64,000 bases of DNA from Arthrobacter sp. 35W (GCF_000482545.1 NZ_KI519455.1:682001-746000), one strand, 5' to 3'. Counted from the stretch's first letter, positions 1 to 64,000 are shown. Numbers and translations: made by a program. The notes: generated by a model not told the origin, from the letters alone.

Positions 1-1499
1 AGCTGGGCATCGTGGATGCGCAGGCCGCCGAATGGCGCGCTGCCGTCACGGGGCTGCTGCAGGCCGCGGACCACAAGCCGCTGGCGGCTCCCGAGGGGCT
101 CGATGCCACCCTGCGCCCCTACCAGCTGCAGGGGTTCAACTGGCTGCACTTCCTGTACAGCAACCACATGGGCGGCGTGCTGGCGGACGACATGGGCCTG
201 GGAAAGACGGTGCAGACGCTGGCGCTGATGTGCCAGGCCAAGGCTGACACGCCCGACGGCGCCCCCTTCCTGGTGGTCGCCCCCACCTCCGTGGTGGGCA
301 ACTGGGCGGCGGAGACGGCCCGTTTCGCACCGGGCCTGCGCGTGGCCACGGTGTCGGAGACCTTCGCCAAAAGCGGTCTGGCCGCCGAGGACGTCTTCGC
401 CGGGGCCGACGTCGTCATCACCTCCTACGCCCTGTTCCGCATCGATTTCGCCGAGTACGGGCTGCACCAATGGTCCGGGCTGATCCTCGATGAGGCGCAG
501 TTCGTGAAGAACCACCAGTCCAAGGCGTACCAGTGTGCCCGCAAGCTGGAGACGTCCTTCAAACTGGCCATCACCGGCACCCCGCTGGAGAACAACCTGA
601 TGGAGCTGTGGACCCTGACGTCCATCGTGGCGCCGGGGCTGTTCCCCAGCCCGAAGCGCTTCGCGGAGTTCTACCAGAAGCCGATCGAGAAGCAGGGCGA
701 TTCCAAGCTCTTGGCGAAGCTGCGCGGCCGGGTGAAGCCGCTGATGCTGCGCCGCACCAAGGAACAGGTCATCAAGGATCTGCCGCCCAAGCAGGAGCAG
801 ATCCTTGAGGTGGTGCTGAATCCGCGCCACCAGAAGGTCTACCAGACGCATCTGCAGCGCGAACGCCAGAAGATCCTGGGCCTGCTGGCGGATGTGAACA
901 AGAACCGCTTCACGATCTTCCAGTCGCTCACCCTGCTGCGCCAGCTCAGCCTGGACGCCTCGCTGGTGGATGAGAAGCTGCACGCCATTCGCTCCTCCAA
1001 GCTGGACGTGCTCTTCGAGCAGCTGGACGACGTCATCGAGGAGGGCCACCGCGCCCTGATCTTCAGCCAGTTCACCGGTTTCCTGGGCAAGGTGAAGGGG
1101 CGCCTGGACGAGGCCGGCATCGAGTACTGCTACCTCGACGGCGCCACCCGCAACCGCGCCGCCGTCGTCGACGAATTCAAGACGGGCAAGGCCCCGGTGT
1201 TCCTGATCAGCCTCAAGGCCGGCGGCTTTGGCCTGAACCTGACCGAGGCGGACTACGTGTTCATCCTGGACCCGTGGTGGAACCCGGCATCGGAGGCGCA
1301 GGCAGTGGACCGCACGCACCGCATCGGCCAGAAGAAGAATGTGATGGTCTACCGGCTGGTCGCCAAGGACACCATCGAGGAGAAGGTCATGGCCCTGAAG
1401 GCCAAGAAGTCGGCCCTGTTCTCCGACGTCATGAGCGGGGACGCCCTGTCCTCCGGCGCGCTCACCGCCGCGGACCTCGCCGGCCTCTTCACCGAATAG
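1..1499 (+). CDS. SNF2-family DEAD/DEAH-box helicase, C-terminal part (5' end outside window)
   Basis: The frame is open from the first bases of the window, so the N-terminal part lies upstream. The visible ~498 codons hold the whole SNF2 ATPase core. Walker A is DDMGLGKT near residue 60, the Walker B-type box is LDEAQ near residue 160, and the first lobe ends around SNF2 motif III (TGTPLENN). The second lobe carries the SNF2 signature QAVDRTHRIGQ. Proteins of this family use ATP to translocate on double-stranded DNA; bacterial members are mostly uncharacterised. The gene ends at TAG 1497-1499, four bases before a long palindrome shared with the convergent neighbour. The family is certain; the biological role is not. 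Confidence 0.93.
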   Translation, partial: LGIVDAQAAEWRAAVTGLLQAADHKPLAAPEGLDATLRPYQLQGFNWLHFLYSNHMGGVLADDMGLGKTVQTLALMCQAKADTPDGAPFLVVAPTSVVGNWAAETARFAPGLRVATVSETFAKSGLAAEDVFAGADVVITSYALFRIDFAEYGLHQWSGLILDEAQFVKNHQSKAYQCARKLETSFKLAITGTPLENNLMELWTLTSIVAPGLFPSPKRFAEFYQKPIEKQGDSKLLAKLRGRVKPLMLRRTKEQVIKDLPPKQEQILEVVLNPRHQKVYQTHLQRERQKILGLLADVNKNRFTIFQSLTLLRQLSLDASLVDEKLHAIRSSKLDVLFEQLDDVIEEGHRALIFSQFTGFLGKVKGRLDEAGIEYCYLDGATRNRAAVVDEFKTGKAPVFLISLKAGGFGLNLTEADYVFILDPWWNPASEAQAVDRTHRIGQKKNVMVYRLVAKDTIEEKVMALKAKKSALFSDVMSGDALSSGALTAADLAGLFTE

Positions 1500-1502
1500 C
1501 AA

Positions 1503-1558
1503 CTGTGCGACAGTTGACGCTCCCATGAGGCTTCATGGGAGCGTCAACTGTCGCACAG
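1503..1558. repeat. Family B palindrome, copy B1 (bidirectional terminator-like)
   Basis: A 26-bp perfect stem with a GGCT loop lies between the convergent stop codons of the SNF2 gene and the DMP19-type gene. The outer arm reads CTGTGCGACAG, followed by a TGACGCTCCC segment. The same outer-arm pattern, CTGTGYRACAG, recurs in copies at 26588, 26860 and 57969. It is probably a terminator for both strands, but the sequence itself is conserved between loci, which an ordinary terminator does not require. Confidence 0.85.
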
Positions 1559-1565
1559 ATGGGGG

Positions 1566-2417
1566 TTAGGCGGTGGCGAACTCTTCGTCGTCGTCGAACT
1601 CGACGGCGGCGATGATCTCCGTGGTCTCCGGGTTGATCATGAAGGCCTCGTCGTCCTCCTCAACCATCAGGTAGTCGCCGTGGTCCGTGGTGAAGTGCCA
1701 GGCCAGCGTCTTCTCGCCGTCGTGGATGTAGTTGGGGTCGCCCATGGTGATCTTCTCCAGCGTGTAGCCGGCCACGTCGCACAGCTCGCGGATGATGAGC
1801 TCAAACGTCGGGGCGTTGGCCAGCGCCTCCTCCTCGGCGTCGGCCTGGCGCTGGGCCAGGTCCGGGACCAGTGCCACGCGCCCGGCAATGTGGGCGGCCA
1901 GGGCCTCCTCGCCGTCCAGCAGCAGCACGTTGTCCAGGCTGCGGAGCCAGGCGGCGTTGAGGGCGATGAGATCCTCGGTTTCCAGCAGCGACTCGAAGTC
2001 GATGTCCAGCTGGTCCAGCGCTGCCACAGCGGACGGGCGCTCCTCGGACTCGTCCAGGGCGCCGTCGAGGTAGGCCTCGGTGTCGTCGTCGTTCAGCCCG
2101 GCAAACGCGGCCGCCGTGCGGTCGAACAGGTCCAGGTGCCCGGTGGCGCCCATGGCCTGCAGGCCCCCGCGGACAAAGGCGTCAACCTCTTCGCGGTCGG
2201 TCACGGCGAAGGCGTACTGGGCAAACCCGCCGGCCAGCGCCTGGGTGAGGTAGAAGTCCACAAAGTAGCTGCGCAGCGCGTCGGCCGCGATCTCCTCGGC
2301 GGAGAGCAGCGCGCTGTACATCTCGTTCACCACATTCACATTGGCATCCACCACATCTTCGGTGCTTCCCTGAAGGCTGTCCTGCATCAGAACGACGGCG
2401 TACTCATTGGTGGTCAT
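1566..2417 (-). CDS. DMP19/DUF4375-like acidic protein
   Basis: This is a 283-residue, strongly acidic, soluble protein with no signal peptide or membrane segment. Residues 45-70 contain SYFVDFYLTQALAGGFAQYA, which resembles the core of the DMP19/DUF4375 family (a tyrosine-rich stretch, then GGFxQY). The C-terminal third (about 195-283) is a second region rich in Asp and Glu. It starts at ATG 2417 with an AGGA-containing site upstream. The gene stands alone, converges on the SNF2 gene, and is separated from hspR by a family A palindrome. DMP19 proteins are proposed DNA mimics in other bacteria; whether this one acts that way is unknown. Confidence 0.65.
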   Translation of the reverse strand: MTTNEYAVVLMQDSLQGSTEDVVDANVNVVNEMYSALLSAEEIAADALRSYFVDFYLTQALAGGFAQYAFAVTDREEVDAFVRGGLQAMGATGHLDLFDRTAAAFAGLNDDDTEAYLDGALDESEERPSAVAALDQLDIDFESLLETEDLIALNAAWLRSLDNVLLLDGEEALAAHIAGRVALVPDLAQRQADAEEEALANAPTFELIIRELCDVAGYTLEKITMGDPNYIHDGEKTLAWHFTTDHGDYLMVEEDDEAFMINPETTEIIAAVEFDDDEEFATA

Positions 2418-2538
2418 GGGGAATCCTCACTGCTGAAAGGTGACTGCTGTCGGACACTTTCAACGTACGCCGCGCCGCCCGCCCAGCGGCCGCGCTCCGG
2501 GTGAACACCAGACGAAGTTTGGGTGCACTCCACCCCAG

Positions 2539-2606
2539 CCCAAGTAGGTGACAGTTATGACACGTTCCAGAGCCTGGAACGTGTCATAACTGTCACTCAG
2601 TTGGGG
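2539..2606. repeat. Family A palindrome, copy A1 (terminator of the dnaK operon)
   Basis: The arms carry GTGACAGTTATGACACGTTC and its complement around a short AGAGC-type centre. The outer ends (CCAAGTAGG against CTCAGTTGG) are less perfect than in copies A2 and A3. The element abuts the hspR stop codon at 2607 and so probably terminates the heat-shock operon. Copies A2 (14275) and A3 (15301) have the same core. Confidence 0.82.
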
Positions 2607-3038
2607 TCAGGGCTGGGGGCGCCAGACGACGACGGCCTGGCTGCGGGCGCGCGGACGCTGGCCGCGGGCCAGGGACACCACATCCCCACCGGCGAGGCCT
2701 GCGGCAAAGATGCGGGCCGTTTCGCGCGGGCGTCCGGCGGTGGTGGCCGCCTCCAGCGCGGTGGTCAGCTCGCGGACGCGGGAGCGCAGCGCCTCAACCT
2801 GGTTCTGCAGCTCCATGATCCGCTTGATGCCCTCCAGCGAGACGCCCTCCTGGGAGAGCCGCTGGACCTCCCGGAGCATGTCGACGTCGTGCTGTGAGTA
2901 GCGGCGCGAGCGCCCCGGCAGCCGGCTGGGCTTGACGATGCCGAGCCTGTCGTACTGCCGCAGCGTCTGCGGGTGCATCTCCGCAAGCTCCGCCGCAGCG
3001 GAGATCACGAAGATGGGGAGATTGGCATCGATGCTCAT
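2607..3038 (-). CDS. hspR: Heat-shock repressor HspR (MerR family)
   Basis: This 143-residue MerR-type regulator has the DNA-binding signature MHPQTLRQYDRLGIVKPSR near residues 22-40, then a coiled-coil dimerisation segment (about 75-105) and a basic C-terminal tail. HspR binds HAIR inverted repeats and represses dnaK operons in actinobacteria, using DnaK as corepressor. The ATG at 3038 is chosen because an AAGGAGGA site lies just upstream; an in-frame TTG at 3053 overlaps that site. The gene is last in dnaK-grpE-dnaJ-hspR, 30 bp after dnaJ. Two HAIR boxes lie upstream of dnaK (6688-6758), so the operon should be autoregulated. Confidence 0.93.
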   Translation of the reverse strand: MSIDANLPIFVISAAAELAEMHPQTLRQYDRLGIVKPSRLPGRSRRYSQHDVDMLREVQRLSQEGVSLEGIKRIMELQNQVEALRSRVRELTTALEAATTAGRPRETARIFAAGLAGGDVVSLARGQRPRARSQAVVVWRPQP

Positions 3039-3068
3039 CGTGTCCTCCTTCAACGGCGGGTTTGCGGG

Positions 3069-4052
3069 TTAGAGGTGGGCCTTGGCGGCGAGGGTGCCGC
3101 GGGGATCGCCGTCGGCCGTGGCCTCGGCAAACGCACGCACGGCGGCTTCGGCTTCCTTGGTCAGCTTCTGGGGCACGACGACGTCGATGGTCACCAGCAG
3201 GTCGCCGGTTTCCTTGGGCGTCTTCACGCCTGCCCCCTTGACGCGCAGGGTGCGCCCGGACGGGGTGCCGGCCGGTACGCGCAGCCGCACGGATTCGCCG
3301 GAGAGCGTGGGCACCGAGATGTCGGCGCCGAGGGCTGCCTCCGGGAACGTGACGGGCACGTGGATGCGGATGTTGTTGCCGTCGCGGACGAAGAAGTCGT
3401 GCGGCTTGACGTTGACGGTGACCATCAGGTCCCCGGGGCCCGCGGTGCCGGGCTGGCCCTTGCCCTTGACCCGGACCTTCTGGCCGTCCTTGATGCCGGC
3501 CGGGATGCGGACGTCGATGACATCGCCGTCGGGCTCGCGCAGGCCGATGGTGGTGCCGCGGATGGAGCCGGCGAAGGAGATGCTGGTGGTCGCCGTGCGG
3601 TCCGCACCTTTGGTGGGCTGGGGCTGGTAGCCGCCAAAGCCGCCACCGCCGCCGCCAAAGAGATCGGCGAACTCCGGCGGCAGGCCCGAGCCGTTGAAGC
3701 TCTGGCCGCCGCGGCTGCGCCCGCGTCCGCCGCCGCTATTGAACAGGCCGCCGAAGACGTCTTCGAAGCCGCCTGCTCCGGGAGCCCCGGCGCCGCCGGC
3801 GCTGAAGCGCGCCCCGCCGCCCATGGCGCGGATCGCGTCGTACTGCTGGCGGTCCTCGGCACTGGAGAGCACCGAATAGGCCTCGGAGACGTCTTTGAAG
3901 GTCTTTTCAGCCGCAGCGTCGCCGGAGTTGGTGTCCGGGTGGTACTTGCGTGCGAGCTTGCGGTACGCCTTCTTGATGTCGGCGTCCGTAGCATCCTTGG
4001 CGACACCAAGGATCTTGTAGAAATCCTTGTCCGCCCAGTCCTGGCTGGCCAA
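3069..4052 (-). CDS. dnaJ: DnaJ-family co-chaperone without zinc finger (CbpA/DnaJ type II)
   Basis: The 327-residue protein has an N-terminal J domain (about 9-75) with the HPD motif, a Gly/Phe-rich linker (about 85-145), and C-terminal substrate-binding domains. The four CxxCxGxG repeats of classical DnaJ are absent, so this is the type II form often found in actinobacterial dnaK operons. J-proteins stimulate the DnaK ATPase and deliver clients. The start is taken as TTG 4052, preceded by GGAAGGAGA. Upstream ATG or GTG starts would require translating through the grpE-dnaJ palindrome and into grpE. It lies between grpE and hspR. Confidence 0.9.
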
Positions 4053-4100
4053 GACGTCTCCTTCCGGTCGTGGTTCCCTGTGGGGATGAAAGTTAAAGGC

Positions 4101-4163
4101 GTTGGTCGAACCCGCTGGGACCAGCATCGCCGCAAGGCCATGGTCCCAGCAAGTTCGACCAAC
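4101..4163. terminator. Long hairpin inside the heat-shock operon, between grpE and dnaJ
   Basis: The arms GTTGGTCGAACCCGCTGGGACCA and its complement match at 21 of 23 positions, with a ~17-nt loop. The element starts 7 bp after the grpE stop and ends ~49 bp before the dnaJ start. In this position it would act as a partial terminator or an mRNA processing and stabilising structure, lowering dnaJ-hspR relative to dnaK-grpE. No second copy was seen in the window. Confidence 0.75.
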
Positions 4164-4170
4164 GAGGGTG

Positions 4171-4731
4171 TTACTCGGGTACTGCCACAATCACCTGGGC
4201 GGCGCGCAGCACGCGCTCCCCGGAGGTGTAGCCGGCACGCAGCACCTGGCTGACGGTGTCAACCTCGATGTCGGTGCCGGGCTGCTGGATGAGCGCCTCG
4301 TGGATGGTCGGGTCAAAGGCCACGCCCGTCTCATCGATGCGGGTCAGTCCATAGGTGGCCAGTGCCGTCTCCAGCTTGGTGGCGATGGCCGCGAACGGCC
4401 CGTCCACCAGGTCGCCGTGCTGGCGCGCGGCGTCGACGTCGTCCAACACCGGCAGCAGCGAGTTCAGCACGCCGATGACGGCCATCTGGCCGGCCACTGC
4501 ACGGTCGCGTTCCACACGCTTGCGGTAGTTGACGTACTCCGCCTGGAGGCGCAGCAGGTCGTTCTTCAGCTCGGCCGCCTCCGCGGAGCCGTCCCCGGCC
4601 GGGACGCCCTGGGCGACGGATTCCGCAGCGGGAACCTCGACGCCGTTCAGGATGTCCTCGGCCTGGGAGAGCGCGTCACCGTCGGGGGTTTCGTTGGTCG
4701 GAACCTCTTCGGGGTTCGAAGACTCGCTCAT
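4171..4731 (-). CDS. grpE: Nucleotide exchange factor GrpE
   Basis: The 186-residue protein has an acidic, disordered N-terminus (about 1-50), a long helical coiled-coil (about 50-115, with [15 protein letters not shown] typical of GrpE), and the C-terminal beta domain ending [19 protein letters not shown]. That last segment is the family signature. GrpE dimers promote ADP release from DnaK. ATG 4731 follows the dnaK stop by 2 bp, so the two genes are probably translationally coupled. A hairpin separates it from dnaJ. Confidence 0.95.
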
Positions 4732-4733
4732 GG

Positions 4734-6605
<1,872 letters not shown>

Positions 6606-6687
6606 AGGGGCATTTCCTTTCACTGTTCCGCTGACGGGAGTCCATCCGGGCTTCATTCGGGCCCGGCGTCGCCCAACCAGCGGTCTA

Positions 6688-6706
6688 TTGAGCGTTCTGC
6701 ACTCAA
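6688..6706. promoter_or_regulatory. HAIR box 1 (HspR operator)
   Basis: TTGAGC-N7-ACTCAA matches the HAIR consensus core (TTGAGT-N7-ACTCAA) with one deviating base. It overlaps the -10 box of the dnaK promoter at the expected transcription start, so HspR bound here would block initiation. Confidence 0.85.
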
Positions 6707-6733
6707 CTCTACTCAGCCGCGGATTTAAGTCAA
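6706..6733 (-). promoter_or_regulatory. dnaK operon promoter (housekeeping sigma type)
   Basis: On the minus strand, TTGACT (6728-6733) and TAGAGT (6706-6711) are separated by 16 bp. It sits between the two HAIR boxes and about 100 bp upstream of the dnaK start codon. Confidence 0.8.
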
Positions 6734-6739
6734 GCAAAG

Positions 6740-6758
6740 TTGAGTGCAGGAGGCTCAA
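6740..6758. promoter_or_regulatory. HAIR box 2 (HspR operator)
   Basis: TTGAGT-N7-GCTCAA lies within a longer inverted repeat (AAAGTTGAGT against GCTCAACTTT, 9 of 10 pairs), about 7 bp upstream of the -35 box. Together with box 1 it brackets the promoter. Confidence 0.85.
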
Positions 6759-6833
6759 CTTTCGCTCGGGGCGGAAAATGGACGCGAAAATGGGGGTGGA
6801 ACGTTCGACGGCGGCGGGGCGGGTTGCCGCGGG

Positions 6834-7757
6834 TCAGCCGGCGCCGACGAGGCGCAGGACCGAGGCCACTGCTGCGGGCACTGCCGGCGCGGCGACGACG
6901 GCGAGGACGCCAAGGACCCAGGCCGCCCGCCGCATCCCCGCATGCCGCACCTGGCGCTGCAGCGCACCGAAATCCCGGCCCACCGCCGTCGGATCCACCG
7001 CCGGGGCCATGCCGGCGCCAGTTGCTGCAGTGGGAACCGGGCCGGTGGCTCGCGACGCGGCATGGGCTCCATGCCAGACCTCCGGGCGCACCGCCACCGT
7101 CCGGAGCATGGCCAGCTGCTGTGCGTCCAGCACCGGCGGCTGCCTGCCGATCCAGGCTGCCAGCTCGGCGGCGTCCAGCACGACGACGCCGTCGGGCTGG
7201 CCCTTGATGACCAGCGGCCGGGCACCCACCACCGCCACCACCGCCGTCACGGGGACCGCACCGCGCACGGCCGCGGAGAGGAGCCTCGCCGCCCGGCGGC
7301 CTTCGAAGCGGGAGTTGCGCAGATGGTCCTGCCGCTTCCCGGCAACCAGAAAGGTCCGCGCGGCCACCCAGACCTTTTGTCCGGCATGGCGCTTGGTGTT
7401 GATGGTGAAGACGCCGCCGGGCCCCACCACCACGTGGTCGATGTCGGAGCTGCCGGCGCCCACGGGAACGGCATGCAGCACCAGCCATTCGGAGCCGAGC
7501 CGGGCCAGTGCCCGGCCCACTTCCATCTCCCCCAGTGCCCCCGAATACCAGCTCCGGCTGGCAGACGGCAGCGGGCTGGCGCCAAACAGCCGTGCCGCTG
7601 CGCTCAGGCGCGGCGCCATGGTGTGCTGGCGCAGCACCTCCTCGGCCACCGATTGGCCGGGAATCCGTGCGGCCAAGGAGGGCGCGGCCAGGGAGGGCGC
7701 CGGCGGAGAGCCCGGCAGGGCCGGGGACATCGACGGGGGCAGCTGCATGTCGTCCAT
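6834..7757 (-). CDS. NERD (nuclease-related) domain protein with C-terminal membrane segment
   Basis: About 307 residues from ATG 7757; alternative starts at 7778 (ATG) and further upstream cannot be excluded. The central segment reads WYSGALGEMEVGRALARLG, then HAVPVGAGSSDIDHVVVGP and GVFTINTKRH. This is the NERD pattern, with the acidic and Lys residues of a restriction-endonuclease-like fold (E in GE, D in IDH, and INTK). The C-terminus has one hydrophobic helix (WVLGVLAVVAAPAVPAAVASVL), suggesting membrane anchoring. NERD proteins are proposed DNA-processing factors. The gene lies back to back with the dnaK promoter region and is divergent from the MerR gene. Confidence 0.75.
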   Translation of the reverse strand: MDDMQLPPSMSPALPGSPPAPSLAAPSLAARIPGQSVAEEVLRQHTMAPRLSAAARLFGASPLPSASRSWYSGALGEMEVGRALARLGSEWLVLHAVPVGAGSSDIDHVVVGPGGVFTINTKRHAGQKVWVAARTFLVAGKRQDHLRNSRFEGRRAARLLSAAVRGAVPVTAVVAVVGARPLVIKGQPDGVVVLDAAELAAWIGRQPPVLDAQQLAMLRTVAVRPEVWHGAHAASRATGPVPTAATGAGMAPAVDPTAVGRDFGALQRQVRHAGMRRAAWVLGVLAVVAAPAVPAAVASVLRLVGAG

Positions 7758-7850
7758 GCCCGCAGCCTGCCAGCCCATCTGCCCCGCCACTAGAGTGTCC
7801 ACCACTCCTTTTCCGCGCCCGGATTCCAAGTACCGGAAACGAACACGATT

Positions 7851-7895
7851 GCCGCCGGGGAACATGAATGCGCGTGTTCCCCGGCGGCATTCATG
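7851..7895. other. Two overlapping, mutually exclusive hairpins in a divergent leader region
   Basis: A 14-bp perfect stem (GCCGCCGGGGAACA, 7851-7864, with 7875-7888) overlaps a second possible stem (CATGAATGC, 7863-7871, with GCATTCATG, 7887-7895). Only one can form at a time. They lie upstream of the NERD gene (minus) and the MerR gene (plus). Function is unknown. Confidence 0.5.
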
Positions 7896-7925
7896 CTCCC
7901 CACCGGAAATGGCCGGGGAATACCC

Positions 7926-7956
7926 TTGACCCTGACACCGTGTGAGGCCCTAAACC
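7926..7956 (+). promoter_or_regulatory. MerR-type promoter with operator dyad in a 19-bp spacer
   Basis: TTGACC (7926-7931) and TAAACC (7951-7956) are separated by 19 bp. The spacer carries the near-perfect dyad CCTGACAC-c-GTGTGAGG (7931-7947, 7 of 8 pairs). Over-long spacers with a central dyad are the hallmark of promoters activated by DNA distortion by MerR-family proteins. The ATG lies 10 bp after the -10 box, so the mRNA is nearly leaderless. Confidence 0.75.
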
Positions 7957-7966
7957 GGAAGATGTC

Positions 7967-8788
7967 ATGTTCTACATAGGAGATTTCGCCAGAGCCGGCC
8001 GCGTGTCCGTGCGGATACTGCGGCACTACGATGCCATCGGCCTGCTGGAGCCGGCGCACGTTGGGGACAACGGCTACCGGTTCTACGACGCCGGCCAGCT
8101 GGAACGCCTGAACCGGATTGTGGCGCTCAAGGACCTCGGGTTCACGCTCGAGGCCGTGGGCGTTCTGCTGGACAAACAGCTCGACGCCGCGGAACTGCGC
8201 GGCATGCTGCGCCTGCGCCGCGAAGAGCTGCGCCAGCAGATCAGCGCCGATTCCGTCCGGCTGGCCCAGGTGGAGGCGAGGCTCCGCATCATCGAAAGCG
8301 AGGGCGTCATGCCGCACACAACAGTCACCATCAAAGCCCTGCCGGCCCTGCATCTGGCCGAGCTCACGGGCACCGCCGCCGGCTTCGAGCCCGGGGCCAT
8401 CAGCCCCGTCATCCAGCCGCTCTACGAGGAGCTGGTGCAGCGCCTCACCGATGCCGGCGCCACCATGACCGGCCCCGCCGTCGCCTGGTATGAACAGCAC
8501 GACGACGGCACGGTGCTTGTCCACGCGGGCGCCCAGGTTGCCCCGGGGACCGCCTCCGACGGCGTGTTCGCCCTGGTGGACCTGCCCGCCGTCGAGCAGG
8601 CCGCCACGCTGATCCACCGCGGCTCCATGGACGAGGTGATGCCCAGCGTCCAGGCCCTGGCCGGCTGGATCGAGGCCAACGGCTACGTGGCCCGCGGCAA
8701 CAGCCGCGAGTTCTATCTGGACTACGCCATGAACGAGGATCCGGCGAGCTGGGTGACCGAACTGCAAGAACCTGTGGCGCGCGCCTGA
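7967..8788 (+). CDS. MerR-family activator with GyrI-like effector domain
   Basis: The 273-residue protein has an N-terminal MerR winged helix (MFYIGDFARAGRVSVRILRHYDAIGLLEP), a long dimerisation helix (about 75-110), and a C-terminal GyrI/SOUL-like ligand-binding domain (about 118-265). This is the architecture of BmrR-type multidrug-sensing activators. It is expected to activate transcription on binding a hydrophobic or cationic drug. Its own promoter carries a MerR-type dyad, so autoregulation is likely. No efflux pump is adjacent; the next gene is a methyltransferase whose own -10 box lies just upstream of its start. Confidence 0.85.
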   Translation: MFYIGDFARAGRVSVRILRHYDAIGLLEPAHVGDNGYRFYDAGQLERLNRIVALKDLGFTLEAVGVLLDKQLDAAELRGMLRLRREELRQQISADSVRLAQVEARLRIIESEGVMPHTTVTIKALPALHLAELTGTAAGFEPGAISPVIQPLYEELVQRLTDAGATMTGPAVAWYEQHDDGTVLVHAGAQVAPGTASDGVFALVDLPAVEQAATLIHRGSMDEVMPSVQALAGWIEANGYVARGNSREFYLDYAMNEDPASWVTELQEPVARA

Positions 8789-8810
8789 GCCACGGGCGTA
8801 GGGTCCTGTC

Positions 8811-9620
8811 ATGAGCGCGCAAGAGGACATCTACACCCACGGCCACCACGAGAGCGTGCTGCGCTCCCACACCTCCCGGACGGCGGCCAATTCCGCCGCC
8901 TACCTCGTCCCGCATTTGACCCATGGGCTCTCGGTGCTGGACGTCGGCGCCGGCCCGGGGACCATCACGGCGGACTTTGCGCGTCTGGTGGCGCCCGGGC
9001 AGGTGCTGGGTCTGGACCGCGCACCGGAGGTGGTCGCGGCCGCCACGGCCCACGCCGCGGAGCTGCACCTGAACAACCTCAGCTTCGAGACCGGCAACAT
9101 CTACGATCTGGACTTCCCGGACGGGGAGTTCGACGTCGTCCACGCCCACCAGGTGCTCCAACACCTGACCGACCCCATCGGGGCGCTGCGCGAGATGCGG
9201 CGCGTGGCCAAGCCGGGCGGCATTGTGGCCGTGCGCGACGCCGATTTCCACGGCATGAGCTGGTACCCCCAGCTGCCCGAGTTGGACGACTGGATGGACC
9301 TCTACCAGGAGCTGGCCCGGCACAACCGGGCCGAGCCCGACGCCGGGCGCCGCCTGGTGCACTGGGCCCAGGCCGCCGGCTTCACCGACATCACGCCGTC
9401 AAGCGCCAATTGGCTCTACGCCACGGACGAGGACCGCGCCTGGCACGCCGGGGTCTGGGCGGACCGCGTGGTGCATTCCGCCTTTGCCGAGCAGTCGATG
9501 GCGTACGGACTGGCCGACGCCGGGCGCCTGCAGGAGCTCTCCGACGGCTGGCGGGAGTGGGGCACCGCCCCCGATGGCTGGTTCCTGATCCCCAACGGCG
9601 AGATCATCGCCCGCGTCTGA
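8811..9620 (+). CDS. Class I SAM-dependent methyltransferase (UbiE-like)
   Basis: The 269-residue protein has the SAM-binding glycine motif LDVGAGPGTIT near residues 42-52. The acidic loop of the cofactor pocket is GLDRAPE, and later motifs are FDVVHAHQVLQHLTDP and MRRVAKPGG. These place it in the Methyltransf_11/UbiE superfamily. The C-terminal half varies in these enzymes and sets the substrate, which cannot be predicted. The start is ATG 8811, with TAGGGT exactly 6 bp upstream, so the transcript is probably leaderless. The BmrR-like neighbour may link it to drug or small-molecule modification, but this is inference only. Confidence 0.85.
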   Translation: MSAQEDIYTHGHHESVLRSHTSRTAANSAAYLVPHLTHGLSVLDVGAGPGTITADFARLVAPGQVLGLDRAPEVVAAATAHAAELHLNNLSFETGNIYDLDFPDGEFDVVHAHQVLQHLTDPIGALREMRRVAKPGGIVAVRDADFHGMSWYPQLPELDDWMDLYQELARHNRAEPDAGRRLVHWAQAAGFTDITPSSANWLYATDEDRAWHAGVWADRVVHSAFAEQSMAYGLADAGRLQELSDGWREWGTAPDGWFLIPNGEIIARV

Positions 9621-9668
9621 AACAGCGTCTGAGAGGCCGCCGCACAGCCGCCGCAGGGAAGGAATGTT

Positions 9669-10268
9669 GTGGAGAAGAACAGGCTGGAGGCCCTCAGCGA
9701 CGGGGTGCTGGCGATCATCATCACCATCATGGTGCTGGAGTTCCACACGCCCGAAGAACCCACTTGGGCGGGCCTGGCCACCATCTTCCCCTCGCTGCTG
9801 AGCTACCTGCTCTCCTTCATCTACATCGGCATCTACTGGAACAACCACCACCACATGATCAAGCTGGCCAGCCAGGTCACCGGCGGCATCCTGTGGGCCA
9901 ACCTGCACCTGCTGTTCTGGCTGTCGCTGGTGCCGTTCATGACCCGGTGGATGGATGAATCCGGCTTCGCCACGGTGCCGGTGTTTGTCTATGGGGTCAA
10001 TCTGCTGCTGGCGGCCATCGCGTACACCATCCTGCAGGCGCAGTTCATCCGGCAGCAGGGGCCCGACGGCGTGCTGGCCCGGGCCGTCGGCCGCAACGCC
10101 AAGGGGCGGATCTCCCCGGCCATCTACGTGGCCGGCTGCCTGCTGTCCTTGTGGATCCCGCTGCTCGGGGTGGCGGCCTACGCCGTCGTCGCCGGTCTGT
10201 GGCTGGTGCCGGACCGGCGCCTGGAGCGGGCCTTCCGCCAGGAGGCCGAGCGGACGGACCCCGGCTGA
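9669..10268 (+). CDS. TMEM175-family potassium channel-like membrane protein
   Basis: The 199-residue protein begins with NRLEALSDGVLAIIITIMVLEF. This is the bacterial TMEM175 (DUF1211) signature, where the first helix carries RxxxxSDGVxAI. A second hallmark, IYWNNHHHM, follows in helix 3. About six hydrophobic helices are visible. Bacterial TMEM175 proteins are tetrameric K+ leak channels. The GTG start at 9669 follows GGAAGGAA. Its neighbours are unrelated. Confidence 0.85.
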   Translation: MEKNRLEALSDGVLAIIITIMVLEFHTPEEPTWAGLATIFPSLLSYLLSFIYIGIYWNNHHHMIKLASQVTGGILWANLHLLFWLSLVPFMTRWMDESGFATVPVFVYGVNLLLAAIAYTILQAQFIRQQGPDGVLARAVGRNAKGRISPAIYVAGCLLSLWIPLLGVAAYAVVAGLWLVPDRRLERAFRQEAERTDPG

Positions 10269-10334
10269 CCCACCGCCCGCTTCACCGAAGGTGCCCCGGC
10301 CTGAGGGGCCCGGCGCGGGACGTAGGCTTGGCAG

Positions 10335-10958
10335 GTGGAATTCACTCTTTGGCTGGCCTTGGCCGGCGCCGGCGCGATGATCAGCCTGACCCCCGGCGCG
10401 GGCGCCATCAACACCATGAGCAATGCAATGACCTCCGGCTTCCGGCGCTCCTTCTGGGGCATCCTGGGGCAGCAGCTGGCGCTCGTCATCCATGTGGTGA
10501 TCGTGGCCGCCGGCGTGGGCCTTCTCGTCTCCAGCTCCCCCGTGGCCTTCGCCGCGATCCGCTATGCGGGTGCGGCCTATCTGGTCTATCTGGGCATCCG
10601 GAAGCTGCTGGCCAAGGCGGAGAAGACCGACGACGGCGCCGTGGTGGTTGCGCAGGCCGAGCCGGCGTGGTCCATGTTCCGGCGCGGCCTCTGGGTGAAC
10701 CTGCTGAACCCCAAGGCCATCGTGTTCTTCCTGGCCTTCATGCCACAGTTTATCCGGCCCAGCGAACCGCTGCTGCCCCAGTACCTCGTCCTCACGGCCA
10801 CAGTGGTGGCGATCGACATCGTGGTGATGTGGTTTGTCTTTGCCGCCGGTGCCAAGCAGTTGGCCCACCTGACGGCCAGCGAGCGCGGGCAGCTGATCTT
10901 GAACCGGGTGTTCGGCATCCTGTTCATCGGCGTCGGCATCCTGCTGGCGCTGGTCTAG
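10335..10958 (+). CDS. LysE/RhtB-family amino acid exporter
   Basis: The 207-residue protein has about six membrane helices and begins with LALAGAGAMISLTPGAGAINTMSNAM, the family's N-terminal PGP-like motif with PGAG in this case. Later segments include YAGAAYLVYLGIRKL and WVNLLNPKAIVFFLAFMPQF, both typical of LysE/RhtB proteins. These export amino acids or derivatives by proton antiport; the substrate is not predictable. GTG 10335 lies 6 bp after TAGGCT (10323-10328), a leaderless arrangement. Confidence 0.88.
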   Translation: MEFTLWLALAGAGAMISLTPGAGAINTMSNAMTSGFRRSFWGILGQQLALVIHVVIVAAGVGLLVSSSPVAFAAIRYAGAAYLVYLGIRKLLAKAEKTDDGAVVVAQAEPAWSMFRRGLWVNLLNPKAIVFFLAFMPQFIRPSEPLLPQYLVLTATVVAIDIVVMWFVFAAGAKQLAHLTASERGQLILNRVFGILFIGVGILLALV

Positions 10959-11011
10959 CCCGCATCCCGCGGGCACTCCCGTGCCGGGCGCCCCGGCCCT
11001 AGCATGGTGGC

Positions 11012-12196
11012 ATGACCGACATGGCGCCGGATTCGGCTGGGCGGGGCAATGCCACGGTGCGCGAGCCGCGCCGGGTGCACTGGATGGAGCTGTTCTTCGA
11101 TCTGGTGTTTGTCGTCTTCGTCGGGCAGCTGGCCCATGGCATCCACGGCGACCCCGGGTGGAGCGAGTTCGGAACCTACGTCTTCCTGTTCTTCCCCGCG
11201 TGGTGGGCGTGGGTGAACATCGTCTCGGTGGTCAACCTGCTGCCACACCTCTCATCGCGTGGACTGGGCGTGGCGATGCTGGCGGCGATGGCGGCCGCGG
11301 GCTTGATGGCCGCCGCCGCACCCGAGGCCTTTGGCGCCCGGTCGTGGGCCTTTTCCCTGGCCAATGCGGCGTTCCGCGTGGTGCTGCTGGCGCTGTGGCT
11401 GTACCAGCACCGGCAGACGTCGACGGATGCGCCGTGGCGGATCTGGATCTACAACGGCTCAACGGCGGCCCTGTGGCTCGCCGCGGCCTTCCTGCCCTTC
11501 CACGTGGCCGTGGTCCTGTGGGCAGCCTCAATCGCCCTGGAGGTGGCACTGGTGCTGGCCAGTGGACGGCTCTGGGCCAACAGGAGCGTCAGTGGGATCG
11601 ATGTGGACCACGCCTCCGAACGGCTTGGCCTGTTCCTCATCATCGTCCTGGGCGAATCCGTCTTCACCATCGTCACCGAGGTGTCGACCGATTGGGGCCC
11701 GCATGAAGGGCTGGCCGGCGGGCTGGGATTCCTGCTGGTGGCACTGCTGGGCTGGGCGCTGTTCCAATACGGCACCGACACCATATCGGCGGGGCTTGCG
11801 CAGCTGAAATCCCGCGCCGACTACGGCGGCATCCTGCAGACGGCGCTGTTTCTGCCCTTCCTGCTGGTGCTGGGTGTCACGGCCATCGCGGCGGGGATCG
11901 CCACGGCCATTGCCGCCCCCGGGGAGCCGCTGCCGTTCGGCTCATGCGTTGCCCTCGGCGGCGGACTGGTGCTCTTCTACGGCACCAACGCCCTGGTGTC
12001 GCTGCGCTATGGCAGGGGGCTGGCCGATGTGCTGCCGTGGGCGGTGGTGATGGTGCCGTGCTCGGCGCTGCTCATTCCGCTGGGCACGGTCCTGCCGGCG
12101 TCGGCCCTGCTGGGCTGTGCCGTGGTGCTGCTTGTCCTGGTCACCACCTATGTGGAGGTCCGGCACCGGTCTGCAGCCGCGCGGCTGCGTCGCTAA
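11012..12196 (+). CDS. Low temperature requirement protein A (LtrA) family membrane protein
   Basis: The 394-residue protein has roughly ten hydrophobic segments. Near the N-terminus it has the LtrA signature RVHWMELFFDLVFVVFVGQLAH, and mid-protein it has HASERLGLFLIIVLGESVFTI. LtrA was named for a Listeria cold-growth locus; the molecular function is unknown. ATG 11012 follows TAGCAT (11000-11005) by 6 bp, so it is probably leaderless. Only 9 bp separate its stop from pabB, whose -10 box overlaps the last LtrA codons. Confidence 0.85.
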   Translation: MTDMAPDSAGRGNATVREPRRVHWMELFFDLVFVVFVGQLAHGIHGDPGWSEFGTYVFLFFPAWWAWVNIVSVVNLLPHLSSRGLGVAMLAAMAAAGLMAAAAPEAFGARSWAFSLANAAFRVVLLALWLYQHRQTSTDAPWRIWIYNGSTAALWLAAAFLPFHVAVVLWAASIALEVALVLASGRLWANRSVSGIDVDHASERLGLFLIIVLGESVFTIVTEVSTDWGPHEGLAGGLGFLLVALLGWALFQYGTDTISAGLAQLKSRADYGGILQTALFLPFLLVLGVTAIAAGIATAIAAPGEPLPFGSCVALGGGLVLFYGTNALVSLRYGRGLADVLPWAVVMVPCSALLIPLGTVLPASALLGCAVVLLVLVTTYVEVRHRSAAARLRR

Positions 12197-12205
12197 ACTG
12201 ATCCA

Positions 12206-14272
12206 ATGACTGCGCCCTCCCCCATTCTCATTGCGGTGGACGGCCGTTCCGGCGCCGGCAAGACGACGCTGGCCCTGGAGCTGGCGGCCCTGCTGCGCGG
12301 GCACCGCCGCGTCTCCGTCTTCCACCTCGAGGACATCTACCCGGGCTGGGACGGTCTGGCCGCCGGCGTCGAGCGCTATGTGGGCCGGGTGCTCGCCCCG
12401 CTGTCGGCCGGGCAGGACGCCCGCTGGGCCAGCTGGGACTGGGACAACCACTTTGACGGACCCATGCACACCACGCCGCTGGCCGACGTCGTGATCGTTG
12501 AGGGCGTGGGTGCCGCGCACGCCTCCGCCCGGCCGTTCCTGGACGTGGTCGTGTGGGTGGAGGCCCCCGATGTGGACCGCAAGCGGCGCGCGCTGGCCCG
12601 CGATGGGGACACCTACGCCCCCTTCTGGGAGCAGTGGGCGCGGCAGGAGGAGGAGCTGCTGGCCGCCGACGACGTCGCCGCTGCCGCTGATCTGGTGGTT
12701 GCCGGGCTCGCCGACGACGCCCTGCCCGCCCAGGTGATGCTGGCCCTGACCACCCTTCCGGCGCTTGAAATCCTCTGCGCCCCCGAGCTGGCCCGGCGCC
12801 GTGCGCTGGAGCTGCACACGCACCGTCTGGAGGCCTTCCCGGACGTTCCGGCGCTCTTTGCCCGGCTCTACGGCTCCAGCACCAACGCCGTGTGGCTGGA
12901 CAGTTCCAATGCCGACGCCGGCGGCGACGCCTCCGGACAGCAGCACCGCTTCTCCATCCTGGCCGACGACGGCGGGGCGTTCGGCCAGCTGGCCCGGCAC
13001 ACCGGCGGCACCACCCGAGTGCAGGCCGGACCCGTCACCTCCCGGATCGACGGACCGTTCTTCCGCTGGCTGGACACCGTCTGGGGCCGCCGCGCCGTCC
13101 GGGCACCGAAGGGCTACGAGGGCGAGTTCACCCTGGGCTGGCTCGGCTATCTGGGCTACGAACTCAAGCGTGAAACCGGCGGATCGAACGTCACTGCAGA
13201 GGGCGCCGCACCCGATGCCGCCCTGCTCTTTGCCGGCCGCGCCGTGGTGGTGGACCACGCCGAGCGCTGCCTCTTTGTCCTGTCCCTGGGCGAGGCGGGC
13301 AACGCCGCCCACGCCGCCGAAACCGCCGGCTGGCTGGACACCGTCGCGGCCGCCTGCGCCGCCGTGTCCGACGCCCAGGCACCGGCTGCCGCCGTCGTCC
13401 CTGTCATGGCGGATCCGCCGGTCTTCAGCATCCGCGACGGCGAAACCGCCTACAAGGAGAGCATCGCCGCCGCCCAGACCCAGATCTGGGAGGGCAACTC
13501 CTACGAAATCTGCCTGACCACCGGCCTGCACGCCCGCACTGAGGAGCCGGTGGATGCGTGGGCGGGCTATCTGGCTCTGCGCCGGCGCAACCCCGCCCCC
13601 TTTGCCAGCTTCCTGCGCTTCGGCCCGCTGGCCATTGCCAGCACCTCCCCCGAGCGGTTCCTGCGGATCGATGCCGCCGGGCTGATGCGCGCCGAGCCCA
13701 TCAAGGGCACCCGCCGCCGCCACCCGGATCCAGACAAGGACGCGGCACTGAAGGCGGACCTGGCCGGTTCGCTGAAGGACCGGGCCGAGAACATCATGAT
13801 TGTGGACCTGCTGCGCAACGACTTGAGCCATTTCGCTGTGCCGGCCTCCCTGCAGGTGCCGCGGCTGTGCGAGATCGAAAGCTATGCCACCGTCCACCAG
13901 ATGGTCAGCACCATCGAGGCCCAGCTGCGCCCCGGCAGCTCCCGGGCGCAGGCCGTGGCCGCCGCGTTCCCGGCCGGGTCCATGACCGGCGCGCCGAAGA
14001 TCAGCACCATGGCCATCCTGGACACCCTGGAGTCGGGCCCCCGCGGCGTCTACTCCGGCGCCGTCGGCTACTTCTCACTGAACTCCGCCACGGACCTCTC
14101 CGTCACCATCCGCACCCTGGTGCTCGAGGACGACGGCAACGGCGGCACCCACCTGGGCCTCGGCGTCGGCGGCGCCATCACCGCGGATTCCTCACCGCAC
14201 GAGGAATGGATGGAAATCCAGGCCAAGGCCTACGGCGTCCTCTCCACCCTCGGCAGCGCCTTCCCCGCCTGA
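12206..14272 (+). CDS. pabB: Aminodeoxychorismate synthase component I fused to an N-terminal P-loop kinase-like domain
   Basis: The 688-residue protein has two modules. Residues 1-190 form a uridine-kinase-like P-loop NTPase with Walker A GRSGAGKTT near residue 14 and a DxxYPGW-type acidic site (HLEDIYPGWDGL). Residues ~215-688 form a full chorismate-binding PabB/TrpE-type enzyme: EGNSYEICLTT, SPERFLRI, IKGTRRR, VDLLRNDLSH, and FPAGSMTGAPK. PabB converts chorismate plus ammonia from PabA to aminodeoxychorismate for folate synthesis; no PabA domain is present in this protein. ATG 12206 follows TAAACT by 6 bp. pabC (22744) has an almost identical start region. Confidence 0.9.
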   Translation: MTAPSPILIAVDGRSGAGKTTLALELAALLRGHRRVSVFHLEDIYPGWDGLAAGVERYVGRVLAPLSAGQDARWASWDWDNHFDGPMHTTPLADVVIVEGVGAAHASARPFLDVVVWVEAPDVDRKRRALARDGDTYAPFWEQWARQEEELLAADDVAAAADLVVAGLADDALPAQVMLALTTLPALEILCAPELARRRALELHTHRLEAFPDVPALFARLYGSSTNAVWLDSSNADAGGDASGQQHRFSILADDGGAFGQLARHTGGTTRVQAGPVTSRIDGPFFRWLDTVWGRRAVRAPKGYEGEFTLGWLGYLGYELKRETGGSNVTAEGAAPDAALLFAGRAVVVDHAERCLFVLSLGEAGNAAHAAETAGWLDTVAAACAAVSDAQAPAAAVVPVMADPPVFSIRDGETAYKESIAAAQTQIWEGNSYEICLTTGLHARTEEPVDAWAGYLALRRRNPAPFASFLRFGPLAIASTSPERFLRIDAAGLMRAEPIKGTRRRHPDPDKDAALKADLAGSLKDRAENIMIVDLLRNDLSHFAVPASLQVPRLCEIESYATVHQMVSTIEAQLRPGSSRAQAVAAAFPAGSMTGAPKISTMAILDTLESGPRGVYSGAVGYFSLNSATDLSVTIRTLVLEDDGNGGTHLGLGVGGAITADSSPHEEWMEIQAKAYGVLSTLGSAFPA

Positions 14273-14274
14273 CA

Positions 14275-14344
14275 GCCCAACTGGGTGACAGTTATGACAC
14301 GTTCCGGAGCCCGGAACGTGTCATAACTGTCACCCAGTTGGGGC
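14275..14344. repeat. Family A palindrome, copy A2
   Basis: This near-perfect palindrome has ~32-bp arms that include AACTGGGTGACAGTTATGAC. It starts 2 bp after the pabB stop. The core is identical to copies A1 and A3. It probably terminates pabB transcription before the downstream CPBP gene. Confidence 0.88.
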
Positions 14345-14444
14345 GGGGGCCACGAAAGTGGGTACCACCTGCCCGTACTGCGTCCATGCCCGTAGGCTTT
14401 TTGCAGGCCGCGGCACGCGCAGGCCTGCGAACAGGGGGTCCTCC

Positions 14445-15290
14445 ATGATCGAAAAAGCCACACCATCGCCGTGGAAGCGGTTCTGGGAACGCGGAGGCTG
14501 GTGGAAGGCGCTTGCCCTCGCCGCCGTGTACTTCGCCCTGTACGAACTGGGGTCCATGGTCTTCATCCCGCTGGCGCTGGCCATCGAGGACAAGACCAGC
14601 GGAGCCTTCATCTTGGCAACCACCGCGCTGCCCATCCTTCTGGGCTCCCTCCTGCTGGTGCTGTTTGCCCTGTCGACGGGCTGGCTCAAGGAGTTGTTCG
14701 CCCGCCAGCCGATCCGCGGCCGGGGCTGGATGTGGATCGCCGTCGCGGTGGTGCTCGTGTTCAATGTGCTCCGCATGGCCACCGTCGACTACAACTCCGC
14801 CGGGTTCGGCGTCGTCGCGGCATGGCTTCTGACAGGGCTGCTCGTTGGTTTCGCGGAGGAGACGCTTACGCGCGGCCTCGTGGTGAACCTGCTGCGCAAG
14901 GCCGGATACCGCGAGATTGCGGTGGCGGCGTTGTCCTCTGCGGTGTTTGCCGGGCTGCATGCCGGCAATCTGTTGTCCGGCCAGTCGCTGTTCGTGACCG
15001 CATTCCAGCTTGTCTACACCTTCGGCTTTGGGATGTGCATGTATCTGGCGTTGAGGGTGACGGGAAACCTGCTGTGGCCGATCCTGCTGCACGCCAGCAC
15101 CGACCCGAGCATCTTCCTGCAGACCGCCCACCCCGCCGCGGGACCGCTGGCCTCGATCGCCGGGATGGGGAACATCGCCGTGATCCTCGTTGGGCTGGTT
15201 GCGCTGCTGTTCATCCGGGGACGGGTGGCGGCACGAGCGTTGGAATCCGGGCTGGTGGATCCCTCCACCGCGGGGCGGACGCTCTCCTAG
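14445..15290 (+). CDS. CPBP-family intramembrane metalloprotease (CAAX protease-like)
   Basis: The 281-residue protein has about eight hydrophobic helices. The ABI/CPBP catalytic motifs are in order: EETLTRG (EExxxR) near residue 145, FAGLHAGN (FxxxH) near residue 175, and LLHASTDPS near residue 220. Family members are intramembrane glutamate or zinc proteases; bacterial members often act in bacteriocin immunity or peptide processing, but no such cluster is next to it. ATG 14445 is chosen for GGGGGTCC just upstream and because translation from earlier starts would run through non-hydrophobic leader sequence. It is bounded by A2 and A3. Confidence 0.85.
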   Translation: MIEKATPSPWKRFWERGGWWKALALAAVYFALYELGSMVFIPLALAIEDKTSGAFILATTALPILLGSLLLVLFALSTGWLKELFARQPIRGRGWMWIAVAVVLVFNVLRMATVDYNSAGFGVVAAWLLTGLLVGFAEETLTRGLVVNLLRKAGYREIAVAALSSAVFAGLHAGNLLSGQSLFVTAFQLVYTFGFGMCMYLALRVTGNLLWPILLHASTDPSIFLQTAHPAAGPLASIAGMGNIAVILVGLVALLFIRGRVAARALESGLVDPSTAGRTLS

Positions 15291-15300
15291 CCGCCCCCGC

Positions 15301-15370
15301 ACCCAACTGGGTGACAGTTATGACACGTTCCGGGGCCCTGAACGTGTCATAACTGTCACCCAGTTGGGGT
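15301..15370. repeat. Family A palindrome, copy A3
   Basis: This palindrome lies between convergent genes: the CPBP protease ends at 15290 and the TPP enzyme stops at 15373. The core GTGACAGTTATGACACGTTC is the same as in A1 and A2. The central bases are CGGGGCCCTG. It should terminate transcription from both sides. Confidence 0.88.
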
Positions 15371-15372
15371 GG

Positions 15373-17178
15373 CTAGTTCTCCTGTTCCGCGAGGATGCCG
15401 GCCATGGATTCGCGCATGTAGTCGGCGACGACGGTCTGCGAGATGGCCACGTCGAGGATGAACAGGCCGCGGGCGCCGCCGGCCAGCCAGTCCCGCAGCA
15501 CGTCCAGATCCGCCAGCGAACGCATCTTCACGCCGCTGGCGCCCATGGCCCGTCCGACGGCGGAGAAGTCCACCTCGTCGATGAGCATGGCCGCCGGATC
15601 CAGGCCGCGGACGGCGTACTGGTGCAGTTCCGCGCCATAGGCCGCATCGTTGAAGACCACCACCAGGCCGCTGGGGATGGACCGGACGGCCGTTTCCAGA
15701 TCCGCCAGGCCCATCAGGGCGCCGCCGTCGCCGGAGACCAGCACGGTGAAACGGTCCGGCCGGGCCGCTGCGGCGCCGACGGCGGAGGGCAGCCCCAGCC
15801 CGATGGTCTGGAAGGCGGTGCCCACCATCATCAGCGCCGCCGGATCCGGAACCGCGGCATGCATCGGCATCCAGCCAATGAAGTGGCCGCCGTCCTGCAC
15901 GATGGTCCGCTCGGCGGGCAGCAAGGCATCCAGCGCCTGGGCGACGGCGGGCGGGTTCAGCCGTCGGTCCGGGGCGAATTCCACTGCCGGCACGACGGCG
16001 GCCCGCAGGCCGTCCGCCACGTGCGGAACCTGCGCCCGCCAACCGCGGAGGACGCCGGTACGCGGCTCCCCTTCCGGCGTCAGAAGGTCCATCAGGGCCG
16101 CCGCGGCCACGGCGGCATCGGCCCGGACGAAGTGCGTGGCCACCGGGCTGGTGGCGGCGGGGAGTTCATCGATCTGGACCACCGCGGCGCCCGGCGCAAA
16201 GAGCGTGCCGTAGCGGGTTTGGAAGGTGTTCAGCCCGGCACCGACCACCAGCACCACATCCGCGCTGCGCATCAGCTCGACGGCGGGCGGCGTCGCGAAG
16301 CCGCCGGCGATGCCCAGATCCCATGGGGAATCGAAGAGGTTCCGCGCCATCACCGAGGTGGCAAAGAGCGCACCGAGTCTGTCCCCGAGGGCCCGGAGCT
16401 CCAGACCCGCCCCGGCCAGCACGGCACCGCGGCCGGCGAGAATGAGCGGGCGCTCGGCACCGGCCAACAACGCTGCTGCCCCGGCCAGCCCGGCGGGACC
16501 GTCCGATCCGGCGTCCGCCGCATGGTCCGCGCCGCCGTTGCGGGCGGTGGGCTCCGCCGGAACAACGTACATCAGGGCATTGGGAGCGGCCTCCTGCGGC
16601 CCGGCCTCGACGGCTGCGAGGTCGTAGGGAATGGCCAGCACCACCGGCCGGCGCCCAGACAGCGCGGCCGCGTAGGCCTCCTCGGTCCGCTGCCGGGCCG
16701 TCCCGGCGTCGACGGTGATGGTCTCAACGCCCAGCCCGGCGGCCACCATCCTCTGGTCAATGTCCCAGGGCCGCGGCCCCGTGGTGGGGGCGTCGCCCAC
16801 CACCAGCACCAGCGGGATGCGGGCCATGGCAGCCTCCGCCAGCGCCGTCAGCGAGTTGGTGAAGCCGGCGCCGTAGGTCACGGTGGCCGTCGCCACCCGC
16901 CCGCTGGCGCGGTGGTAGGCGTCGGCCATGGCGACCGTGCCGGCCTCGTGCCGGGCGCTGATGTAGCGGATGCCGCGGCGGGTCAGATTGCTGGTGAAGA
17001 AGGCATTGCCATTGCCCATCAGGCCGAAGACCACCTCGGAATGCCGGGCCGTGACGTCGGCGACGACGTCGGACACCGTCGCGCGGGCGGCGGCGGACAA
17101 GCCCGCGGCGAAGGTGGCCGCGGACTCGACGCGTGCACCGGTGGCAAGGCCCTCGGAAACGCTAGCGGGCGCGCTCAT
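15373..17178 (-). CDS. Thiamine-diphosphate enzyme of the acetolactate synthase/2-oxoacid decarboxylase superfamily
   Basis: The 601-residue protein has the three-domain ThDP fold. The N-terminal PYR domain contains YISARHEAGTVAMADAYHRASG with the catalytic Glu. A central domain follows, then a PP domain with the diphosphate-binding motif GDGGALMGLADLETAVRS ending in FNDAAYG. It probably decarboxylates or condenses a 2-oxo acid. Its start overlaps the stop of the upstream aminotransferase by 4 nt (ATGA). That pairing suggests a route of transamination then decarboxylation of an amino acid, as in AruH-AruI arginine catabolism or Ehrlich-type pathways. The exact substrate is not readable from the sequence. 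Confidence 0.85.
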   Translation of the reverse strand: MSAPASVSEGLATGARVESAATFAAGLSAAARATVSDVVADVTARHSEVVFGLMGNGNAFFTSNLTRRGIRYISARHEAGTVAMADAYHRASGRVATATVTYGAGFTNSLTALAEAAMARIPLVLVVGDAPTTGPRPWDIDQRMVAAGLGVETITVDAGTARQRTEEAYAAALSGRRPVVLAIPYDLAAVEAGPQEAAPNALMYVVPAEPTARNGGADHAADAGSDGPAGLAGAAALLAGAERPLILAGRGAVLAGAGLELRALGDRLGALFATSVMARNLFDSPWDLGIAGGFATPPAVELMRSADVVLVVGAGLNTFQTRYGTLFAPGAAVVQIDELPAATSPVATHFVRADAAVAAAALMDLLTPEGEPRTGVLRGWRAQVPHVADGLRAAVVPAVEFAPDRRLNPPAVAQALDALLPAERTIVQDGGHFIGWMPMHAAVPDPAALMMVGTAFQTIGLGLPSAVGAAAARPDRFTVLVSGDGGALMGLADLETAVRSIPSGLVVVFNDAAYGAELHQYAVRGLDPAAMLIDEVDFSAVGRAMGASGVKMRSLADLDVLRDWLAGGARGLFILDVAISQTVVADYMRESMAGILAEQEN

Positions 17179-18263
17179 GCCACTCCCCCAGACACAGCCC
17201 CTGCAGCAGCCCGGGCCACGGCCAGGACGCGGTCGTTGGCCGCGGGTGTGCCCACCGAAATGCGCATCCCCTCGCCGGCGAAGGCGCGGACGGAGATCCC
17301 GGCCTCCTCGAACAGTGACGCCAGCGCCGTCGTCCCCTCCCTGGAATCGACCCAGAGGAAGTTCGCCTGCGACGGGAGCACCGGCATTCCGGCGTCGAGC
17401 AGCCCCGCGTACACGCGCTCCCGCTCGGCGACCAGCACGTCGATGCGCTCCTGCAATTGGGATTCCGCGGCCAGCGAGGCGATCCCCGCCTGCTGCGCCA
17501 GCGCCGTCACGCCGAAGGGGACGGCGGCCTTGCGGAGGTTCTCCACCAGCTCCGGCTGGGCGATCGCATAGCCCAGCCGGAGCCCGGCAAGCCCGTAGGC
17601 CTTGGAGAAGGTGTGGAGAACTGCGACATGGGGGTGCCGGCGGAAGAGGTCGACGCCGACGGCGGTGCCCGGGTCCACGTTGAAGTGCAGATACGCCTCG
17701 TCGATGACCACCAGGACGTCGGTCGGAACCGCCGCCACGAAGGCCTCCACGGCCCCGGCGGCGAGGACGGCGCCATTGGGATTGTTGGGGTTGCAGACAA
17801 AGATCACGCGCGTCTTGTCCGTCACGGCCGCCAGCATGGCATCAAGATCGTGCCCGCCGGACACGTCCAACGGCACCGGCACGGGAACGGCCCCGGCCAC
17901 GGTCGTGAGGACCGGGTACGCCTCGAAGGAGCGCCAGGCGAACATGACCTCGTCCCCCGGGCTGGCGACGGCGTGGATCAGCTGCGCCGCGACCTCCACC
18001 GAACCGGCGCCAAAGGCCAGGTTTTCCACAGCCACGTTCCAATGCCCGGCCACGGCGGCGGCGAGCGCGGCGGCCGACATGTCCGGGTAGAGGTGCATGC
18101 TGCCGACGGCAGCGGCCACCGCGTCCACCACCGAGGGCAGCGGCGGGTACGGGTTCTCGTTCGAGGACAGCTTGTACGGTTCCAGACCGTTGGCGGCTTC
18201 GGGGCTGCGGCCCTGGCGGTAGGCCGGGATTCCGTCCAGCCCGGTGCGGGTGGCGACTGGCAT
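17175..18263 (-). CDS. Class I/II PLP aminotransferase, HisC/aromatic-aminotransferase-like
   Basis: The 362-residue protein shows the HisC/Pat-type landmarks: LSSNENPYPP near the N-terminus, NPNNPNGAVL (cofactor contact), VVIDEAYLHF, and HTFSKAYGLAGLRLGYA with the PLP-binding Lys. It would transaminate an amino acid or histidinol phosphate. It is co-transcribed with a ThDP enzyme rather than with his genes, which argues for amino acid catabolism or an aromatic aminotransferase. ATG 18263 follows AGGAGGC. A promoter lies at 18316-18345 and an Lrp-type palindrome lies further upstream. Confidence 0.87.
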   Translation of the reverse strand: MPVATRTGLDGIPAYRQGRSPEAANGLEPYKLSSNENPYPPLPSVVDAVAAAVGSMHLYPDMSAAALAAAVAGHWNVAVENLAFGAGSVEVAAQLIHAVASPGDEVMFAWRSFEAYPVLTTVAGAVPVPVPLDVSGGHDLDAMLAAVTDKTRVIFVCNPNNPNGAVLAAGAVEAFVAAVPTDVLVVIDEAYLHFNVDPGTAVGVDLFRRHPHVAVLHTFSKAYGLAGLRLGYAIAQPELVENLRKAAVPFGVTALAQQAGIASLAAESQLQERIDVLVAERERVYAGLLDAGMPVLPSQANFLWVDSREGTTALASLFEEAGISVRAFAGEGMRISVGTPAANDRVLAVARAAAGAVSGGVA

Positions 18264-18315
18264 TGGTGCCTCCTGTGGTTGGGCCGGAATCCGGCCGGTG
18301 CGCGGTGTTGGACAC

Positions 18316-18345
18316 ACGCTAGAGAGCACCCGCCGGAGCGGTCAA
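18316..18345 (-). promoter_or_regulatory. Promoter of the aminotransferase-ThDP enzyme operon
   Basis: On the minus strand, TTGACC (18340-18345) and TAGCGT (18316-18321) are separated by 18 bp, with the start codon about 50 bp downstream at 18263. Confidence 0.6.
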
Positions 18346-18370
18346 CCGCCCATCTTTGGGCCAGTCAGGA

Positions 18371-18419
18371 TGTACAGATTGATCCACCGATGGCGCAAAA
18401 TACTGCACAATTTGTACAG
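18371..18419. promoter_or_regulatory. Candidate Lrp/AsnC operators
   Basis: CTGCACAATTTGTACAG (18403-18419) is a 17-bp palindrome with one mismatched pair. A half-site, TGTACAG, lies at 18371-18377. The pair spans 26-74 bp upstream of the -35 box of the aminotransferase operon, directly after the lrp-like gene. Two spaced sites upstream of a promoter fit cooperative Lrp-family binding. Confidence 0.55.
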
Positions 18420-18422
18420 CCT

Positions 18423-18923
18423 TTAGGAATCCTCTGCCTCGGCGGCCGCGGCGTGCAGCAGCGGCAGAATCCGGTTCTCCACATGCGTCGACAGCACGAT
18501 GACGCTCGAGGTGCGGGCCACGCCCGGCGCCTGCGCGAGGGCGTCGAGCACGCGCTGCAGGTCCGTGGTGGACTTCGCCACGATCTTCACCAGAATGTCG
18601 CTGGCACCGGAGACGGTGTGCATCTCCAGAATCTCCGGAATGGCGGACATCGAGGCAAACACCGTCTCGTGGCCCATGCCCTGGCTGATCTCGATGGAGC
18701 AGAAGGTGATGACCGGGTAGCCGAAGGCGGCCGGGTCGATCTGCGGCGTGATGCCGGTGATGACGCCGCCGCGGTGCAGCCTGTCCAGCCGGCCCTGCAC
18801 CGTGGCGCGGGCAACCTTCAACCGGCGGGAGCATTCAAGCACGCCGAGGCCGGGCTCATCGGTGAACATCTCAATGATGGCCGCGTCCAACCGGTCGATC
18901 TGCATGGTTACATTATCTGCCAC
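18423..18923 (-). CDS. Lrp/AsnC-family transcriptional regulator
   Basis: The 166-residue protein has an N-terminal helix-turn-helix (DRLDAAIIEMFTDEPGLG to RATVQGRLDRLHRGGVI) and a C-terminal RAM ligand-binding domain (about 70-150), the standard length for the family. Lrp/AsnC proteins sense amino acids and commonly control adjacent metabolic genes. The gene lies immediately upstream of the aminotransferase-ThDP operon on the same strand, and palindromic sites lie in between, so that operon is the likely target. The start is GTG 18923 or ATG 18905; the latter would trim six residues. Confidence 0.9.
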   Translation of the reverse strand: MADNVTMQIDRLDAAIIEMFTDEPGLGVLECSRRLKVARATVQGRLDRLHRGGVITGITPQIDPAAFGYPVITFCSIEISQGMGHETVFASMSAIPEILEMHTVSGASDILVKIVAKSTTDLQRVLDALAQAPGVARTSSVIVLSTHVENRILPLLHAAAAEAEDS

Positions 18924-18941
18924 ATCCGCCCTCCCTGCCGT

Positions 18942-18986
18942 CAGGAACGACGGCGGAGCCGGGCACCGCCGCCGCCGTCGAACGCG
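18942..18986. repeat. Family D intergenic repeat, copy D1
   Basis: CAGGAACGACGGCGGAGCCG, followed after a GC-rich loop by CCGTCGAACGCG, can fold as a GACGGCGG/CCGCCGTC hairpin. It lies just beyond the response-regulator stop at 18992. The second copy is at 21146. Confidence 0.6.
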
Positions 18987-18991
18987 TCCGC

Positions 18992-19664
<673 letters not shown>

Positions 19665-19678
<14 letters not shown>

Positions 19679-21035
19679 TGCCCACGGGTCCTTCGATGGC
19701 TGCCCGCGGCTGCAATCCAGTCGAGGCAGCCACCACGGATGAAACCTTTGCCGCAGCCTGCGCGCCGGCGGCCAGGGCCGGCTCCAGCTCGGCCGTTCCG
19801 GCGCGCGTCCCGTAGGGAAGGAAGGCTGTCACCCGGAACTGTTCGCCATCCGGGCCGGACGTCAGCCAGCCGCCTGCCAGGTGTGCGCGCTCGCGCATTC
19901 CGGGGATGCCCCGGCCGACGCGCCCGCCGTCGTCGTCGTCTTGTGCGGTGTCGCGGCTGGACGGCAGATCCGAGGCAAGGTGGATGGTCAGCCCCGGGCC
20001 GCTCCAATCGAAATGCGCCCGGACAAAGGTGCCGCGGCCGCCATGTTTGAGGGCATTCGTCAGGCATTCCTGGACGATCCGGAACACCGCCAGCTGCTGC
20101 CCGGGGCTCAGCTCAACGGGTCCACCGGACTCGCTGTGCTCGATCTTCAGGCTGCCCTGGCGCATCCGCTCAATCAGCGGCATGACGTCGCTGAACCGCG
20201 GCTGCGGGGCCGCCATGCCGCCGCCCACGCCCTCAATGACCCGCTGGGCATCCACCAGAGCGCTGCGGGCCGAGGTGGCAATGGTGTCCAGGGCATCCAG
20301 AACGGCCTTGGGCTGGCCGGTGCTGAGGTAGCGGGAACCGTCGGCCTGGGCGGCAATGACAGCCAGCGAATGGGCCAGCGAATCATGCAGATCCCGGGAG
20401 ATGCGTGTCCGCTCCTGCTCAACAATCAGCTCGATCTCGGCCTCCTTGAGGTTGCTCTGGGCGAGAATGCGGTCCCGGAACAGCGAGCCCCGCTCCTGGT
20501 ACAACGCCAACAGCAGCCCCACCGCGGCGCACGCGCCGGCAACCATCACCAGGACCGCGAACGCCGTCCACCCGTATTTCGGCAATTGGCCCCGGTCTCC
20601 AAAGTAGGTGGGCGGGAACCAGCCGACTCCGCCGCCATAGCGCCACGACACCATCAGAAAGGCCATGACCGCGGCGAACACCAGGTTGGCAATGCCTGCC
20701 ACCATCCGCACCTTCGGGCGGGCCGTCCAGAGCGTGAAGCCCAGCGCGATGAACGAGCCCAGGTAGATGGCCCAATGGTTGGCATACATGGCCGGGATGG
20801 CATGGACCAGCTGCCCCAGCAGCAACACCGCCGTCGCGCCCAGCGACACATAGGGCAGCCGGACGGACACCGCTATCGCCAATGTGGCCAGCACCAGCGG
20901 TATGCTGCCGGACCACATGGGCAGGCCGGGCCAAGGCCCCATCCGCCCCGCCTCCGCCACACACCACAGGTAAAAGAAAACGACGGCCGCCACGGGGGCG
21001 CCCCAATACCGCGCTGATTTCATGAACTGTTCCAT
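19665..21035 (-). CDS. Sensor histidine kinase (HisKA_3 type)
   Basis: The 456-residue protein has an N-terminal membrane domain with about five or six helices (residues ~8-175). The dimerisation/phosphotransfer segment is ERTRISRDLHDSLAHSLAVIAAQ, with the phospho-accepting His. The HATPase domain contains FRIVQECLTNALKHG (N box) and GRGIPGMRERA (G box). No extracytoplasmic sensor domain is evident, so sensing is probably within the membrane. ATG 21035 is chosen because upstream sequence is not hydrophobic and looks intergenic. It is co-transcribed with the response regulator. Confidence 0.9.
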
Positions 21036-21145
21036 GCCAGCCACACTATCCACGGCGTGGAGTGCCGCCGCGCCCATTCCACCCGGTCTCCACCCGCGGG
21101 CCAGCAAAACCATCCTTCGGGCCAACCGGCGGCCCCCGCGCCCGC

Positions 21146-21185
21146 CAGGAACGACGGCGGAACCGCAAGCCGCCCGTCGAACGCG
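21146..21185. repeat. Family D intergenic repeat, copy D2
   Basis: CAGGAACGACGGCGGAACCG, then CCGTCGAACGCG, matches copy D1 at 18942 outside the loop. It lies 6 bp beyond the cls stop codon at 21191 and probably works as its terminator. Confidence 0.6.
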
Positions 21186-21190
21186 GCGCG

Positions 21191-22669
21191 CTACTGCAGC
21201 GTGGCCGTCAGCCGCGCGACGTTGTCCACGTAGCGGGCCAAGACGGGCCTCTCCGCCCACTCCTCCAGGAGCAGTTCGCGCGAGGTGGCGCGGTACCTGT
21301 CCTCCACCTTGCGCATGCGCTCGACGATGTCCATGCCCAGCATCATCACCGTCACCTCCAGGTTCAGCGAGAAGCTGCGCATGTCCATGTTGCTGGAGCC
21401 GATCACCGCCACATCCTCATCCACAGTGAAGTGCTTGGCGTGGAGCACCTTGGGCTTGGCGTAGAGGTAGATCCGCACCCCGGCCTTCAGCAGCGCCTCG
21501 TAGTAGGACCGCTGGGCGTGGTGGACCAGGAACTGGTCGCCGGATTCACAGACAAACAGCTCCACCTCCACGCCCCGCTGGGCCGCCGTCGTGATCGCGT
21601 AGAGCAGCGAATCGTCGGGCACAAAGTAGGGGCTGGAGATGGTGATGCGGTGCTGGGCGGAGTACAGCAGGGTGTTGAACAGGCGGAGGTTGTTCTCGGT
21701 GACAAAGCCGGGGCCGCTGGGCACCACCTGGCACACCACCTCCCCCGGCAGCGTGTCCCAGTGGTGGGAGGCCAGCTGGTCCTCCAGGTCCTCCTCGGTT
21801 TCGGCGGACCAGTCGGTGGCGAACATGACGTTCAGAGTGCCCACGATGGGCCCCTCCAGCCGGGCCATCAATTCCACCCAGGTCCGTCCGGCCCGATGGT
21901 GCTTCTTGTTCCGGTAGGAAGGCTCGACGACGTTCTGGGAACCCGTGAAGCCGATCCGCCCATCCACCACCAGGATCTTGCGGTGGTTGCGCAGATCCGG
22001 CCGGCGCCATTGGCCCTTGACCGGCAGCAGCGGCAGCATCCGCCGCCACTGGATCTGGCTGCGCTTGAGCCGGCGGAGCATGGCACCGTAGCCGGGGACC
22101 CGCAGCGAGCCGATGTGGTCGAACAGCACCCGCACCCGCACACCGCGCGCAGCGGCGGCCTCCAGCTCGCGGAACAGATTCTCGGTGGAGTCGTCGGTGC
22201 TCATGATGTAGAACTCGGCGTTGACGTAGTCAGTGGCCTCCCGGACGGCGTCGGCCATGGCATCCAGGGACTCCTGGTAGCCGCCGATCAACTCCACCTT
22301 GTTGCCGGCCAGCGAGGGGAAGGAGCCCAGCCGGCGGTTCAGGCCGACCACGGAATCGATCCATTCCGGGCCATCATAGGGCGGCGTCTTCAGCGCAATC
22401 TCCCGCGTGGCCTCCAGAACCCGCTGGTTGACCTCCGCCTGGTAGTCGCGGCGGCGGCGGGACAGGCGGAAGTTGCCGAACATCAGGAACAGCAGCAGAC
22501 CGACGGTGGGCAGGAAGAAGATGCACAGCAGCCAGGCCATGGCCGTGGTGGGGCGGCGGTTGCCGGGGATCACGCCCAGCACAATGACCCGGATGACCAG
22601 GTCAGCCACATAGAGCAGCAGGGTAAACCACGTTGCCGCGGCATCCCAGGGAAGGCCCGTCCACAACAC
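21191..22669 (-). CDS. cls: Cardiolipin synthase (phospholipase D superfamily)
   Basis: The 492-residue protein has two N-terminal transmembrane helices (about 12-62). Two PLD domains follow. The HKD motifs begin with NHRKILVVDG near residue 225 and HAKHFTVDE near residue 405, the latter followed by IGSSNMDMRS. This is the bacterial ClsA-type layout, which joins two phosphatidylglycerols into cardiolipin at the membrane. The start is GTG 22669, with GGGGG upstream. It is divergent from pabC, with 74 bp between. Confidence 0.92.
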   Translation of the reverse strand: MLWTGLPWDAAATWFTLLLYVADLVIRVIVLGVIPGNRRPTTAMAWLLCIFFLPTVGLLLFLMFGNFRLSRRRRDYQAEVNQRVLEATREIALKTPPYDGPEWIDSVVGLNRRLGSFPSLAGNKVELIGGYQESLDAMADAVREATDYVNAEFYIMSTDDSTENLFRELEAAAARGVRVRVLFDHIGSLRVPGYGAMLRRLKRSQIQWRRMLPLLPVKGQWRRPDLRNHRKILVVDGRIGFTGSQNVVEPSYRNKKHHRAGRTWVELMARLEGPIVGTLNVMFATDWSAETEEDLEDQLASHHWDTLPGEVVCQVVPSGPGFVTENNLRLFNTLLYSAQHRITISSPYFVPDDSLLYAITTAAQRGVEVELFVCESGDQFLVHHAQRSYYEALLKAGVRIYLYAKPKVLHAKHFTVDEDVAVIGSSNMDMRSFSLNLEVTVMMLGMDIVERMRKVEDRYRATSRELLLEEWAERPVLARYVDNVARLTATLQ

Positions 22670-22743
22670 TTCATTACCCCCACAGGTCGGCGTCGGTCGA
22701 AGCCCCAGCCTACCGGGCCGCCGTCGAACACTAAGCTGGATCC

Positions 22744-23658
22744 ATGACTGTCTTGGTGTTCCTGGATCCCGCTTTTCCCGCCGGCCGTGTGGCCGATGCC
22801 TCCGCGCCGGCCCTGATGGCCACCGACCAGGGCGCCACCCGCGGCGACGGGATCTTTGAATCGATGCTGGCGGTCAACGCCAAACCCCGCAAGGTCCAGG
22901 CGCATCTGGACCGCCTCGCCTCCTCCGCCCGCGCCATGGATCTGGACATTCCCGCCGCCGCGGACTGGCAGCTCGCCATCGGCACGGCGCTGGGAGCGTT
23001 TGCCAAGGCCGCCGGGACAGAGAGCGGCGAGGTGGTGGTGAAGCTGATCGCCACCCGCGGCGTGGAGGGCGCGAACCGGGCCACCACCTGGGTCCAGGCC
23101 TCAGCGCCGTCGCCCGTGGGCGAGGCCCAGCGCCGCGACGGCGTCGATGTGCTGCTGCTGGACCGCGGCTACGATTCCTCGGTCGCCGAGCGCGCCCCGT
23201 GGCTGCTGCTGGGCGCCAAGACCCTCTCCTACGCCGTGAACATGGCGGCCCTGCGCCACGCGCACGCCCAGGGTGCTGACGACGTCATCTTCACCAGCTC
23301 CGACGGCCGCGTGCTGGAGGGCCCGACGTCGTCGGTGCTGCTGGCGCATGTCCAGGACGACGGCGGTGTGCCCATCAAGCGGCTCATCACCCCTGCCCTG
23401 GACAGCGGCATCCTGCCCGGCACCACCCAGGGTGCCCTGTTCGCCGCGGCGAAGGCGGCCGGTTGGGAGCTGGGCTACGGGCCGGTGCTGCCCGCGGACC
23501 TGATGGACGCCGACGCCGTGTGGCTGATTTCCAGCATCCGCCTGCTGGCACCGGTGAACACCATTGACGGCACCGAAATCGGCACCGCCGAGGTGCGCAC
23601 CGAGCTCACGGCCGAGCTCACGGCGCTGCTCGACGCAGCCCTGGCCGCCACCGAATAA
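22744..23658 (+). CDS. pabC: Aminodeoxychorismate lyase-like class IV aminotransferase
   Basis: The 304-residue PLP fold-type IV protein has TDQGATRGDGIFESM near residue 28, Lys in LLGAKTLSYAVNMAAL (cofactor Schiff base), and the effector-side segment DDVIFTSSDGRVLEGPTSSVLL. It fits 4-amino-4-deoxychorismate lyase, which releases pyruvate to give p-aminobenzoate. Branched-chain or D-amino acid transaminases share the fold and cannot be excluded. ATG 22744 follows TAAGCT by 6 bp. The start region is nearly identical to that of pabB (12206), which supports the folate role. Confidence 0.85.
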   Translation: MTVLVFLDPAFPAGRVADASAPALMATDQGATRGDGIFESMLAVNAKPRKVQAHLDRLASSARAMDLDIPAAADWQLAIGTALGAFAKAAGTESGEVVVKLIATRGVEGANRATTWVQASAPSPVGEAQRRDGVDVLLLDRGYDSSVAERAPWLLLGAKTLSYAVNMAALRHAHAQGADDVIFTSSDGRVLEGPTSSVLLAHVQDDGGVPIKRLITPALDSGILPGTTQGALFAAAKAAGWELGYGPVLPADLMDADAVWLISSIRLLAPVNTIDGTEIGTAEVRTELTAELTALLDAALAATE

Positions 23659-23683
23659 GGCAGTACAGGTTTAGACAGAAAAA

Positions 23684-23720
23684 CGACGGCGGGCCGGGTG
23701 CGCAACCCGGCCCGCCGTCG
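23684..23720. terminator. Bidirectional hairpin terminator
   Basis: A 16-bp perfect stem (CGACGGCGGGCCGGGT and complement) with a 5-nt loop lies between the convergent pabC and Pr6Pr-type genes. Confidence 0.85.
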
Positions 23721-23740
23721 TCGGCTCTCTTAAGTGCTGC

Positions 23741-24388
23741 CTAGGCCGGCTGCAGCTCGCCGGCCGGCAGCTGCACCAGCGGGCGCAGCTTGTTGGCGGC
23801 AAACGCCAGCAGCACGCTGACCGCCAGGAACGTGACGGTGATGCCCACGCAGGTCAGGGCGACGGCGCCATAGCCACCGGAGGTGTTCGGGTTCAGGAAC
23901 GGGTAGGCGTACCAATCGGTGGCCGCACCCCGGACCAGCGAGTAGACCAGGTACAGCACGGGCGGGACCAGCCACACCCACAGCTTGGCGTAGGCCAGCG
24001 GACGCTGCGGCGACTGGACGAGCCAGTCCGCCACGACGACGATCGGCATGATGTAGTGCAGCGTGGTGTTGACCCACGGCTGCAGCGAGCCCAGGTCGAC
24101 ATCGCGCAGCAGGGCGCTGAAGACGATGCCCACCAGCGCCATGCACACCACGGAGGAGCCGCGGATGATGTCGCCGGTGCGGGTGCCCTCCTTGCCGGTG
24201 ATCAGGTGGACGGCCGCGATGATCAGCACGACGGCGGCGAACAGGTTGGACAGATTGGTGAAGTAGCTGAAGAAGTTCACCACGCTGTAGCCGTTGCCGA
24301 TGTGGATGACCAGCTGTGAGCCGATGGCGACGAGGGCCAGCACACCGAAGAACAGCCGGGCGGCGATGAGGACGATTCGCTTGTTCAT
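23741..24388 (-). CDS. Pr6Pr-family membrane protein
   Basis: The 215-residue protein has six hydrophobic helices. Characteristic residues are NFFSYFTNLSNLFAAVV in the second helix and HYIMPIVVVADWLV in the fourth, the pattern of the Pr6Pr (FAR-17a/AIG1-like) integral membrane family. Its function is unknown in bacteria. The ATG at 24388 is preferred over one at 24445 because the membrane domain begins right after it and GGATGGCAGGA precedes it. It is divergent from the SAM-IV-controlled operon. Confidence 0.7.
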   Translation of the reverse strand: MNKRIVLIAARLFFGVLALVAIGSQLVIHIGNGYSVVNFFSYFTNLSNLFAAVVLIIAAVHLITGKEGTRTGDIIRGSSVVCMALVGIVFSALLRDVDLGSLQPWVNTTLHYIMPIVVVADWLVQSPQRPLAYAKLWVWLVPPVLYLVYSLVRGAATDWYAYPFLNPNTSGGYGAVALTCVGITVTFLAVSVLLAFAANKLRPLVQLPAGELQPA

Positions 24389-24482
24389 GGGCCCATCCTG
24401 CCATCCGGCCGCCGCGTCTTCATGCAATGCCACAATCGTCGGCATTTTTACCCTGCGCGGCGTGCCGTATGTTACTTTTTCC

Positions 24483-24606
24483 CTGAGTAATGAGTGCCAG
24501 TGCCAAGCCCCGACTTGCTGGCCGGCAACCCTCTGTTCCAGCGGGGTGCCTTGGGTGAATACTCGGCAAACCTAGTGATTATCGGCGCAGGCTTGCAAGT
24601 GTGGAC
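24483..24606 (+). promoter_or_regulatory. SAM-IV riboswitch
   Basis: The leader carries the conserved SAM-IV segments in order: ATGAGTGCCAGTGCCAAGCC, then TTGCTGGCCGGCAACCCTC, then GGGGTGCCTTGGGTGA. They are closed by a P1 stem, CTGAGTA with TACTCGG (one G-U pair). The downstream CTTGCAAGTGTGG matches the 3' pseudoknot segment expected for SAM-IV. It precedes a sulfur-metabolism operon. CTCCC runs downstream of the aptamer could pair with the GGAGGAG ribosome-binding site at 24664, so translational control is the likely output. Confidence 0.88.
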
Positions 24607-24674
24607 GCCTCGTGGCGCAGTCTCTTTTGGCCACCCTCCCGCTTGCTCCCCGCCGCTTGCAATGGAGGAGAAGC

Positions 24675-24923
24675 ATGTCCGACCAAGAAGCCCCCCTGGC
24701 CTACCGGCTGATCACCGGGCCTGACAACCGCGAATTCTGTGAGCGCATCTCCGCTGCCCTCGCCGAGGGCTACATCCTGCACGGCAGCCCCTCCGTCACC
24801 TTCAACGGGACCAATGTTGTGGCTGCCCAGGCCGTCGTCCTGCCGCACGCCGTCGCCGCCTCCGACGCCGCCATCGCCAGCGCCGTCCAGGACCTGGAGT
24901 ACGACGGCGAGGGCCACGCATGA
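24675..24923 (+). CDS. DUF1737 small protein
   Basis: The 82-residue protein belongs to DUF1737 on the segments YRLITGPDNREFCERISAAL and LAEGYILHGSPSVTFNGTNV. No catalytic residues or membrane segments are seen. It is first in an operon with a rhodanese (4-nt ATGA overlap) and metZ, all under a SAM-IV riboswitch, so a role in sulfur or methionine metabolism is likely by context. ATG 24675 follows GGAGGAG. Confidence 0.8.
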   Translation: MSDQEAPLAYRLITGPDNREFCERISAALAEGYILHGSPSVTFNGTNVVAAQAVVLPHAVAASDAAIASAVQDLEYDGEGHA

Positions 24924-25312
24924 GCTACGCCGGCGACCTGGCACCCGCCGAGGCCTGGGACAAGGTAGCGGCCGGAGCCCTGCTGGTGGACGTGCGCACC
25001 GAGGGCGAATGGGCCCACATCGGCGTCCCCGACACCTCCGCCCTGGACACCACCCCGCTGTTCATCCAGTGGAACCTGGCCGGCGGCACGCCCAACCCCG
25101 CCTTCCTTTCCGAACTGTCGGCCGCCGTGCCCGCCGAGGCCGAGCTGGTGTTCCTCTGCCGCTCCGGTGTTCGGTCCATCGCCGCCGCCGAGGTGGCCAC
25201 GGCAGCCGGTTTCACCGCGTACAACGTGCTGGAGGGTTTTGAGGGCCAGCCCGATGCCTACGGCGACAGGGTGCTGAACGGCTGGAAAAACAGCCAGCTG
25301 CCCTGGAAATAG
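24920..25312 (+). CDS. Rhodanese-like sulfurtransferase
   Basis: The 130-residue single rhodanese domain has LLVDVRTEGEWAHIGVP near the N-terminus and the active-site loop FLCRSGVRS with the catalytic Cys. Single-domain rhodaneses carry sulfane sulfur as a persulfide. Its start overlaps the DUF1737 stop (ATGA), and metZ follows after 19 bp. Close association with O-succinylhomoserine sulfhydrylase suggests it supplies or handles sulfur for homocysteine formation, which is inference. Confidence 0.9.
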   Translation: MSYAGDLAPAEAWDKVAAGALLVDVRTEGEWAHIGVPDTSALDTTPLFIQWNLAGGTPNPAFLSELSAAVPAEAELVFLCRSGVRSIAAAEVATAAGFTAYNVLEGFEGQPDAYGDRVLNGWKNSQLPWK

Positions 25313-25331
25313 CAAGCACTAAAGGAATCTG

Positions 25332-26543
25332 ATGAGCAATTTCAATCCCAACGCCACCGGCTGGGCCCCCGACACGCAGGCCGTCCGCGGCGGGCTGGAC
25401 CGCACCAACTTCCAGGAAACCTCCGAGGCCCTGTTCCTGAACTCGGGCTTCGTCTACGACTCGGCCGAGGCCGCGGAGCAGGCGTTCACCGGCGAGGTGG
25501 ACCGCTTTGTCTACTCCCGCTACGGCAACCCCTCCGTCGCCACCTTCCAGGAGCGCCTGCGCCTGCTGGAGGGCACCGAGGCCTGCTTCGCCACGGCGTC
25601 GGGCATGTCCGCCGTCTTCACGGCCCTCGGCGCGCTGCTGGCCGCCGGCGACCGCGTGGTGGCCTCCCGTTCGCTCTTTGGCTCCTGCTTTGTGATCCTC
25701 AACGAGATCCTGCCGCGCTGGGGCGTGGAGACGGTCTTCGTCGACGGACCCGATCTGGACCAGTGGCGCGAGGCGCTGTCCGTGCCGACGACGGCGGTCT
25801 TCTTCGAGTCGCCGTCGAACCCGATGCAGGAGATCGTGGACATCCGCGCCGTCTGCGATCTGGCCCATGCCGCCGGTGCCAAGGTGGTGGCCGACAACGT
25901 CTTCGCCACGCCGCTGCTGCAAAAGTGCGGCGACCTCGGGGCCGACGTCATCGTCTACTCCGGCACCAAGCACATCGACGGCCAGGGCCGTGTGATGGGC
26001 GGCGCCATTCTGGGCACCACGGAGTTCATCGACGGACCGGTGAAGAACCTGATGCGGCACACCGGGCCTGCACTGTCCTCCTTCAACGCCTGGGTGCTGA
26101 CCAAGGGGCTGGAGACCATGGGGCTGCGGGTGGCGCACTCCTCCGCCAACGCGCTGGCCCTGGCCGAGTTCCTCGAACAGCAGCCGGCCATCAACTGGGT
26201 GAAGTACCCGCTGCTGCCCTCGCACCCGCAGTTCGAGCTGGCCAAGGCGCAGATGAAGGCCGGCGGCACCGTGCTGACCTTCGAGCTGGCCACCCCGGCA
26301 GACGGCACGGCCAAGGATGCGGCGTTTGCGCTGCTGAACGCGCTGAACGTCGTGGACATCTCCAACAACCTCGGCGACGCCAAGTCGCTGATCACCCACC
26401 CGGCCACCACCACCCACCGGGCCATGGGCCCCGAGGGCCGTGCGGCCATCGGCCTCACCGACGGCGTGCTGCGCCTCTCCGTCGGCCTGGAGGACCTCGA
26501 GGACCTCACCAAGGACCTGGCCCAGGCCCTCTCGGCGATCTAA
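25332..26543 (+). CDS. metZ: O-succinylhomoserine sulfhydrylase
   Basis: The 403-residue Cys/Met-metabolism PLP enzyme has SRYGNPSVATFQERL, ATASGMSAVF (phosphate-binding region), VVADNVFATPLLQ, and the PLP-Lys segment YSGTKHIDGQGRVMGG. The HIDGQGR form is typical of MetZ rather than of cystathionine gamma-synthase. It makes homocysteine from an activated homoserine and sulfide. It is last in the SAM-IV-controlled operon, and ATG 25332 follows AAAGGAAT. Two family B palindromes lie downstream. Confidence 0.93.
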   Translation: MSNFNPNATGWAPDTQAVRGGLDRTNFQETSEALFLNSGFVYDSAEAAEQAFTGEVDRFVYSRYGNPSVATFQERLRLLEGTEACFATASGMSAVFTALGALLAAGDRVVASRSLFGSCFVILNEILPRWGVETVFVDGPDLDQWREALSVPTTAVFFESPSNPMQEIVDIRAVCDLAHAAGAKVVADNVFATPLLQKCGDLGADVIVYSGTKHIDGQGRVMGGAILGTTEFIDGPVKNLMRHTGPALSSFNAWVLTKGLETMGLRVAHSSANALALAEFLEQQPAINWVKYPLLPSHPQFELAKAQMKAGGTVLTFELATPADGTAKDAAFALLNALNVVDISNNLGDAKSLITHPATTTHRAMGPEGRAAIGLTDGVLRLSVGLEDLEDLTKDLAQALSAI

Positions 26544-26587
26544 CGCCACGCGCGACGACGTCGGGCCCCCGCCGTCGTCGTCGTCAT

Positions 26588-26644
26588 CTGTGCGACAGAC
26601 GATGCTCCCAAACACGTAGTTTGGCAGCATTGTCTGTCGCACAG
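26588..26644. repeat. Family B palindrome, copy B2
   Basis: The outer arm is CTGTGCGACAG, as in B1. The 26-bp arms have two mismatches around a central CACGTA region. It lies downstream of metZ and is preceded by CGTCGTCGTCAT, the same leader as copy B3. Confidence 0.82.
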
Positions 26645-26654
26645 TTGTTTAAGC

Positions 26655-26855
26655 TCGACGACGGCGCGACGGGGCGACGGGGTTGGCGCGGTGGCCGCGG
26701 GGCTGGGGCCGGGGCATGCAGGTGGCGGCGGGGCCTTGCGTAGGCGCGCATCGCGGCCGGGCGTGGCGGGTAGTCCGCCCAGCGCGCGGGCCGACGCTCC
26801 CGGGCCGTGTCCAAGCGCCGGCAAGGCCCCGCCGTCCCCGCCGTCGCCGTCGTCG
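26655..26855. other. GC-rich non-coding stretch with nested inverted repeats between B2 and B3
   Basis: No convincing gene is seen. Inverted segments nest within it: GACGACGGCG near the left end with CGCCGTCGTC at the right, and GGCGGCGGGGCCTTGC (26724-26739) with GCAAGGCCCCGCCGTC (26821-26836, 15 of 16 pairs). It sits between the two family B palindromes in the convergent metZ-murA gap. It could be a structured RNA or the degraded interior of a mobile element; neither is shown. Confidence 0.4.
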
Positions 26856-26859
26856 TCAT

Positions 26860-26915
26860 CTGTGCAACAGATAACGCTCCCAAACACGAGTTTGAGAGCG
26901 TTATCTGTTGCACAG
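26860..26915. repeat. Family B palindrome, copy B3
   Basis: The arms start CTGTGCAACAG, continue into ATAACGCTC, and match at 25 of 26 positions. It ends 2 bp before the stop of the minus-strand MurA gene and probably terminates it. Confidence 0.85.
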
Positions 26916-26917
26916 TT

Positions 26918-28450
26918 TTAGTCCTGGAAGTACTCGATCTCGGCGCCGATGGTGTTCAGGCGCTCGGCGAGGTCTTCGTAGCCGCGCTCGATCACGTAGA
27001 TGTTGCGCAGCTCGGAGGTGCCCTTGGCGGCCAGCATGGCCAGCAGGATGCAGGCGGCAGGGCGCAGGGCCGGCGGGCAGCCGATCTCCGCGGCACGCCA
27101 GGCCACCGGGCCGGTGATGTCGATGCGGTGCGGATCCAGCAGGCGCACGCGCCCGCCCAGGCGGTTCAGCTCCGTCAGGTAGATGGCACGGTTCTCGTAG
27201 ACCCAGTCGTGGATCAGCGTGGTGCCCTCGGCCATGGAGGCGATGACGGCGAAGAACGGCAGGTTGTCGATGTTCAGGCCCGGGAACGGCATCGGGTGGA
27301 TCTTGTCCGTGGCGGCCTTGAGCGTGGACGGCAGCGTGGTGATGTCCACCAGGCGGGTGTGGCCGTTGTGCGCACGGTACTCGGCGGACTTGATGTACTT
27401 GAAGCCCATCTGCTCCAGCACCTTGAGCTCGATCTCCATGAACTCGATCGGCACGCGCTTGATGGTCACCTGGCTCTTGGTGACGATGCCGGCGGTGATC
27501 AGGCTCATGGCCTCGATCGGATCCTCCGACGGCGAGTACTCGATATCGACGTCGATGCGGGACTTGCCGGTGATGGTCAGCGTGGTGCTGCCGATGCCCT
27601 CGACGGTGACGCCCAGACCCTGCAGGTAGAAGCAGAGGTCCTGGACCATGTAGTTGGGGCTGGCGTTGCGGATCACGGTGGTGCCCTCGCGGTGCGCGGC
27701 GGCCATGATGGCGTTCTCCGTGACGGTGTCCCCGCGCTCGGTCAGCACAAAGGTGCGGTCCTCGGCGTCGCTCTCGGGGGCCTGCACGCCGTAGAAGCCC
27801 GCGTGGGCCGTGACGTCCAGGCCGAATTCGCGCAGAGCCTGCATGTGCGGCTCCACGGTGCGCGTGCCCAGGTCGCAGCCGCCGGCGTAGGGGATGCGGT
27901 AGCTGGTGGACTCGTCCAGCAGCGGGCCCAGCAGCATGATGACGCTGCGGGTGCGGCGGGCCGCCTCCACGTCCATGGAGTCCAGGTCCAGCACGGCCGG
28001 GCGGCGGATCTGCAGATCGGAGGCGTTCAGCCAGGTGCACTCGACGCCGATGGACGTCAGCAGCTCCACGATGCGGTTGACCTCTTCGATGCGGGCCAGA
28101 CGGCGCAGCGTGGTGGTGCCGCGGTTGATCAGCGAGGCGCAGAGCAGGGCGACGCCGGCATTCTTGGAGGAATTGACGTCCACGCTGCCGGAGAGTTCAC
28201 GGCCGCCGACGACGCGCAGGTGCGTGACCTGCTTCTTGAGGCCGCTGCCCACGCTGACGATGCTGCGGCCAAAGATGGTCTCCATGCGCTGGATCATCTT
28301 CAGACTGACGTTCTGCTTGCCCTGCTCCATCCGGGCCACAGCACTTTGGCTGGTGCCCAGTTCCGCAGCGAGCCGCCCTTGCGTCCAACCCTTGTCCGAA
28401 CGTGCGTCCCGGACCAGGACTCCTACGGTTTCTGCAGCCTCTTGAGTCAT
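26918..28450 (-). CDS. murA: UDP-N-acetylglucosamine 1-carboxyvinyltransferase (MurA) with N-terminal XRE helix-turn-helix
   Basis: The 510-residue protein has two parts. Residues ~8-65 form an XRE/Cro helix-turn-helix (WTQGRLAAELGTSQSAVARMEQG). Residues ~75-510 form a complete MurA/EPSP-synthase fold, starting LRVVGGRELSGSVDVNSSKNA. The catalytic Cys is kept in YAGGCDLGTR, the site that fosfomycin alkylates in MurA. MurA adds enolpyruvate from PEP to UDP-GlcNAc, the first step of peptidoglycan synthesis. ATG 28450 is chosen because TATAAA lies 7 bp upstream. A 21-bp palindrome upstream could be bound by its own HTH. Confidence 0.92.
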   Translation of the reverse strand: MTQEAAETVGVLVRDARSDKGWTQGRLAAELGTSQSAVARMEQGKQNVSLKMIQRMETIFGRSIVSVGSGLKKQVTHLRVVGGRELSGSVDVNSSKNAGVALLCASLINRGTTTLRRLARIEEVNRIVELLTSIGVECTWLNASDLQIRRPAVLDLDSMDVEAARRTRSVIMLLGPLLDESTSYRIPYAGGCDLGTRTVEPHMQALREFGLDVTAHAGFYGVQAPESDAEDRTFVLTERGDTVTENAIMAAAHREGTTVIRNASPNYMVQDLCFYLQGLGVTVEGIGSTTLTITGKSRIDVDIEYSPSEDPIEAMSLITAGIVTKSQVTIKRVPIEFMEIELKVLEQMGFKYIKSAEYRAHNGHTRLVDITTLPSTLKAATDKIHPMPFPGLNIDNLPFFAVIASMAEGTTLIHDWVYENRAIYLTELNRLGGRVRLLDPHRIDITGPVAWRAAEIGCPPALRPAACILLAMLAAKGTSELRNIYVIERGYEDLAERLNTIGAEIEYFQD

Positions 28451-28457
28451 AAGCACT

Positions 28458-28493
28458 TTTATATCACGGAAAGCATATTCGGCGCGAAAATGC
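28458..28493 (-). promoter_or_regulatory. murA promoter (-10 box) and palindromic operator candidate
   Basis: On the minus strand, TATAAA (28458-28463) lies 7 bp before ATG 28450, giving a leaderless transcript. Upstream, GCATATTCGGCGCGAAAATGC (28473-28493) is a palindrome with 8 of 10 paired positions, in the spacer/-35 region. A palindrome here next to a gene with its own XRE domain suggests autoregulation. The rest of the 28494-28682 stretch holds no gene that I can support. Confidence 0.5.
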
Positions 28494-28682
28494 GGCGATT
28501 CTCACAAGATGTGGACAATTTGTCGGGAATTTATCCGACTGGTGCGATATTTGCACAGTGGCCGGTGCCCAAAAAGAGGGCCGAGCCACACGGCGGGCAC
28601 CCGCTACCAACTATATGCCCGCAGCCGTGCGGCAGAATCGCACCGGCCCCCGCCACGCCGCGTCCAAACCCCCGGGCACAGG

Positions 28683-28719
28683 CGATGGGGCCCGGATCAC
28701 GTCGATCCGGGCCCCATCG
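28683..28719. terminator. Hairpin terminator of the sugar ABC transporter operon
   Basis: A 16-bp perfect stem (CGATGGGGCCCGGATC and complement) with a 5-nt ACGTC loop lies ~38 bp beyond the stop of the substrate-binding protein gene (minus strand). Confidence 0.85.
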
Positions 28720-28756
28720 TGGTGGACATGGTGCCGGGCGGCAAGCCCGCCAACAG

Positions 28757-29854
28757 CTACTTGGTCAGCGGGCCAAGGATCTTGTCATTGGCGTACTGCT
28801 GGGCCGCGTTGGCCTTGGTGACAATCTGGGGAACCAGCAGGAATGCCGGAACAACCTTCGTGCCGTTGTTGTAGGAGGTGGGGTCGTTGATCTCCGGCGT
28901 CTTGCCGGCCTGCAGGTCCTGCACCATCTGGATGGAGTGCTTGACCAGTGCCGTGGTGTCCTTGTTGATGGTGGAGTACTGTTCTCCGGCCATGATGGAC
29001 TTGACGGACTCAACCTCGGAATCCTGGCCGGTGACGGTCGGGATCGGCTTGCCGGCGGCCTTCACCGAGGTGATGACCGCGCGGGCGAGGGTGTCATTGG
29101 GAGACAGGACGCCGTCCAGTTCCGTGCTCGTGTAGTTGCCGGCCAGCAGGGTGTCCATGCGCTTCTGGGCGTTCTCCGCCTTCCAGCCCTGGGTCACGGC
29201 CTGCTCGAAGGTCTTCTGGCCGGAGACGACGACGAGCGTTCCGTCGTCGATCTTGGGCTGGAGGACGTTCATGGCTCCATCGAAGAACACCTTGGCATTG
29301 GCGTCATCGGGCGATCCGGCAAAGAGCTCGACGTTGTACGGTCCGGCGGCCTTCTTCGCCTTCATGCCGTCCAGCAGGGCCTGGCCCTGCAGCTGGCCGA
29401 CCTTGTAGTTGTCGTAGGCCACGTAGTAGTCGACGTTTGCGGTGTTCAGCAGCAGCCGGTCGTAGGCGATGATGACAGCGCCGGCGTCCTTGGCCTGCTG
29501 GAGCTGGGTGCCCAGCTGGGCGCCGTCGATGGCACCGACAATGATGACCTTTGCGCCATTGGTGATCATCGAGCTGATCTGGTTCTGCTGCTCGCTCACG
29601 CCACCGTTGGCGAACTGGACGCTCGGCTTGAAGCCGGCGGAGGTGAGTCCGTCATTGAACAACCCCTCGGCCAACACCCAGTTTTCACTGGTTTTCTGCG
29701 GCAGGGCCACACCAATGGTGGCATCCTTGGCGAATCCAGCGGCGGTGGTTGCGCCCCCGCCGGACGGTTCTGAACGGCCGCAGCCCGTGAGGGCAAGGGC
29801 GGAAATAGCAGCGACAGCAGCCAGCGCCTTTGCCGTCTTGTTGAACTTCAACAT
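28757..29854 (-). CDS. Sugar ABC transporter substrate-binding lipoprotein (XylF/ChvE-like)
   Basis: The 365-residue protein has a lipoprotein signal peptide (ALTGCG lipobox near residue 22). The periplasmic-binding-protein type 1 fold follows: TIGVALPQKTSENWVLAEG, VIIVGAIDGAQLG, VIIAYDRLLLNT, and VTGQDSEVESVKSI. These segments resemble xylose-, arabinose- or multiple-sugar-binding ChvE/XylF proteins. Being Gram-positive, it would be membrane-anchored. ATG 29854 begins the signal peptide. It follows the permease gene by 61 bp. The sugar is probably a pentose or related monosaccharide, inferred from family only. Confidence 0.88.
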   Translation of the reverse strand: MLKFNKTAKALAAVAAISALALTGCGRSEPSGGGATTAAGFAKDATIGVALPQKTSENWVLAEGLFNDGLTSAGFKPSVQFANGGVSEQQNQISSMITNGAKVIIVGAIDGAQLGTQLQQAKDAGAVIIAYDRLLLNTANVDYYVAYDNYKVGQLQGQALLDGMKAKKAAGPYNVELFAGSPDDANAKVFFDGAMNVLQPKIDDGTLVVVSGQKTFEQAVTQGWKAENAQKRMDTLLAGNYTSTELDGVLSPNDTLARAVITSVKAAGKPIPTVTGQDSEVESVKSIMAGEQYSTINKDTTALVKHSIQMVQDLQAGKTPEINDPTSYNNGTKVVPAFLLVPQIVTKANAAQQYANDKILGPLTK

Positions 29855-29915
29855 GATGATCGCTTTCTCTTCAAGGGATGGTGCTTTGTCGTAGAGATGG
29901 TTGGAATCGGGATTG

Positions 29916-31202
29916 TCAGGAGTCCTGCTTGATGACTTCCGTGGTGGTGTTCGGCAGTACATCGGCAGTGGTTTCAGGGGCCGGCGGCTTGTTCCTGCCG
30001 CCGAAATTCCGGGTCATCAGGCCGATCAGGGACGGGCGGCCCTGGGTCTTGTTGTAGACGTCGATGGCGACGGCGGCCAGCAGCACCAGACCCTTGATGA
30101 TCTGGGTCAGGTCGGCGCCGACGCTGAGCAGCTGGAGGCCGTTGTTCAGCATGGCCATCACCAGGCCACCGATCATGGAGCCGACGACGGTTCCCACGCC
30201 ACCGCTGACGGCGGCGCCACCGATGAAGACGGCGGCAATCGCGTCGAGTTCCCAGCCGACGCCGTCGGACGGGCCGGAACCTGTGGAACGGGCCACGAAG
30301 ATCATGCCGGCCAGGCCGGCCAGGATCGACATGTTCATGATGACCAGGAAGTTGACCTTCTTGCTCTGGACACCGGAGAGCTCGGCAGCGTGGCGGTTGC
30401 CACCCACCGCGTAGATGTGGCGGCCGATGACTGTCTTGGCGGAGATGAATCCGTAGATCAGCACCAGGGCGCCCAGAATGATGCCGGGGACGGGGAAGGA
30501 GGTGCCGGGGCGGCCGGTGGCGAAGAGGTAGGTGGCGTAGAGGACGACGGCGCCAATCAGGACGACCTTGACGACCGAGACCCACAGCGGCACGGTGTCC
30601 ATGCCGAACTTTGCCGCGGTCCGCCGGGCGCGGATCTCACCCCACACGACGGCAGCAACCAGCAGCAGGCCCAGCAGCAGGGTGAGGTTGTTGAAGCCGG
30701 TGTCAGGGCCAACCTCCGGCAGGTAGCCGGCGCCGAGGAACTGGAAGTCCTTGCTGACCGGAACCGTGTTGGAGTGGCCAAAGTACTGGTTGGCGCCGCG
30801 GAAGAGGAGCATGCCCGCCAGCGTCACGATGAAGGCAGGGATGCCCACGAAGGCAACCCAGAAGCCCTGCCACGCCCCGATCAGGGCGCCCAGGACAAGA
30901 CCCACCAGCACACCGACGTACCAGGGCAGGTTCCAGTCCCGCATGGTCAGGGCGACGACGATGCCCACGAAGGCGGCGACGGAACCCACGGACAGGTCGA
31001 TGTGTCCGGCGATGATGACCAGCACCATGCCTATGGCCAGGATCAGCACATAGGCATTGCCGCTGATGAGGTTTTGGAGGTTGAAGGACGTCAGCGTGCG
31101 TCCCTCGGTCCGCCATTGGAAGAACAGTGTCAGGATGATGAGGGCAAAAATCATGCCGAACTGCCGGAGGTCGCCTCCGAAGATCTGTCTGATGGATTTC
31201 AT
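29916..31202 (-). CDS. Monosaccharide ABC transporter permease (XylH/GguB-like)
   Basis: The 428-residue protein has about ten to twelve membrane helices, from RQFGMIFALIILTLFFQWRT to LVLLAAVAIDVY. The BPD_transp_2 conserved segments are IIAGHIDLSVGSVAAFVG, WVAFVGIPAFIVTLAGMLLFRG, YAVGGNRHAAELSGV, and AAVFIGGAAVSGGVG. The length exceeds the usual ~330 residues because of an extra central segment, as in XylH/GguB proteins. It lies between the ATPase (57 bp) and the binding protein. It forms the channel for sugar import. Confidence 0.9.
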   Translation of the reverse strand: MKSIRQIFGGDLRQFGMIFALIILTLFFQWRTEGRTLTSFNLQNLISGNAYVLILAIGMVLVIIAGHIDLSVGSVAAFVGIVVALTMRDWNLPWYVGVLVGLVLGALIGAWQGFWVAFVGIPAFIVTLAGMLLFRGANQYFGHSNTVPVSKDFQFLGAGYLPEVGPDTGFNNLTLLLGLLLVAAVVWGEIRARRTAAKFGMDTVPLWVSVVKVVLIGAVVLYATYLFATGRPGTSFPVPGIILGALVLIYGFISAKTVIGRHIYAVGGNRHAAELSGVQSKKVNFLVIMNMSILAGLAGMIFVARSTGSGPSDGVGWELDAIAAVFIGGAAVSGGVGTVVGSMIGGLVMAMLNNGLQLLSVGADLTQIIKGLVLLAAVAIDVYNKTQGRPSLIGLMTRNFGGRNKPPAPETTADVLPNTTTEVIKQDS

Positions 31203-31259
31203 TGAAGTTCCTTGGGTTTGGAAGCCGGGTGCGGGGAGTCGTTGTTGCGAGCCACGCTG

Positions 31260-32804
31260 TTAGGCAGTCTTCTTTTTTGCTGTCATGAGTTTCATCAGGC
31301 TCTCTTGGCTGGCCTCGCCCTTGGGCAGGACGCCAGTGACGGATCCTTCGAAAATGGTGTAGATGCGGTCCGAGAGGCCCAGCAGTTCGGGAAGCTCGGA
31401 GGAGATCACGATGACGCCCTTCCCCTGGTTGGCCAGGCGTTGGATGATGCCGTAGATCTCGTATTTGGCGCCGACGTCGATGCCCCGGGTGGGCTCGTCG
31501 AGGATAAGCAGGTCCGGGTCGGTGAACATCCACTTGGCGAGCACCACCTTCTGCTGGTTTCCACCGGAGAGCTTGGCCACTCCCTCATCGACGCTGGGGG
31601 TCTTGGTGCGCAGCTGCTTGCGGTAGTCCTCGGCGACGGCGTACTCCTCCTCTTCGCTGACGACAAAGTTGTGCGTGATCTTGTGGAGCGCGGCCGACAC
31701 GGTGGTGGCCTTGATGTCGTCCAAAAGGTTCAGGCCCAGGGACTTCCTGTCCTCGGTGACGTAGCCCAATCCGGCGTCGATGGCCTGGGGAACGTTGCGG
31801 AGGGTGACCTCCTTGCCGTCCTTGATGATCTGCCCGGAAATGTAGCGGCCATAGGAACGGCCAAAGATGGACCGGGCCAGTTCGGTGCGGCCGGCCCCCA
31901 TGAGGCCGGCGAAACCGACGATTTCGCCGCGGCGGACATTGAACGCCGATCCCTTGCAGACCAATCGGTCGGCCACCTGCGGGTGGCCCACTGTCCAGTC
32001 CTTGACCTCGAAGAAGACCTCGCCGATCTTGGGTTCATGGTCAGGGAAGCGGGATTCGAGCGTCCGCCCGACCATTCCCTTGATGATCCTGTCCTCGTCA
32101 ACGCCGTCGGCGGCCACATTCAGCGTTTCGATGGTCTTGCCGTCGCGGATGATGGTGATTGAATCCGCAACTGCCTCGATCTCGTTGAGCTTGTGGGAAA
32201 TCATGATCGAACTGATGCCCTTGCCCTTGAGGCCGCGGATCAAATCCAGCAGGTGCTGGGAATCCGACTCGTTCAACGCTGCGGTGGGCTCGTCCAGAAT
32301 CAACAGCCTCACGGACTTGTTCAAGGCCTTGGCGATCTCCACCAGCTGCTGCTTGCCGACGCCGATTTCCTTCACCGGAGTGTCGGGGTCATCCGACAGA
32401 CCCACCCGGGCCAGCAGCTCCAAGGTGCGCTGGCGGGCTTCGTTCCAGTTGATGATGCCAAAGCGGGTGGGTTCATTGCCAAGGAAGATGTTCTCGGTGA
32501 TCGACAGTTCAGGGATCAGCGCCAGTTCCTGGTGGATGATGACGATGCCGGACGCCTCGGAAGCCCGGATGTCCTTGAACTCGCAGACCTGCCCCTGGTA
32601 GACGATCTCGCCGTCGTAGGTTCCGTAGGGGTATACGCCGGAGAGCACTTTCATAAGGGTCGACTTTCCGGCGCCGTTTTCCCCGCAGATCGCGTGGATT
32701 TCATCGGCCCGGACGGTAAGGGAAACATCGGAGAGTGCCTTGACTCCGGGAAATTCCTTGGTGATCGAGCGCATCTCCAGAATCACTGGGTGGGTGGATG
32801 CCAT
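31260..32804 (-). CDS. Monosaccharide ABC transporter ATP-binding protein, two ABC domains (XylG/GguA-like)
   Basis: The 514-residue protein has two tandem ABC modules. The first has Walker [16 protein letters not shown], signature [18 protein letters not shown] and Walker [16 protein letters not shown]. The second has a degenerate Walker A ([10 protein letters not shown]), signature [16 protein letters not shown] and Walker [13 protein letters not shown]. Such asymmetry is normal for RbsA/XylG-type proteins. ATG 32804 follows TTGGAGG, which itself overlaps an in-frame TTG. It is first in the operon, downstream of the ROK repressor gene by 160 bp. Confidence 0.93.
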
Positions 32805-32902
32805 GCGGTAATTCGCCTCCAAGCTGACTACGTGTTTTGCCGGGATGCCGCCAAAACCAACCGCGCGGCGATCTGTGATGCACGCAACACGGGCTTGGAA
32901 AA

Positions 32903-32945
32903 AGTAAACGTGGAACTTGCCCTTGTCGTCAATGCTTTAACGCAT
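32903..32945 (-). promoter_or_regulatory. Sugar operon promoter with candidate ROK operator
   Basis: On the minus strand, TTGACG (32927-32932) and TTTACT (32903-32908) are separated by 18 bp. A dyad AATGCTTTAACGCAT (32931-32945) overlaps the -35 box. The related ATGCTTTGCGG string (34183-34193) overlaps the promoter of the repressor itself, so both may bind the ROK protein. Confidence 0.5.
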
Positions 32946-32964
32946 GAAGAAGATAACGACCTGA

Positions 32965-34161
32965 TTAACTTCTGCGGATGCCATGCTGCTGGAAGACCAG
33001 GGAGGCAGCCCCCAGCACCTCGGCCCGATCGCCCATGGAGGACATCACCAGCACAGTGGTTTCGCCAACCAGGGGGACCGCGTGGCGCAGCAGCCCGCGG
33101 CGGATCGGGGCCAGCAGGAGTTCCCCCAGACCCGCCAGCGGGCCGCCGACGACGATGACCTCGGGGTTGATCAGGTTTGCCACGTTGCCGATCGCCCGGC
33201 CGACCGCCAGGCCGGCGTCTTCCACCACCCGCAGCGTCGCGGCATCGCCCGCCAGGGCCCGTTCGACGATCTCCCCCACGCCCACGGGCCTCGGGGCGCC
33301 GCGGCTCAGCAGCTCGATCATGATGGCTGTCGATGCCACCGTTTCCAGGCAGCCGCGGTTGCCGCAGCGGCAGACGTGGCCGTGTTCGTTGATGGTGGCG
33401 TGGCCGATCTCCCCCGTCACGCCGACGTGGCCGTAGTAGGGAGCGCCGTTGAGGATGAGGCCGGACCCTATGCCACTGCCGATCTTGAGGAACATCAGGT
33501 TGCTGACGGCCGCGTGGGGCCCCCAGGTCACTTGCGCCAGGGCCCCCAGATTGGAGTCATTGTCGGCAAAAACCGGAAGATCCAGGGCCTCCTCCAACCG
33601 GTCGAGCAGGTTGATGCCCACCCATTCAGGCAGAATGGCGCCCTGCACCACTGTGCCGCTGCGGCTGTCGATGGGGCCGGGAATCCCGGCGCCGGCGCCC
33701 ACTATGGAGCGTCTGGACACATTGGCCTGGGCAAGCAGCCGTTCCAGCAGCTCTGCCGCAGCAGCGATGCCCTCCTCCGCATGGTGGCCAAGTGGGAGCC
33801 GGACGGAATCTTCGGCGACAATCTGGTGGCCCACTGTCGCCAGCACCACCCGCACGTGGGTGCGGCCAAAGTCTATGCCGACGGCGATGGCCCCATGACC
33901 GTCCAAGGCAACCGAGACGGCCCGGCGCCCCGAGCTCGTGGTGGGTTCCACCGTCACCAATCCATCACCCAGCATGCTCTTGACGATGTTGGACACGGTG
34001 GCAGTGGAGAGCCCGGTGATCCGTGACAGTTCCGCCTGGGTGGCTGGGCCCCCGCTGGCAAGTGCTTCGGTGATGCGGGTCCGATTGAGCTGCCGCAGGG
34101 CTGACTGGGACCCGGGCTGTCCGGGCCGGCTTTTCCTCACAACGGGTGCATCGGGGGCCAT
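32965..34161 (-). CDS. ROK-family transcriptional repressor (XylR/NagC type)
   Basis: The 398-residue protein has an N-terminal winged helix (about 20-75, ATQAELSRITGLSTATVSNIV) and a ROK sugar-kinase-like domain. The ROK signatures are VGIDFGRTHVRVVL, the FADNDSNLGALAQ segment, and the zinc motif CRCGNRGCLE. Members bind operators until a sugar releases them. It shares its strand with the sugar ABC transporter it precedes and is the likely repressor. ATG 34161 lies 7 bp after the -10 box CAAAGT (34169-34174), so the mRNA is nearly or fully leaderless. Confidence 0.9.
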   Translation of the reverse strand: MAPDAPVVRKSRPGQPGSQSALRQLNRTRITEALASGGPATQAELSRITGLSTATVSNIVKSMLGDGLVTVEPTTSSGRRAVSVALDGHGAIAVGIDFGRTHVRVVLATVGHQIVAEDSVRLPLGHHAEEGIAAAAELLERLLAQANVSRRSIVGAGAGIPGPIDSRSGTVVQGAILPEWVGINLLDRLEEALDLPVFADNDSNLGALAQVTWGPHAAVSNLMFLKIGSGIGSGLILNGAPYYGHVGVTGEIGHATINEHGHVCRCGNRGCLETVASTAIMIELLSRGAPRPVGVGEIVERALAGDAATLRVVEDAGLAVGRAIGNVANLINPEVIVVGGPLAGLGELLLAPIRRGLLRHAVPLVGETTVLVMSSMGDRAEVLGAASLVFQQHGIRRS

Positions 34162-34168
34162 ACCAAGA

Positions 34169-34197
34169 ACTTTGCATCATCGATGCTTTGCGGTCAA
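34169..34197 (-). promoter_or_regulatory. Promoter of the ROK repressor gene
   Basis: On the minus strand, TTGACC (34192-34197) and CAAAGT (34169-34174) are separated by 17 bp; the ATG follows 7 bp later. It overlaps ATGCTTTGCGG, related to the operator candidate of the sugar operon, which suggests autoregulation. Confidence 0.55.
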
Positions 34198-34274
34198 TAA
34201 GTTAATGCAATGCTGCCGGATTGTTGCGGGCGCTGTGGCGGCCCCGCGGCAATCGGCTGCGGGGCCGCCGTGGT

Positions 34275-35546
34275 TCAACCGAACAGTGGATCCAAGGTGG
34301 TTGCCACCTCGGTCCGGGCCACCATTCTGCCGCCCTTGAACACGATGCGTGCCGGGGCGCCCGCGGCCACGGCCTCTTCCAGGGAGGATGCACGGATGGC
34401 CATCAGGTCCGCCGGGAATCCGGGCGCCATGCGCACCTCGGGCAGGCCCATCGCCGTACGCGCGTGCGTGGATACGCACTCATAGGCGGTCCCCACCAGC
34501 AGGTGCCCGGCAGACACCAGCAAGGAGGCGGTTTCCATGGCGTCAATGCGCCCCATGGGGTTGAACGGGTCCCGCCAGTTGTCCCCGCCCGCGGCCACCG
34601 TGGCACCGGCGGACAGCAGGTCCTCCACCGCCGTCAGGCCGCGCGGCTTGCGGGTGGTGGTCTCGCGCCCCTGCAGGAAGAGGTTTGTCTGGGGAAGTGC
34701 GACGACGGAGATCCCAGCTTCTGCGATGAGCCGGGCCGTCTTGCGGGCCACCTCCGGCTCCTGCATGCCCAGGCTGACGCAGTGCGAGGCCGTCACCGGC
34801 CCGGCAAATCCGGAGGCCAGCACCCGTTCCGCGAGCTGCTGCAGGACAAAGGTGCCACCGTCCGTCGTCTCGTCAATGTGGACGTCGATGCCGCGGCCGT
34901 GATCGGCCGCCATGGCGAACAGTTCCGCAAGAGACGCCGTCGGGTCATCCTCCAGGGACGGGACGCCGCCCACCAGATCTGCACCAAGCGCCAGACTTTC
35001 GGCAAGGACGGCCCGGTTGGCCGCGCCGTCACGGCCGCCCACACCGCCGGCGAGCGCCACAATTTGAAGGTCAGCCAGGCCCGCCAACCGTCCGCGGAGT
35101 TCCACCAGGGCCCGCACCCCGGCCGTGCCGATCTCCTCCCGGCAGTCGACATGGGTGCGGACGGCCGTGTATCCGTGGGCGAGGGCCTCCCCCAGCGCCT
35201 TGAGTCCGCGCCGGCCGATGTCATCCCCCGTCATGGAGGGGTAGGCCTCAATGATCGCCGTGATGGCGCCGGCTAGATCCCCCGTGGCGTTGGTGACGCG
35301 GCTGCCCAGCAGTGCCTTGTCCAGATGCGCATGCGGCTCCACCGGGGACGGCAGCAGGAGGTAGCCCGCCAGATCCAGCTCGACTGCCGACACGCCCGCA
35401 TCCGGACCTCCGGCAGCGTGGACACCGGCGCCGGCCAACGGAACAACCCGTTCAATGAGGCCATTCTTCAGATAAACATCCGCCGTGGCGCCATCGGAAA
35501 GGGCCGCCGAGCGTAGGACAAAGGTATTCTCAAAAACACTGGTCAT
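34275..35546 (-). CDS. Cytosine-deaminase-like amidohydrolase (CodA family)
   Basis: The 423-residue amidohydrolase keeps the metal and catalytic residues of the CodA group: HAHLD (HxH) near residue 72, HIDET near residue 219, SHC near residue 258, and GGDNWRDPFNPMG near residue 320. CodA-family enzymes deaminate cytosine, creatinine or related cyclic amidines. The substrate here is unknown, but a nitrogen heterocycle fits the neighbouring island. It is divergent from the SDR-E1 operon, with a GntR-type site in between. ATG 35546 is the only start close to the family N-terminus. Confidence 0.82.
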   Translation of the reverse strand: MTSVFENTFVLRSAALSDGATADVYLKNGLIERVVPLAGAGVHAAGGPDAGVSAVELDLAGYLLLPSPVEPHAHLDKALLGSRVTNATGDLAGAITAIIEAYPSMTGDDIGRRGLKALGEALAHGYTAVRTHVDCREEIGTAGVRALVELRGRLAGLADLQIVALAGGVGGRDGAANRAVLAESLALGADLVGGVPSLEDDPTASLAELFAMAADHGRGIDVHIDETTDGGTFVLQQLAERVLASGFAGPVTASHCVSLGMQEPEVARKTARLIAEAGISVVALPQTNLFLQGRETTTRKPRGLTAVEDLLSAGATVAAGGDNWRDPFNPMGRIDAMETASLLVSAGHLLVGTAYECVSTHARTAMGLPEVRMAPGFPADLMAIRASSLEEAVAAGAPARIVFKGGRMVARTEVATTLDPLFG

Positions 35547-35569
35547 ACCACTACTGTAACTGGCATGAT

Positions 35570-35585
35570 GTAATACATGTCACAA
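35570..35585. promoter_or_regulatory. Candidate FadR-type GntR operator in the divergent promoter
   Basis: TGTAATACATGTCACA contains TGTA-A-TACA, the GT-N3-AC core seen in FadR-subfamily operators. The same 16-mer with one change (TGTAGTACATGTCACA) occurs upstream of the ABC transporter ATPase at 50363. It sits between the CodA-like and SDR genes, 33 bp before the SDR start. Confidence 0.55.
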
Positions 35586-35617
35586 GCAATGATGCATAAT
35601 TCCGAAGGGAGGTCCTC

Positions 35618-36343
35618 ATGAGGGGACTAGCCGATCGCCGTGTACTGATTACGGGAGCAGCAGGGGGAATCGGCGCGGCCATTGCGCGTCGATTGAGTGA
35701 AGAAGGGGCCATCGTCGCCCTCACCGATCTCACGGAGCCGGAATTGGGAATCAATGCCGGCTATGCGGGCAAGGCTGACATCTGCAGCTCGGCTGACCTG
35801 GCCAGGCTTGTGGGCGAAGTGAACGCCGCCATGGGCGGGATCGACGCCGTCGTCGCCGTCGCCGGCATCCAGGCCTCGGGCCCCACCCATGAACTGCCGG
35901 AGGAAACCTTCCGGAAGGTGCTGGACGTCAATGTGCTCGGGACGTTCCTGACCACCCAGGCGGTGATACCCCAGATGCTTGAGCAGGGCTCGGGCACCAT
36001 CCTGACGTTCGGCTCCACCGCGGCGGTGTGCGGCGCCCCGGAACTGGCCTCCTACGCCGCGGCCAAGGGCGCCATTCTGCAGTACACGCGGTCCATCGCC
36101 GTCGAGTACGCCGCCCGGGGCATCCGGGCGAACTGCATCTGCCCGGGTGGAACCATGACGCCGCTGCTGCGCCAGCTGAACGCCGAGCGTTCGGCGCCGG
36201 ACCACTTTGCGGCCAAGCACCCCATCGGCCGCTACGCCGAGCCGGACGAGATTGCCGCGGCCGCCGCTTTTCTGATTTCCGATGATGCCTCATTCGTTTT
36301 GGGCTCGGCCATGATGGTCGACGGCGGGTTCTCCGCCTCCTAG
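35618..36343 (+). CDS. Short-chain dehydrogenase/reductase
   Basis: The 241-residue classical SDR has the cofactor motif TGAAGGIGAAIARRL near residue 12, the NAD-preferring acidic DLTEPE after beta-2, catalytic Ser in FGSTAAV, YAAAK (YxxxK), and the C-terminal VDGGFSAS. The alcohol or ketone substrate cannot be predicted. ATG 35618 follows GGGAGGT. It starts an operon with the E1 dehydrogenase subunits, 43 bp before E1alpha, so it may make or use the 2-oxo acid or alpha-hydroxy intermediate that complex oxidises. Confidence 0.9.
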   Translation: MRGLADRRVLITGAAGGIGAAIARRLSEEGAIVALTDLTEPELGINAGYAGKADICSSADLARLVGEVNAAMGGIDAVVAVAGIQASGPTHELPEETFRKVLDVNVLGTFLTTQAVIPQMLEQGSGTILTFGSTAAVCGAPELASYAAAKGAILQYTRSIAVEYAARGIRANCICPGGTMTPLLRQLNAERSAPDHFAAKHPIGRYAEPDEIAAAAAFLISDDASFVLGSAMMVDGGFSAS

Positions 36344-36386
36344 CCCCCGACCCGTTCTTTCACTCGTCTTAGGAAGGAAAAACAGC

Positions 36387-37412
36387 ATGACTGATGCTCT
36401 GACAAGGACAACTGCGCGGACAGCCGCCGGGATCACCCTGGAGGAGGGGCTTGAACTCCTCCGCAAAATGACGCTGATCCGCCGCTTTGAAGAACGTGCC
36501 GCACGGCTGCGGGCCGCCGGATTCATCCCCGGCTTCCTGCATCCCTGCAGCGGGCAGGAGGCCGTTGCCGTGGGCATCTCCGCCGCCCTGCGCAAGGACG
36601 ACGTCCTGACCTCCAACCACCGCGGCCACGGCCACCTGATGGGCCGCGGCGCCGATCCGGCCCAGATGTATGCGGAGCTGTTTGCCCGCTCCACCGGGTA
36701 CAACGCGGGCAAGGGCGGCTCCCTGCACATGATCGACGCCGATCTGGGCTTCCTCGGTGCCAACGGCATCGTGGGCGGCGGGATCCCCCTGGCCACGGGG
36801 GCGGCACTGCAGCTGAAGCGCCGCGGCAGCGAGGCCGTGGCGGTCACCTACTTTGGCGATGGAGCCTCCAACGAGGGAGCGTTCCACGAATCGTTGAACC
36901 TGGCGGCGCTGTGGAAGCTCCCGGTGCTCTTTGTCTGCGAGAACAACCTCTACGGCGAATTCACCCGCCAAAGCGAGCACATGGTGCTGGAGAACGTGGC
37001 CGACCGGGCCGCAGCCTACGGCCTGCCCGGCGTGGTGGTGGACGGCAACGACGTCCTGGCCGTGAAAAAGGTGGCCGAGGAGGCCACCGAGCGTGCCCGC
37101 AGCGGCATGGGCCCGACGTTGATCGAGGCAAAGACCTACCGGCACAAGGGCCACTTCGAAGGCGACATGGCCCGCTACCGCCCCAAGGAGGAGGTGGAGG
37201 CCTGGCTGAAACGTGATCCGCTGCTGCTCTTCCCCGAGGTCCTCCGGGAAGAACTGGGCGCCACCGATGCCGAGCTCGACGCCGTGCGGGAGTCCGTGGA
37301 GGCGCAGCTGGACCGCGACATCGAATGGGCCAAGGAGCAGCCGCACCCCACCCCGGAGGACGCGCTCCGCCACGTGTATGTCGATTCCCACAACGGAAAG
37401 GCCCTCCGATGA
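36387..37412 (+). CDS. Thiamine-dependent 2-oxoacid (acetoin-type) dehydrogenase E1 alpha subunit
   Basis: The 341-residue protein has the E1-alpha ThDP motif GDGASNEGAFHESLNLAALW near residue 155, then NLYGEFTRQ and the phosphorylation-loop-like KTYRHKGHFEGD. The pattern is that of AcoA/PdhA-type subunits, which with E1beta decarboxylate a 2-oxo acid or acetoin and pass the acyl group to lipoate. Its stop overlaps the E1beta start by 4 nt (ATGA). SD-like AGGAAGG precedes ATG 36387. Confidence 0.9.
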   Translation: MTDALTRTTARTAAGITLEEGLELLRKMTLIRRFEERAARLRAAGFIPGFLHPCSGQEAVAVGISAALRKDDVLTSNHRGHGHLMGRGADPAQMYAELFARSTGYNAGKGGSLHMIDADLGFLGANGIVGGGIPLATGAALQLKRRGSEAVAVTYFGDGASNEGAFHESLNLAALWKLPVLFVCENNLYGEFTRQSEHMVLENVADRAAAYGLPGVVVDGNDVLAVKKVAEEATERARSGMGPTLIEAKTYRHKGHFEGDMARYRPKEEVEAWLKRDPLLLFPEVLREELGATDAELDAVRESVEAQLDRDIEWAKEQPHPTPEDALRHVYVDSHNGKALR

Positions 37413-38419
37413 CCAACTTCACCTTTGCAGACGGCATCCGCCAGGCGATCGCCGAGGAAATGGACCGCGACCCGGCGGTCTTCGTGATCGGCGAGGACGT
37501 GGGCGAGTCCGGCGGCGTCTTCGGCGTCACGAAGGGCCTGTGGGACCGCTTTGGCCCGGACCGGCTCTGGGACTCCCCCATCAGCGAGGAGGCCATCGTC
37601 GGCGCCGCCGTCGGTGCCTCCCTGGTGGGTGGACGCCCGATTGCCGAGATCATGTTCAGCGATTTTTCGATGCTGGCCATGGACATGATCGTCAACCAGG
37701 CGGCCAAGACGCACTATATGACCGGCGGAAAGCTCAGCTCGCCGATGGTGGTGCGGATGATCACCGGCACCAACGGATCCACCGGCGCCCAGCACTCGCA
37801 GAGCCTGGAATCCTGGTTCACGCACGTGCCGGGCCTGAAGGTGGTGGCACCATCCACCCCGGAGGATGCCAAGGGGCTGCTGAAGAGCGCCATCCGCGAC
37901 CCCGACCCGGTGATGTTCTTCGAACACAAGGGCCTGTACACCGGCCGCGGCGGCCCGGCCGGCGACGTCGTCGAGGTTGACCCGATTCCCTTCGGCGTGG
38001 GCCGGATCCACCGCGCGGGCACGGATGTCACGGTGGTCTCCTATCTGAAGACGCGCGAGTATGCCCTTGCCGCGGCCGAAACACTGGCCGAGGAGGGCAT
38101 CTCCTGCGAGGTCTTCGACCCACGGACCCTGGTGCCCTTCGACTACGAGGGGCTGCGGGCATCGCTGGAGAAGACGGGCCGGCTGCTGATCGCCCACGAG
38201 GCGCCCGCCCGCGGTGGCTTCGGGGCCGAGATCGCCGCCTGGGCCGCCGAGAACTGCCACGATGTGCTGCGCTCCCCCGTGATGCGGGTGGGCGGCCACA
38301 ACACACCGATTCCCTACGCTCCCGTCATGGAGCAGTTTGTCCTGCCCATGACGGAGCGGATCACCGATTCGATCCGCGCGCTCGTTCAGAACCCGTCCCG
38401 TCAGCTGCAGTCACTCTAA
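37409..38419 (+). CDS. Thiamine-dependent dehydrogenase E1 beta subunit
   Basis: The 336-residue protein has the E1-beta landmarks: FVIGEDVGESGGVFGVTKG, DSPISEEAIVGAAVG (catalytic Glu region), HSQSLESWFTHVPGLKVV, and EVFDPRTLVPFD followed by HEAPARGGFGAEIAA. It pairs with E1alpha in an alpha2beta2 enzyme. ATG 37409 overlaps the E1alpha stop; an earlier in-frame start would lie inside E1alpha. It is followed after 12 bp by a small lipoyl carrier gene. Confidence 0.92.
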   Translation: MTNFTFADGIRQAIAEEMDRDPAVFVIGEDVGESGGVFGVTKGLWDRFGPDRLWDSPISEEAIVGAAVGASLVGGRPIAEIMFSDFSMLAMDMIVNQAAKTHYMTGGKLSSPMVVRMITGTNGSTGAQHSQSLESWFTHVPGLKVVAPSTPEDAKGLLKSAIRDPDPVMFFEHKGLYTGRGGPAGDVVEVDPIPFGVGRIHRAGTDVTVVSYLKTREYALAAAETLAEEGISCEVFDPRTLVPFDYEGLRASLEKTGRLLIAHEAPARGGFGAEIAAWAAENCHDVLRSPVMRVGGHNTPIPYAPVMEQFVLPMTERITDSIRALVQNPSRQLQSL

Positions 38420-38431
38420 GGAGGAAAAGAT

Positions 38432-38704
38432 ATGGCAACCGAATACCCGCTGCCCAAATGGGGAGTCACCATGGAATCAGGAACCGTCGCGGAGTGGAAT
38501 GTCAGCGTGGGCGACCTCGTCACCGAGGGCCAGGTGCTGGCGAGCATCGACACCGACAAGATCACCGTTGAGCTGGAGGCGCCCGTGCCGGGCGTCGTCG
38601 CCGCTCTGCTGGCAGGTGAGGGCGACGACGTCGAGGTTGGCGCGTCGATCATCACCATTGCGGCAGATCAACAGGACTACGATAGCTATCGAGCAAATCT
38701 GTAG
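38432..38704 (+). CDS. Stand-alone lipoyl-carrier domain protein
   Basis: The 90-residue protein is one lipoyl domain, with the attachment Lys in IDTDKITVE near residue 46 and typical PLPKWGVTMESGTV at its start. No E3-binding segment or acyltransferase domain follows; the frame simply ends. In most operons of this kind the lipoyl domain is the N-terminus of E2. The intact reading frame and AAGGAGG site 11 bp upstream suggest a genuine small carrier, not a frameshifted E2. The E2 partner must be elsewhere or another acceptor is used. Confidence 0.88.
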   Translation: MATEYPLPKWGVTMESGTVAEWNVSVGDLVTEGQVLASIDTDKITVELEAPVPGVVAALLAGEGDDVEVGASIITIAADQQDYDSYRANL

Positions 38705-38820
38705 CCCAGTCGGCATTGGACCATGCGGCGCACCCACTGGGTTGGACTTCTTCGCAGCACGTGTTCGACACAGGCGTAACAGCGGTTATCGCTCGTCAAT
38801 TGCACAGATTGGAATTAGTC

Positions 38821-39570
38821 ATGAATGAAAAGGGAGCGGTCGAAACCGAGTCCTCATTCGTAGCAGTGGCACGGATCAGTCCCACCCAACAGGTAAGGGA
38901 TCAACTCCTGGCCGCGATTCGTCGGAATGAGTTTCCGCCCGGGACGCTCCTTCCCTCGGAACGGAAACTCTGCGAAGCGTTTGGTGTGAGCCGCGTCAGC
39001 ATCCGCGAGGCGCTGGCCGGGCTGGAGGCCACAGGTCTCATTGAAATCCAGCACGGCAAGGGTGCGCTGGTCCGGCAGGGCATCACCGGTGCCTATGCCG
39101 GCCCCTTCGGGCTGTATCTGGAAATGCACCGCGATGAGCTCAGCGAACTGCTGCGCGTTCGTGGGGCGTTGGACGGGTTGGCAGCCGAAATGGCGGCAAA
39201 CGACGGCGGAGAAGACGCTCTGGCCCTCATCCGAAACGCGCATGATTCGTTCTCGGATGCGGCCAAGGACAACGCCGATCCGGCCGAGCTTGCGGTGCTG
39301 GATGTGGCGTTCCACCGGGCCATTGCCCTAGCCGGCGGCGGAAGCCTGCTGCCGGACCTGCTGGCGGATCTGAACGGCGTACTCACCGAGTCCCGGGACA
39401 TCCTGTTCTCCCAGGAGGGGCAGCTGCCTATCTCGGTGGCCGGCCACCAGCTGATCCTTGACGCCATCCTGGCCCACGACGGCGCCGCGGCGCATGAAGC
39501 GGCCGTGGACCATGTGATGGGCATGCTCAAGTGGGTTGATGGTTTCCGCAGCGCGGGGATCACTGCCTAG
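38821..39570 (+). CDS. FadR-subfamily GntR transcriptional regulator
   Basis: The 249-residue protein has an N-terminal GntR winged helix (about 17-85, with PSERKLCEAFGVSRVSIREAL) and a C-terminal FCD ligand-binding domain (about 95-240, including FHRAIALAGG, and AVDHVMGML with its His). FCD-type regulators sense organic acids or acyl-CoAs and control catabolic genes. It closes the SDR-E1 operon and is the likely reader of the TGTARTACATGTCACA sites at 35570 and 50363. ATG 38821 lacks a strong ribosome-binding site; no better start is apparent. Confidence 0.88.
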   Translation: MNEKGAVETESSFVAVARISPTQQVRDQLLAAIRRNEFPPGTLLPSERKLCEAFGVSRVSIREALAGLEATGLIEIQHGKGALVRQGITGAYAGPFGLYLEMHRDELSELLRVRGALDGLAAEMAANDGGEDALALIRNAHDSFSDAAKDNADPAELAVLDVAFHRAIALAGGGSLLPDLLADLNGVLTESRDILFSQEGQLPISVAGHQLILDAILAHDGAAAHEAAVDHVMGMLKWVDGFRSAGITA

Positions 39571-39582
39571 GGGCTCGAACAC

Positions 39583-39619
39583 AGATGAGGGGCCCGTCCA
39601 GTGGACGGGCCCCTCATCT
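39583..39619 (+). terminator. Hairpin terminator after the GntR gene
   Basis: An 18-bp perfect stem (AGATGAGGGGCCCGTCCA and complement) with a very short loop is followed by TTGGTTGT. It ends the SDR-E1-GntR operon. Confidence 0.88.
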
Positions 39620-39663
39620 TGGTTGTGGCATCATTTGGTCCGGCACCTACAGGATGGAAACTC

Positions 39664-40017
39664 ATGGATGACTCGCTATTGGCCCCCTCGGAACTTCCAC
39701 CGGAATTTACGTACCCTCCGGAGTTCCTGCGGGTGGTGGAACAGGGGCTGCTCGAACTGGAGCCCTGGTGGGTGTTGACCGGGGACATGCTTCGGGGAAC
39801 CCATGCGGGCTTGGCCAAGCGCTACCCGGCTCGCCGGCTCATTCCCATCGCAAAGCGCCAGGACAATGACGATGTCGCGTGCTGGGACTTGGCCACGGGC
39901 CAAGTGTCCATCGTGCACGACTTCGCATCACCCGGCTGGGGGGCCCGCAGCCCGGGGTTTCAGGATTTCAGGGCCTGGTTCCATAGCGCTGTCGACGACA
40001 TGCTGGACCACTGGTGA
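39664..40017 (+). CDS. SUKH/SMI1-KNR4-like protein
   Basis: The 117-residue soluble protein has a pattern like SUKH-superfamily proteins: FTYPPEFLRVVEQGL near the start, RLIPIAKRQDNDDVACWDL mid-protein, and FQDFRAWFHSAVDDML at the C-terminus. SUKH proteins are often immunity factors for secreted nuclease or ADP-ribosylating toxins, but many have no known partner. Its stop overlaps the GTG start of kptA (GTGA). ATG 39664 follows a weak AGGATGG site. Confidence 0.6.
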   Translation: MDDSLLAPSELPPEFTYPPEFLRVVEQGLLELEPWWVLTGDMLRGTHAGLAKRYPARRLIPIAKRQDNDDVACWDLATGQVSIVHDFASPGWGARSPGFQDFRAWFHSAVDDMLDHW

Positions 40018-40589
40018 GGGAGCGCCGCTACGACCTCAACAGGCTGAGCAAGGTGGTCTCCCATGCCCTGCGCCACCAGCCATGGCTCTACGGGTTGGAG
40101 ATTGACGAACACGGATGGACGAAAGTCGACGACCTGCTGACCGCGCTGCGGAGGGAGTCCCCCGATTGGGCAGATGTGGAACTTTCCGACCTTGACGCGA
40201 TGATCGCGGCATCCGCCAAACCTCGCCATGAAATCCGCGGCGTGAGGATACGTGCAATGCACGGCCACAGCCTTCCTGGCCACATCCGCATGGACCCAGC
40301 GGAACCACCGCCCGAGCTGTTCCACGGAACGTCATCCCAGAGCCTCCCCTCAATCCTGGCCGAAGGGCTCCGCCCTCAAGAGCGGCAATACGTTCATCTG
40401 TCGGCGGACATTGCAATGGCAAGGATGGTTGGCAGCCGAAAACCTGGCACGACGGTGGTCCTGAGGATTGACTCGAGGTCTGCATTCCTTACCGGCGTTG
40501 CCTTTCACAGAACCCACGGGCTTGTGTGGCTCGCGGACAAGATCCCCGCGCAGGTCATCCGCGTCCTCGACGACCCTGGGCGCACCTGA
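40014..40589 (+). CDS. kptA: RNA 2'-phosphotransferase (KptA/Tpt1 family)
   Basis: The 191-residue protein keeps both KptA lobes. The N-terminal winged-helix lobe has RLSKVVSHALRHQPWLYGLE and DEHGWTKVDDLL. The ADP-ribosyltransferase-like lobe has ELFHGTSSQSLPSILAEGL, VHLSADIAMA and VVLRIDSRSA. Conserved Arg and His residues (LRH, FHGT, HLS) are present. Tpt1/KptA removes an RNA 2'-phosphate using NAD+; the bacterial role is unclear, since bacteria lack the tRNA-splicing pathway that needs it in yeast. GTG 40014 overlaps the SUKH-like stop. Confidence 0.93.
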   Translation: MRERRYDLNRLSKVVSHALRHQPWLYGLEIDEHGWTKVDDLLTALRRESPDWADVELSDLDAMIAASAKPRHEIRGVRIRAMHGHSLPGHIRMDPAEPPPELFHGTSSQSLPSILAEGLRPQERQYVHLSADIAMARMVGSRKPGTTVVLRIDSRSAFLTGVAFHRTHGLVWLADKIPAQVIRVLDDPGRT

Positions 40590-40591
40590 CC

Positions 40592-40965
40592 TTAGGGAAT
40601 TCGAGGATTCAACTCCGCAGCCACCGCCGCGAAGGAATTGTAGTCCATCTCGAGATAGCGACTCGAATCCACAAAAAACGTCCCTCTTGCGAATGACTCA
40701 ACAAGTGTTGAGACCATGGCGCCTATCGATGCAAACTCGACAGCATGCTCTTCTTCATCAATCCGAAAATGCCAGATTGTTCCAAATTCACCTTGGTTGA
40801 GGTCGATGACGTAAAAATCGCCCCCACAGTTGGCAAACAATGGGAACCAAACCGGCACCCACCGGGAATCCGCGAGGAATGCGCGGTAGTTGGCCACTGC
40901 GTCATCAACTGACAGCAGGTAGAAACCCGGAAATATGTGAATATCGTCTAGCCCGAGGGTTTCAT
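40592..40965 (-). pseudogene. SUKH/SMI1-KNR4-like gene, 5' end lost at an IS remnant
   Basis: The readable frame gives IHIFPGFYLLSVDDAV, then RWVPVWFPLFANCGGDFYVIDL and FGTIWHFRIDEEEHAVEFASIG. This is the middle and C-terminal part of an SMI1/KNR4 protein. Upstream the similarity stops near 40965 and the frame meets a stop next to IS1380-like sequence, so the start and about the first 40-60 codons are missing. It is convergent with kptA, whose stop is 2 bp away. An internal ATG at 40897 could still initiate a 101-residue product. Confidence 0.65.
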
Positions 40966-40984
40966 GGGGCTGTCGTTCGCGGGG

Positions 40985-41240
40985 TGTGTTTAAGAGCTGA
41001 AAGGGCGCTCTGAGCTGGAAAAATAGTGGTTGTCGAGACCGTTATTCCACCGAGCTAAGGAGCACCCTTTCGGTGTTTATGGCTACCCCTGTTTTCCCGT
41101 CCGTTCCTGTTGCCACGACCGGCCAGTCGCTGCTCTCCCAGGCCGGCCTGAACGTGGTGACGTCGTTCGTCGACGCGCTCGGTTTCCGGGACTTGTGTGA
41201 GGACCGTCTGGGCCAGTTCGTCCCGGCCGCCTTCGTCTCG
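40985..41240 (+). mobile_element. IS1380-family remnant: left end and first part of transposase
   Basis: A non-coding leader with an AAGGAG site (41056-41061) precedes ATG 41079. The protein starts ATPVFPSVPV and continues AGLNVVTSFVDALGFRDLCEDRLGQFVP, the N-terminus of IS1380-type transposases. After ~52 codons the similarity stops and the frame closes at 41282 with unrelated sequence. The rest of the transposase and the right end are absent. Boundaries are approximate. 41241-41335 shows no gene that I can support; minus-strand MNLLPPLDQVPSDSGVILMH there may be the start of another interrupted gene. Confidence 0.65.
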
Positions 41241-41335
41241 CTCAGGTGCATGAGAATGACGCCTGAATCCGATGGCACTTGATCCAGCGGAGGCAGAAGA
41301 TTCATTGGACCAATGATGCCACACACTCTTTCCTG

Positions 41336-41641
41336 CTAGACCGCTTCCCTGGCACCGTTGAGGAACTTGGCCCAGAACCGGTGCACGGTGATCGATGCGA
41401 AGACGCCGGCCACGGTGAAGGGGTCCTCATCGATGAAGCGGCGGGCGTCGTGTTCATCCTCGGCCTCGACGATGTAGAGCTGGCCCGTGCGCGCCACGCC
41501 GTCCTCGGCCAGGAGTGGGCCGCTCATGGCAATGTGCGCTTGCAGCCCATCGACGTAGTCCCGATGGGCTGCAAGCGCGCGCTCCCGGACGGGCCCGGAT
41601 TCGGGCCCGTCCAGGCAGTGGATCGCATAGTGCGCGCTCAG
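41336..41641 (-). CDS. YciI-like protein, apparent CTG start in a 4-nt overlap
   Basis: Reading back from the stop at 41336, a YciI-type protein of ~101 residues appears: HYAIHCLDGPESGPVRERAL, HRDYVDGLQAHIAMSGPLL, GQLYIVEAEDEHDARRFI and DPFTVAGVFASITVHRFW. These are the family's conserved HxxD-containing core. No ATG, GTG or TTG lies before the conserved N-terminus. A CTG at 41641 overlaps the SDR stop as CTGA, mirroring the ATGA overlaps of the same operon. The first canonical start (ATG 41527) would delete 38 conserved residues. YciI proteins are small ferredoxin-fold enzymes or dehydratases. It is last in the operon. Confidence 0.75.
   Translation of the reverse strand: MSAHYAIHCLDGPESGPVRERALAAHRDYVDGLQAHIAMSGPLLAEDGVARTGQLYIVEAEDEHDARRFIDEDPFTVAGVFASITVHRFWAKFLNGAREAV
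41536..41612. repeat. Two adjacent perfect hairpins inside the YciI-like coding sequence
   Basis: Stem 1 is 17 bp (GCGCTTGCAGCCCATCG, 41536-41552, with 41562-41578) with a 9-nt loop. Stem 2 is 11 bp (GGACGGGCCCG, 41587-41597, with 41602-41612) with a 4-nt loop. Both encode conserved YciI residues, so they are not intergenic terminators. Confidence 0.85.
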
Positions 41642-42378
41642 GCGGACACCGCCGCATCGATGGCGATTTCCGAGCCGGAGATGTAGCTGCTGGCATTGGA
41701 GGCCAGGAACAGCACCAGCTGGGCCACGTCGTCGGGCTGGCCCACCTTCCCGGAGGGGATGGTGGCGGCCAGCAGGTCCAGCATGGCCTCGCCCCCTTCG
41801 ATCATGGGCGTGTTGATGACGCCGGGGCAGATCGCGTTGACCCGGATGCCAAACGGCGCCAGCTCATGCGCGGCGGCGCGGGACATGCCGCGCACCGCCC
41901 ACTTGCTGGCCGCGTAGGCGTGTGGCATGCCGCCGCCCACCAGTCCGGCCGTGGAGCAGGTGTTGATGATCGATCCGCCGCCCTGTTCCTTCATCAGCGG
42001 CGCAAAGAAGTGCATCCCCAGGAACACGCCCGTCTGGTTGATGTCCACGACCTTCCGGAACTCCTCCGGTGTGGTGTCCAGGACGCCCTTCTGCAGCCAG
42101 ACGCCGGCATTGTTGACCAGGATGTCGAGGCGGCCGTAGCCCTCCCGCACCGCAGAGACCAGTTCCTCCCAGGCCTCAGCATCCGTGACATCCAGGGCAT
42201 GGAACTCGGCCAGGTCCGCACCGATCTCCGCCGCGATGGCGGCCCCGTCCGAGCCCGGCAAATCCACCAGCACCACGCGTGCGCCGTTGCGCGCCAGCAA
42301 CCTGGCCTCGGCCTCGCCCTGCCCGCCCCGGGAACCGGCCCCGGTGATGACTGCTATCTTTCCTGCCACTGCGCTCAT
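41638..42378 (-). CDS. Short-chain dehydrogenase/reductase
   Basis: The 246-residue SDR has the cofactor motif TGAGSRGGQGEAEARLL near residue 12, VLVDLPGSD (acidic residue favouring NAD), NNAGVWLQ, catalytic Ser in INTCSTAG, and YAASK. It oxidises or reduces a secondary alcohol or ketone; the substrate is unknown. ATG 42378 overlaps the stop of the isomerase-like gene by 4 nt. Operon position is eighth of nine minus-strand genes. Confidence 0.9.
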   Translation of the reverse strand: MSAVAGKIAVITGAGSRGGQGEAEARLLARNGARVVLVDLPGSDGAAIAAEIGADLAEFHALDVTDAEAWEELVSAVREGYGRLDILVNNAGVWLQKGVLDTTPEEFRKVVDINQTGVFLGMHFFAPLMKEQGGGSIINTCSTAGLVGGGMPHAYAASKWAVRGMSRAAAHELAPFGIRVNAICPGVINTPMIEGGEAMLDLLAATIPSGKVGQPDDVAQLVLFLASNASSYISGSEIAIDAAVSA

Positions 42379-43217
42379 GCCCGCACCTGCTCTCGTTGTC
42401 CACACCAGGCGGCCGGGAAGAATTCCTCGATGCGCCGCACTGCCGTCTCTGGATTCCCGTCGCTGGGGACCACCTCAAAGGTCACGGTGCCCCGCCATCC
42501 ATGCTCGTCAAGGACCCCGCGCAGATAGGCAAAGTCGATCTCCCCCACCCCGGGCTCGTGCCGCCCGGGCACGCCCGCAATGTCCACCCTGCCCAGGTAG
42601 GGCATGGCGGCGATGAGGTGTTCGGCCAGCCGCCCGGTTCCGAGCTGCTGGTGGAAGGCGTCAAAGACCACCCGGACATTCGGGTGGTCCACGTCCCGGG
42701 CCACGTCGATGACGGACTGGGCGCCCGTCCACAGGTACCCGGGCAGGTGGACGTCGTTCAGATGCTCCAGCACCAGCACCACCCCCGCCTCAGCGGCCAG
42801 CGGCGCCAGCTCCGACACGGCATCAACGCAGGCTGCGTGCAGGAGAGCCGGGGAAAGGGCAGGGCTGGGTGCGACGACGCCGCCGGGGCGGATGGCGTTG
42901 GAGAAGAGGTGCAGCTGCCGGGCCCCCACCCGCACGGCACAGGCCAGGGATTCCTTGACCTCGTTGAGGAAGGCGGTGCGCTGGGCGGGGTCGCAGGCGG
43001 AGAAGGCGCGGTTTCCGAAGAAGCCGTTGATGCCGATGCCTGATTCCGCCGCCGCCCGGGCGATCTCGTCGATCTCCACATTCCGCCAGTCCCACAGGTC
43101 GACCAGGTCAAAGCCCGCCGCCGCGGCTGCACGGACCCGCTCCGGCATCGGCAGCGCCTCCCACATGAAGTGGATCGACACGGAGCGCAGCGTGCGGCGC
43201 TCCTTGGGGGCCGTCAC
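42375..43217 (-). CDS. Sugar-phosphate isomerase/epimerase TIM barrel (hydroxypyruvate-isomerase-like)
   Basis: The 280-residue AP-endonuclease-2-type TIM barrel has RSVSIHFMWEALPMPERVRAAA at the start, VVLVLEHLNDVHLPGY (metal-binding Glu), VRVVFDAFHQQLG (Asp and His), and VTFEVVPSDG (final Glu). This resembles Hyi hydroxypyruvate isomerases. Related enzymes act on 3-oxo sugar acids or aldehyde-ketone pairs. Overlaps of 4 nt with both neighbours bind it into the operon. Interconversion of a three-carbon semialdehyde is a reasonable inference. Confidence 0.82.
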   Translation of the reverse strand: MTAPKERRTLRSVSIHFMWEALPMPERVRAAAAAGFDLVDLWDWRNVEIDEIARAAAESGIGINGFFGNRAFSACDPAQRTAFLNEVKESLACAVRVGARQLHLFSNAIRPGGVVAPSPALSPALLHAACVDAVSELAPLAAEAGVVLVLEHLNDVHLPGYLWTGAQSVIDVARDVDHPNVRVVFDAFHQQLGTGRLAEHLIAAMPYLGRVDIAGVPGRHEPGVGEIDFAYLRGVLDEHGWRGTVTFEVVPSDGNPETAVRRIEEFFPAAWCGQREQVRA

Positions 43218-44581
43218 AGCGCCACCAGGGCCCGTTCGGATTCCGGCACGGTCACGCAGCGGCCGCGGCCGTAGGGAACCTCTTCGTCCTGGGCGTGGTC
43301 AAAGATGACCTCGCCGCGGGAAATGGTCATCACGGGCCAGCCGCGCAGGTTCCAGCCCTCGTACAGGCAGGTGCCCTTGCCGTCGTGCTCCACCACGCGC
43401 TCCTCGTCGAGGTCAACCACCACCAGGTCGGCGTCGGAACCCACAGCCAGCGCACCCTTCTGGGGGTACAGGCCAAAGCGCTTGGCCGGGTTGTAGGAGT
43501 TCAGCTCCACCAGCCGGGACAGGGACATGCCGCGCTCGTGGACGCCGAAGTGCAGCATGAGCGAGAGCTCCCAGGGGAACGTCACCACGCCGGGCTTCTC
43601 CTTCCAGAGATCCCCTCCGTTCTTTTCAAACGGGACGTGATCCGTGCCCAGGGTGCCGACGCCGCCTCCCAGCACGCCCTTCCAGAGGCCTTCCAGCTGC
43701 TCGCGGTCGCGCAGCGGCGGAGAGATCTTGGCCGTGGCCGTCAGGTCCGGGTCGTAGGCGGTCCGGGTCAGGTAGTGCGGGCAGGTCTCAACCGTCACGT
43801 CGACGCCGCGTGCCCGGGCCTCGCTGGCCATGACGGGCCCCTTGGCGGCGGTGGTGTGCACGATGTACAGCGGGCAGCCGGTGATCTCGGAGAAGCGGAT
43901 CATCCGCGCGATGGCCTCCTCTTCAACGAAGACGGGGCGCGATTCCGTGTATGCCGCGAGGTCCTGGCGTCCGGTGGCGATCATGTCCTTCTTCAGCAGC
44001 TGCACCAGCTCGGTGTTCTCGCAGTGCACGGAGACCACGCCGTTGGGAAGCTTTGCGGCCTCCCGCATGGCCCCAAAAATCCAGGAATCGGTGGAGGAAA
44101 CGATGCCGATGGGGTTCCCCGGCTCGTAACCCATGTGGCATTTGAACGACTGCACGCCCGTAACCCGCGCAATCTCGGCGATCTCCCCGACATGCTCTTC
44201 ACGCTGGATGCCGAAGTGGAAGCCAAAATCGATGACGGCGTTGGACTCTCCCCGCTCGCGGCGGTCCTTGTAGAAGGGGATGTAGGAGCCCTCCATATTG
44301 CGGATGAACAGCAGGATGGTGGTCACGCCCCCGCGGGCCGCCGCGGCCGTTTCGGTGCGCATATCGTCGTCGTAGCCGTAGTTGACGCCCAGGTGGCAGT
44401 GCGGATCGATGACCCCGGGCATGACCACCTTGCCGCCGACGTCGACGGTCCGGACGGCGTCGTCAAAGGCGTCGGTGCTGCCGATGGCCGCGATCCGGCC
44501 GTCCTGGATGGCGATGGCGCCGAACTGCTCCCCCGCGTGGTCGACCAGCCGTGCATTCTTCAGAACCAAATCAAACTTCAT
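43214..44581 (-). CDS. Dihydropyrimidinase/hydantoinase-like amidohydrolase
   Basis: The 455-residue cyclic amidohydrolase keeps all expected ligands: DPHCHLGV (HxH) near residue 57, the carbamylated-Lys site SFKCHMGYEPG near residue 147, VSVHCEN, YIVHTTAAKG, and GTDHVPF with the catalytic Asp. Members open hydantoins, dihydropyrimidines or allantoin at a cyclic amide bond. Which ring is opened here is unknown. ATG 44581 follows a weak AAAGGGTT site and overlaps the DpaA-like stop by 11 nt. Confidence 0.88.
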   Translation of the reverse strand: MKFDLVLKNARLVDHAGEQFGAIAIQDGRIAAIGSTDAFDDAVRTVDVGGKVVMPGVIDPHCHLGVNYGYDDDMRTETAAAARGGVTTILLFIRNMEGSYIPFYKDRRERGESNAVIDFGFHFGIQREEHVGEIAEIARVTGVQSFKCHMGYEPGNPIGIVSSTDSWIFGAMREAAKLPNGVVSVHCENTELVQLLKKDMIATGRQDLAAYTESRPVFVEEEAIARMIRFSEITGCPLYIVHTTAAKGPVMASEARARGVDVTVETCPHYLTRTAYDPDLTATAKISPPLRDREQLEGLWKGVLGGGVGTLGTDHVPFEKNGGDLWKEKPGVVTFPWELSLMLHFGVHERGMSLSRLVELNSYNPAKRFGLYPQKGALAVGSDADLVVVDLDEERVVEHDGKGTCLYEGWNLRGWPVMTISRGEVIFDHAQDEEVPYGRGRCVTVPESERALVAL

Positions 44582-45470
44582 AACCCTTTGACCTTTCGAT
44601 GTCTGCAATCCGCTGTGCAATGCCGCTCCACTGGCTGGCCCCCACTGTAATGGGTGCCCGGCGCCCCAGGCCGCGCGCCCACACCGCCGTGTGGCCCAGT
44701 TTTTCCGCCGCCGCCAGATCGATCCCGCCGGGCGGGGCGGAGAGGTCCATCACCAGTGATTTGGGCGGCAGCAGCGCCAGCGTTCCGGCGTCGACCACGG
44801 AGGTCGGCACCGTGGAAAACAGCATGGACACCGTGGGGGCGATCCCGCGGATGTCCTCCAACGGGTGCGGAATGCAGCCGGCGGCGAGCGCATCGGCGCG
44901 CTGCACCGGATTGCGTGCCGCCAGGTGGACCCGCGCGCCCAGCACAACCAGCGTGCGGGCCAGGATCCGCCCGATGTTGCCGTGCCCGACGACGAGGACG
45001 TCGCTGTTGTGGATGGTGACGTCCGTGTTGGCGATGATCTGCCCCAGGGCGCCCTCCACGATGGCGGGCGCACGCAGCAGCATCAGCTCGACGTCGTGCT
45101 CATATTCGCTGAATCCGATGCCGTGGACCTCTGCCGCGGCCTTCAACTGCTCATTGGGCCAGCCGAGAATGATGGTGGACCCGTCCGCCATCACGGACAG
45201 CAGGGCCTCGTCGGGCGTGATCGTTTCCGGGGACTCCGGCGCGAACAACGTCCCGTCCAGCGCCTGGCCGGGAATGGGGAAGAGCGCGTAGTCCGCGCCA
45301 TTGAGGGCCTCCTTGGCCGAGGAGGCAGGCTCCACCCCGGCGATCCCACCCTCGGGCCAGGGGAAGCCATAGGCGCTGACCGCGGCCCCCGTGGTGGCGG
45401 CGAGCCTGGCAATCTCCTGCTCCCGTTCATCCCCACCGACGACTGCTATTTTCCGGTTGACGAGCTGCAT
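44571..45470 (-). CDS. Dipicolinate-synthase-subunit-A-like NAD(P)-binding protein
   Basis: The 299-residue protein resembles DpaA/SpoVFA. It starts KIAVVGGDEREQEIARLAA and continues VLVVGHGNIGRILARTLVVLG (a GxGxxG Rossmann motif), VSMLFSTVPTSVVDA, and LVMDLSAPPGGIDLAAAEKLG. In spore formers DpaA works with DpaB to make dipicolinate. Here no DpaB is adjacent and the host type does not sporulate, so a catabolic dehydrogenase role in the operon is more likely. It lies between the opine dehydrogenase-like gene (48 bp) and the hydantoinase. Confidence 0.82.
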   Translation of the reverse strand: MQLVNRKIAVVGGDEREQEIARLAATTGAAVSAYGFPWPEGGIAGVEPASSAKEALNGADYALFPIPGQALDGTLFAPESPETITPDEALLSVMADGSTIILGWPNEQLKAAAEVHGIGFSEYEHDVELMLLRAPAIVEGALGQIIANTDVTIHNSDVLVVGHGNIGRILARTLVVLGARVHLAARNPVQRADALAAGCIPHPLEDIRGIAPTVSMLFSTVPTSVVDAGTLALLPPKSLVMDLSAPPGGIDLAAAEKLGHTAVWARGLGRRAPITVGASQWSGIAQRIADIERSKGYEV

Positions 45471-45518
45471 TCACTTCCTGCTTTCTAACCACATGCAAAC
45501 GAATGAGATGGTGCACTG

Positions 45519-46598
45519 CTAGTGGCGGACGGATTCCACCAGCTGGTCCCGGGTTGTCCCGGACAGGCCCAGGGCTTCGGCATCCAGGCCGGCGGCCAGC
45601 AGACCGCCGCCCACCGCCGTCGAGCCCAGCGTCAGCAGTGCCGCGGCCACGGGGACCTCGACGCCGGCGATGCGGGCCAGCTCGACAAAGGGCAGCAGGC
45701 CGAAGGCCAGATCCTCCTGGTAGTACCGGTGCGCGAAGGAGTCAGGGGCCATGATGGCCGCGTTCGCCGTGCCGCCCCGAATGGCCGCCACCGTGTCGCC
45801 GGCGCGGGCGGCGGCCCGGTCCACGGTGCCAATTTCGTCCATTTCGGCCACGAGCGGAGGCAGTTCGTGGCCAAAGGCCCGCGCCACCTCGAGCCGCTCG
45901 GCGTCGAGCTGTTCAAGCACCCGGCCAACGCCGTCGGTCATGCCCTCGACATAGAAGGTGAAATCACCGCCGGACGCCTCAACCCACGCCGCACCCAGAA
46001 TGGCACCGGGCGGGTGCAGCACCAGGTTGACGTTGGACAGGCTCGAGGCGAGCACGTCCGCAACCTCGCTGCACCCGGGGAAAAGCTTCTTGGCCCACGC
46101 CACTGCGGCGGCGCCGCCGGGCAGGGCTGCCACGCGGACCTGTGCGGCACGGCCGGTGGTGTTGACCACGCCTGCGTCGTTCACCCGCGCCACATAGGTG
46201 AGCGTGGAGAATTCGGCCACCGGCGGCAGCGCCGCACCTGCCCTGGCGAAGACGGTGCGCAGGTGCAGCGCTCCCCCGGTGTGGCCGGGGTTGAGCACCA
46301 CCGGCACCTTGCAGCCAGCCTCCGCCAGATCGGCGAAGAGCCTGCCGTGGACGATGCTGGGGAGGCAGACGACCACCGCGTCCGCCCCCTCCAGCGCCTC
46401 CGCGAGGTCCGCGGTCATACGCTGGGGCTGGGCCAGCCCCTCACCGAACACGCCCCGGTGCAGCACGCCCCCGTTCGCCCGGTGGACGGCGAGCTTGCCG
46501 GGGTTGCGGTTCCACAGGACGACGTCGTGCCCGGCCTGCGTCAGTTCCACCACTGCGGAAAGGCCGCCGCCGCCGGCGCCCAGGACGGCGATGGTCAT
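45519..46598 (-). CDS. NAD(P)-dependent opine dehydrogenase-like protein
   Basis: The 359-residue protein has an N-terminal Rossmann domain (TIAVLGAGGGGLSAVVELT) and a C-terminal NAD/NADP octopine/nopaline dehydrogenase domain. The latter is marked by SNVNLVLHPPGAILGA, with its conserved His, and FYVEGMTDGVGRVLEQLDAERL. These enzymes reversibly couple a 2-oxo acid to an amino acid's amine. In a catabolic operon it would cleave or make a secondary amine dicarboxylate. ATG 46598 overlaps the enolase-superfamily stop (ATGA). Confidence 0.85.
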   Translation of the reverse strand: MTIAVLGAGGGGLSAVVELTQAGHDVVLWNRNPGKLAVHRANGGVLHRGVFGEGLAQPQRMTADLAEALEGADAVVVCLPSIVHGRLFADLAEAGCKVPVVLNPGHTGGALHLRTVFARAGAALPPVAEFSTLTYVARVNDAGVVNTTGRAAQVRVAALPGGAAAVAWAKKLFPGCSEVADVLASSLSNVNLVLHPPGAILGAAWVEASGGDFTFYVEGMTDGVGRVLEQLDAERLEVARAFGHELPPLVAEMDEIGTVDRAAARAGDTVAAIRGGTANAAIMAPDSFAHRYYQEDLAFGLLPFVELARIAGVEVPVAAALLTLGSTAVGGGLLAAGLDAEALGLSGTTRDQLVESVRH

Positions 46599-47749
46599 AC
46601 CGCGTACCTGGCCAGCTTCTCGCGGTTTACCTCGATGCCCAGTCCGGGGCCCTCGGGGGCGAAGACCCGGCCGTTCTCAAACTTGAACGGCTCAGCGATG
46701 AGATCGTCCAGGTAGTAGATGCCAGCGGTCTTGGGGCCCGCTGCGCCCTCGGGAGTGGACACCGGGCAGACGCTGGGCAGCGTTGCGATCTTGGTGGCAC
46801 TGGCCAGATGCAGATTGGCCGCGTTTCCGATGCCCGTTTCAATGGAGCCGCCGATGTCGGCGTACATCCCCAGATGGCCGGCGATGTCCCCCACCTGGCG
46901 GGCCTTGAACAGGCCGCCCGGCTTGGTGACGTACAGCGAAATGCAGGCCGCGGCGTCGAGCGCATCCAGTTCCAGAATGTCCTGCACCGTCCAGGCCGAC
47001 TCATCGGCCATCACGGGCGATTCGATCCGTGCAGCGACCTTGCCTAGGCCGGCCGCTCCCATGACGGGCTGCTCGCACAGCAGGATGTTGAACTCCTCCT
47101 GCCGCCGGGTCACGGCCACGGCCTCCGCGACGGAGGCGTAGCCCTCGTTGCCGTCGACGCGGATCTTAATGTCATCGCCCAGGCGGCGGCGCAGTTCGCG
47201 CACCAAGGTGACGTCGCGTTCGGTGTCCAGACCCGTCTTGCACTTGATGGTCAGCGCACCCTCGGCCACGGCCGCCTCGGCCTCGGCGTAGCACTTGTCC
47301 AGATCCATGATGCCCAGGGAGTGTGCCACCTCGATCGAGTTCTTGTGCGCCCCGCCCAGCAGTGTGCTCACCGGAACGCCGAGAGCCTTGCCGGCGGCGT
47401 CGTAGCAGGCAATGTCCACGGCCGCCTTGGCGTATGGGTGGCCCTTGATGACCTTGTCCATAGCGTCGTGGATGAGTGAGATGTCCACCGGGTCCATGCC
47501 CTTGATCGCCGGGAGCAGGTGCGTCTCGATGACCAGCCGCACGGTCTCCGGGGATTCACCGTAGTACCGCATGTGCGATCCGCCCCAGGTGGCCCCGGCC
47601 GGGGACTCGCCCCAGCCAACGATGCCCTCATCGGTTTCGAGTTCGATGATGGCCGTGTGGCCGATGGGTGTGGACATCTTGGATGCCCAGTTGTGGTCGC
47701 GGCGCGGTGGCAGGCGGACGAGGTGGACCTTGATGTCTGTGATTTTCAT
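46595..47749 (-). CDS. Enolase-superfamily enzyme, muconate cycloisomerase/dipeptide epimerase type
   Basis: The 384-residue protein has a capping domain then a barrel. The barrel carries the MLE-subgroup KxK motif TIKCKTG, metal ligands in RVDGNEGY, LCEQPV and MADES, and the opposing Lys in YVTKPGG. Two catalytic Lys residues mean 1,1-proton transfer: cycloisomerisation, epimerisation or syn-elimination. The substrate is open: muconate-like acids, N-acylamino acids or dipeptides are family options. ATG 47749 starts ~66 bp after the isochorismatase-VOC stop. Confidence 0.88.
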   Translation of the reverse strand: MKITDIKVHLVRLPPRRDHNWASKMSTPIGHTAIIELETDEGIVGWGESPAGATWGGSHMRYYGESPETVRLVIETHLLPAIKGMDPVDISLIHDAMDKVIKGHPYAKAAVDIACYDAAGKALGVPVSTLLGGAHKNSIEVAHSLGIMDLDKCYAEAEAAVAEGALTIKCKTGLDTERDVTLVRELRRRLGDDIKIRVDGNEGYASVAEAVAVTRRQEEFNILLCEQPVMGAAGLGKVAARIESPVMADESAWTVQDILELDALDAAACISLYVTKPGGLFKARQVGDIAGHLGMYADIGGSIETGIGNAANLHLASATKIATLPSVCPVSTPEGAAGPKTAGIYYLDDLIAEPFKFENGRVFAPEGPGLGIEVNREKLARYAV

Positions 47750-47815
47750 GGCATTCCCTTTGCTGCAGGTGGAGAGGAATAAGGTTGCGTCCGACTGCAC
47801 TGTCGGATCGCGCCG

Positions 47816-48808
47816 TCAGACGGAGACGTCGAAGAGTTCGATCTCGTTGCCGTCAGGGTCCTCGATGTACACGGTGTGGCCGTAGGGGCCGGGCCCGGGG
47901 CCCCGGATGATGCGGTGGTCGCCGGCGCGGGCGCGTTCGGCAATGGCGTCGATGCCCCTGGCCCTAAAGCACAGGTGCTCCAGGGTCGACGCCGCACCGG
48001 TGAAGTCCGGTCCACCCTCCACCAGGGCTAGTCCCTGGTGTGTGGCGACAAATTTCCGGCCGTCGCGGAAGGCCTCGCGCTTGCGCTCGTCGAAGCCCAG
48101 CACGTCAAAGTAGAAGCGCTCGGAGGCCGCCAGATCCTTGGTTTCCAGCAGCAGGTGGTGCAGTCCAAGGGCCTGCGGGCGGCTGCTGTGCTCCAGCCAC
48201 TCGGACACCTCCTGCTCGGAGGACACAACGCCCAGGTACTGGGCCCAGACGGCCTGCGCCGTGTCGATCCACGCGGGCCTCACGGCCGCAATGCCATCGG
48301 TGACGGCGACGACGTCGTAGTCGCGGAGGTAGGCCTCGCGCAGGGTCGTCTCCACACAGGCATTCGCCGTCACACCCGTCACAAAGAGGGTGGTGACGCC
48401 GAGCATGCGCAGCAGCGCATCCAACCGGGTTTCGTAGAACGCTCCGAAGCGGTGCTTGACGACGACGTAGGTCGGATCGTCGATGAGATCGGCAACTTCG
48501 TCGACGAAGGCGGCATCCCAGGACCCGGAAATGGCCGAAACCCGGGCACGCTTGTCGGTGTGCGAGGCCAGGACTTTGGCATCACGGGAGGCATCCTTTT
48601 CCAGATGCACCTGCTGCGTCCAGATCACCGGAAGGCCGGCCGCCTTGAACTGTTCCGCCAGGCGGCGGATGGATTGCATGGCCGCCTGGGCCGGCGCGAT
48701 GTTGACGCCTGAAATGCCCAGGGTTCCTTCGGGATGGACAAAGGCATTCTGCGGGTCGATGACCAGCAGTGCCGCCGATTCCTTCGCCAGCCCCGCCAGC
48801 GCGCTCAA
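47816..48808 (-). CDS. Isochorismatase-like cysteine hydrolase fused to a VOC (glyoxalase) domain
   Basis: The 330-residue protein combines two enzymes. Residues ~1-205 form an isochorismatase-fold amidase with the catalytic triad Asp (VIDPQNAF), Lys (VVVKHRFGAF) and Cys (VTANACVETT), as in N-carbamoylsarcosine amidase. Residues ~215-330 form a VOC fold: LHHLLLETKDLAASERFYF, then TVYIEDPDGNEIELFD, with metal-binding His and Glu positions. It could hydrolyse a ureido or amide group and act on the product's neighbouring carbon. Its start overlaps the tautomerase stop by 4 nt. Confidence 0.88.
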   Translation of the reverse strand: MSALAGLAKESAALLVIDPQNAFVHPEGTLGISGVNIAPAQAAMQSIRRLAEQFKAAGLPVIWTQQVHLEKDASRDAKVLASHTDKRARVSAISGSWDAAFVDEVADLIDDPTYVVVKHRFGAFYETRLDALLRMLGVTTLFVTGVTANACVETTLREAYLRDYDVVAVTDGIAAVRPAWIDTAQAVWAQYLGVVSSEQEVSEWLEHSSRPQALGLHHLLLETKDLAASERFYFDVLGFDERKREAFRDGRKFVATHQGLALVEGGPDFTGAASTLEHLCFRARGIDAIAERARAGDHRIIRGPGPGPYGHTVYIEDPDGNEIELFDVSV

Positions 48809-48999
48809 AGGTCTTTCCTGTCGACACTGAGAACGCCGGCCCGCGCCCAGTTCTCCAGCGCATATTCGGAGATTGCCACGTGCAATCCCTCCGCCTTGGC
48901 GCCTGCATGCTCCACCATGGCCTCGGTGACAGCCTTGGTCAGCGCTCTTTTTTGTTCAAGGGTCCGCCCCTCAAACATGTGGATTTCAATGAACGGCAT
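48805..48999 (-). CDS. 4-oxalocrotonate tautomerase-family protein
   Basis: The 64-residue protein begins MPFIEIHMFEGRTLEQKRAL. The N-terminal Pro that acts as the general base after Met removal is present. The length is the family's usual ~62 residues. It tautomerises an enol/keto acid. It is the first gene of the nine-gene minus-strand operon. ATG 48999 lies 285 bp from the divergent binding-protein gene; the promoter is not obvious to me, although CAACATATCACACGTCATG near 49118 loosely resembles the GntR-type sites. Confidence 0.85.
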   Translation of the reverse strand: MPFIEIHMFEGRTLEQKRALTKAVTEAMVEHAGAKAEGLHVAISEYALENWARAGVLSVDRKDL

Positions 49000-49284
49000 G
49001 GAATTAGCCCCTTTGCTACTCGATGAATCAGGCGCGAATTATCGACTATTGCGGGCACTTCTTTGTTGCCGCAAAAGTCCTTGACTTCGCTGTTGAATGG
49101 ATCCAGCATTGACCTCAGGTGCAACATATCACACGTCATGCCAGTTCGGAAGAGTTGTAATTCCATCCCGGCTTTCGGCACCAACCAGGGACCTGCGGCA
49201 TTCACATGTGGCTGCCGCACCTTCTTGCCTACACACTGTCCGGTGTCGACAGCCTCGACCCATATGGATTGCAAAGGACCCGCA

Positions 49285-50259
49285 ATGAAGGTTTCAAACG
49301 TTTTCACATTGCTCGCATCGGCGGCGGTCATTACGCTCGGCGCAACGGCCTGCGGCAGCGCCGCCGCCGGGCCGTCAACAGCCAACCCCCAGAGTGCCTC
49401 CATCCTGATGAACTACTTCGCCCAGGCCGAGCAGGGCGGGTATTGGGATGCCATGGAGAACCAGACCGGCAAGGACGCCGGGCTGACCCTTGAGGTCAAG
49501 CAGGGCGGACCCGGCATCCAGACCATCCCGCAGGTGGCCGCGGGCCAGGCCGACTTCGGCATTGCCAACGCGGACGAGGTGATGGTGGCCCGCAAGAACG
49601 GCCTGCCGATTGTGGCCGTGGCCGGCGCCTACGACACCAACCTCTTCTGCATGATGTCGCACAAGAGCGCGGGCATCACGGATTTTTCCCAGCTCAACGG
49701 CCACCAGGTGTCCAGGCGGCCGGCACCCTACTTCGACTATCTCAAGAGCCATTTCTCCCTTGATGCCATTGAGGAGATCAACTTCACCGGGTCCATGGCG
49801 GACTTCAAGCGCAACGACAACCTCGTCCAGCAGTGCTTCATCACCTCGGACGTCTTCAAGGCGTCACGGGAGGGTGTGGACATCAACGTTCTCAGCGTTG
49901 CCAAGGACGGCGGCTACAACCCCTACGGACTGCTGCTCTTCACCACCGACAAGGTGGTCAAGGAAAAGCCGGAGCTCGTAAAGTCCGTTGTCGCCGCGTC
50001 CATCGCCGGGTGGAAGAACTTCCTGGCCGACCCCGCCGATGCCAAGACTGCCGTCATGGCTGCGAACAAGGACACCGACCCGGCAATCTTTGATGCCTCG
50101 GCCAAGACCATCAAGGCCGGCGGCTATCTGGGCTCCTCGATCGGCACCATGACGGACGAGCGTTGGACCACTCTGCGCGACCAGCTGGCCTCCATCGGCC
50201 AGCTTCCGGCGGACTTCGACGCCAAGAGCGCCTACACCACAGCGTTCATGCCCAAATAG
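49285..50259 (+). CDS. NMT1/SsuA-type ABC transporter substrate-binding lipoprotein, copy 1
   Basis: The 324-residue protein has a lipoprotein signal peptide (lipobox GATACGS near residue 23). The NMT1/TauA-type fold has LMNYFAQAEQGGYWDAMENQ, GGPGIQTIPQVAAGQADFGIANADEV and DFKRNDNLVQQCFITSDVF. Family members bind sulfonates, nitrate, thiamine precursors or aromatic nitrogen compounds. It is very similar to the second binding protein at 52188; the pair flanks the ATPase and permease genes. ATG 49285 begins the signal peptide. A GC-rich inverted repeat follows it before the ATPase. Confidence 0.88.
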   Translation: MKVSNVFTLLASAAVITLGATACGSAAAGPSTANPQSASILMNYFAQAEQGGYWDAMENQTGKDAGLTLEVKQGGPGIQTIPQVAAGQADFGIANADEVMVARKNGLPIVAVAGAYDTNLFCMMSHKSAGITDFSQLNGHQVSRRPAPYFDYLKSHFSLDAIEEINFTGSMADFKRNDNLVQQCFITSDVFKASREGVDINVLSVAKDGGYNPYGLLLFTTDKVVKEKPELVKSVVAASIAGWKNFLADPADAKTAVMAANKDTDPAIFDASAKTIKAGGYLGSSIGTMTDERWTTLRDQLASIGQLPADFDAKSAYTTAFMPK

Positions 50260-50362
50260 CCGGCAATGCCCTGGCGCCCCGGAGGGCTCCCGCGTCACAT
50301 CCGGAGCGCAGAGACGCCGGGGGCGCTGGGGTATTGACATCACCACCAAACACCACCAGCCT

Positions 50363-50378
50363 TGTAGTACATGTCACA
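50363..50378. promoter_or_regulatory. Candidate FadR-type GntR operator upstream of the ABC transporter
   Basis: TGTAGTACATGTCACA differs by one base from the site at 35570 in front of the SDR-E1 operon. It lies 125 bp upstream of the ATPase gene, where no other coding feature occurs. Confidence 0.55.
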
Positions 50379-50502
50379 CATCAGTCCAGTTGAGTCGACA
50401 CAGACCCTGATTCAGAGGGTGGATATGTAGAGCGCCTGCACCCCAGGGGTCCTTGGATGCAAGCCAGACTGCAACGGCGCGGTACCTGAAGGAGAGCCAT
50501 CC

Positions 50503-51249
50503 ATGATGAACCAAAAACACATCGACGTGGTCGGTGCGTCCAAGACATATCCAAATGGAACAATCGCACTGCAACCCGTTGATCTGCAAATTGGCAAAGG
50601 GGAATTTGTTTCACTGCTGGGACCCTCCGGCTGCGGAAAATCCACACTGCTGCGCATTATCGCCGGGCTATCGACACCGTCCACCGGCCAGGTCACCATT
50701 CCGGACGGAGACAGGCGCGCATTTGTCTTCCAGGATGCGACGCTGCTGCCCTGGCGGACGGTGGCCCGCAATGCCAGCCTCATTTGCGAGCTGGAGGGCA
50801 TCGACAAGGCCGAACGGGCCGAGCGCGTCACGGCCGCCCTGAAAATGGTGGGCCTTGAGGGGTTCGAAAAGGTCTACCCCAGAAACCTCTCGGGCGGCAT
50901 GAAAATGCGTCTGTCGCTGGCCCGGGCCCTGGCCCTCCAGCCGGAGCTGTTCCTGATGGACGAGCCCTTCTCGGCGCTCGATGAAATCACCCGCGAGGTC
51001 CTCCAGGACGAGCTGCTGCGCATCTGGCAGTCCAAGGGGTTCACCTCGGTCTTTGTCACCCACAACCTCTACGAGGCCATCTACCTGTCCAACAGGGTTG
51101 TGGTGATGTCGGCACGCCCCGGACGCATTGAACGCGTCTTCGACGTCCCGTTCTCGTATCCACGAACACCCGAGCTGCGGCTAACGCCAGAATTCACGGC
51201 TCTCAGCGTTGAAATTTCCGATTGCCTGCGGGAAGGAGTGCACGCATGA
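50503..51249 (+). CDS. ABC transporter ATP-binding protein (SsuB/TauB type)
   Basis: The 248-residue ATPase has Walker A LLGPSGCGKSTLLRI, Q-loop FVFQDATLLPWR, signature NLSGGMKMRLSLARAL, Walker B LFLMDEPFSALD, and H-loop VFVTHNLYEA. SsuB/TauB-like features fit the NMT1-type binding protein. ATG 50503 follows GAAGGAGAGCC. It overlaps the permease start by 4 nt. Confidence 0.92.
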   Translation: MMNQKHIDVVGASKTYPNGTIALQPVDLQIGKGEFVSLLGPSGCGKSTLLRIIAGLSTPSTGQVTIPDGDRRAFVFQDATLLPWRTVARNASLICELEGIDKAERAERVTAALKMVGLEGFEKVYPRNLSGGMKMRLSLARALALQPELFLMDEPFSALDEITREVLQDELLRIWQSKGFTSVFVTHNLYEAIYLSNRVVVMSARPGRIERVFDVPFSYPRTPELRLTPEFTALSVEISDCLREGVHA

Positions 51250-52106
51250 CCATCCAGATCGCCAAACCAGCATCCAAGGCCGCCACTGACGCCAGCACCA
51301 AGGCTGTGGCTGGCAAGTCCAAACCGTTTCTGAAGGCTGCCCTGCCGCCGGCAATCGTGCTGGTGGTCTTCCTGGCCGCCTGGTCGATTGTCTCCAGCAC
51401 CGTCTACGGCGACCGCAACTACCTGCTGCCCCGCCCGGAGCAGGTGCTGCAGGCCATCTTGGACAACCCCGACACCCTCTGGCAGGGCATCCGGATCACC
51501 TTCTTCGAGGCCACCGCCGGATTCGTCCTGGCCATCGTCGTCGGTTTTGCCGGCGCCATCATCATGAGCCAGTCCAAGATGCTCGAACGCAGCCTCTACC
51601 CCTACGCGGTGCTCCTCCAGACCGTTCCGGTGGTGGCTGTTGCGCCGATCATTGTGCTCTGGTTCGGCTACAACCAGAGCGCCGTCATCGTCATCGCGTT
51701 CATGATCGCCGTCTTCCCGATCCTGAACAACACCCTGCTGGGCCTGCTGTCCACGGACCGGAACCACAGGGATCTGTTCCGGATGCACCACGCCAGCCGG
51801 ACCACCGAGTTCCTCCAGCTCCGGCTCCCCAGTGCGCTGCCGAACATCTTCGCCGGCCTGCGCGTATCGGCCGGTCTGGCCGTGGTGGGAGCCATCGTGG
51901 GCGAGTTCATCATCGGCAGCGGCGGCGAAGAAGGCGGCCTGGGCGTCAAGGTGCTTTTTGCCCAGTCACGTCTGGCCACCGGCCTCCTCTTCGCCGAAGT
52001 TCTGGCAGCAACGCTGCTGGGCTTCATCTTCTTTCTGGTCGTGACGATCGTGGGGAACCGTCTGATCAAGCATTGGCACGAATCAGCATTGAAGGACGAT
52101 GCCTAG
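51246..52106 (+). CDS. ABC transporter permease (SsuC/TauC type)
   Basis: The 286-residue protein has about six membrane helices. The BPD_transp_1 EAA-loop region is RMHHASRTTEFLQLRLPSALPNIFAGLRVS, split by the coupling-helix Gly-like position. Preceding segments include TFFEATAGFVLAIVVGFAGAIIM. It forms the channel for the ATPase at 50503 and the two lipoproteins. ATG 51246 overlaps the ATPase stop (ATGA). SBP copy 2 follows 81 bp later. Confidence 0.92.
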   Translation: MTIQIAKPASKAATDASTKAVAGKSKPFLKAALPPAIVLVVFLAAWSIVSSTVYGDRNYLLPRPEQVLQAILDNPDTLWQGIRITFFEATAGFVLAIVVGFAGAIIMSQSKMLERSLYPYAVLLQTVPVVAVAPIIVLWFGYNQSAVIVIAFMIAVFPILNNTLLGLLSTDRNHRDLFRMHHASRTTEFLQLRLPSALPNIFAGLRVSAGLAVVGAIVGEFIIGSGGEEGGLGVKVLFAQSRLATGLLFAEVLAATLLGFIFFLVVTIVGNRLIKHWHESALKDDA

Positions 52107-52187
52107 GCCTCCGTTCGGGCCGGTCCACAGCATCATCATCGTCCTCAAGCGCGCGATGAATCACCCACATCCTCTGAAAGGCACCCC

Positions 52188-53165
52188 ATGAAGCTCAAGC
52201 ACCTCGCCACCGCCGTCGCCTCCGCGGCCGTCATTGCTCTTGGCGCCACGGCCTGCGGCAGCGCCGCCGCCACCGGCCCCTCGGCTGCCAACCCCCAGAC
52301 GGCCACCATCCTGATGAACTGGTTCGCCCAGGCCGAGCAGGGCGGGTACTGGGACGCCATGCAAAACCAGACAGTGAAGGACTCGGGCGTGACCCTGAAG
52401 GTCCAGCAGGGCGGACCCGGCATCCAGACCATCGCGCAGGTGGCCGCCGGCCAGTCGGACTTCGGCATCGCCAATGCCGACGATGTGATGGTGGCCCGCA
52501 AGAACGGCCTGCCGATCGTGGCCGTGGCAGCGGCCTACGACACCAACCTGCAGTGCATCATGTCGCACAAAGCCATTGGTGCCACCAGCTTCGAGGCGCT
52601 GAACGGCCACCAGATTTCCCGTGTCCCGAGCCCCTACTTCGACTACCTCAAGTCCCATTTCAAGTTGGACAACATCGAAGAGATCAACTACACCGGATCG
52701 CTGGCGGACTTCAAGCGCAACGACAACCTGGCCCTGCAGTGCTACGTCACCTCCGATGTCTACAACGCCGAGAAGGAAGGCATCGACATCAACGTCCTGA
52801 ACATCGCCAAGGATGGCGGCTACAACCCGTACGGCCTGCTGCTCTTCACCACCGACAAGCTGGTCAAGGAAAAGCCGGAGCTGGTGAAGTCCGTCGTCAA
52901 GGCCTCGGTGGCCGGATGGAAGAGCTTCCAGGCCGATCCCACCGCCGCCAAGACGGCTGTGATGGCGGCCAACAAGGACGCCGATTCGGCCACTTTTGAC
53001 GCCGCGGTCAAGACCATCAAGGACGGCAACTACCTCGGCGCCTCCATCGGCTCGATGACCGAGGAGCGCTGGAACACCCTGCGCGACCAGCTGGCCTCCA
53101 TAGGCCAGGTTCCTGCCGGCTTCGACGCCAAGACCGCCTACACCAACGATTTCCTGCCCAAATAG
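52188..53165 (+). CDS. NMT1/SsuA-type ABC transporter substrate-binding lipoprotein, copy 2
   Basis: The 325-residue paralogue of the protein at 49285 has the same layout: lipobox GATACGS, LMNWFAQAEQGGYWDAMQNQ, GGPGIQTIAQVAAGQSDFGI and DFKRNDNLALQCYVTSDVY. Most aligned residues agree by eye, with substitutions scattered across the ligand cleft. Duplication around the transporter genes may widen the range of substrates taken up. ATG 52188 follows GAAAGGCACC. A GC-rich hairpin separates it from the ALDH gene. Confidence 0.9.
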   Translation: MKLKHLATAVASAAVIALGATACGSAAATGPSAANPQTATILMNWFAQAEQGGYWDAMQNQTVKDSGVTLKVQQGGPGIQTIAQVAAGQSDFGIANADDVMVARKNGLPIVAVAAAYDTNLQCIMSHKAIGATSFEALNGHQISRVPSPYFDYLKSHFKLDNIEEINYTGSLADFKRNDNLALQCYVTSDVYNAEKEGIDINVLNIAKDGGYNPYGLLLFTTDKLVKEKPELVKSVVKASVAGWKSFQADPTAAKTAVMAANKDADSATFDAAVKTIKDGNYLGASIGSMTEERWNTLRDQLASIGQVPAGFDAKTAYTNDFLPK

Positions 53166-53173
53166 CCGGCACA

Positions 53174-53209
53174 GCCCGGGGCCCTGCCCATTGCGGCCTG
53201 GCCCCGGGC
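53174..53209 (+). terminator. GC-rich hairpin after SBP copy 2
   Basis: A 10-bp perfect stem, GCCCGGGGCC with GGCCCCGGGC, lies 8 bp after the stop. There is no T-tract, so it may attenuate rather than end transcription into the ALDH gene. A weaker related hairpin follows SBP copy 1 at about 50268-50335. Confidence 0.6.
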
Positions 53210-53252
53210 ACCTGCATTTCCACTCCACCGAACCCACGAAAGCGGCCGACCC

Positions 53253-54737
53253 ATGACTGCAACATTCGCCCCCCGCGGCTCTTGGACCCCCGTGGCCTTT
53301 GACTCCACGCTCCAGCCGTTCCTGTCCGCCAGCGCAGATGCTCTGGCCACCTTCGACCCCGCCACCGGTGGACTTGTCGCCCGCGTGGCCACGTCCACGC
53401 TCGGGCAGGTCGATGAGGCCGTCGACAGCGCAGAGCGCGCCTTCCGCAAGTCCAGTTGGCGCAACGACGGCGCGCTGCGCGCCCGCGTGCTGTTCCGCTG
53501 GGCCGAAAGGATGCGCCAGCAGACCGAGCAGCTGGCGGAGCTGCTGACCCGCGAACAGGGCAAGACCCTTGGCCAGGCCCGCGGCGAGGTACTCAGCAGC
53601 ATCAGCATGATCGAGTTCAACGCCGGCCAGGCCCGGGCCATCTACGGCCGCTCCGCCGCGTTGAAGGACGGCGTCCATGGAGTGGTTCTGCGCGAGCCGG
53701 TGGGCATCGTTGCCGCCATCACGCCGTGGAACTACCCCCTCAACCTCACCATCCGGGCCGTGGCTCCGGCCCTGGCGGCGGGCAACGCCGTTATCGTCAA
53801 GCCGGCCAGCCTGACGCCGGCGATCGTCATCGCAGCCCTGGCCCTGCTGGCCCAGGACGACGATCTGCCGGACGGCATCGTCCGTGCGGTGGTCGGCTCC
53901 GGCGCAACCGTCGGCGACCGTCTGGTGACCCACGACGGCGTCAACATGATCGCGTTCACCGGCGATTCCGCCACGGGCATCAACGTCATGAAGCGTGGCG
54001 CGGACAGCCTGAAAAAGGTCTCGCTGGAGTTGGGCGGAAAGTCGCCCAACATCGTCTTTGCCGATGCCAATCTGGACAAGGCACTCATTGGCGCCGAGAA
54101 CGCCATCTTCTCCTCCGCCGGCCAGATCTGCACGGCCGGCAGCCGGCTGTTGCTGGAGGAAAGCATCCACGATGAATTCGTCGAGCGCCTGGCCGCACGG
54201 GCACGCGGGATGCATGTGGGGGACGGCCTCGACCCCGCCACGCAGATGGGGCCGCTGGTCTCCGCCGGCCACAAGCAGACAGTGTGGGACTACGTCGAAG
54301 TTGCCAATGCCGAAGGCACGGTGGTGGCCGGCGGCCGGGCGCTGGAGGGCGGACCCTACGATGACGGGCATTTCGTGGCGCCCACGATTGTCACAGACCT
54401 GCCCGCCGGCTCGCGCCTGCTCAAGGAGGAGGTCTTCGGCCCCGTCCTGGCCGTGCAGAAGTTCGGCACCGAGGAGGAGGCCATCCAGATCGCCAACGGC
54501 ACGGAATTCGGGCTGGCCTGCGGGCTCTGGACCTCCGACCTCGACCGCTCCTGGCGCGTGGGCCGCGCCGTCGACGCGGGCACCATCTGGATCAACACCT
54601 ACCACCACTTCTACGGCGAAATGGAGGTGGGCGGGTTCAAGAAATCCGGCATCGGCCGCCAGCAGGGCATTGAGGGACTGCTGGAATTCACCGAGACCAA
54701 GCACCTGAACTTCGATTCGAACCCGACGTTCTGGTAG
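53253..54737 (+). CDS. NAD(P)-dependent aldehyde dehydrogenase
   Basis: The 494-residue ALDH has GIVAAITPWNYPLNLTIRAV, the NAD site IAFTGDSATG, catalytic Glu in LELGGKSPNIVF and catalytic Cys in SSAGQICTAGSRLLL. The length and motifs match broad ALDH-superfamily enzymes of the betaine/vanillin/semialdehyde group. It would oxidise an aldehyde intermediate of the island. ATG 53253 follows CGAAAGCGG. It is the last gene of the transporter operon, closed by a hairpin. Confidence 0.93.
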   Translation: MTATFAPRGSWTPVAFDSTLQPFLSASADALATFDPATGGLVARVATSTLGQVDEAVDSAERAFRKSSWRNDGALRARVLFRWAERMRQQTEQLAELLTREQGKTLGQARGEVLSSISMIEFNAGQARAIYGRSAALKDGVHGVVLREPVGIVAAITPWNYPLNLTIRAVAPALAAGNAVIVKPASLTPAIVIAALALLAQDDDLPDGIVRAVVGSGATVGDRLVTHDGVNMIAFTGDSATGINVMKRGADSLKKVSLELGGKSPNIVFADANLDKALIGAENAIFSSAGQICTAGSRLLLEESIHDEFVERLAARARGMHVGDGLDPATQMGPLVSAGHKQTVWDYVEVANAEGTVVAGGRALEGGPYDDGHFVAPTIVTDLPAGSRLLKEEVFGPVLAVQKFGTEEEAIQIANGTEFGLACGLWTSDLDRSWRVGRAVDAGTIWINTYHHFYGEMEVGGFKKSGIGRQQGIEGLLEFTETKHLNFDSNPTFW

Positions 54738-54755
54738 CAGTTCCCGGCACCACAA

Positions 54756-54792
54756 GGAGGCGCCCCGCTGGTTCAACCAGTGGGGCGCTTCC
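54756..54792. terminator. Hairpin terminator between convergent ALDH and VOC genes
   Basis: GGAGGCGCCCCGCTGGTT pairs with the complementary downstream segment, with two G-U pairs and a tight loop. It lies between the ALDH stop (54737) and the VOC stop (54811). Confidence 0.75.
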
Positions 54793-54810
54793 ATGTGTTT
54801 CCGTCGTGCC

Positions 54811-55275
54811 TTAGGCGCCCCAGGTGACCAGTTCCAGGATGGTCCCCCAGGGGGCGCGGACAAAGGCGTTACTCAGTCCCGGCGTCGCCCCCTCGGTGAA
54901 GGTGACGGGTTCCCCCATCACCACCACACCGGGCATCTGGCGCAGGGCCGCCAGGGTGGCGTGGATGTCCGGGGTCTGGAGGGCAAGGTGGCTGGCTCCG
55001 ACATCCATGGCGGCCGGCTGCCCAGTCTTGGACTCCCCACTCCACCACTGCAGCAATTCCAGCCTGGCACCGGCAACGTCAATCATCACCGCTTCGAACT
55101 CGGCCGTCTGGTTGGCGCCGATCCGCTGCATTGAGCCGCCCTCGGGGTCGCGGATGCGGTCCAGGCGGAAAACCACCGTGGCACCGAACGCCTCCACAAA
55201 GAACGCCACCGCCTCCTCCAGGTCCGGCACGCACAGGCCCACATGGTCCAGCCGCACGGCCGGGGCGGCGCTCAC
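54811..55275 (-). CDS. VOC-family protein (glyoxalase/methylmalonyl-CoA epimerase-like)
   Basis: The 154-residue protein has two beta-alpha-beta-beta-beta repeats. The first starts LDHVGLCVPDLEEAVAFFVEAFGA; ASHLALQTPDIHATLAAL begins the second; GTILELV near the end supplies the metal-binding Glu. The metal His and Glu positions (DHVGL, SHLAL, and Glu in TILEL) are kept. Substrate is unknown. Its start overlaps the M24 stop by 4 nt, so the two genes form an operon transcribed from the GntR-type site at 56426. Confidence 0.85.
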   Translation of the reverse strand: MSAAPAVRLDHVGLCVPDLEEAVAFFVEAFGATVVFRLDRIRDPEGGSMQRIGANQTAEFEAVMIDVAGARLELLQWWSGESKTGQPAAMDVGASHLALQTPDIHATLAALRQMPGVVVMGEPVTFTEGATPGLSNAFVRAPWGTILELVTWGA

Positions 55276-56390
55276 GCTTCGATCCGGAAGAGGCTGTCCG
55301 TGTCCGTCACATCTGAGAGCAGCCGGGCACCGGAGTCTTCGACGGCGATCATGTCCTTGATCTGCATGCCAAACCCGAAACCGCTGCGGTAGACCAGCGG
55401 TTCCATGCCCAGCACCATGCCGGCCTCGACCTTTTCGTTCGAGTACGGCCCAAAGTACGGGGCCTCGTGGAGGTTGGTGCCGATCGAGTGGGCCACGAAG
55501 GAGATGGCGGGCAGCCCCAGCTCATCGAACGTGGATCTGAACAGCTCGTAGACCTCCCGCGAGCTGGCACCCGGGCGGATCGCCTCGAAGACCTGGTGCT
55601 TGCAGTCGACAAGGTTTTGGTAGACCCGCTCCGCTTCGGCAGGCGGATCCCCGACCACCGCGGTGCGGCAGACGCCGGCCTGGTAGCCGTCAATGACGGA
55701 GAAGATCTCCACCCGGCAGACGTCCCCGGGCAGCAGGATGCGGTTGGTGGGGCCGACATTGGGCAGCTGGCTGCGCTCCCCCGTAGCCACGATCATCAGC
55801 TTGAACTGCTGGGCACCCTGCTCATAGACACTGCGGGTCAGTGCCGCGGCAATGTCCATCTCGGTGGATCCGGCCCGCACGGCCTCAAACGAGGTCTTGA
55901 TGGCCGTGTCGGAGATCCGAGACAAGCGCTCCAGCAGCGCGAGCTCGTCCGGCGTCTTGACCTGCCGTGCGCTCGTCAACAGCGCATCGGCCGCGACAAA
56001 TTCCAAGCCGGGAACCAGGGCGGCGATTTCGGCGTGGTCGGCAAAAGAGAGATAGGAGAGTTCAGTGCCCACACGCGCCGATTCCAGACCCCAATCCTTG
56101 AGCAATCCGGCCAGAACCACCATGGGGCGCTCGACGAATTCCTTCCAGACGCGGATCTCCGCGTCCACTTCGGCCCGGCGCACGGTGGTCTCTTCCATGT
56201 CGATGCAGACAATCGCACTGCGGCCGTCCCCGTGCAGGACGGTTGCCGCATGGCGCCACCGCATCAGCGGTTGTGAGGGGATGACATAGCCGGCGGTGTA
56301 CGCCACGTTTTCCGGGGAAAGACACACCAACGCGTCCAAACCCTTTTCTGCCATCATGGACCGTAACCGGTTTCCAACGTCCTGCTGCAT
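55272..56390 (-). CDS. M24 pita-bread fold hydrolase, creatinase-like, metal ligands not conserved
   Basis: The 372-residue protein has an N-terminal creatinase domain (about 5-130) and a C-terminal pita-bread domain. In metal-dependent M24 peptidases the ligands are Asp, Asp, His, Glu, Glu. Here the first Asp region reads VEIFSVIDGY, the second GYQAGVCRT (no Asp), the His is kept in FVAHSIG, the first Glu in GMVLGMEP, and the last Glu region reads QIKDMIAV. Creatinase is the known metal-free member of this fold. Hydrolysis of a small C-N bond is therefore likelier than proline peptidase activity. ATG 56390 starts the family N-terminus. Confidence 0.8.
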   Translation of the reverse strand: MQQDVGNRLRSMMAEKGLDALVCLSPENVAYTAGYVIPSQPLMRWRHAATVLHGDGRSAIVCIDMEETTVRRAEVDAEIRVWKEFVERPMVVLAGLLKDWGLESARVGTELSYLSFADHAEIAALVPGLEFVAADALLTSARQVKTPDELALLERLSRISDTAIKTSFEAVRAGSTEMDIAAALTRSVYEQGAQQFKLMIVATGERSQLPNVGPTNRILLPGDVCRVEIFSVIDGYQAGVCRTAVVGDPPAEAERVYQNLVDCKHQVFEAIRPGASSREVYELFRSTFDELGLPAISFVAHSIGTNLHEAPYFGPYSNEKVEAGMVLGMEPLVYRSGFGFGMQIKDMIAVEDSGARLLSDVTDTDSLFRIEA

Positions 56391-56417
56391 GATTTCTCCT
56401 AGTCTGAAAAGCGGCAC

Positions 56418-56446
56418 TTACAAACTGGTCTTACAACAGATATCCT
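56418..56446 (+). promoter_or_regulatory. Promoter and GntR-type operator between divergent M24 and amidohydrolase genes
   Basis: On the plus strand, TTACAA (56418-56423) and TATCCT (56441-56446) are 17 bp apart. The spacer holds CTGGTCTTACAACAG with TGGTCTTACAA (56426-56436), a GT-N3-AC core like PdhR/FadR-group operators. The amidohydrolase start is 60 bp downstream. Confidence 0.5.
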
Positions 56447-56505
56447 ATAAGCATTGCAGTTCTGAGGCGAGTACAAATCCGAAGACCACAAGGTGAGGAA
56501 AACTG

Positions 56506-57963
56506 TTGAACCATCATTTGGGCCGCGAAACCGCCGCAACCACACTTATTGAAAATCTTCAGTTCATTGTCACGGCGAACCAGAACGACGACGTCGTTCG
56601 CAACGCCGCGATTCTGATCAGGGACGGCAAGATTGCCGACATCGGCCCCACCTGGGAGGTCCGCGCGAGGCTGGGCGGCGCCGTCGTGGACAAGACCATT
56701 GACGGCTCGATGCTCGGCATGACGCCGGGGTTCATCGATTCCCATGTGCACCTGTCCGAAACACTGAGCCGCGCCGTTTTTCCCGATGTCCTGGCCACCC
56801 GGGCCTGGGTGTTCCACTGGGCGAAGCCCTTCTATGCCCACGTGGACGAGGACGACGAGCGCACCAGCGTGCTGCTGGGCACCGCCGAGATGCTGCGCAG
56901 CGGCACCACCTGCTTCCTGGACATGGGCGCCCAGAACGACGCCGGCCTGACCGCCAGGGCCGCCGCCCAGATCGGCATCCGCGGCATTGTTGGCCGCCAC
57001 GCCGCGGACATCCGCCCCACGGAGATCCCGGCTGGCTGGTCCGATGACATGATGGACCACCACTTCTTCAAGAACTCCGCCACTGCTCTGGACGCATTGA
57101 AGAGCAGCGTTGAGGAATGGAATGGCTACGCCGACGGGCGGATCCGCTGCTGGGTCAACATTGAGGGCAAGGAGCCCTGCAGCCTGGATCTGACCATCGG
57201 TGCGCGCGAACTGGCGGCCGAGCTGGGTGTGGGAACCACGTACCACATCGCCACCAGCATGGAGGAGGCCCAGGTCAGCCAGAAGCGGCACGGCATGTGG
57301 CCGATCAGCCGCATCGCTCGCAACGGCGGGCTCGGCTCCAACCTCGTGCTGGCGCACGCCGTCGCCGTCGCCGATGAGGAGGTCAAGATGCTGGCGGACC
57401 ACCAAACCTCGGTAGCCTTCTGCCCGTCGAGCTCGCTCAAGCTGGCCAAGGGTGCCGCCGACATCGGCAAGTACCCGGAAATGATCGCGGCCGGCGTCAC
57501 GGTGGGGTTGGGGACCGACGGCGTGTCCGCCGCCGGCAACCTCAACCTCCACCGGCAGATCCACATCGTAGCGGGCCTGTTCAAGGACGCCCGCCGGGAC
57601 CCCACACTGGTGGGCGCGCGCCAGGCCATCCGGATGGCCACCATCGACGGTGCCAAAGCCCTCGGCTGGGACGACGAGATCGGCTCGCTGGAGGTCGGCA
57701 AGCAGGCGGACCTGGTGCTCTTCGATCTGAACCACCATGAGTGGACGCCCTACGCCGATCCCGAGCAGGCGCTGGTGTACTCGGCGAGCACGGCCAGCAT
57801 CTCCCAGACCTGGGTGGCCGGAAAGGCCGTCTTCAAGGAGGGCCGCGTGACGGCAATCGATGAGACGGCGCTGCGCTCAGAGGCCCGCGAACGTGCTGCC
57901 CGGATCGTCCTGCGCGCCGGGCTGGGAATCCACGTCCCCGTGACCACCACCTTGTACGACTAA
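56506..57963 (+). CDS. TrzN/AtzB/SsnA-type metal-dependent amidohydrolase
   Basis: The 485-residue amidohydrolase keeps the mononuclear-metal residues: GFIDSHVHLSE (HxH), TTYHIATSMEEAQ (His and Glu), VLAHAV, and LGTDGVSAAGN (Asp). This is the chlorohydrolase/deaminase subgroup that includes TrzN, AtzB and guanine deaminase. It would remove an amino or other leaving group from an aromatic or cyclic nitrogen compound. TTG 56506 follows AGGTGAGG. The gene ends 5 bp before palindrome B4. Confidence 0.87.
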   Translation: MNHHLGRETAATTLIENLQFIVTANQNDDVVRNAAILIRDGKIADIGPTWEVRARLGGAVVDKTIDGSMLGMTPGFIDSHVHLSETLSRAVFPDVLATRAWVFHWAKPFYAHVDEDDERTSVLLGTAEMLRSGTTCFLDMGAQNDAGLTARAAAQIGIRGIVGRHAADIRPTEIPAGWSDDMMDHHFFKNSATALDALKSSVEEWNGYADGRIRCWVNIEGKEPCSLDLTIGARELAAELGVGTTYHIATSMEEAQVSQKRHGMWPISRIARNGGLGSNLVLAHAVAVADEEVKMLADHQTSVAFCPSSSLKLAKGAADIGKYPEMIAAGVTVGLGTDGVSAAGNLNLHRQIHIVAGLFKDARRDPTLVGARQAIRMATIDGAKALGWDDEIGSLEVGKQADLVLFDLNHHEWTPYADPEQALVYSASTASISQTWVAGKAVFKEGRVTAIDETALRSEARERAARIVLRAGLGIHVPVTTTLYD

Positions 57964-57968
57964 ACCCT

Positions 57969-58030
57969 CATCTGTGTAACAGAAAACGCTCGAAACCCGC
58001 GGGTTTCGAGCGTTTTCTGTTACACAGATG
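57969..58030. repeat. Family B palindrome, copy B4 (perfect 62-bp palindrome)
   Basis: The element is perfectly self-complementary over 62 bp with no loop. The outer arms are CATCTGTGTAACAG and the inner arms AAAACGCTCG. It lies between convergent stops: amidohydrolase 57963 and ykoC 58058. Related copies are at 1503, 26588 and 26860. Confidence 0.9.
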
Positions 58031-58057
58031 TCCCCGAGTGGGCTGTTCGGAGCGGGG

Positions 58058-58852
58058 TTAGAAGACCGGGTTCCAGGTGCCCAGGACGACGGCGGCGGCC
58101 AGGGCCGCGGCCGACACGAGGACGCCGGCACCGAACACCCAGACATCGATCCGGGAGTACGTGGATTCCCGGGCCCAGGTGCGCGGCCCGGCACCGAAGC
58201 CCTTGGCTTCCATGGTGACGGCCAGCCGGGAGGCGCGGCGGATGGCCTGCACCAGCAGGGCCATCGCCTGGCCCAGCGAGGCCACGATCCGGCCAAACAC
58301 GCCGGTGTTGGACCCCACGCCGCGGGCGCGGCGGGCCATGCCGAGGGTCTGCCATTCCGCCACTAGCAGGCCCACCAGCCGCATCGCGGCCAGCGCCCCC
58401 AGCACAAAGCGGTGCGGCAGGCGCAGCTTCTGCGCCAGCGCATCGGCCAGGTCCGTGGGATCGGTGCTGGCAAGCACGATGATGCCGGGCAGCCCAATGG
58501 CCAGGCCGCGCAGCGCGATAGCCACACCGGATTCCACCGAGCCCTCCGTGAAGAGGAACGGCCCCCATTCCAGCAGCACGGCACCCGTCTTGGGCGCCAG
58601 CAGGGCCGATCCGTAGGCTCCGGCCAGGGCGGCGGCCAGGATGGGCCAGCCGCGCACCAGCAGCAGGCGCAGGCTGAGCCCGGCCAGGGGCAGAATTGCC
58701 AGTTCGCAGGCCAGCGCCACCGACGCCGACACCCAGTCCACCGTCAGCAGCAGTGCAACAGTGAGCACCATCGCGGCGCCGAGCTTGGCAAGCGGGTTGG
58801 CCCGGGACAGCCAGGCCACCGAGCGCGGCTGCGCCAGAACATCGACACTCAT
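58058..58852 (-). CDS. ykoC: ECF transporter T component (EcfT/CbiQ-like) of thiamine-precursor transporter
   Basis: The 264-residue protein has about five membrane helices. T-component signatures are PLAKLGAAMVLTVALL in the first, and the coupling helices AARRARGV-like (MARRARGVGSN) and RRASRLAVTMEAKGFGAGP. These bind the ATPases. Its ATG overlaps the ATPase stop by 4 nt. Third gene of the riboswitch-controlled ykoEDC operon. Terminated by B4. Confidence 0.88.
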   Translation of the reverse strand: MSVDVLAQPRSVAWLSRANPLAKLGAAMVLTVALLLTVDWVSASVALACELAILPLAGLSLRLLLVRGWPILAAALAGAYGSALLAPKTGAVLLEWGPFLFTEGSVESGVAIALRGLAIGLPGIIVLASTDPTDLADALAQKLRLPHRFVLGALAAMRLVGLLVAEWQTLGMARRARGVGSNTGVFGRIVASLGQAMALLVQAIRRASRLAVTMEAKGFGAGPRTWARESTYSRIDVWVFGAGVLVSAAALAAAVVLGTWNPVF

Positions 58853-60405
58853 GCCGCACCCCGCAGGGACTGTGCGTCCGCGCCGGCGGCCGGAACGGGA
58901 GCCGAGGCGGGCGCCGCAGCCTCGATGGGCAGGCCCAGTTCCAGCCGGTTTCCGCCCAGAACCTGCGTGAATTCGGCGTCGTGGGTGACGGAGACGACGG
59001 CGGTGCCGGCGTCGAGCAGTTCACTGAGCAGGCTGGCCAGCTCGGCCCAGGTGTTGGCATCCTGCCCGAAGGTGGGCTCGTCCAGCACCAGGATCTGCGG
59101 GCTGGCGGCCAGCACGGTGGCCACGGACAACCGGCGCTTCTCGCCCCCGGAGAGGGTGAACGGGTTGGCGTCGGCCAGATGCTCCAGCCGCAGCCGGGCC
59201 AGCAGCTCGTCCACCCTGTCGCCGCCGCGGCCCAGCAGCTTCGGGGCGAACCGCAGCTCCTCGAGCACGCTGCCGGTGACGAATTGGTGCTCCGGCTCCT
59301 GGAAGACGGTGCCGATGCGCTCGATCAGCTGGTTCCCCTTCCAGCGGTAGGGGTCCTTCGCGGCACCGCGGGCCAGCGGTTCCGCCGCCAGGACGGATCC
59401 CGCGGCGGCCGGCAGCAGCCCTCCCAGCGTCAGCGCCAGGGTGGACTTTCCGGCACCGTTGGGCCCGGTGATGCTCAAGGCCGTGCCGGCCTGCAGGGCC
59501 ACGTCGATGTTCGAGGCCGCGGGCACGGCCGGGTGGCGGCGCCGGCCGCGCTGGCGGGACACGGCCAGATCATCGGCGGAGAGCAGCAGCTCCCCGCCGC
59601 CGGAGTTGGTCCGCGGCCGGGTGGGCGGGACATGGCCCGGCACCCAGACACCCGCTGCGGACAGCATCTCGCGGGCCTGGGCCAGCACCGTGGCCGGCGG
59701 ACCGTCCAGCAGCACGCCGCCGCCCTCGCCTGGGCGCCCGGGCGCCAGCACCACAATCCGATCCACGGCATCCGCCCAGACGGCCACCCGGTGTTCCACC
59801 ACCACCAAGGTGGCGCCGGTTTCGGCCACCGTGTTGAGCACGGCGTCGCGGACCTCCAGCACACCGGCCGGATCCAGATTGGCCGTCGGCTCGTCCAGCA
59901 GCAGCAGTCCCGGACGCATGGCCAGGATCCCGGCCAGGCCGAGGCGCTGCTTTTGTCCGCCGGAGAGTGCCGAGGAGGAGTGGTCCAGCGGCAGGCGCAG
60001 CCCGACGGCGTCGAGCGCGGCGGCCACGCGCGGCCAGATCTGGGACGGCGGCACGGCAAGGTTCTCCGCGCCGAACGCCACGTCGTCGCCGATCCTCGAG
60101 AGGACCACCTGCGCGTCGGGGTCCTGCTGCATCAGCCCGGCCCGGCCGCGCGCGGCGGCCGCGGGAACACCGTCGATCAGCAGCGAGCCGAACTCGCTGG
60201 CCTCCTCATCGGAGCCCAGCACGCCGGCCAGGGCATGGAGCAGCGTGGACTTGCCCGCGCCGGAGGGGCCCAGCAGCAGCACCCGCTCCCCCGGCGCGAT
60301 GTCCAGGTCGAGGCCGCGCACGGCCTGGTGCGGGCGCCCGGAATGCTGCCAGCCCCACCCCCGGGCCGTGACGGCGGCGGGGACCACATGTTGCGAGGTT
60401 GCCAC
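58849..60405 (-). CDS. ykoD: ECF transporter ATPase, two ABC domains
   Basis: The 518-residue protein has two fused ABC domains. The first has Walker A LLGPSGAGKSTLLHAL, signature ALSGGQKQRLGLA and Walker B LLLLDEPTANLDP. The second has [29 protein letters not shown] and ILVLDEPTFGQD. Both look catalytically complete. The start is GTG 60405, 2 bp after the ykoE stop; the open frame runs on upstream within ykoE but is not coding. It energises uptake through ykoE (S) and ykoC (T). Confidence 0.9.
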   Translation of the reverse strand: MATSQHVVPAAVTARGWGWQHSGRPHQAVRGLDLDIAPGERVLLLGPSGAGKSTLLHALAGVLGSDEEASEFGSLLIDGVPAAAARGRAGLMQQDPDAQVVLSRIGDDVAFGAENLAVPPSQIWPRVAAALDAVGLRLPLDHSSSALSGGQKQRLGLAGILAMRPGLLLLDEPTANLDPAGVLEVRDAVLNTVAETGATLVVVEHRVAVWADAVDRIVVLAPGRPGEGGGVLLDGPPATVLAQAREMLSAAGVWVPGHVPPTRPRTNSGGGELLLSADDLAVSRQRGRRRHPAVPAASNIDVALQAGTALSITGPNGAGKSTLALTLGGLLPAAAGSVLAAEPLARGAAKDPYRWKGNQLIERIGTVFQEPEHQFVTGSVLEELRFAPKLLGRGGDRVDELLARLRLEHLADANPFTLSGGEKRRLSVATVLAASPQILVLDEPTFGQDANTWAELASLLSELLDAGTAVVSVTHDAEFTQVLGGNRLELGLPIEAAAPASAPVPAAGADAQSLRGAA

Positions 60406-60407
60406 GG

Positions 60408-61019
60408 CTAGAGGACGCGCTCCGTGGCGGCATGCCGCGAGGGCAGGTTGGACAGCGCCCCGGTGCGGGCCAGCCCGCGCACGGCCAGCCAGGACAGCAG
60501 GCCGGCGATGACCATGCCGGAGATGATGGCGAAGAGGACGTAGACGGCCTTGAAGCCAAACTCCCACTCGGCGTTGTAGCCGATGTTGTCGTTCAGGCCC
60601 ATGGCCAGCCCGGCCAGCGCACCGGAGAGCAGGGCCACCGGCAGGGAGAACTTCTTGTAGCGGAAGACGGCGAAGGCCAGCTCGGCCCCGAGGCCCTGGA
60701 CCAGGCCGGAGATCAGCACGGTGAAGCCGAAGTGCGTGCCCAGCAGGGCCTCAACCACTGCCGCGACCAGTTCGCAGTAGAGGGCGGCGCCGGGCTTGCG
60801 GATCACCAGGCCGCCGATGACGCCGGCAATCAGCCAGCCGCCGCCGTACAGGCCACCCAGGGGCGGGAAGGCGGTGGTGATGGCGGCGATGATGCCGTAG
60901 CCCTGGCTCCAGAGCCAGAAGATGACGCCGACGGCGACGGCCAGCACGGATGCGACGACAATGTCCACGACGCGCCAGCTTGATGTGGCCTTCTTCGGGA
61001 CAGCGTTTGAAAAGCTCAT
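60408..61019 (-). CDS. ykoE: ECF transporter substrate-binding (S) component, YkoE family
   Basis: The 203-residue membrane protein has about six helices and matches YkoE: WRVVDIVVASVLAVAVGVIFWLW, GGLYGGGWLIAGVIGGLVIRKPGAAL and GLVQGLGAELAFAVFRY. YkoE binds thiamine or its hydroxymethylpyrimidine precursor. A TPP riboswitch lies directly upstream. ATG 61019 follows AGGAGGA, which sits inside a hairpin (61026-61041). Confidence 0.92.
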   Translation of the reverse strand: MSFSNAVPKKATSSWRVVDIVVASVLAVAVGVIFWLWSQGYGIIAAITTAFPPLGGLYGGGWLIAGVIGGLVIRKPGAALYCELVAAVVEALLGTHFGFTVLISGLVQGLGAELAFAVFRYKKFSLPVALLSGALAGLAMGLNDNIGYNAEWEFGFKAVYVLFAIISGMVIAGLLSWLAVRGLARTGALSNLPSRHAATERVL

Positions 61020-61025
61020 GGGATT

Positions 61026-61041
61026 CCTCCTATACAGGAGG
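61026..61041 (-). promoter_or_regulatory. Ribosome-binding-site hairpin of ykoE
   Basis: On the minus strand, CCTCCT pairs with the AGGAGG ribosome-binding site across a GTAT loop, 6 bp before the start codon. It lies 3' of the TPP aptamer and is the likely translational switch. Confidence 0.75.
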
Positions 61042-61080
61042 GGCGGCCGAGCGTTGCAGGCGCGCGGCCGAAGAGAACTC

Positions 61081-61180
61081 GACTCCCTTCGCCGGTACTA
61101 GCCGGAGCAGGTTCGAGGGTCTGCGGCGGGCCGCACTCTCAGCGCCCAGTCCCATGAAGGACTGGCGCTCCCCTGTCGTG
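61081..61180 (-). promoter_or_regulatory. TPP riboswitch (THI element)
   Basis: On the minus strand the conserved segments are in order: AGGGGAGCGCC, GGGCGCTGAGAGTGCGG (CTGAGA core), ACCCTCGAACCTGCTCCGG, TAGTACCGGCGAAGGGAGTC. P1, P2/P3 and the pyrophosphate-binding P4/P5 are recognisable. It controls the downstream ykoEDC operon, probably through the ribosome-binding-site hairpin at 61026. Confidence 0.95.
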
Positions 61181-61263
61181 TTGATTTGCGGCTCCAGTCT
61201 ACCCCCGCGGCCCATCCGGCGGTACGGCGCGTCGACGCATCCCTTCATGGCCGCTTAATGTAC

Positions 61264-61304
61264 GACGGCGGGAGCCCACCCAGGTGGGTGGACTCCCGCC
61301 GCCG
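61264..61304. terminator. Hairpin terminator of the GH84 gene
   Basis: GGCGGGAG...CTCCCGCC encloses a second pairing CCCACC with GGTGGG. It lies ~60 bp beyond the GH84 stop (61360) and upstream of the TPP riboswitch promoter region. In 61181-61263 I see no gene. Confidence 0.75.
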
Positions 61305-61359
61305 CTGGCGGCCGTTCCATGCTCCTTTGGAGCAGGGTCGGAGCGCTGCCGATGAACCG

Positions 61360-64000
61360 CTAGTGCGTACGCACGCTCCGACGCCGGCGCAGCAGCGCAA
61401 CGCCGCCGGCCAGCAGGGCGAGGGCGGCCACGCCCACAGCGCCCAGGCTGAAGCCGGTGTTCGCCAGATCGTCGGAGCCGGAACCCTGCGCGCCCACGGC
61501 GGACGACGGCGAATCGGAGCCACCGGCGGAACCGCTGCCGGCACCCGGCGTGGTGGCGGGATCGGTGCCACCGCCCGTGGGCGGGTCGGTGGGCGCCGGG
61601 GTGGTCGGCGGAACGGTGGGCTCGGGCTCCTCGCCGATCAGCAGGTCGGAACCGACCACACCGCCGGCGCGCAGCACCAGCTCGTTCACCACCGGGGCCT
61701 GGGCCGCTGCCCGGGCCGCCGGGGAGCCGGCGGCGAAGAGGATGCGGGCACCGGTGATCTCCTGCTCCACCACGGCCTCCTGGAAGCTCTTCTCCGGGTC
61801 GAGGGTGCCCAGGCTCGTCCAGCCCTGGGCCGTCTCGATCTCCAGCTCGCCGGCCATGCGGCCCACCACGGAAATGGAGCCAATGGTGGTTCCCCCGGCC
61901 AGGGTCCGGGTCAGGTGCGATCCCTCTACGGGCGCCGAGGCGGCCTCGAAGGCCGTGGAGATGTTGGCATCGAAGGCGCTGGCCGGGCCGCTGCCATTCG
62001 CTCCGGCGAGGTCCGAGACCAGATCCGTGACGGGTCCAAACACCGTGAATTCGCGGACCTTCACCCACTGGCCTCCGGAGTTGGTGGCCGTGGCCGCCAT
62101 CCGGACATAGCGGGCGTCCACGGGAGTGCTGAAGCTCTGTTCGATCCGCGGCTTCGTCTCGAAGGTGCCGGCGGGCGTCCAGCTGGTGCCGTCCGCGGAG
62201 TACTCCACCCGGGCGTGGTAGACCATGTCGCCGGTGGTGGTGTCCGAATCGGACTGCTGGATGAGCACCCTGCCCACCTTCTGCACCGAGCCCAGGTCCA
62301 CCGTGACGGTGGAGCCCACGGCCGGAGGGGCGCTGGACCACCAGAGCGTGTCGGCATTGCCGTCGGTCATGTTCGACGCACGGTTGGAGGAGTAGGTGCC
62401 CAGCGAGGAGGACGCGGTGGCCGGGTAGCCGCCGGCGGTGGCGGCCGGAGTGGCCTGAAGCCAGGTGTTGTAGCGGGCCTGGGCGGCATCAAGGAACGTC
62501 TGGAAGACGCCGTCGCCCACGGCGGGCACAATCTGGTTCTGCACAATGCCATGGTCCGAAATGTCGGGAACTGTTGCGGCCAGAGCGTCCGACTTTTCGT
62601 CGGCCGCGGCCAGCACAGCGTCGGTTGCATCGGCGCCGCGTCCGTCCGCGATCGCTTCCAGCATGGCCAGCTGCTGCTCGGCGGCTGCGGCCCAGTGGGC
62701 GGCGGCATCGATCCAGGGCTTGGCGTCGTCATAGAAGCCCGGCTCGGCCATGGTGGACAGCGTCTGCGGCAGCGCCTTGATGGTGGCCAAACGATCGGCC
62801 AGCGGGGCCAGACCAACGGTGCTGCCGGCGTCGTAGGCGGTCCAGAACGCTGCCAGATCCCGGCTCAGGGCAGGCGCCGTCAGCGACGAGTTGCGGTACG
62901 GCTTCCAGCTCTGGTTCAGGTCCACAAAGACCTCCAGCGCGTTGCGCACGGCCGGATCATCGCCGGCCAGCTCGGAGATGATGGCCGCCTGCGTGGTGGC
63001 GGCGTTGTAGGCGGGGCCGTTCCACGTGTAGTCGCCATAGCCGGCGAGGGCAATCATGGAGGCGTAGGCCTCGATCATCGGATTGGAGGTGAAGCCGTCG
63101 ATGTGCTGGTACAGATTGGCGTCGCGGCCCTCCAGCGGGTTGAGGAAGAGGCGGCCGCGCTGGCCGTCATTCACCGGCAGGTTGTCCCAGATGTAGAGAT
63201 GGTCCGTGTTGTAGCTGGTCGAGGCGGCGGCCACGGAGGCCATCGTGATCTTGTCGGAAAAGACGCCCTCGCCGGTCCACTGGACCAGCACCGAATCATC
63301 AACCATCAGACCGAACTGGCCCTTGTAGGGGTCCGGGCCGGAGCCGTTGTAGTTGGTGGGCACCGTCTGCAGCGGCTGCAGGTTGTGCGGCTTGATGTAG
63401 TCGTTCACCAGGCGGTTCAGGTAGAACGCCTGGCCGTCGGCGAGCTTCTTGAAGCCCGAGTTGGTGAACTTGTCCTTGTCCGCCTGGCATTTGAGCACGG
63501 GGTCGATGTCATCGAGGGCGATGTAGAAGCTGGTGACGCCCAGCGCGCGCAGCTGGTCGAACTTGCGCGTGGTGGCGGCCAGATCGGCGTCGGAGGAGTA
63601 GCAGACGTCGTTGCCCGGCGAGAGGGCAAAGGTGAAGTTCACGTGGTTGGCATTGGCCTCGTCCACCAGTTCCTTCAGCGCAGCCAGCTCCGCCGCCGGG
63701 TAGAGCTCGCGCCACTTGGACCGCAGGAAGGAATCGTCCTTGGGCGTGTAGATGTAGGTGTTCATCTTGTGCTTGCCATAGAAGGCCAGCTGGTCCAAGC
63801 GGGCCTGGTGCGACCACGGAATGCCGTAGAAGCCCTCGATGGCGCCGCGGATGGACATCAGCGGCCAGTCCTTGACCTTCATGGCGGGGGCCGCGCCGTC
63901 GGCGACCACCTGGGAGAGGCTCTGGACGGCGTAGTACGTGCCCGCAGCATCCTTGCCGTCCAGCACCAGGGTGGGTTTGCCCGCCACTGTGCCGGTGGCA
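61360..64000 (-). CDS. Wall-anchored GH84 beta-N-acetylglucosaminidase with discoidin (F5/8-type) domain (5' end outside window)
   Basis: The frame is open at the window end, so the N-terminus and signal peptide are missing. About 880 codons are visible. The GH84 catalytic region starts MSIRGAIEGFYGIPWSHQAR, and the paired catalytic Asp residues lie in SFYIALDDIDP. An F5/8 type C (discoidin) domain follows (SSNRASNMTDGNADTLWWS to VKVREFTVFGP). The C-terminus has a Pro/Thr-rich linker, an LANTG sortase-like motif, a hydrophobic helix and RRRRS. It probably releases GlcNAc from chitin-, hyaluronan- or glycoprotein-type substrates at the cell surface. Confidence 0.92.
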   Translation of the reverse strand, partial: ATGTVAGKPTLVLDGKDAAGTYYAVQSLSQVVADGAAPAMKVKDWPLMSIRGAIEGFYGIPWSHQARLDQLAFYGKHKMNTYIYTPKDDSFLRSKWRELYPAAELAALKELVDEANANHVNFTFALSPGNDVCYSSDADLAATTRKFDQLRALGVTSFYIALDDIDPVLKCQADKDKFTNSGFKKLADGQAFYLNRLVNDYIKPHNLQPLQTVPTNYNGSGPDPYKGQFGLMVDDSVLVQWTGEGVFSDKITMASVAAASTSYNTDHLYIWDNLPVNDGQRGRLFLNPLEGRDANLYQHIDGFTSNPMIEAYASMIALAGYGDYTWNGPAYNAATTQAAIISELAGDDPAVRNALEVFVDLNQSWKPYRNSSLTAPALSRDLAAFWTAYDAGSTVGLAPLADRLATIKALPQTLSTMAEPGFYDDAKPWIDAAAHWAAAAEQQLAMLEAIADGRGADATDAVLAAADEKSDALAATVPDISDHGIVQNQIVPAVGDGVFQTFLDAAQARYNTWLQATPAATAGGYPATASSSLGTYSSNRASNMTDGNADTLWWSSAPPAVGSTVTVDLGSVQKVGRVLIQQSDSDTTTGDMVYHARVEYSADGTSWTPAGTFETKPRIEQSFSTPVDARYVRMAATATNSGGQWVKVREFTVFGPVTDLVSDLAGANGSGPASAFDANISTAFEAASAPVEGSHLTRTLAGGTTIGSISVVGRMAGELEIETAQGWTSLGTLDPEKSFQEAVVEQEITGARILFAAGSPAARAAAQAPVVNELVLRAGGVVGSDLLIGEEPEPTVPPTTPAPTDPPTGGGTDPATTPGAGSGSAGGSDSPSSAVGAQGSGSDDLANTGFSLGAVGVAALALLAGGVALLRRRRSVRTH

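Follow-up and report, generated by a model that had tools for sequence, protein, structure and literature searches.

A conserved gene cluster in Arthrobacter sp. 35W, a possible horizontally shared, modular system for degrading a carboxylated, nucleobase-like N-heterocycle

Creatinine is broken down by way of N-methylhydantoin and N-carbamoylsarcosine to sarcosine. The hydantoinase of this route is ATP-dependent and belongs to a different family from the one described below, and creatinine deaminases occur in the cytosine-deaminase-like family. The clostridial purine route runs through guanine-like deamination, xanthine amidohydrolase and ureidoimidazole hydrolysis, followed by glycine. Members of the DpaA family act on a 2,6-dicarboxylated nitrogen ring, creatinase and the ectoine hydrolase EutD do without the full M24 metal site, and NMT1-type proteins bind varied ligands. 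Work on the pterin deaminase Arad3529 and on folate degradation in Variovorax F1 describes an amidohydrolase that deaminates pterin (PMC9513972). This 2022 study leaves open whether, or how, bacteria decompose pterins past deamination (PMC9513972).

We analysed 64,000 nucleotides of the Arthrobacter sp. 35W genome (the window), in which an earlier note had placed a large catabolic island for a nitrogen-containing compound. Homology of the window to six congeners is lost at about 28480 and returns at about 58060, delimiting an insert of about 29.6 kb (28481-58060, no strand assigned). In these congeners the genes that flank the insert lie only 0.2-7.2 kb apart. The insert, missing in relatives that have an empty site, is a genomic island. 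Across the 58 relatives searched, the DpaA gene was confined to its own genome, and inspection of the insert edges for a direct repeat revealed no obvious one. The cluster under study comprises about two dozen genes inside the insert (34275-57963). The insert also holds a sugar ABC/ROK block that is common in the genus, and an SMI1-like ORF; a KptA gene within the cluster (40014-40589) looks like a passenger.

Window proteins were assigned to families by Pfam and NCBIfam profile searches. Every enzyme class named in the earlier note has such support within 34275-57963, but that inventory left unnamed a tautomerase, a YCII-family protein and a GntR/FCD regulator that belong to the cluster. Among the matches listed for the 20 proteins scanned, NCBIfam cut-offs were passed only by GguA (861/810 bits) and E1 beta (350/321, a subfamily model). 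Scores fell below cut-off for the D-hydantoinase/dihydropyrimidinase equivalog TIGR02033 (299/393 bits), muconate cycloisomerase TIGR02534 (227/335), RutB TIGR03614 (96/378) and cytosine deaminase (247/403); protein functions are therefore assigned at family level only.

Nine genes form an operon on the minus strand (41336-48999), completed by a 4-oxalocrotonate-tautomerase-type protein with proline at position 2 (48805-48999; PF01361, E 7e-19) and the YCII-family protein (41336-41641; PF03795, E 2e-14). The YCII gene, also present in two other loci (L045 and L057), has an apparent CTG start that overlaps the stop codon of a short-chain dehydrogenase gene, SDR2 (41638-42405; PF13561; 11 of 80 loci). 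The operon further encodes an AP_endonuc_2 TIM barrel resembling hydroxypyruvate isomerase and OtnI (42375-43217; PF01261; TIGR03234, 117/353 bits; 12 of 80 loci), a hydantoinase/allantoinase-like cyclic amidohydrolase that we call HYD (43214-44620; TIGR02033), a DpaA-like protein (44571-45470; PF16924; PDB 2rir, 108 bits), a CENDH-like opine dehydrogenase, ODH (45519-46598; PF02317, E 1e-35; PDB 1bg6, 163 bits), an enolase-superfamily enzyme of the MR/MLE group (46595-47800; PF13378/PF02746) and an isochorismatase-fold amidase, ISO, fused to a VOC domain (47816-48808; PF00857 and PF00903).

ODH has the Octopine_DH domain, and its H195 and D296 align with H202 and D297 of 1bg6, which we take to be the catalytic pair of CENDH; its nearest PDB entry is N-(1-carboxyethyl)norvaline dehydrogenase. 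Relatives of the DpaA-like protein at 54-56% identity are annotated as DpsA, and the window protein misses the NCBIfam DpsA cut-off (196/261 bits); no gene resembling DpaB was noticed next to it. Residues K186, K188, D216, E243, D266 and K293 of the enolase, whose roles we presume, are conserved, and the His-His-Glu metal site of the fused VOC domain (H218, H278, E324) is invariant in 15 aligned rows. The tautomerase has P2 and R12, as do at least 97% of 77 rows, matching the presumed catalytic Pro1 and Arg11 of 4-oxalocrotonate tautomerase (numbered without Met); it has H40 and W51 in place of Arg39 and Phe50. Downstream of the importer, on the minus strand, lie a free-standing VOC protein (54811-55275; PF00903; 3 of 80 loci have a copy at or above 45% identity) and the protein that had been called creatinase-like (55272-56417; PF00557 and PF01321). 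The latter is indeed an M24-fold protein with a creatinase N-domain (PF00557, E 1e-37; best Foldseek matches to Xaa-Pro peptidases), but two of the five metal-ligand positions are lost and a third has Glu for Asp: compared with the D-D-H-E-E set of 5giu, it has E237 for D, G248 for D and K354 for E, with H310 and E339 retained. G248 and K354 recur in 17 of 19 aligned M24 rows, and two loci (L053 and L054) keep D/D/E.

Two further amidohydrolases flank these genes. AH3 (34275-35546, minus strand; PF07969) is a cytosine-deaminase/AtzC-like Amidohydro_3 deaminase in which H72, H74, H223, E226, H255 and D322 are conserved in a loose alignment of 45 rows; copies at least 50% identical occur in 5 of 80 loci, and identity to an Aminobacter "cytosine deaminase" is only 33%. 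ATZ (56506-57963, plus strand; PF01979, 185 bits) is of the ATZ/TRZ type, with H80, H82, H247, H284 and D338 conserved, and matches 8-oxoguanine and guanine deaminase models, the latter far below cut-off (120/375 bits). HYD has the binuclear site of HxH, carboxylated Lys, two His and Asp (H74, H76, K160, H199, H255, D327) in at least 97% of 66 rows, in which the window is counted twice; its closest PDB entry is the L-hydantoinase 1gkr. In ISO the Asp-Lys-Cys triad (D18, K118, C151) is invariant in 15 aligned rows. Its nearest PDB entry is the ureidoacrylate amidohydrolase RutB, followed by an N-carbamoylsarcosine-amidase-related protein, and the domain matches the N-carbamoylsarcosine amidases 3eef and 1nba.

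HYD and ISO travel together: 39 of 47 relatives with full flanks have both, six have neither and two have one alone. HYD and the isochorismatase domain form a separable ureide module. Of the 14 loci listed, 12 have only the VOC half of the fusion. ATZ does not have to supply the module, since three loci (L056, L120, L121) have ATZ without HYD and ISO and two from Opitutales (L055, L066) have the ISO-VOC fusion without HYD.

The dedicated NMT1 importer described earlier was confirmed by Pfam at 49063-53165 (plus strand) and includes two binding proteins (49063-50259 and 52188-53165; PF09084), an ATPase (50503-51249; PF00005) and a permease (51222-52106; PF00528). An E1 alpha/E1 beta/lipoyl set and an aldehyde dehydrogenase had also been assigned to the cluster. 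They are present, all on the plus strand: E1 alpha of the 2-oxoacid/acetoin dehydrogenase type (36387-37412; PF00676; 6 of 80 loci), E1 beta (37325-38419; PF02779/PF02780), a stand-alone lipoyl domain of 90 aa without an acyltransferase domain (38432-38704; PF00364) and a betaine/aminoaldehyde-dehydrogenase-like ALDH (53253-54737; PF00171; TIGR01804, 455/669 bits; 12 of 80 loci). The butanediol-dehydrogenase-like SDR1 (35618-36343, plus strand; PF13561), whose listed NCBIfam matches are below cut-offs, occurs in 5 of 80 loci. Given these counts, the E1/lipoyl genes and SDR1 are accessories of some lineages. For the GntR/FCD regulator (38716-39570, plus strand; PF00392 and PF07729), 48 of the 80 loci have a GntR-type homologue. 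Operator-like palindromes, given on the plus strand, lie at the deaminase/E1 promoter (TGGTCATACCA and ATGTAATACAT(GTCACA), 35540-35584), before the importer ATPase (TTGTAGTACATGTCACA, 50362-50378) and at the promoter between the M24 gene and ATZ (TGGTCTTACAA, 56426-56436). An exact WTGTANTACAW lies at most 45 bp from the called start of an NCS1 permease gene in each of four Actinomadura clusters.

The genes co-occur in other genomes. We surveyed 80 homologous loci, and all nine core genes are present in 31 of the 47 relatives with full flanks: 25 Pseudomonadota, three Actinomycetota, one Bacteroidota (a bin) and two unplaced. Of 12 full-flank Actinomycetota, three have all nine and ten have seven or more. 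The core genes recur jointly in three phyla with gene order and strand rearranged. None of the nine was found in 58 control loci (264,424 bases in total), a weak control at a mean of about 4.6 kb each. The proposal of one conserved, catabolic-looking system survived this comparison and is supported, as is its place on an island. Among the papers listed by targeted literature searches, none describes the gene set, in line with the earlier statement that no named pathway is known to have it. Conservation over Actinomycetota, Pseudomonadota and a Bacteroidota bin suggests that the set should serve a widely available compound.

Neighbouring genes in relatives bear on substrate and products. An NCS1 permease lies inside the four Actinomadura clusters (Pfam-tested in L047, with similar genes in L046, L049 and L052). 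Possible C2 outlets are malate synthase G (6 of 80 loci), DadA (10 of 80) and the hydroxypyruvate-isomerase-like gene (12 of 80). The first two, found in Aminobacter loci, are restricted to Rhizobiales-type loci, and bhcC/bhcD of the beta-hydroxyaspartate cycle lie beside one cluster copy, on pAA03 (one of the ten plasmid regions inspected); the argument for glyoxylate therefore rests on few independent events. A glyoxylate carboligase is encoded elsewhere in the Arthrobacter genome. Candidate 2-oxoacid outlets are E1 alpha/beta in the window and a split TPP enzyme in L062, whose halves recur in L063, L090 and L068. ODH is present in 68 of 80 loci overall. In the 16 loci without HYD and ISO, several of them short contigs, ODH was found in six and M24 in seven at the thresholds used (ODH in three of six with full flanks), which makes ODH less sure as a fixed core member than the overall count suggests. 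Counted by BLAST families, with seven Aminobacter-type hydantoinase loci left out and examples checked by Pfam (L075, L085, L097, L101, L115), Mo-hydroxylase subunit homologues occur in 9 of these 16 loci versus 5 of 55 surveyed loci with HYD, and TctC-like genes for tricarboxylate-type transporters in 11 of 16 versus 3 of 55. Beside core genes, these could indicate an aromatic N-heterocycle without any ureide. Core proteins of one locus (L097) are 67-90% identical to their Aminobacter counterparts.

We consider the chances about even that these genes are a catabolic system, modular and shared by horizontal transfer, whose substrate is a nucleobase-like N-heterocycle with a carboxylate next to a ring nitrogen. 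Gene content, its conservation, the HYD/ISO linkage, the insertion relative to congeners and the active-site residues are direct observations; the substrate, the sequence of the reactions and the earlier idea of an oxidation to an acyl carrier are inferences. The NMT1 system would import the substrate, and in lineages that have them SDR1, the E1/lipoyl pair and ALDH would trim a side chain to a carboxylate. AH3, ATZ or both may then hydrolytically deaminate an amidine or guanidine carbon to yield a cyclic ureide, which HYD would open and the isochorismatase domain decarbamoylate to NH3 and CO2. The DpaA-like protein, VOC, tautomerase, enolase and metal-less M24 protein would reduce and isomerise what is left of the N-heterocycle and open it to an opine, a secondary amine with a carboxylated carbon on either side. 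Cleavage of this opine by ODH would release an amino acid together with a 2-oxo acid, one of the two products probably being glyoxylate and/or glycine. The 31 of 47 complete loci, the HYD/ISO linkage, the RutB-like ISO, the CENDH-like ODH, the lost M24 ligands, the NCS1 permease and the C2 and 2-oxoacid outlets support this scheme. Against it stand the 6 of 16 count for ODH, the 3 of 12 complete Actinomycetota, the 33% identity of AH3 to the Aminobacter enzyme, the varied ligands of NMT1 proteins, the loci in which ATZ and the ureide module occur apart, the few independent events behind the glyoxylate argument, and the Mo-hydroxylase and TctC-like genes beside core genes.

A more specific guess, which we offer tentatively and with more doubt than belief, is that the cluster encodes the so far missing route by which bacteria fully degrade folate- and biopterin-derived pterins, with pterin-6-carboxylate as an example substrate. 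SDR1, E1/lipoyl and ALDH would trim the side chain to pterin-6-carboxylate, ATZ and AH3 would deaminate it, HYD would open the pyrimidinedione ring and the isochorismatase domain would strip the carbamoyl group. What remained would be aminopyrazine-2,6-dicarboxylate, an aza-dipicolinate with a ring nitrogen between two carboxylated carbons. This would explain the DpaA relative and, once the ring was reduced and opened, the opine dehydrogenase, and would yield glyoxylate/glycine. Starting from pyridine or pyrazine carboxylates, the Mo-hydroxylase core variant might arrive at the corresponding hydroxylated ring.

It seems unlikely that the core serves to break down an N-heteroaromatic mono- or dicarboxylate, for example dipicolinate, once a Mo-hydroxylase has hydroxylated it, the ureide module of the window being an extra that leads to that hydroxylated ring from a precursor with an amino substituent and a fused ureide. 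The Mo-hydroxylase and TctC distributions, the identity of the L097 core proteins to those of Aminobacter and the DpaA family substrate argue for it, but no dipicolinate-degradation gene cluster appeared among the matches listed and no Mo-hydroxylase among the window genes scanned. Distinctly unlikely is a creatinine-type cyclic guanidine/hydantoin route, in which AH3 would deaminate a creatinine-like imidazolinone, HYD open an N-alkyl hydantoin, ISO act as an N-carbamoylsarcosine-type amidase and a DAO-type dehydrogenase lead to glycine/glyoxylate, the substrate being an N-carboxyalkylated (opine-like) hydantoin. This would leave no work for DpaA, tautomerase, VOC and enolase, and the core partly exists without hydantoinase and carbamoylase, although AH3 is cytosine-deaminase-like, HYD and ISO resemble 1gkr and 3eef/1nba, creatinase is among the M24 relatives and Aminobacter loci have DadA and malate synthase G.

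We regard a clostridial-type hydrolytic purine route as very unlikely. The matches of ATZ to 8-oxoguanine/guanine deaminase models, the Actinomadura NCS1 permease and the glycine/glyoxylate outlet genes are consistent with it, but ATZ is far under the guanine deaminase cut-off and ODH, DpaA, enolase, tautomerase and VOC would go unused. It is scarcely probable that the island is a patchwork of operons that have nothing to do with each other and share no pathway: nine core genes stay together in three phyla despite rearranged orders and strands, and separate operons share operator-like palindromes, even if the sugar ABC/ROK block, KptA and the SMI1-like ORF also lie on the island and few relatives have E1 alpha/beta and ALDH.

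The cluster offers a dozen enzymes for functional study, with active sites intact or tellingly altered. It also provides a candidate operator motif, and some copies are carried on plasmids. Its proposed chemistry would follow the order of the creatinine route, with a CDA-type deaminase, hydantoin opening and an isochorismatase-fold carbamoylase; unlike that route, the cluster has DpaA, opine dehydrogenase, enolase, tautomerase and VOC. It shares with the Rut pyrimidine pathway an isochorismatase-fold ureido amidase (RutB) and, in Rhizobiales clusters, a RidA family gene, but the RutB model scores 96/378 bits, the scanned window genes include no RutA-type monooxygenase and a hydantoinase is present instead. 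The predicted opine dehydrogenase ODH is of the CENDH fold family (1bg6, 163 bits, His202/Asp297 aligned), yet it sits in a catabolic-looking cluster. The DpaA-like protein has both domains of dipicolinate synthase subunit A but is 29-31% identical to dpaA-annotated Bacillus and Cytobacillus proteins. The M24 protein shares its fold with the non-peptidases creatinase and EutD (TM by query 0.78-0.87), but is equally near Xaa-Pro peptidases and only 19-21% identical. Arad3529 and folate degradation in Variovorax F1 resemble our proposal in the deamination of pterin by an amidohydrolase (PMC9513972); if the substrate is a pteridine, the cluster would close the gap beyond deamination left there (PMC9513972).

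The enzyme classes that the earlier note claimed for 34275-57963 are all present, as judged from gene calls by GC content at each codon position and from Pfam and NCBIfam scans. They include an Amidohydro_3 deaminase (34275-35546), an E1alpha/E1beta/lipoyl set (36387-38704), an NMT1-type ABC importer (49063-53165), a creatinase-like M24 protein (55272-56417) and an ATZ/TRZ-type amidohydrolase (ATZ, 56506-57963). Also present, though not named in that note, are a YCII protein with an apparent CTG start (41336-41641), a GntR/FCD regulator (38716-39570) and a tautomerase (48805-48999). The minus-strand operon (41336-48999) runs in the order tautomerase, isochorismatase-VOC fusion (47816-48808), enolase, opine dehydrogenase (45519-46598), DpaA-like protein (44571-45470), hydantoinase-like protein (43214-44620), TIM-barrel isomerase, SDR2 and YCII. 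At 39601-40589 and 40592-40897 there are a KptA/Tpt1 RNA 2'-phosphotransferase gene (PF01885), a neighbor with no family matches and a minus-strand SMI1_KNR4-like ORF that scores 22.7 bits, just below the cut-off of 25.4. All of these lie in the stretch that separates the GntR gene from the operon and look like passenger cargo. By eye, a short ORF at 41073-41282 is similar to the first part of an IS1380-type transposase; a Pfam scan of it gave no match.

The earlier note would have been refuted had these genes never co-occurred in other genomes, and co-occurrence was found. Scanning GTDB contigs turned up 88 relatives, of which 80 were retained; presence or absence, and with it orthology, rests on fixed identity thresholds, and many loci are metagenome bins. 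Among the 47 full-flank loci (at least 20 kb), all nine core genes counted across relatives occurred in 31 and at least seven in 39. The 31 comprise 25 Pseudomonadota, three Actinomycetota, one Bacteroidota and two unplaced loci. Among 12 full-flank Actinomycetota, three had all nine and ten had at least seven, and the sole full-flank Verrucomicrobiota locus had six. Gene by gene, the counts in all 80 and in the 47 longer loci were: opine dehydrogenase 68 and 43, tautomerase 70 and 46, VOC 70 and 46, enolase 63 and 45, hydantoinase 62 and 40, isochorismatase 55 and 40, ATZ 49 and 38, and M24 46 and 35. Locus counts are not counts of independent events because many rows are closely related to one another (several are Aminobacter, Shinella or Bradyrhizobium); the DpaA proteins of loci L111 and L112 are identical. 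None of the nine was found in 58 other loci, a weak control because these average only about 4.6 kb. Identity between the window and the Aminobacter locus L037 was 66% for the hydantoinase, 64% for ATZ, 55% for DpaA and the opine dehydrogenase, 53% for M24, 44% for the enolase and the fusion, and 33% for the Amidohydro_3 deaminase. We found no literature on this gene set among the matches listed.

We read the cluster as two modules. In a ureide module, a deaminase, a hydantoinase and a carbamoylase would act in that order; in the core (the DpaA-like, VOC, tautomerase, enolase, M24 and opine dehydrogenase set) an N-heterocycle would be dismantled to an opine that would then be cleaved. The hydantoinase and isochorismatase domain occurred together in 39 of the 47 full-flank loci, were both missing from six and occurred singly in one each. 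Across the 80 loci, both were found in 53, neither in 16, the isochorismatase alone in two and the hydantoinase alone in nine, several of which are on short contigs. Of 14 loci inspected gene by gene, 12 hold the VOC half of the fusion alone. The 16 loci that lack both domains include nine with Mo-hydroxylase subunit homologues and 11 with TctC-like genes; the corresponding figures for 55 surveyed hydantoinase loci are five and three (seven Aminobacter-type loci were omitted, and Pfam was run on examples only). Several observations count against a strict scheme: at the thresholds used, the opine dehydrogenase was present in only six and M24 in seven of these 16 loci, L056, L120 and L121 retain ATZ without either domain, and L055 and L066 retain the whole fusion with no hydantoinase nearby.

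Other neighbors vary. CobW GTPase genes occurred in 37 and RidA genes in 25 of the 80 loci. An NCS1 nucleobase permease recurs in four Actinomadura loci and a Rieske VanA-type gene in four loci (one member of each Pfam-tested). P450 genes are found in five gammaproteobacterial bins (L061, L064, L067, L069, L073; Pfam-tested in L064) and one actinobacterial locus (L065). L095 has a gene with a RibD C-terminal (pyrimidine reductase) domain within the cluster (14178-15068), with a similar gene in L070; the former may hint at pteridine or flavin chemistry. L097 (17725-20867) and L114 (17693-20864) have extra opine dehydrogenase and M24 paralogues (about 32-41% identity) near tricarboxylate transporter genes. 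A protein of proteobacterial clusters that we call U227 (L037, 17231-17914) is annotated as a resolvase, matches no Pfam family and has homologues in 41 of the 80 loci; tblastn found none in the window. The resolvase annotation looks doubtful. The U227 model (pLDDT 89) weakly resembles phytanoyl-CoA-type Fe/2OG oxygenases, its best PDB matches being phytanoyl-CoA hydroxylase and CytC3 (E of 1e-3 or worse, TM below 0.4).

Relative to six congeners, the cluster lies in an insert. In the 4.66 Mb genome that holds the window (G000:C2:682001-746000), the DpaA-like gene (E<=1e-30) was the only one among 58 relatives, including 22 congeners, and the hydantoinase (E<=1e-120) the only one among 394 class members. 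Homology to six congeners stops at about 28480 and picks up at about 58060; in these, genes matching 26918-28456 and 58058-58852 are separated by just 0.2 to 7.2 kb. No obvious direct repeat marks the edges, where the longest shared word was a 10-mer. A sugar ABC/ROK block (28757-34161) lies inside the insert. Its ATPase is missing from the six empty-site congeners (E<=1e-200) and is found in nine of 21 congeners elsewhere than the insertion site (four more than 0.8 Mb from the site marker, five on a different contig). We left this block out of the pathway, as congeners hold it elsewhere and it was not noticed in relatives' clusters. The ECF transporter beside ATZ was also rejected as a clue to vitamin uptake; it is of the cobalt type (PF09819) and belongs to a chromosomal flank common to the six congeners. 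In a quick-search DpaA tree, the window clusters with the Microbacteriaceae loci L048 and L043 (SH-aLRT 93). A tblastn search of plasmids returned 18 records, 14 from Aminobacter, Shinella and Phyllobacterium at 54-56% identity and four more distant (29-32%). Nine of ten plasmid regions viewed contained the full cluster and the tenth, on Aminobacter aminovorans pAA03 (L146), an interrupted copy in which the amidohydrolase gene at the ATZ position is shortened. This plasmid is conjugative by PLSDB typing, and two Tni-type gene sets (10137-13492 and 28444-31799), whose protein accessions are identical, bracket its copy, which fits the observed spread of the cluster. The same strain has a second, full copy on pAA01.

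The TGTANTACA and TKGTNNTACMA sites are candidate targets of the GntR protein. The window figures are optimistic because the motif was discovered by inspecting these same regions: TGTANTACATGTCACA has exact copies in the deaminase/E1 divergent promoter (35569) and ahead of the ABC ATPase (50363), 0.23 sites being expected at up to three mismatches and two being reached in 2 of 100 shuffles; WTGTANTACAW with one mismatch has four sites versus 0.24 expected, two of them (7967, 40638) away from pathway promoters; and TGGTCATACCA (35540) and TGGTCTTACAA (56426, M24/ATZ promoter) match TKGTNNTACMA (0.23 expected, equalled in 1 of 100 shuffles). The looser CTGGTNNNACMA with one mismatch gave 28 sites versus 19 expected (4 of 100 shuffles as high), and only stricter palindromes were kept. 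A promoter scan of the divergent region found nothing, and no operator-like site was seen between the divergent tautomerase and binding-protein genes. A search of 20 actinobacterial relatives (352,670 bases, 20 shuffles) found the exact palindrome four times versus a shuffle mean of 0.05 (largest 1), each time at the NCS1 permease start of related Actinomadura loci and thus in one lineage. Allowing one mismatch raised the total to 12, against a shuffle average of 4.25 (maximum 8). Of the eight inexact sites, the M24/ATZ promoters of L043, L048 and L065 account for three, and others are within genes.

Outlet genes point to a C2 unit as product: some Rhizobiales have malate synthase G together with DadA, a hydroxypyruvate-isomerase-like gene occurs in actinobacteria, and bhcC/bhcD adjoin the pAA03 copy. 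They also point to a 2-oxo acid, with the E1/lipoyl set in the window and a TPP enzyme in L062 and related loci; in L062 this enzyme is split and accompanied by an ornithine-cyclodeaminase-like gene. Acyl transfer to CoA by the E1/lipoyl set is only putative because the lipoyl protein lacks an acyltransferase domain. Our boldest reading, a guess that we consider rather unlikely, is a pteridine substrate, proposed because, of the compounds considered, it alone would give a single intermediate that accounts for both a relative of DpaA and an opine dehydrogenase. PMC9513972 leaves open what becomes of deaminated pterins. No RidA-type gene was found in the short flanks of ten Variovorax homologues considered as candidates for the published pterin deaminase. 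In the Variovorax loci L123 and L124, cytosine-deaminase-like homologues adjoin what by eye resemble threonate/erythronate catabolism genes (aldolase, OtnI-like isomerase).

The three amidohydrolases and the isochorismatase and VOC domains retain their metal or catalytic residues. The tautomerase keeps Pro1 and Arg11 and has His and Trp in place of Arg39 and Phe50, four positions that we take to be functional. Two metal-ligand positions of the M24 protein are occupied by Gly and Lys, a state found in 17 of 19 aligned rows; the ligands are retained in M24 proteins of the same clusters in L053 (6445-7572) and L054 (6580-7722), which are the natural comparison for the ligand-less form. Its fold left the function of M24 undecided, the nearest structures by E-value being Xaa-Pro peptidases, with creatinase and EutD slightly lower. 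In the opine dehydrogenase, His195 and Asp296 align with His202 and Asp297 of 1bg6.
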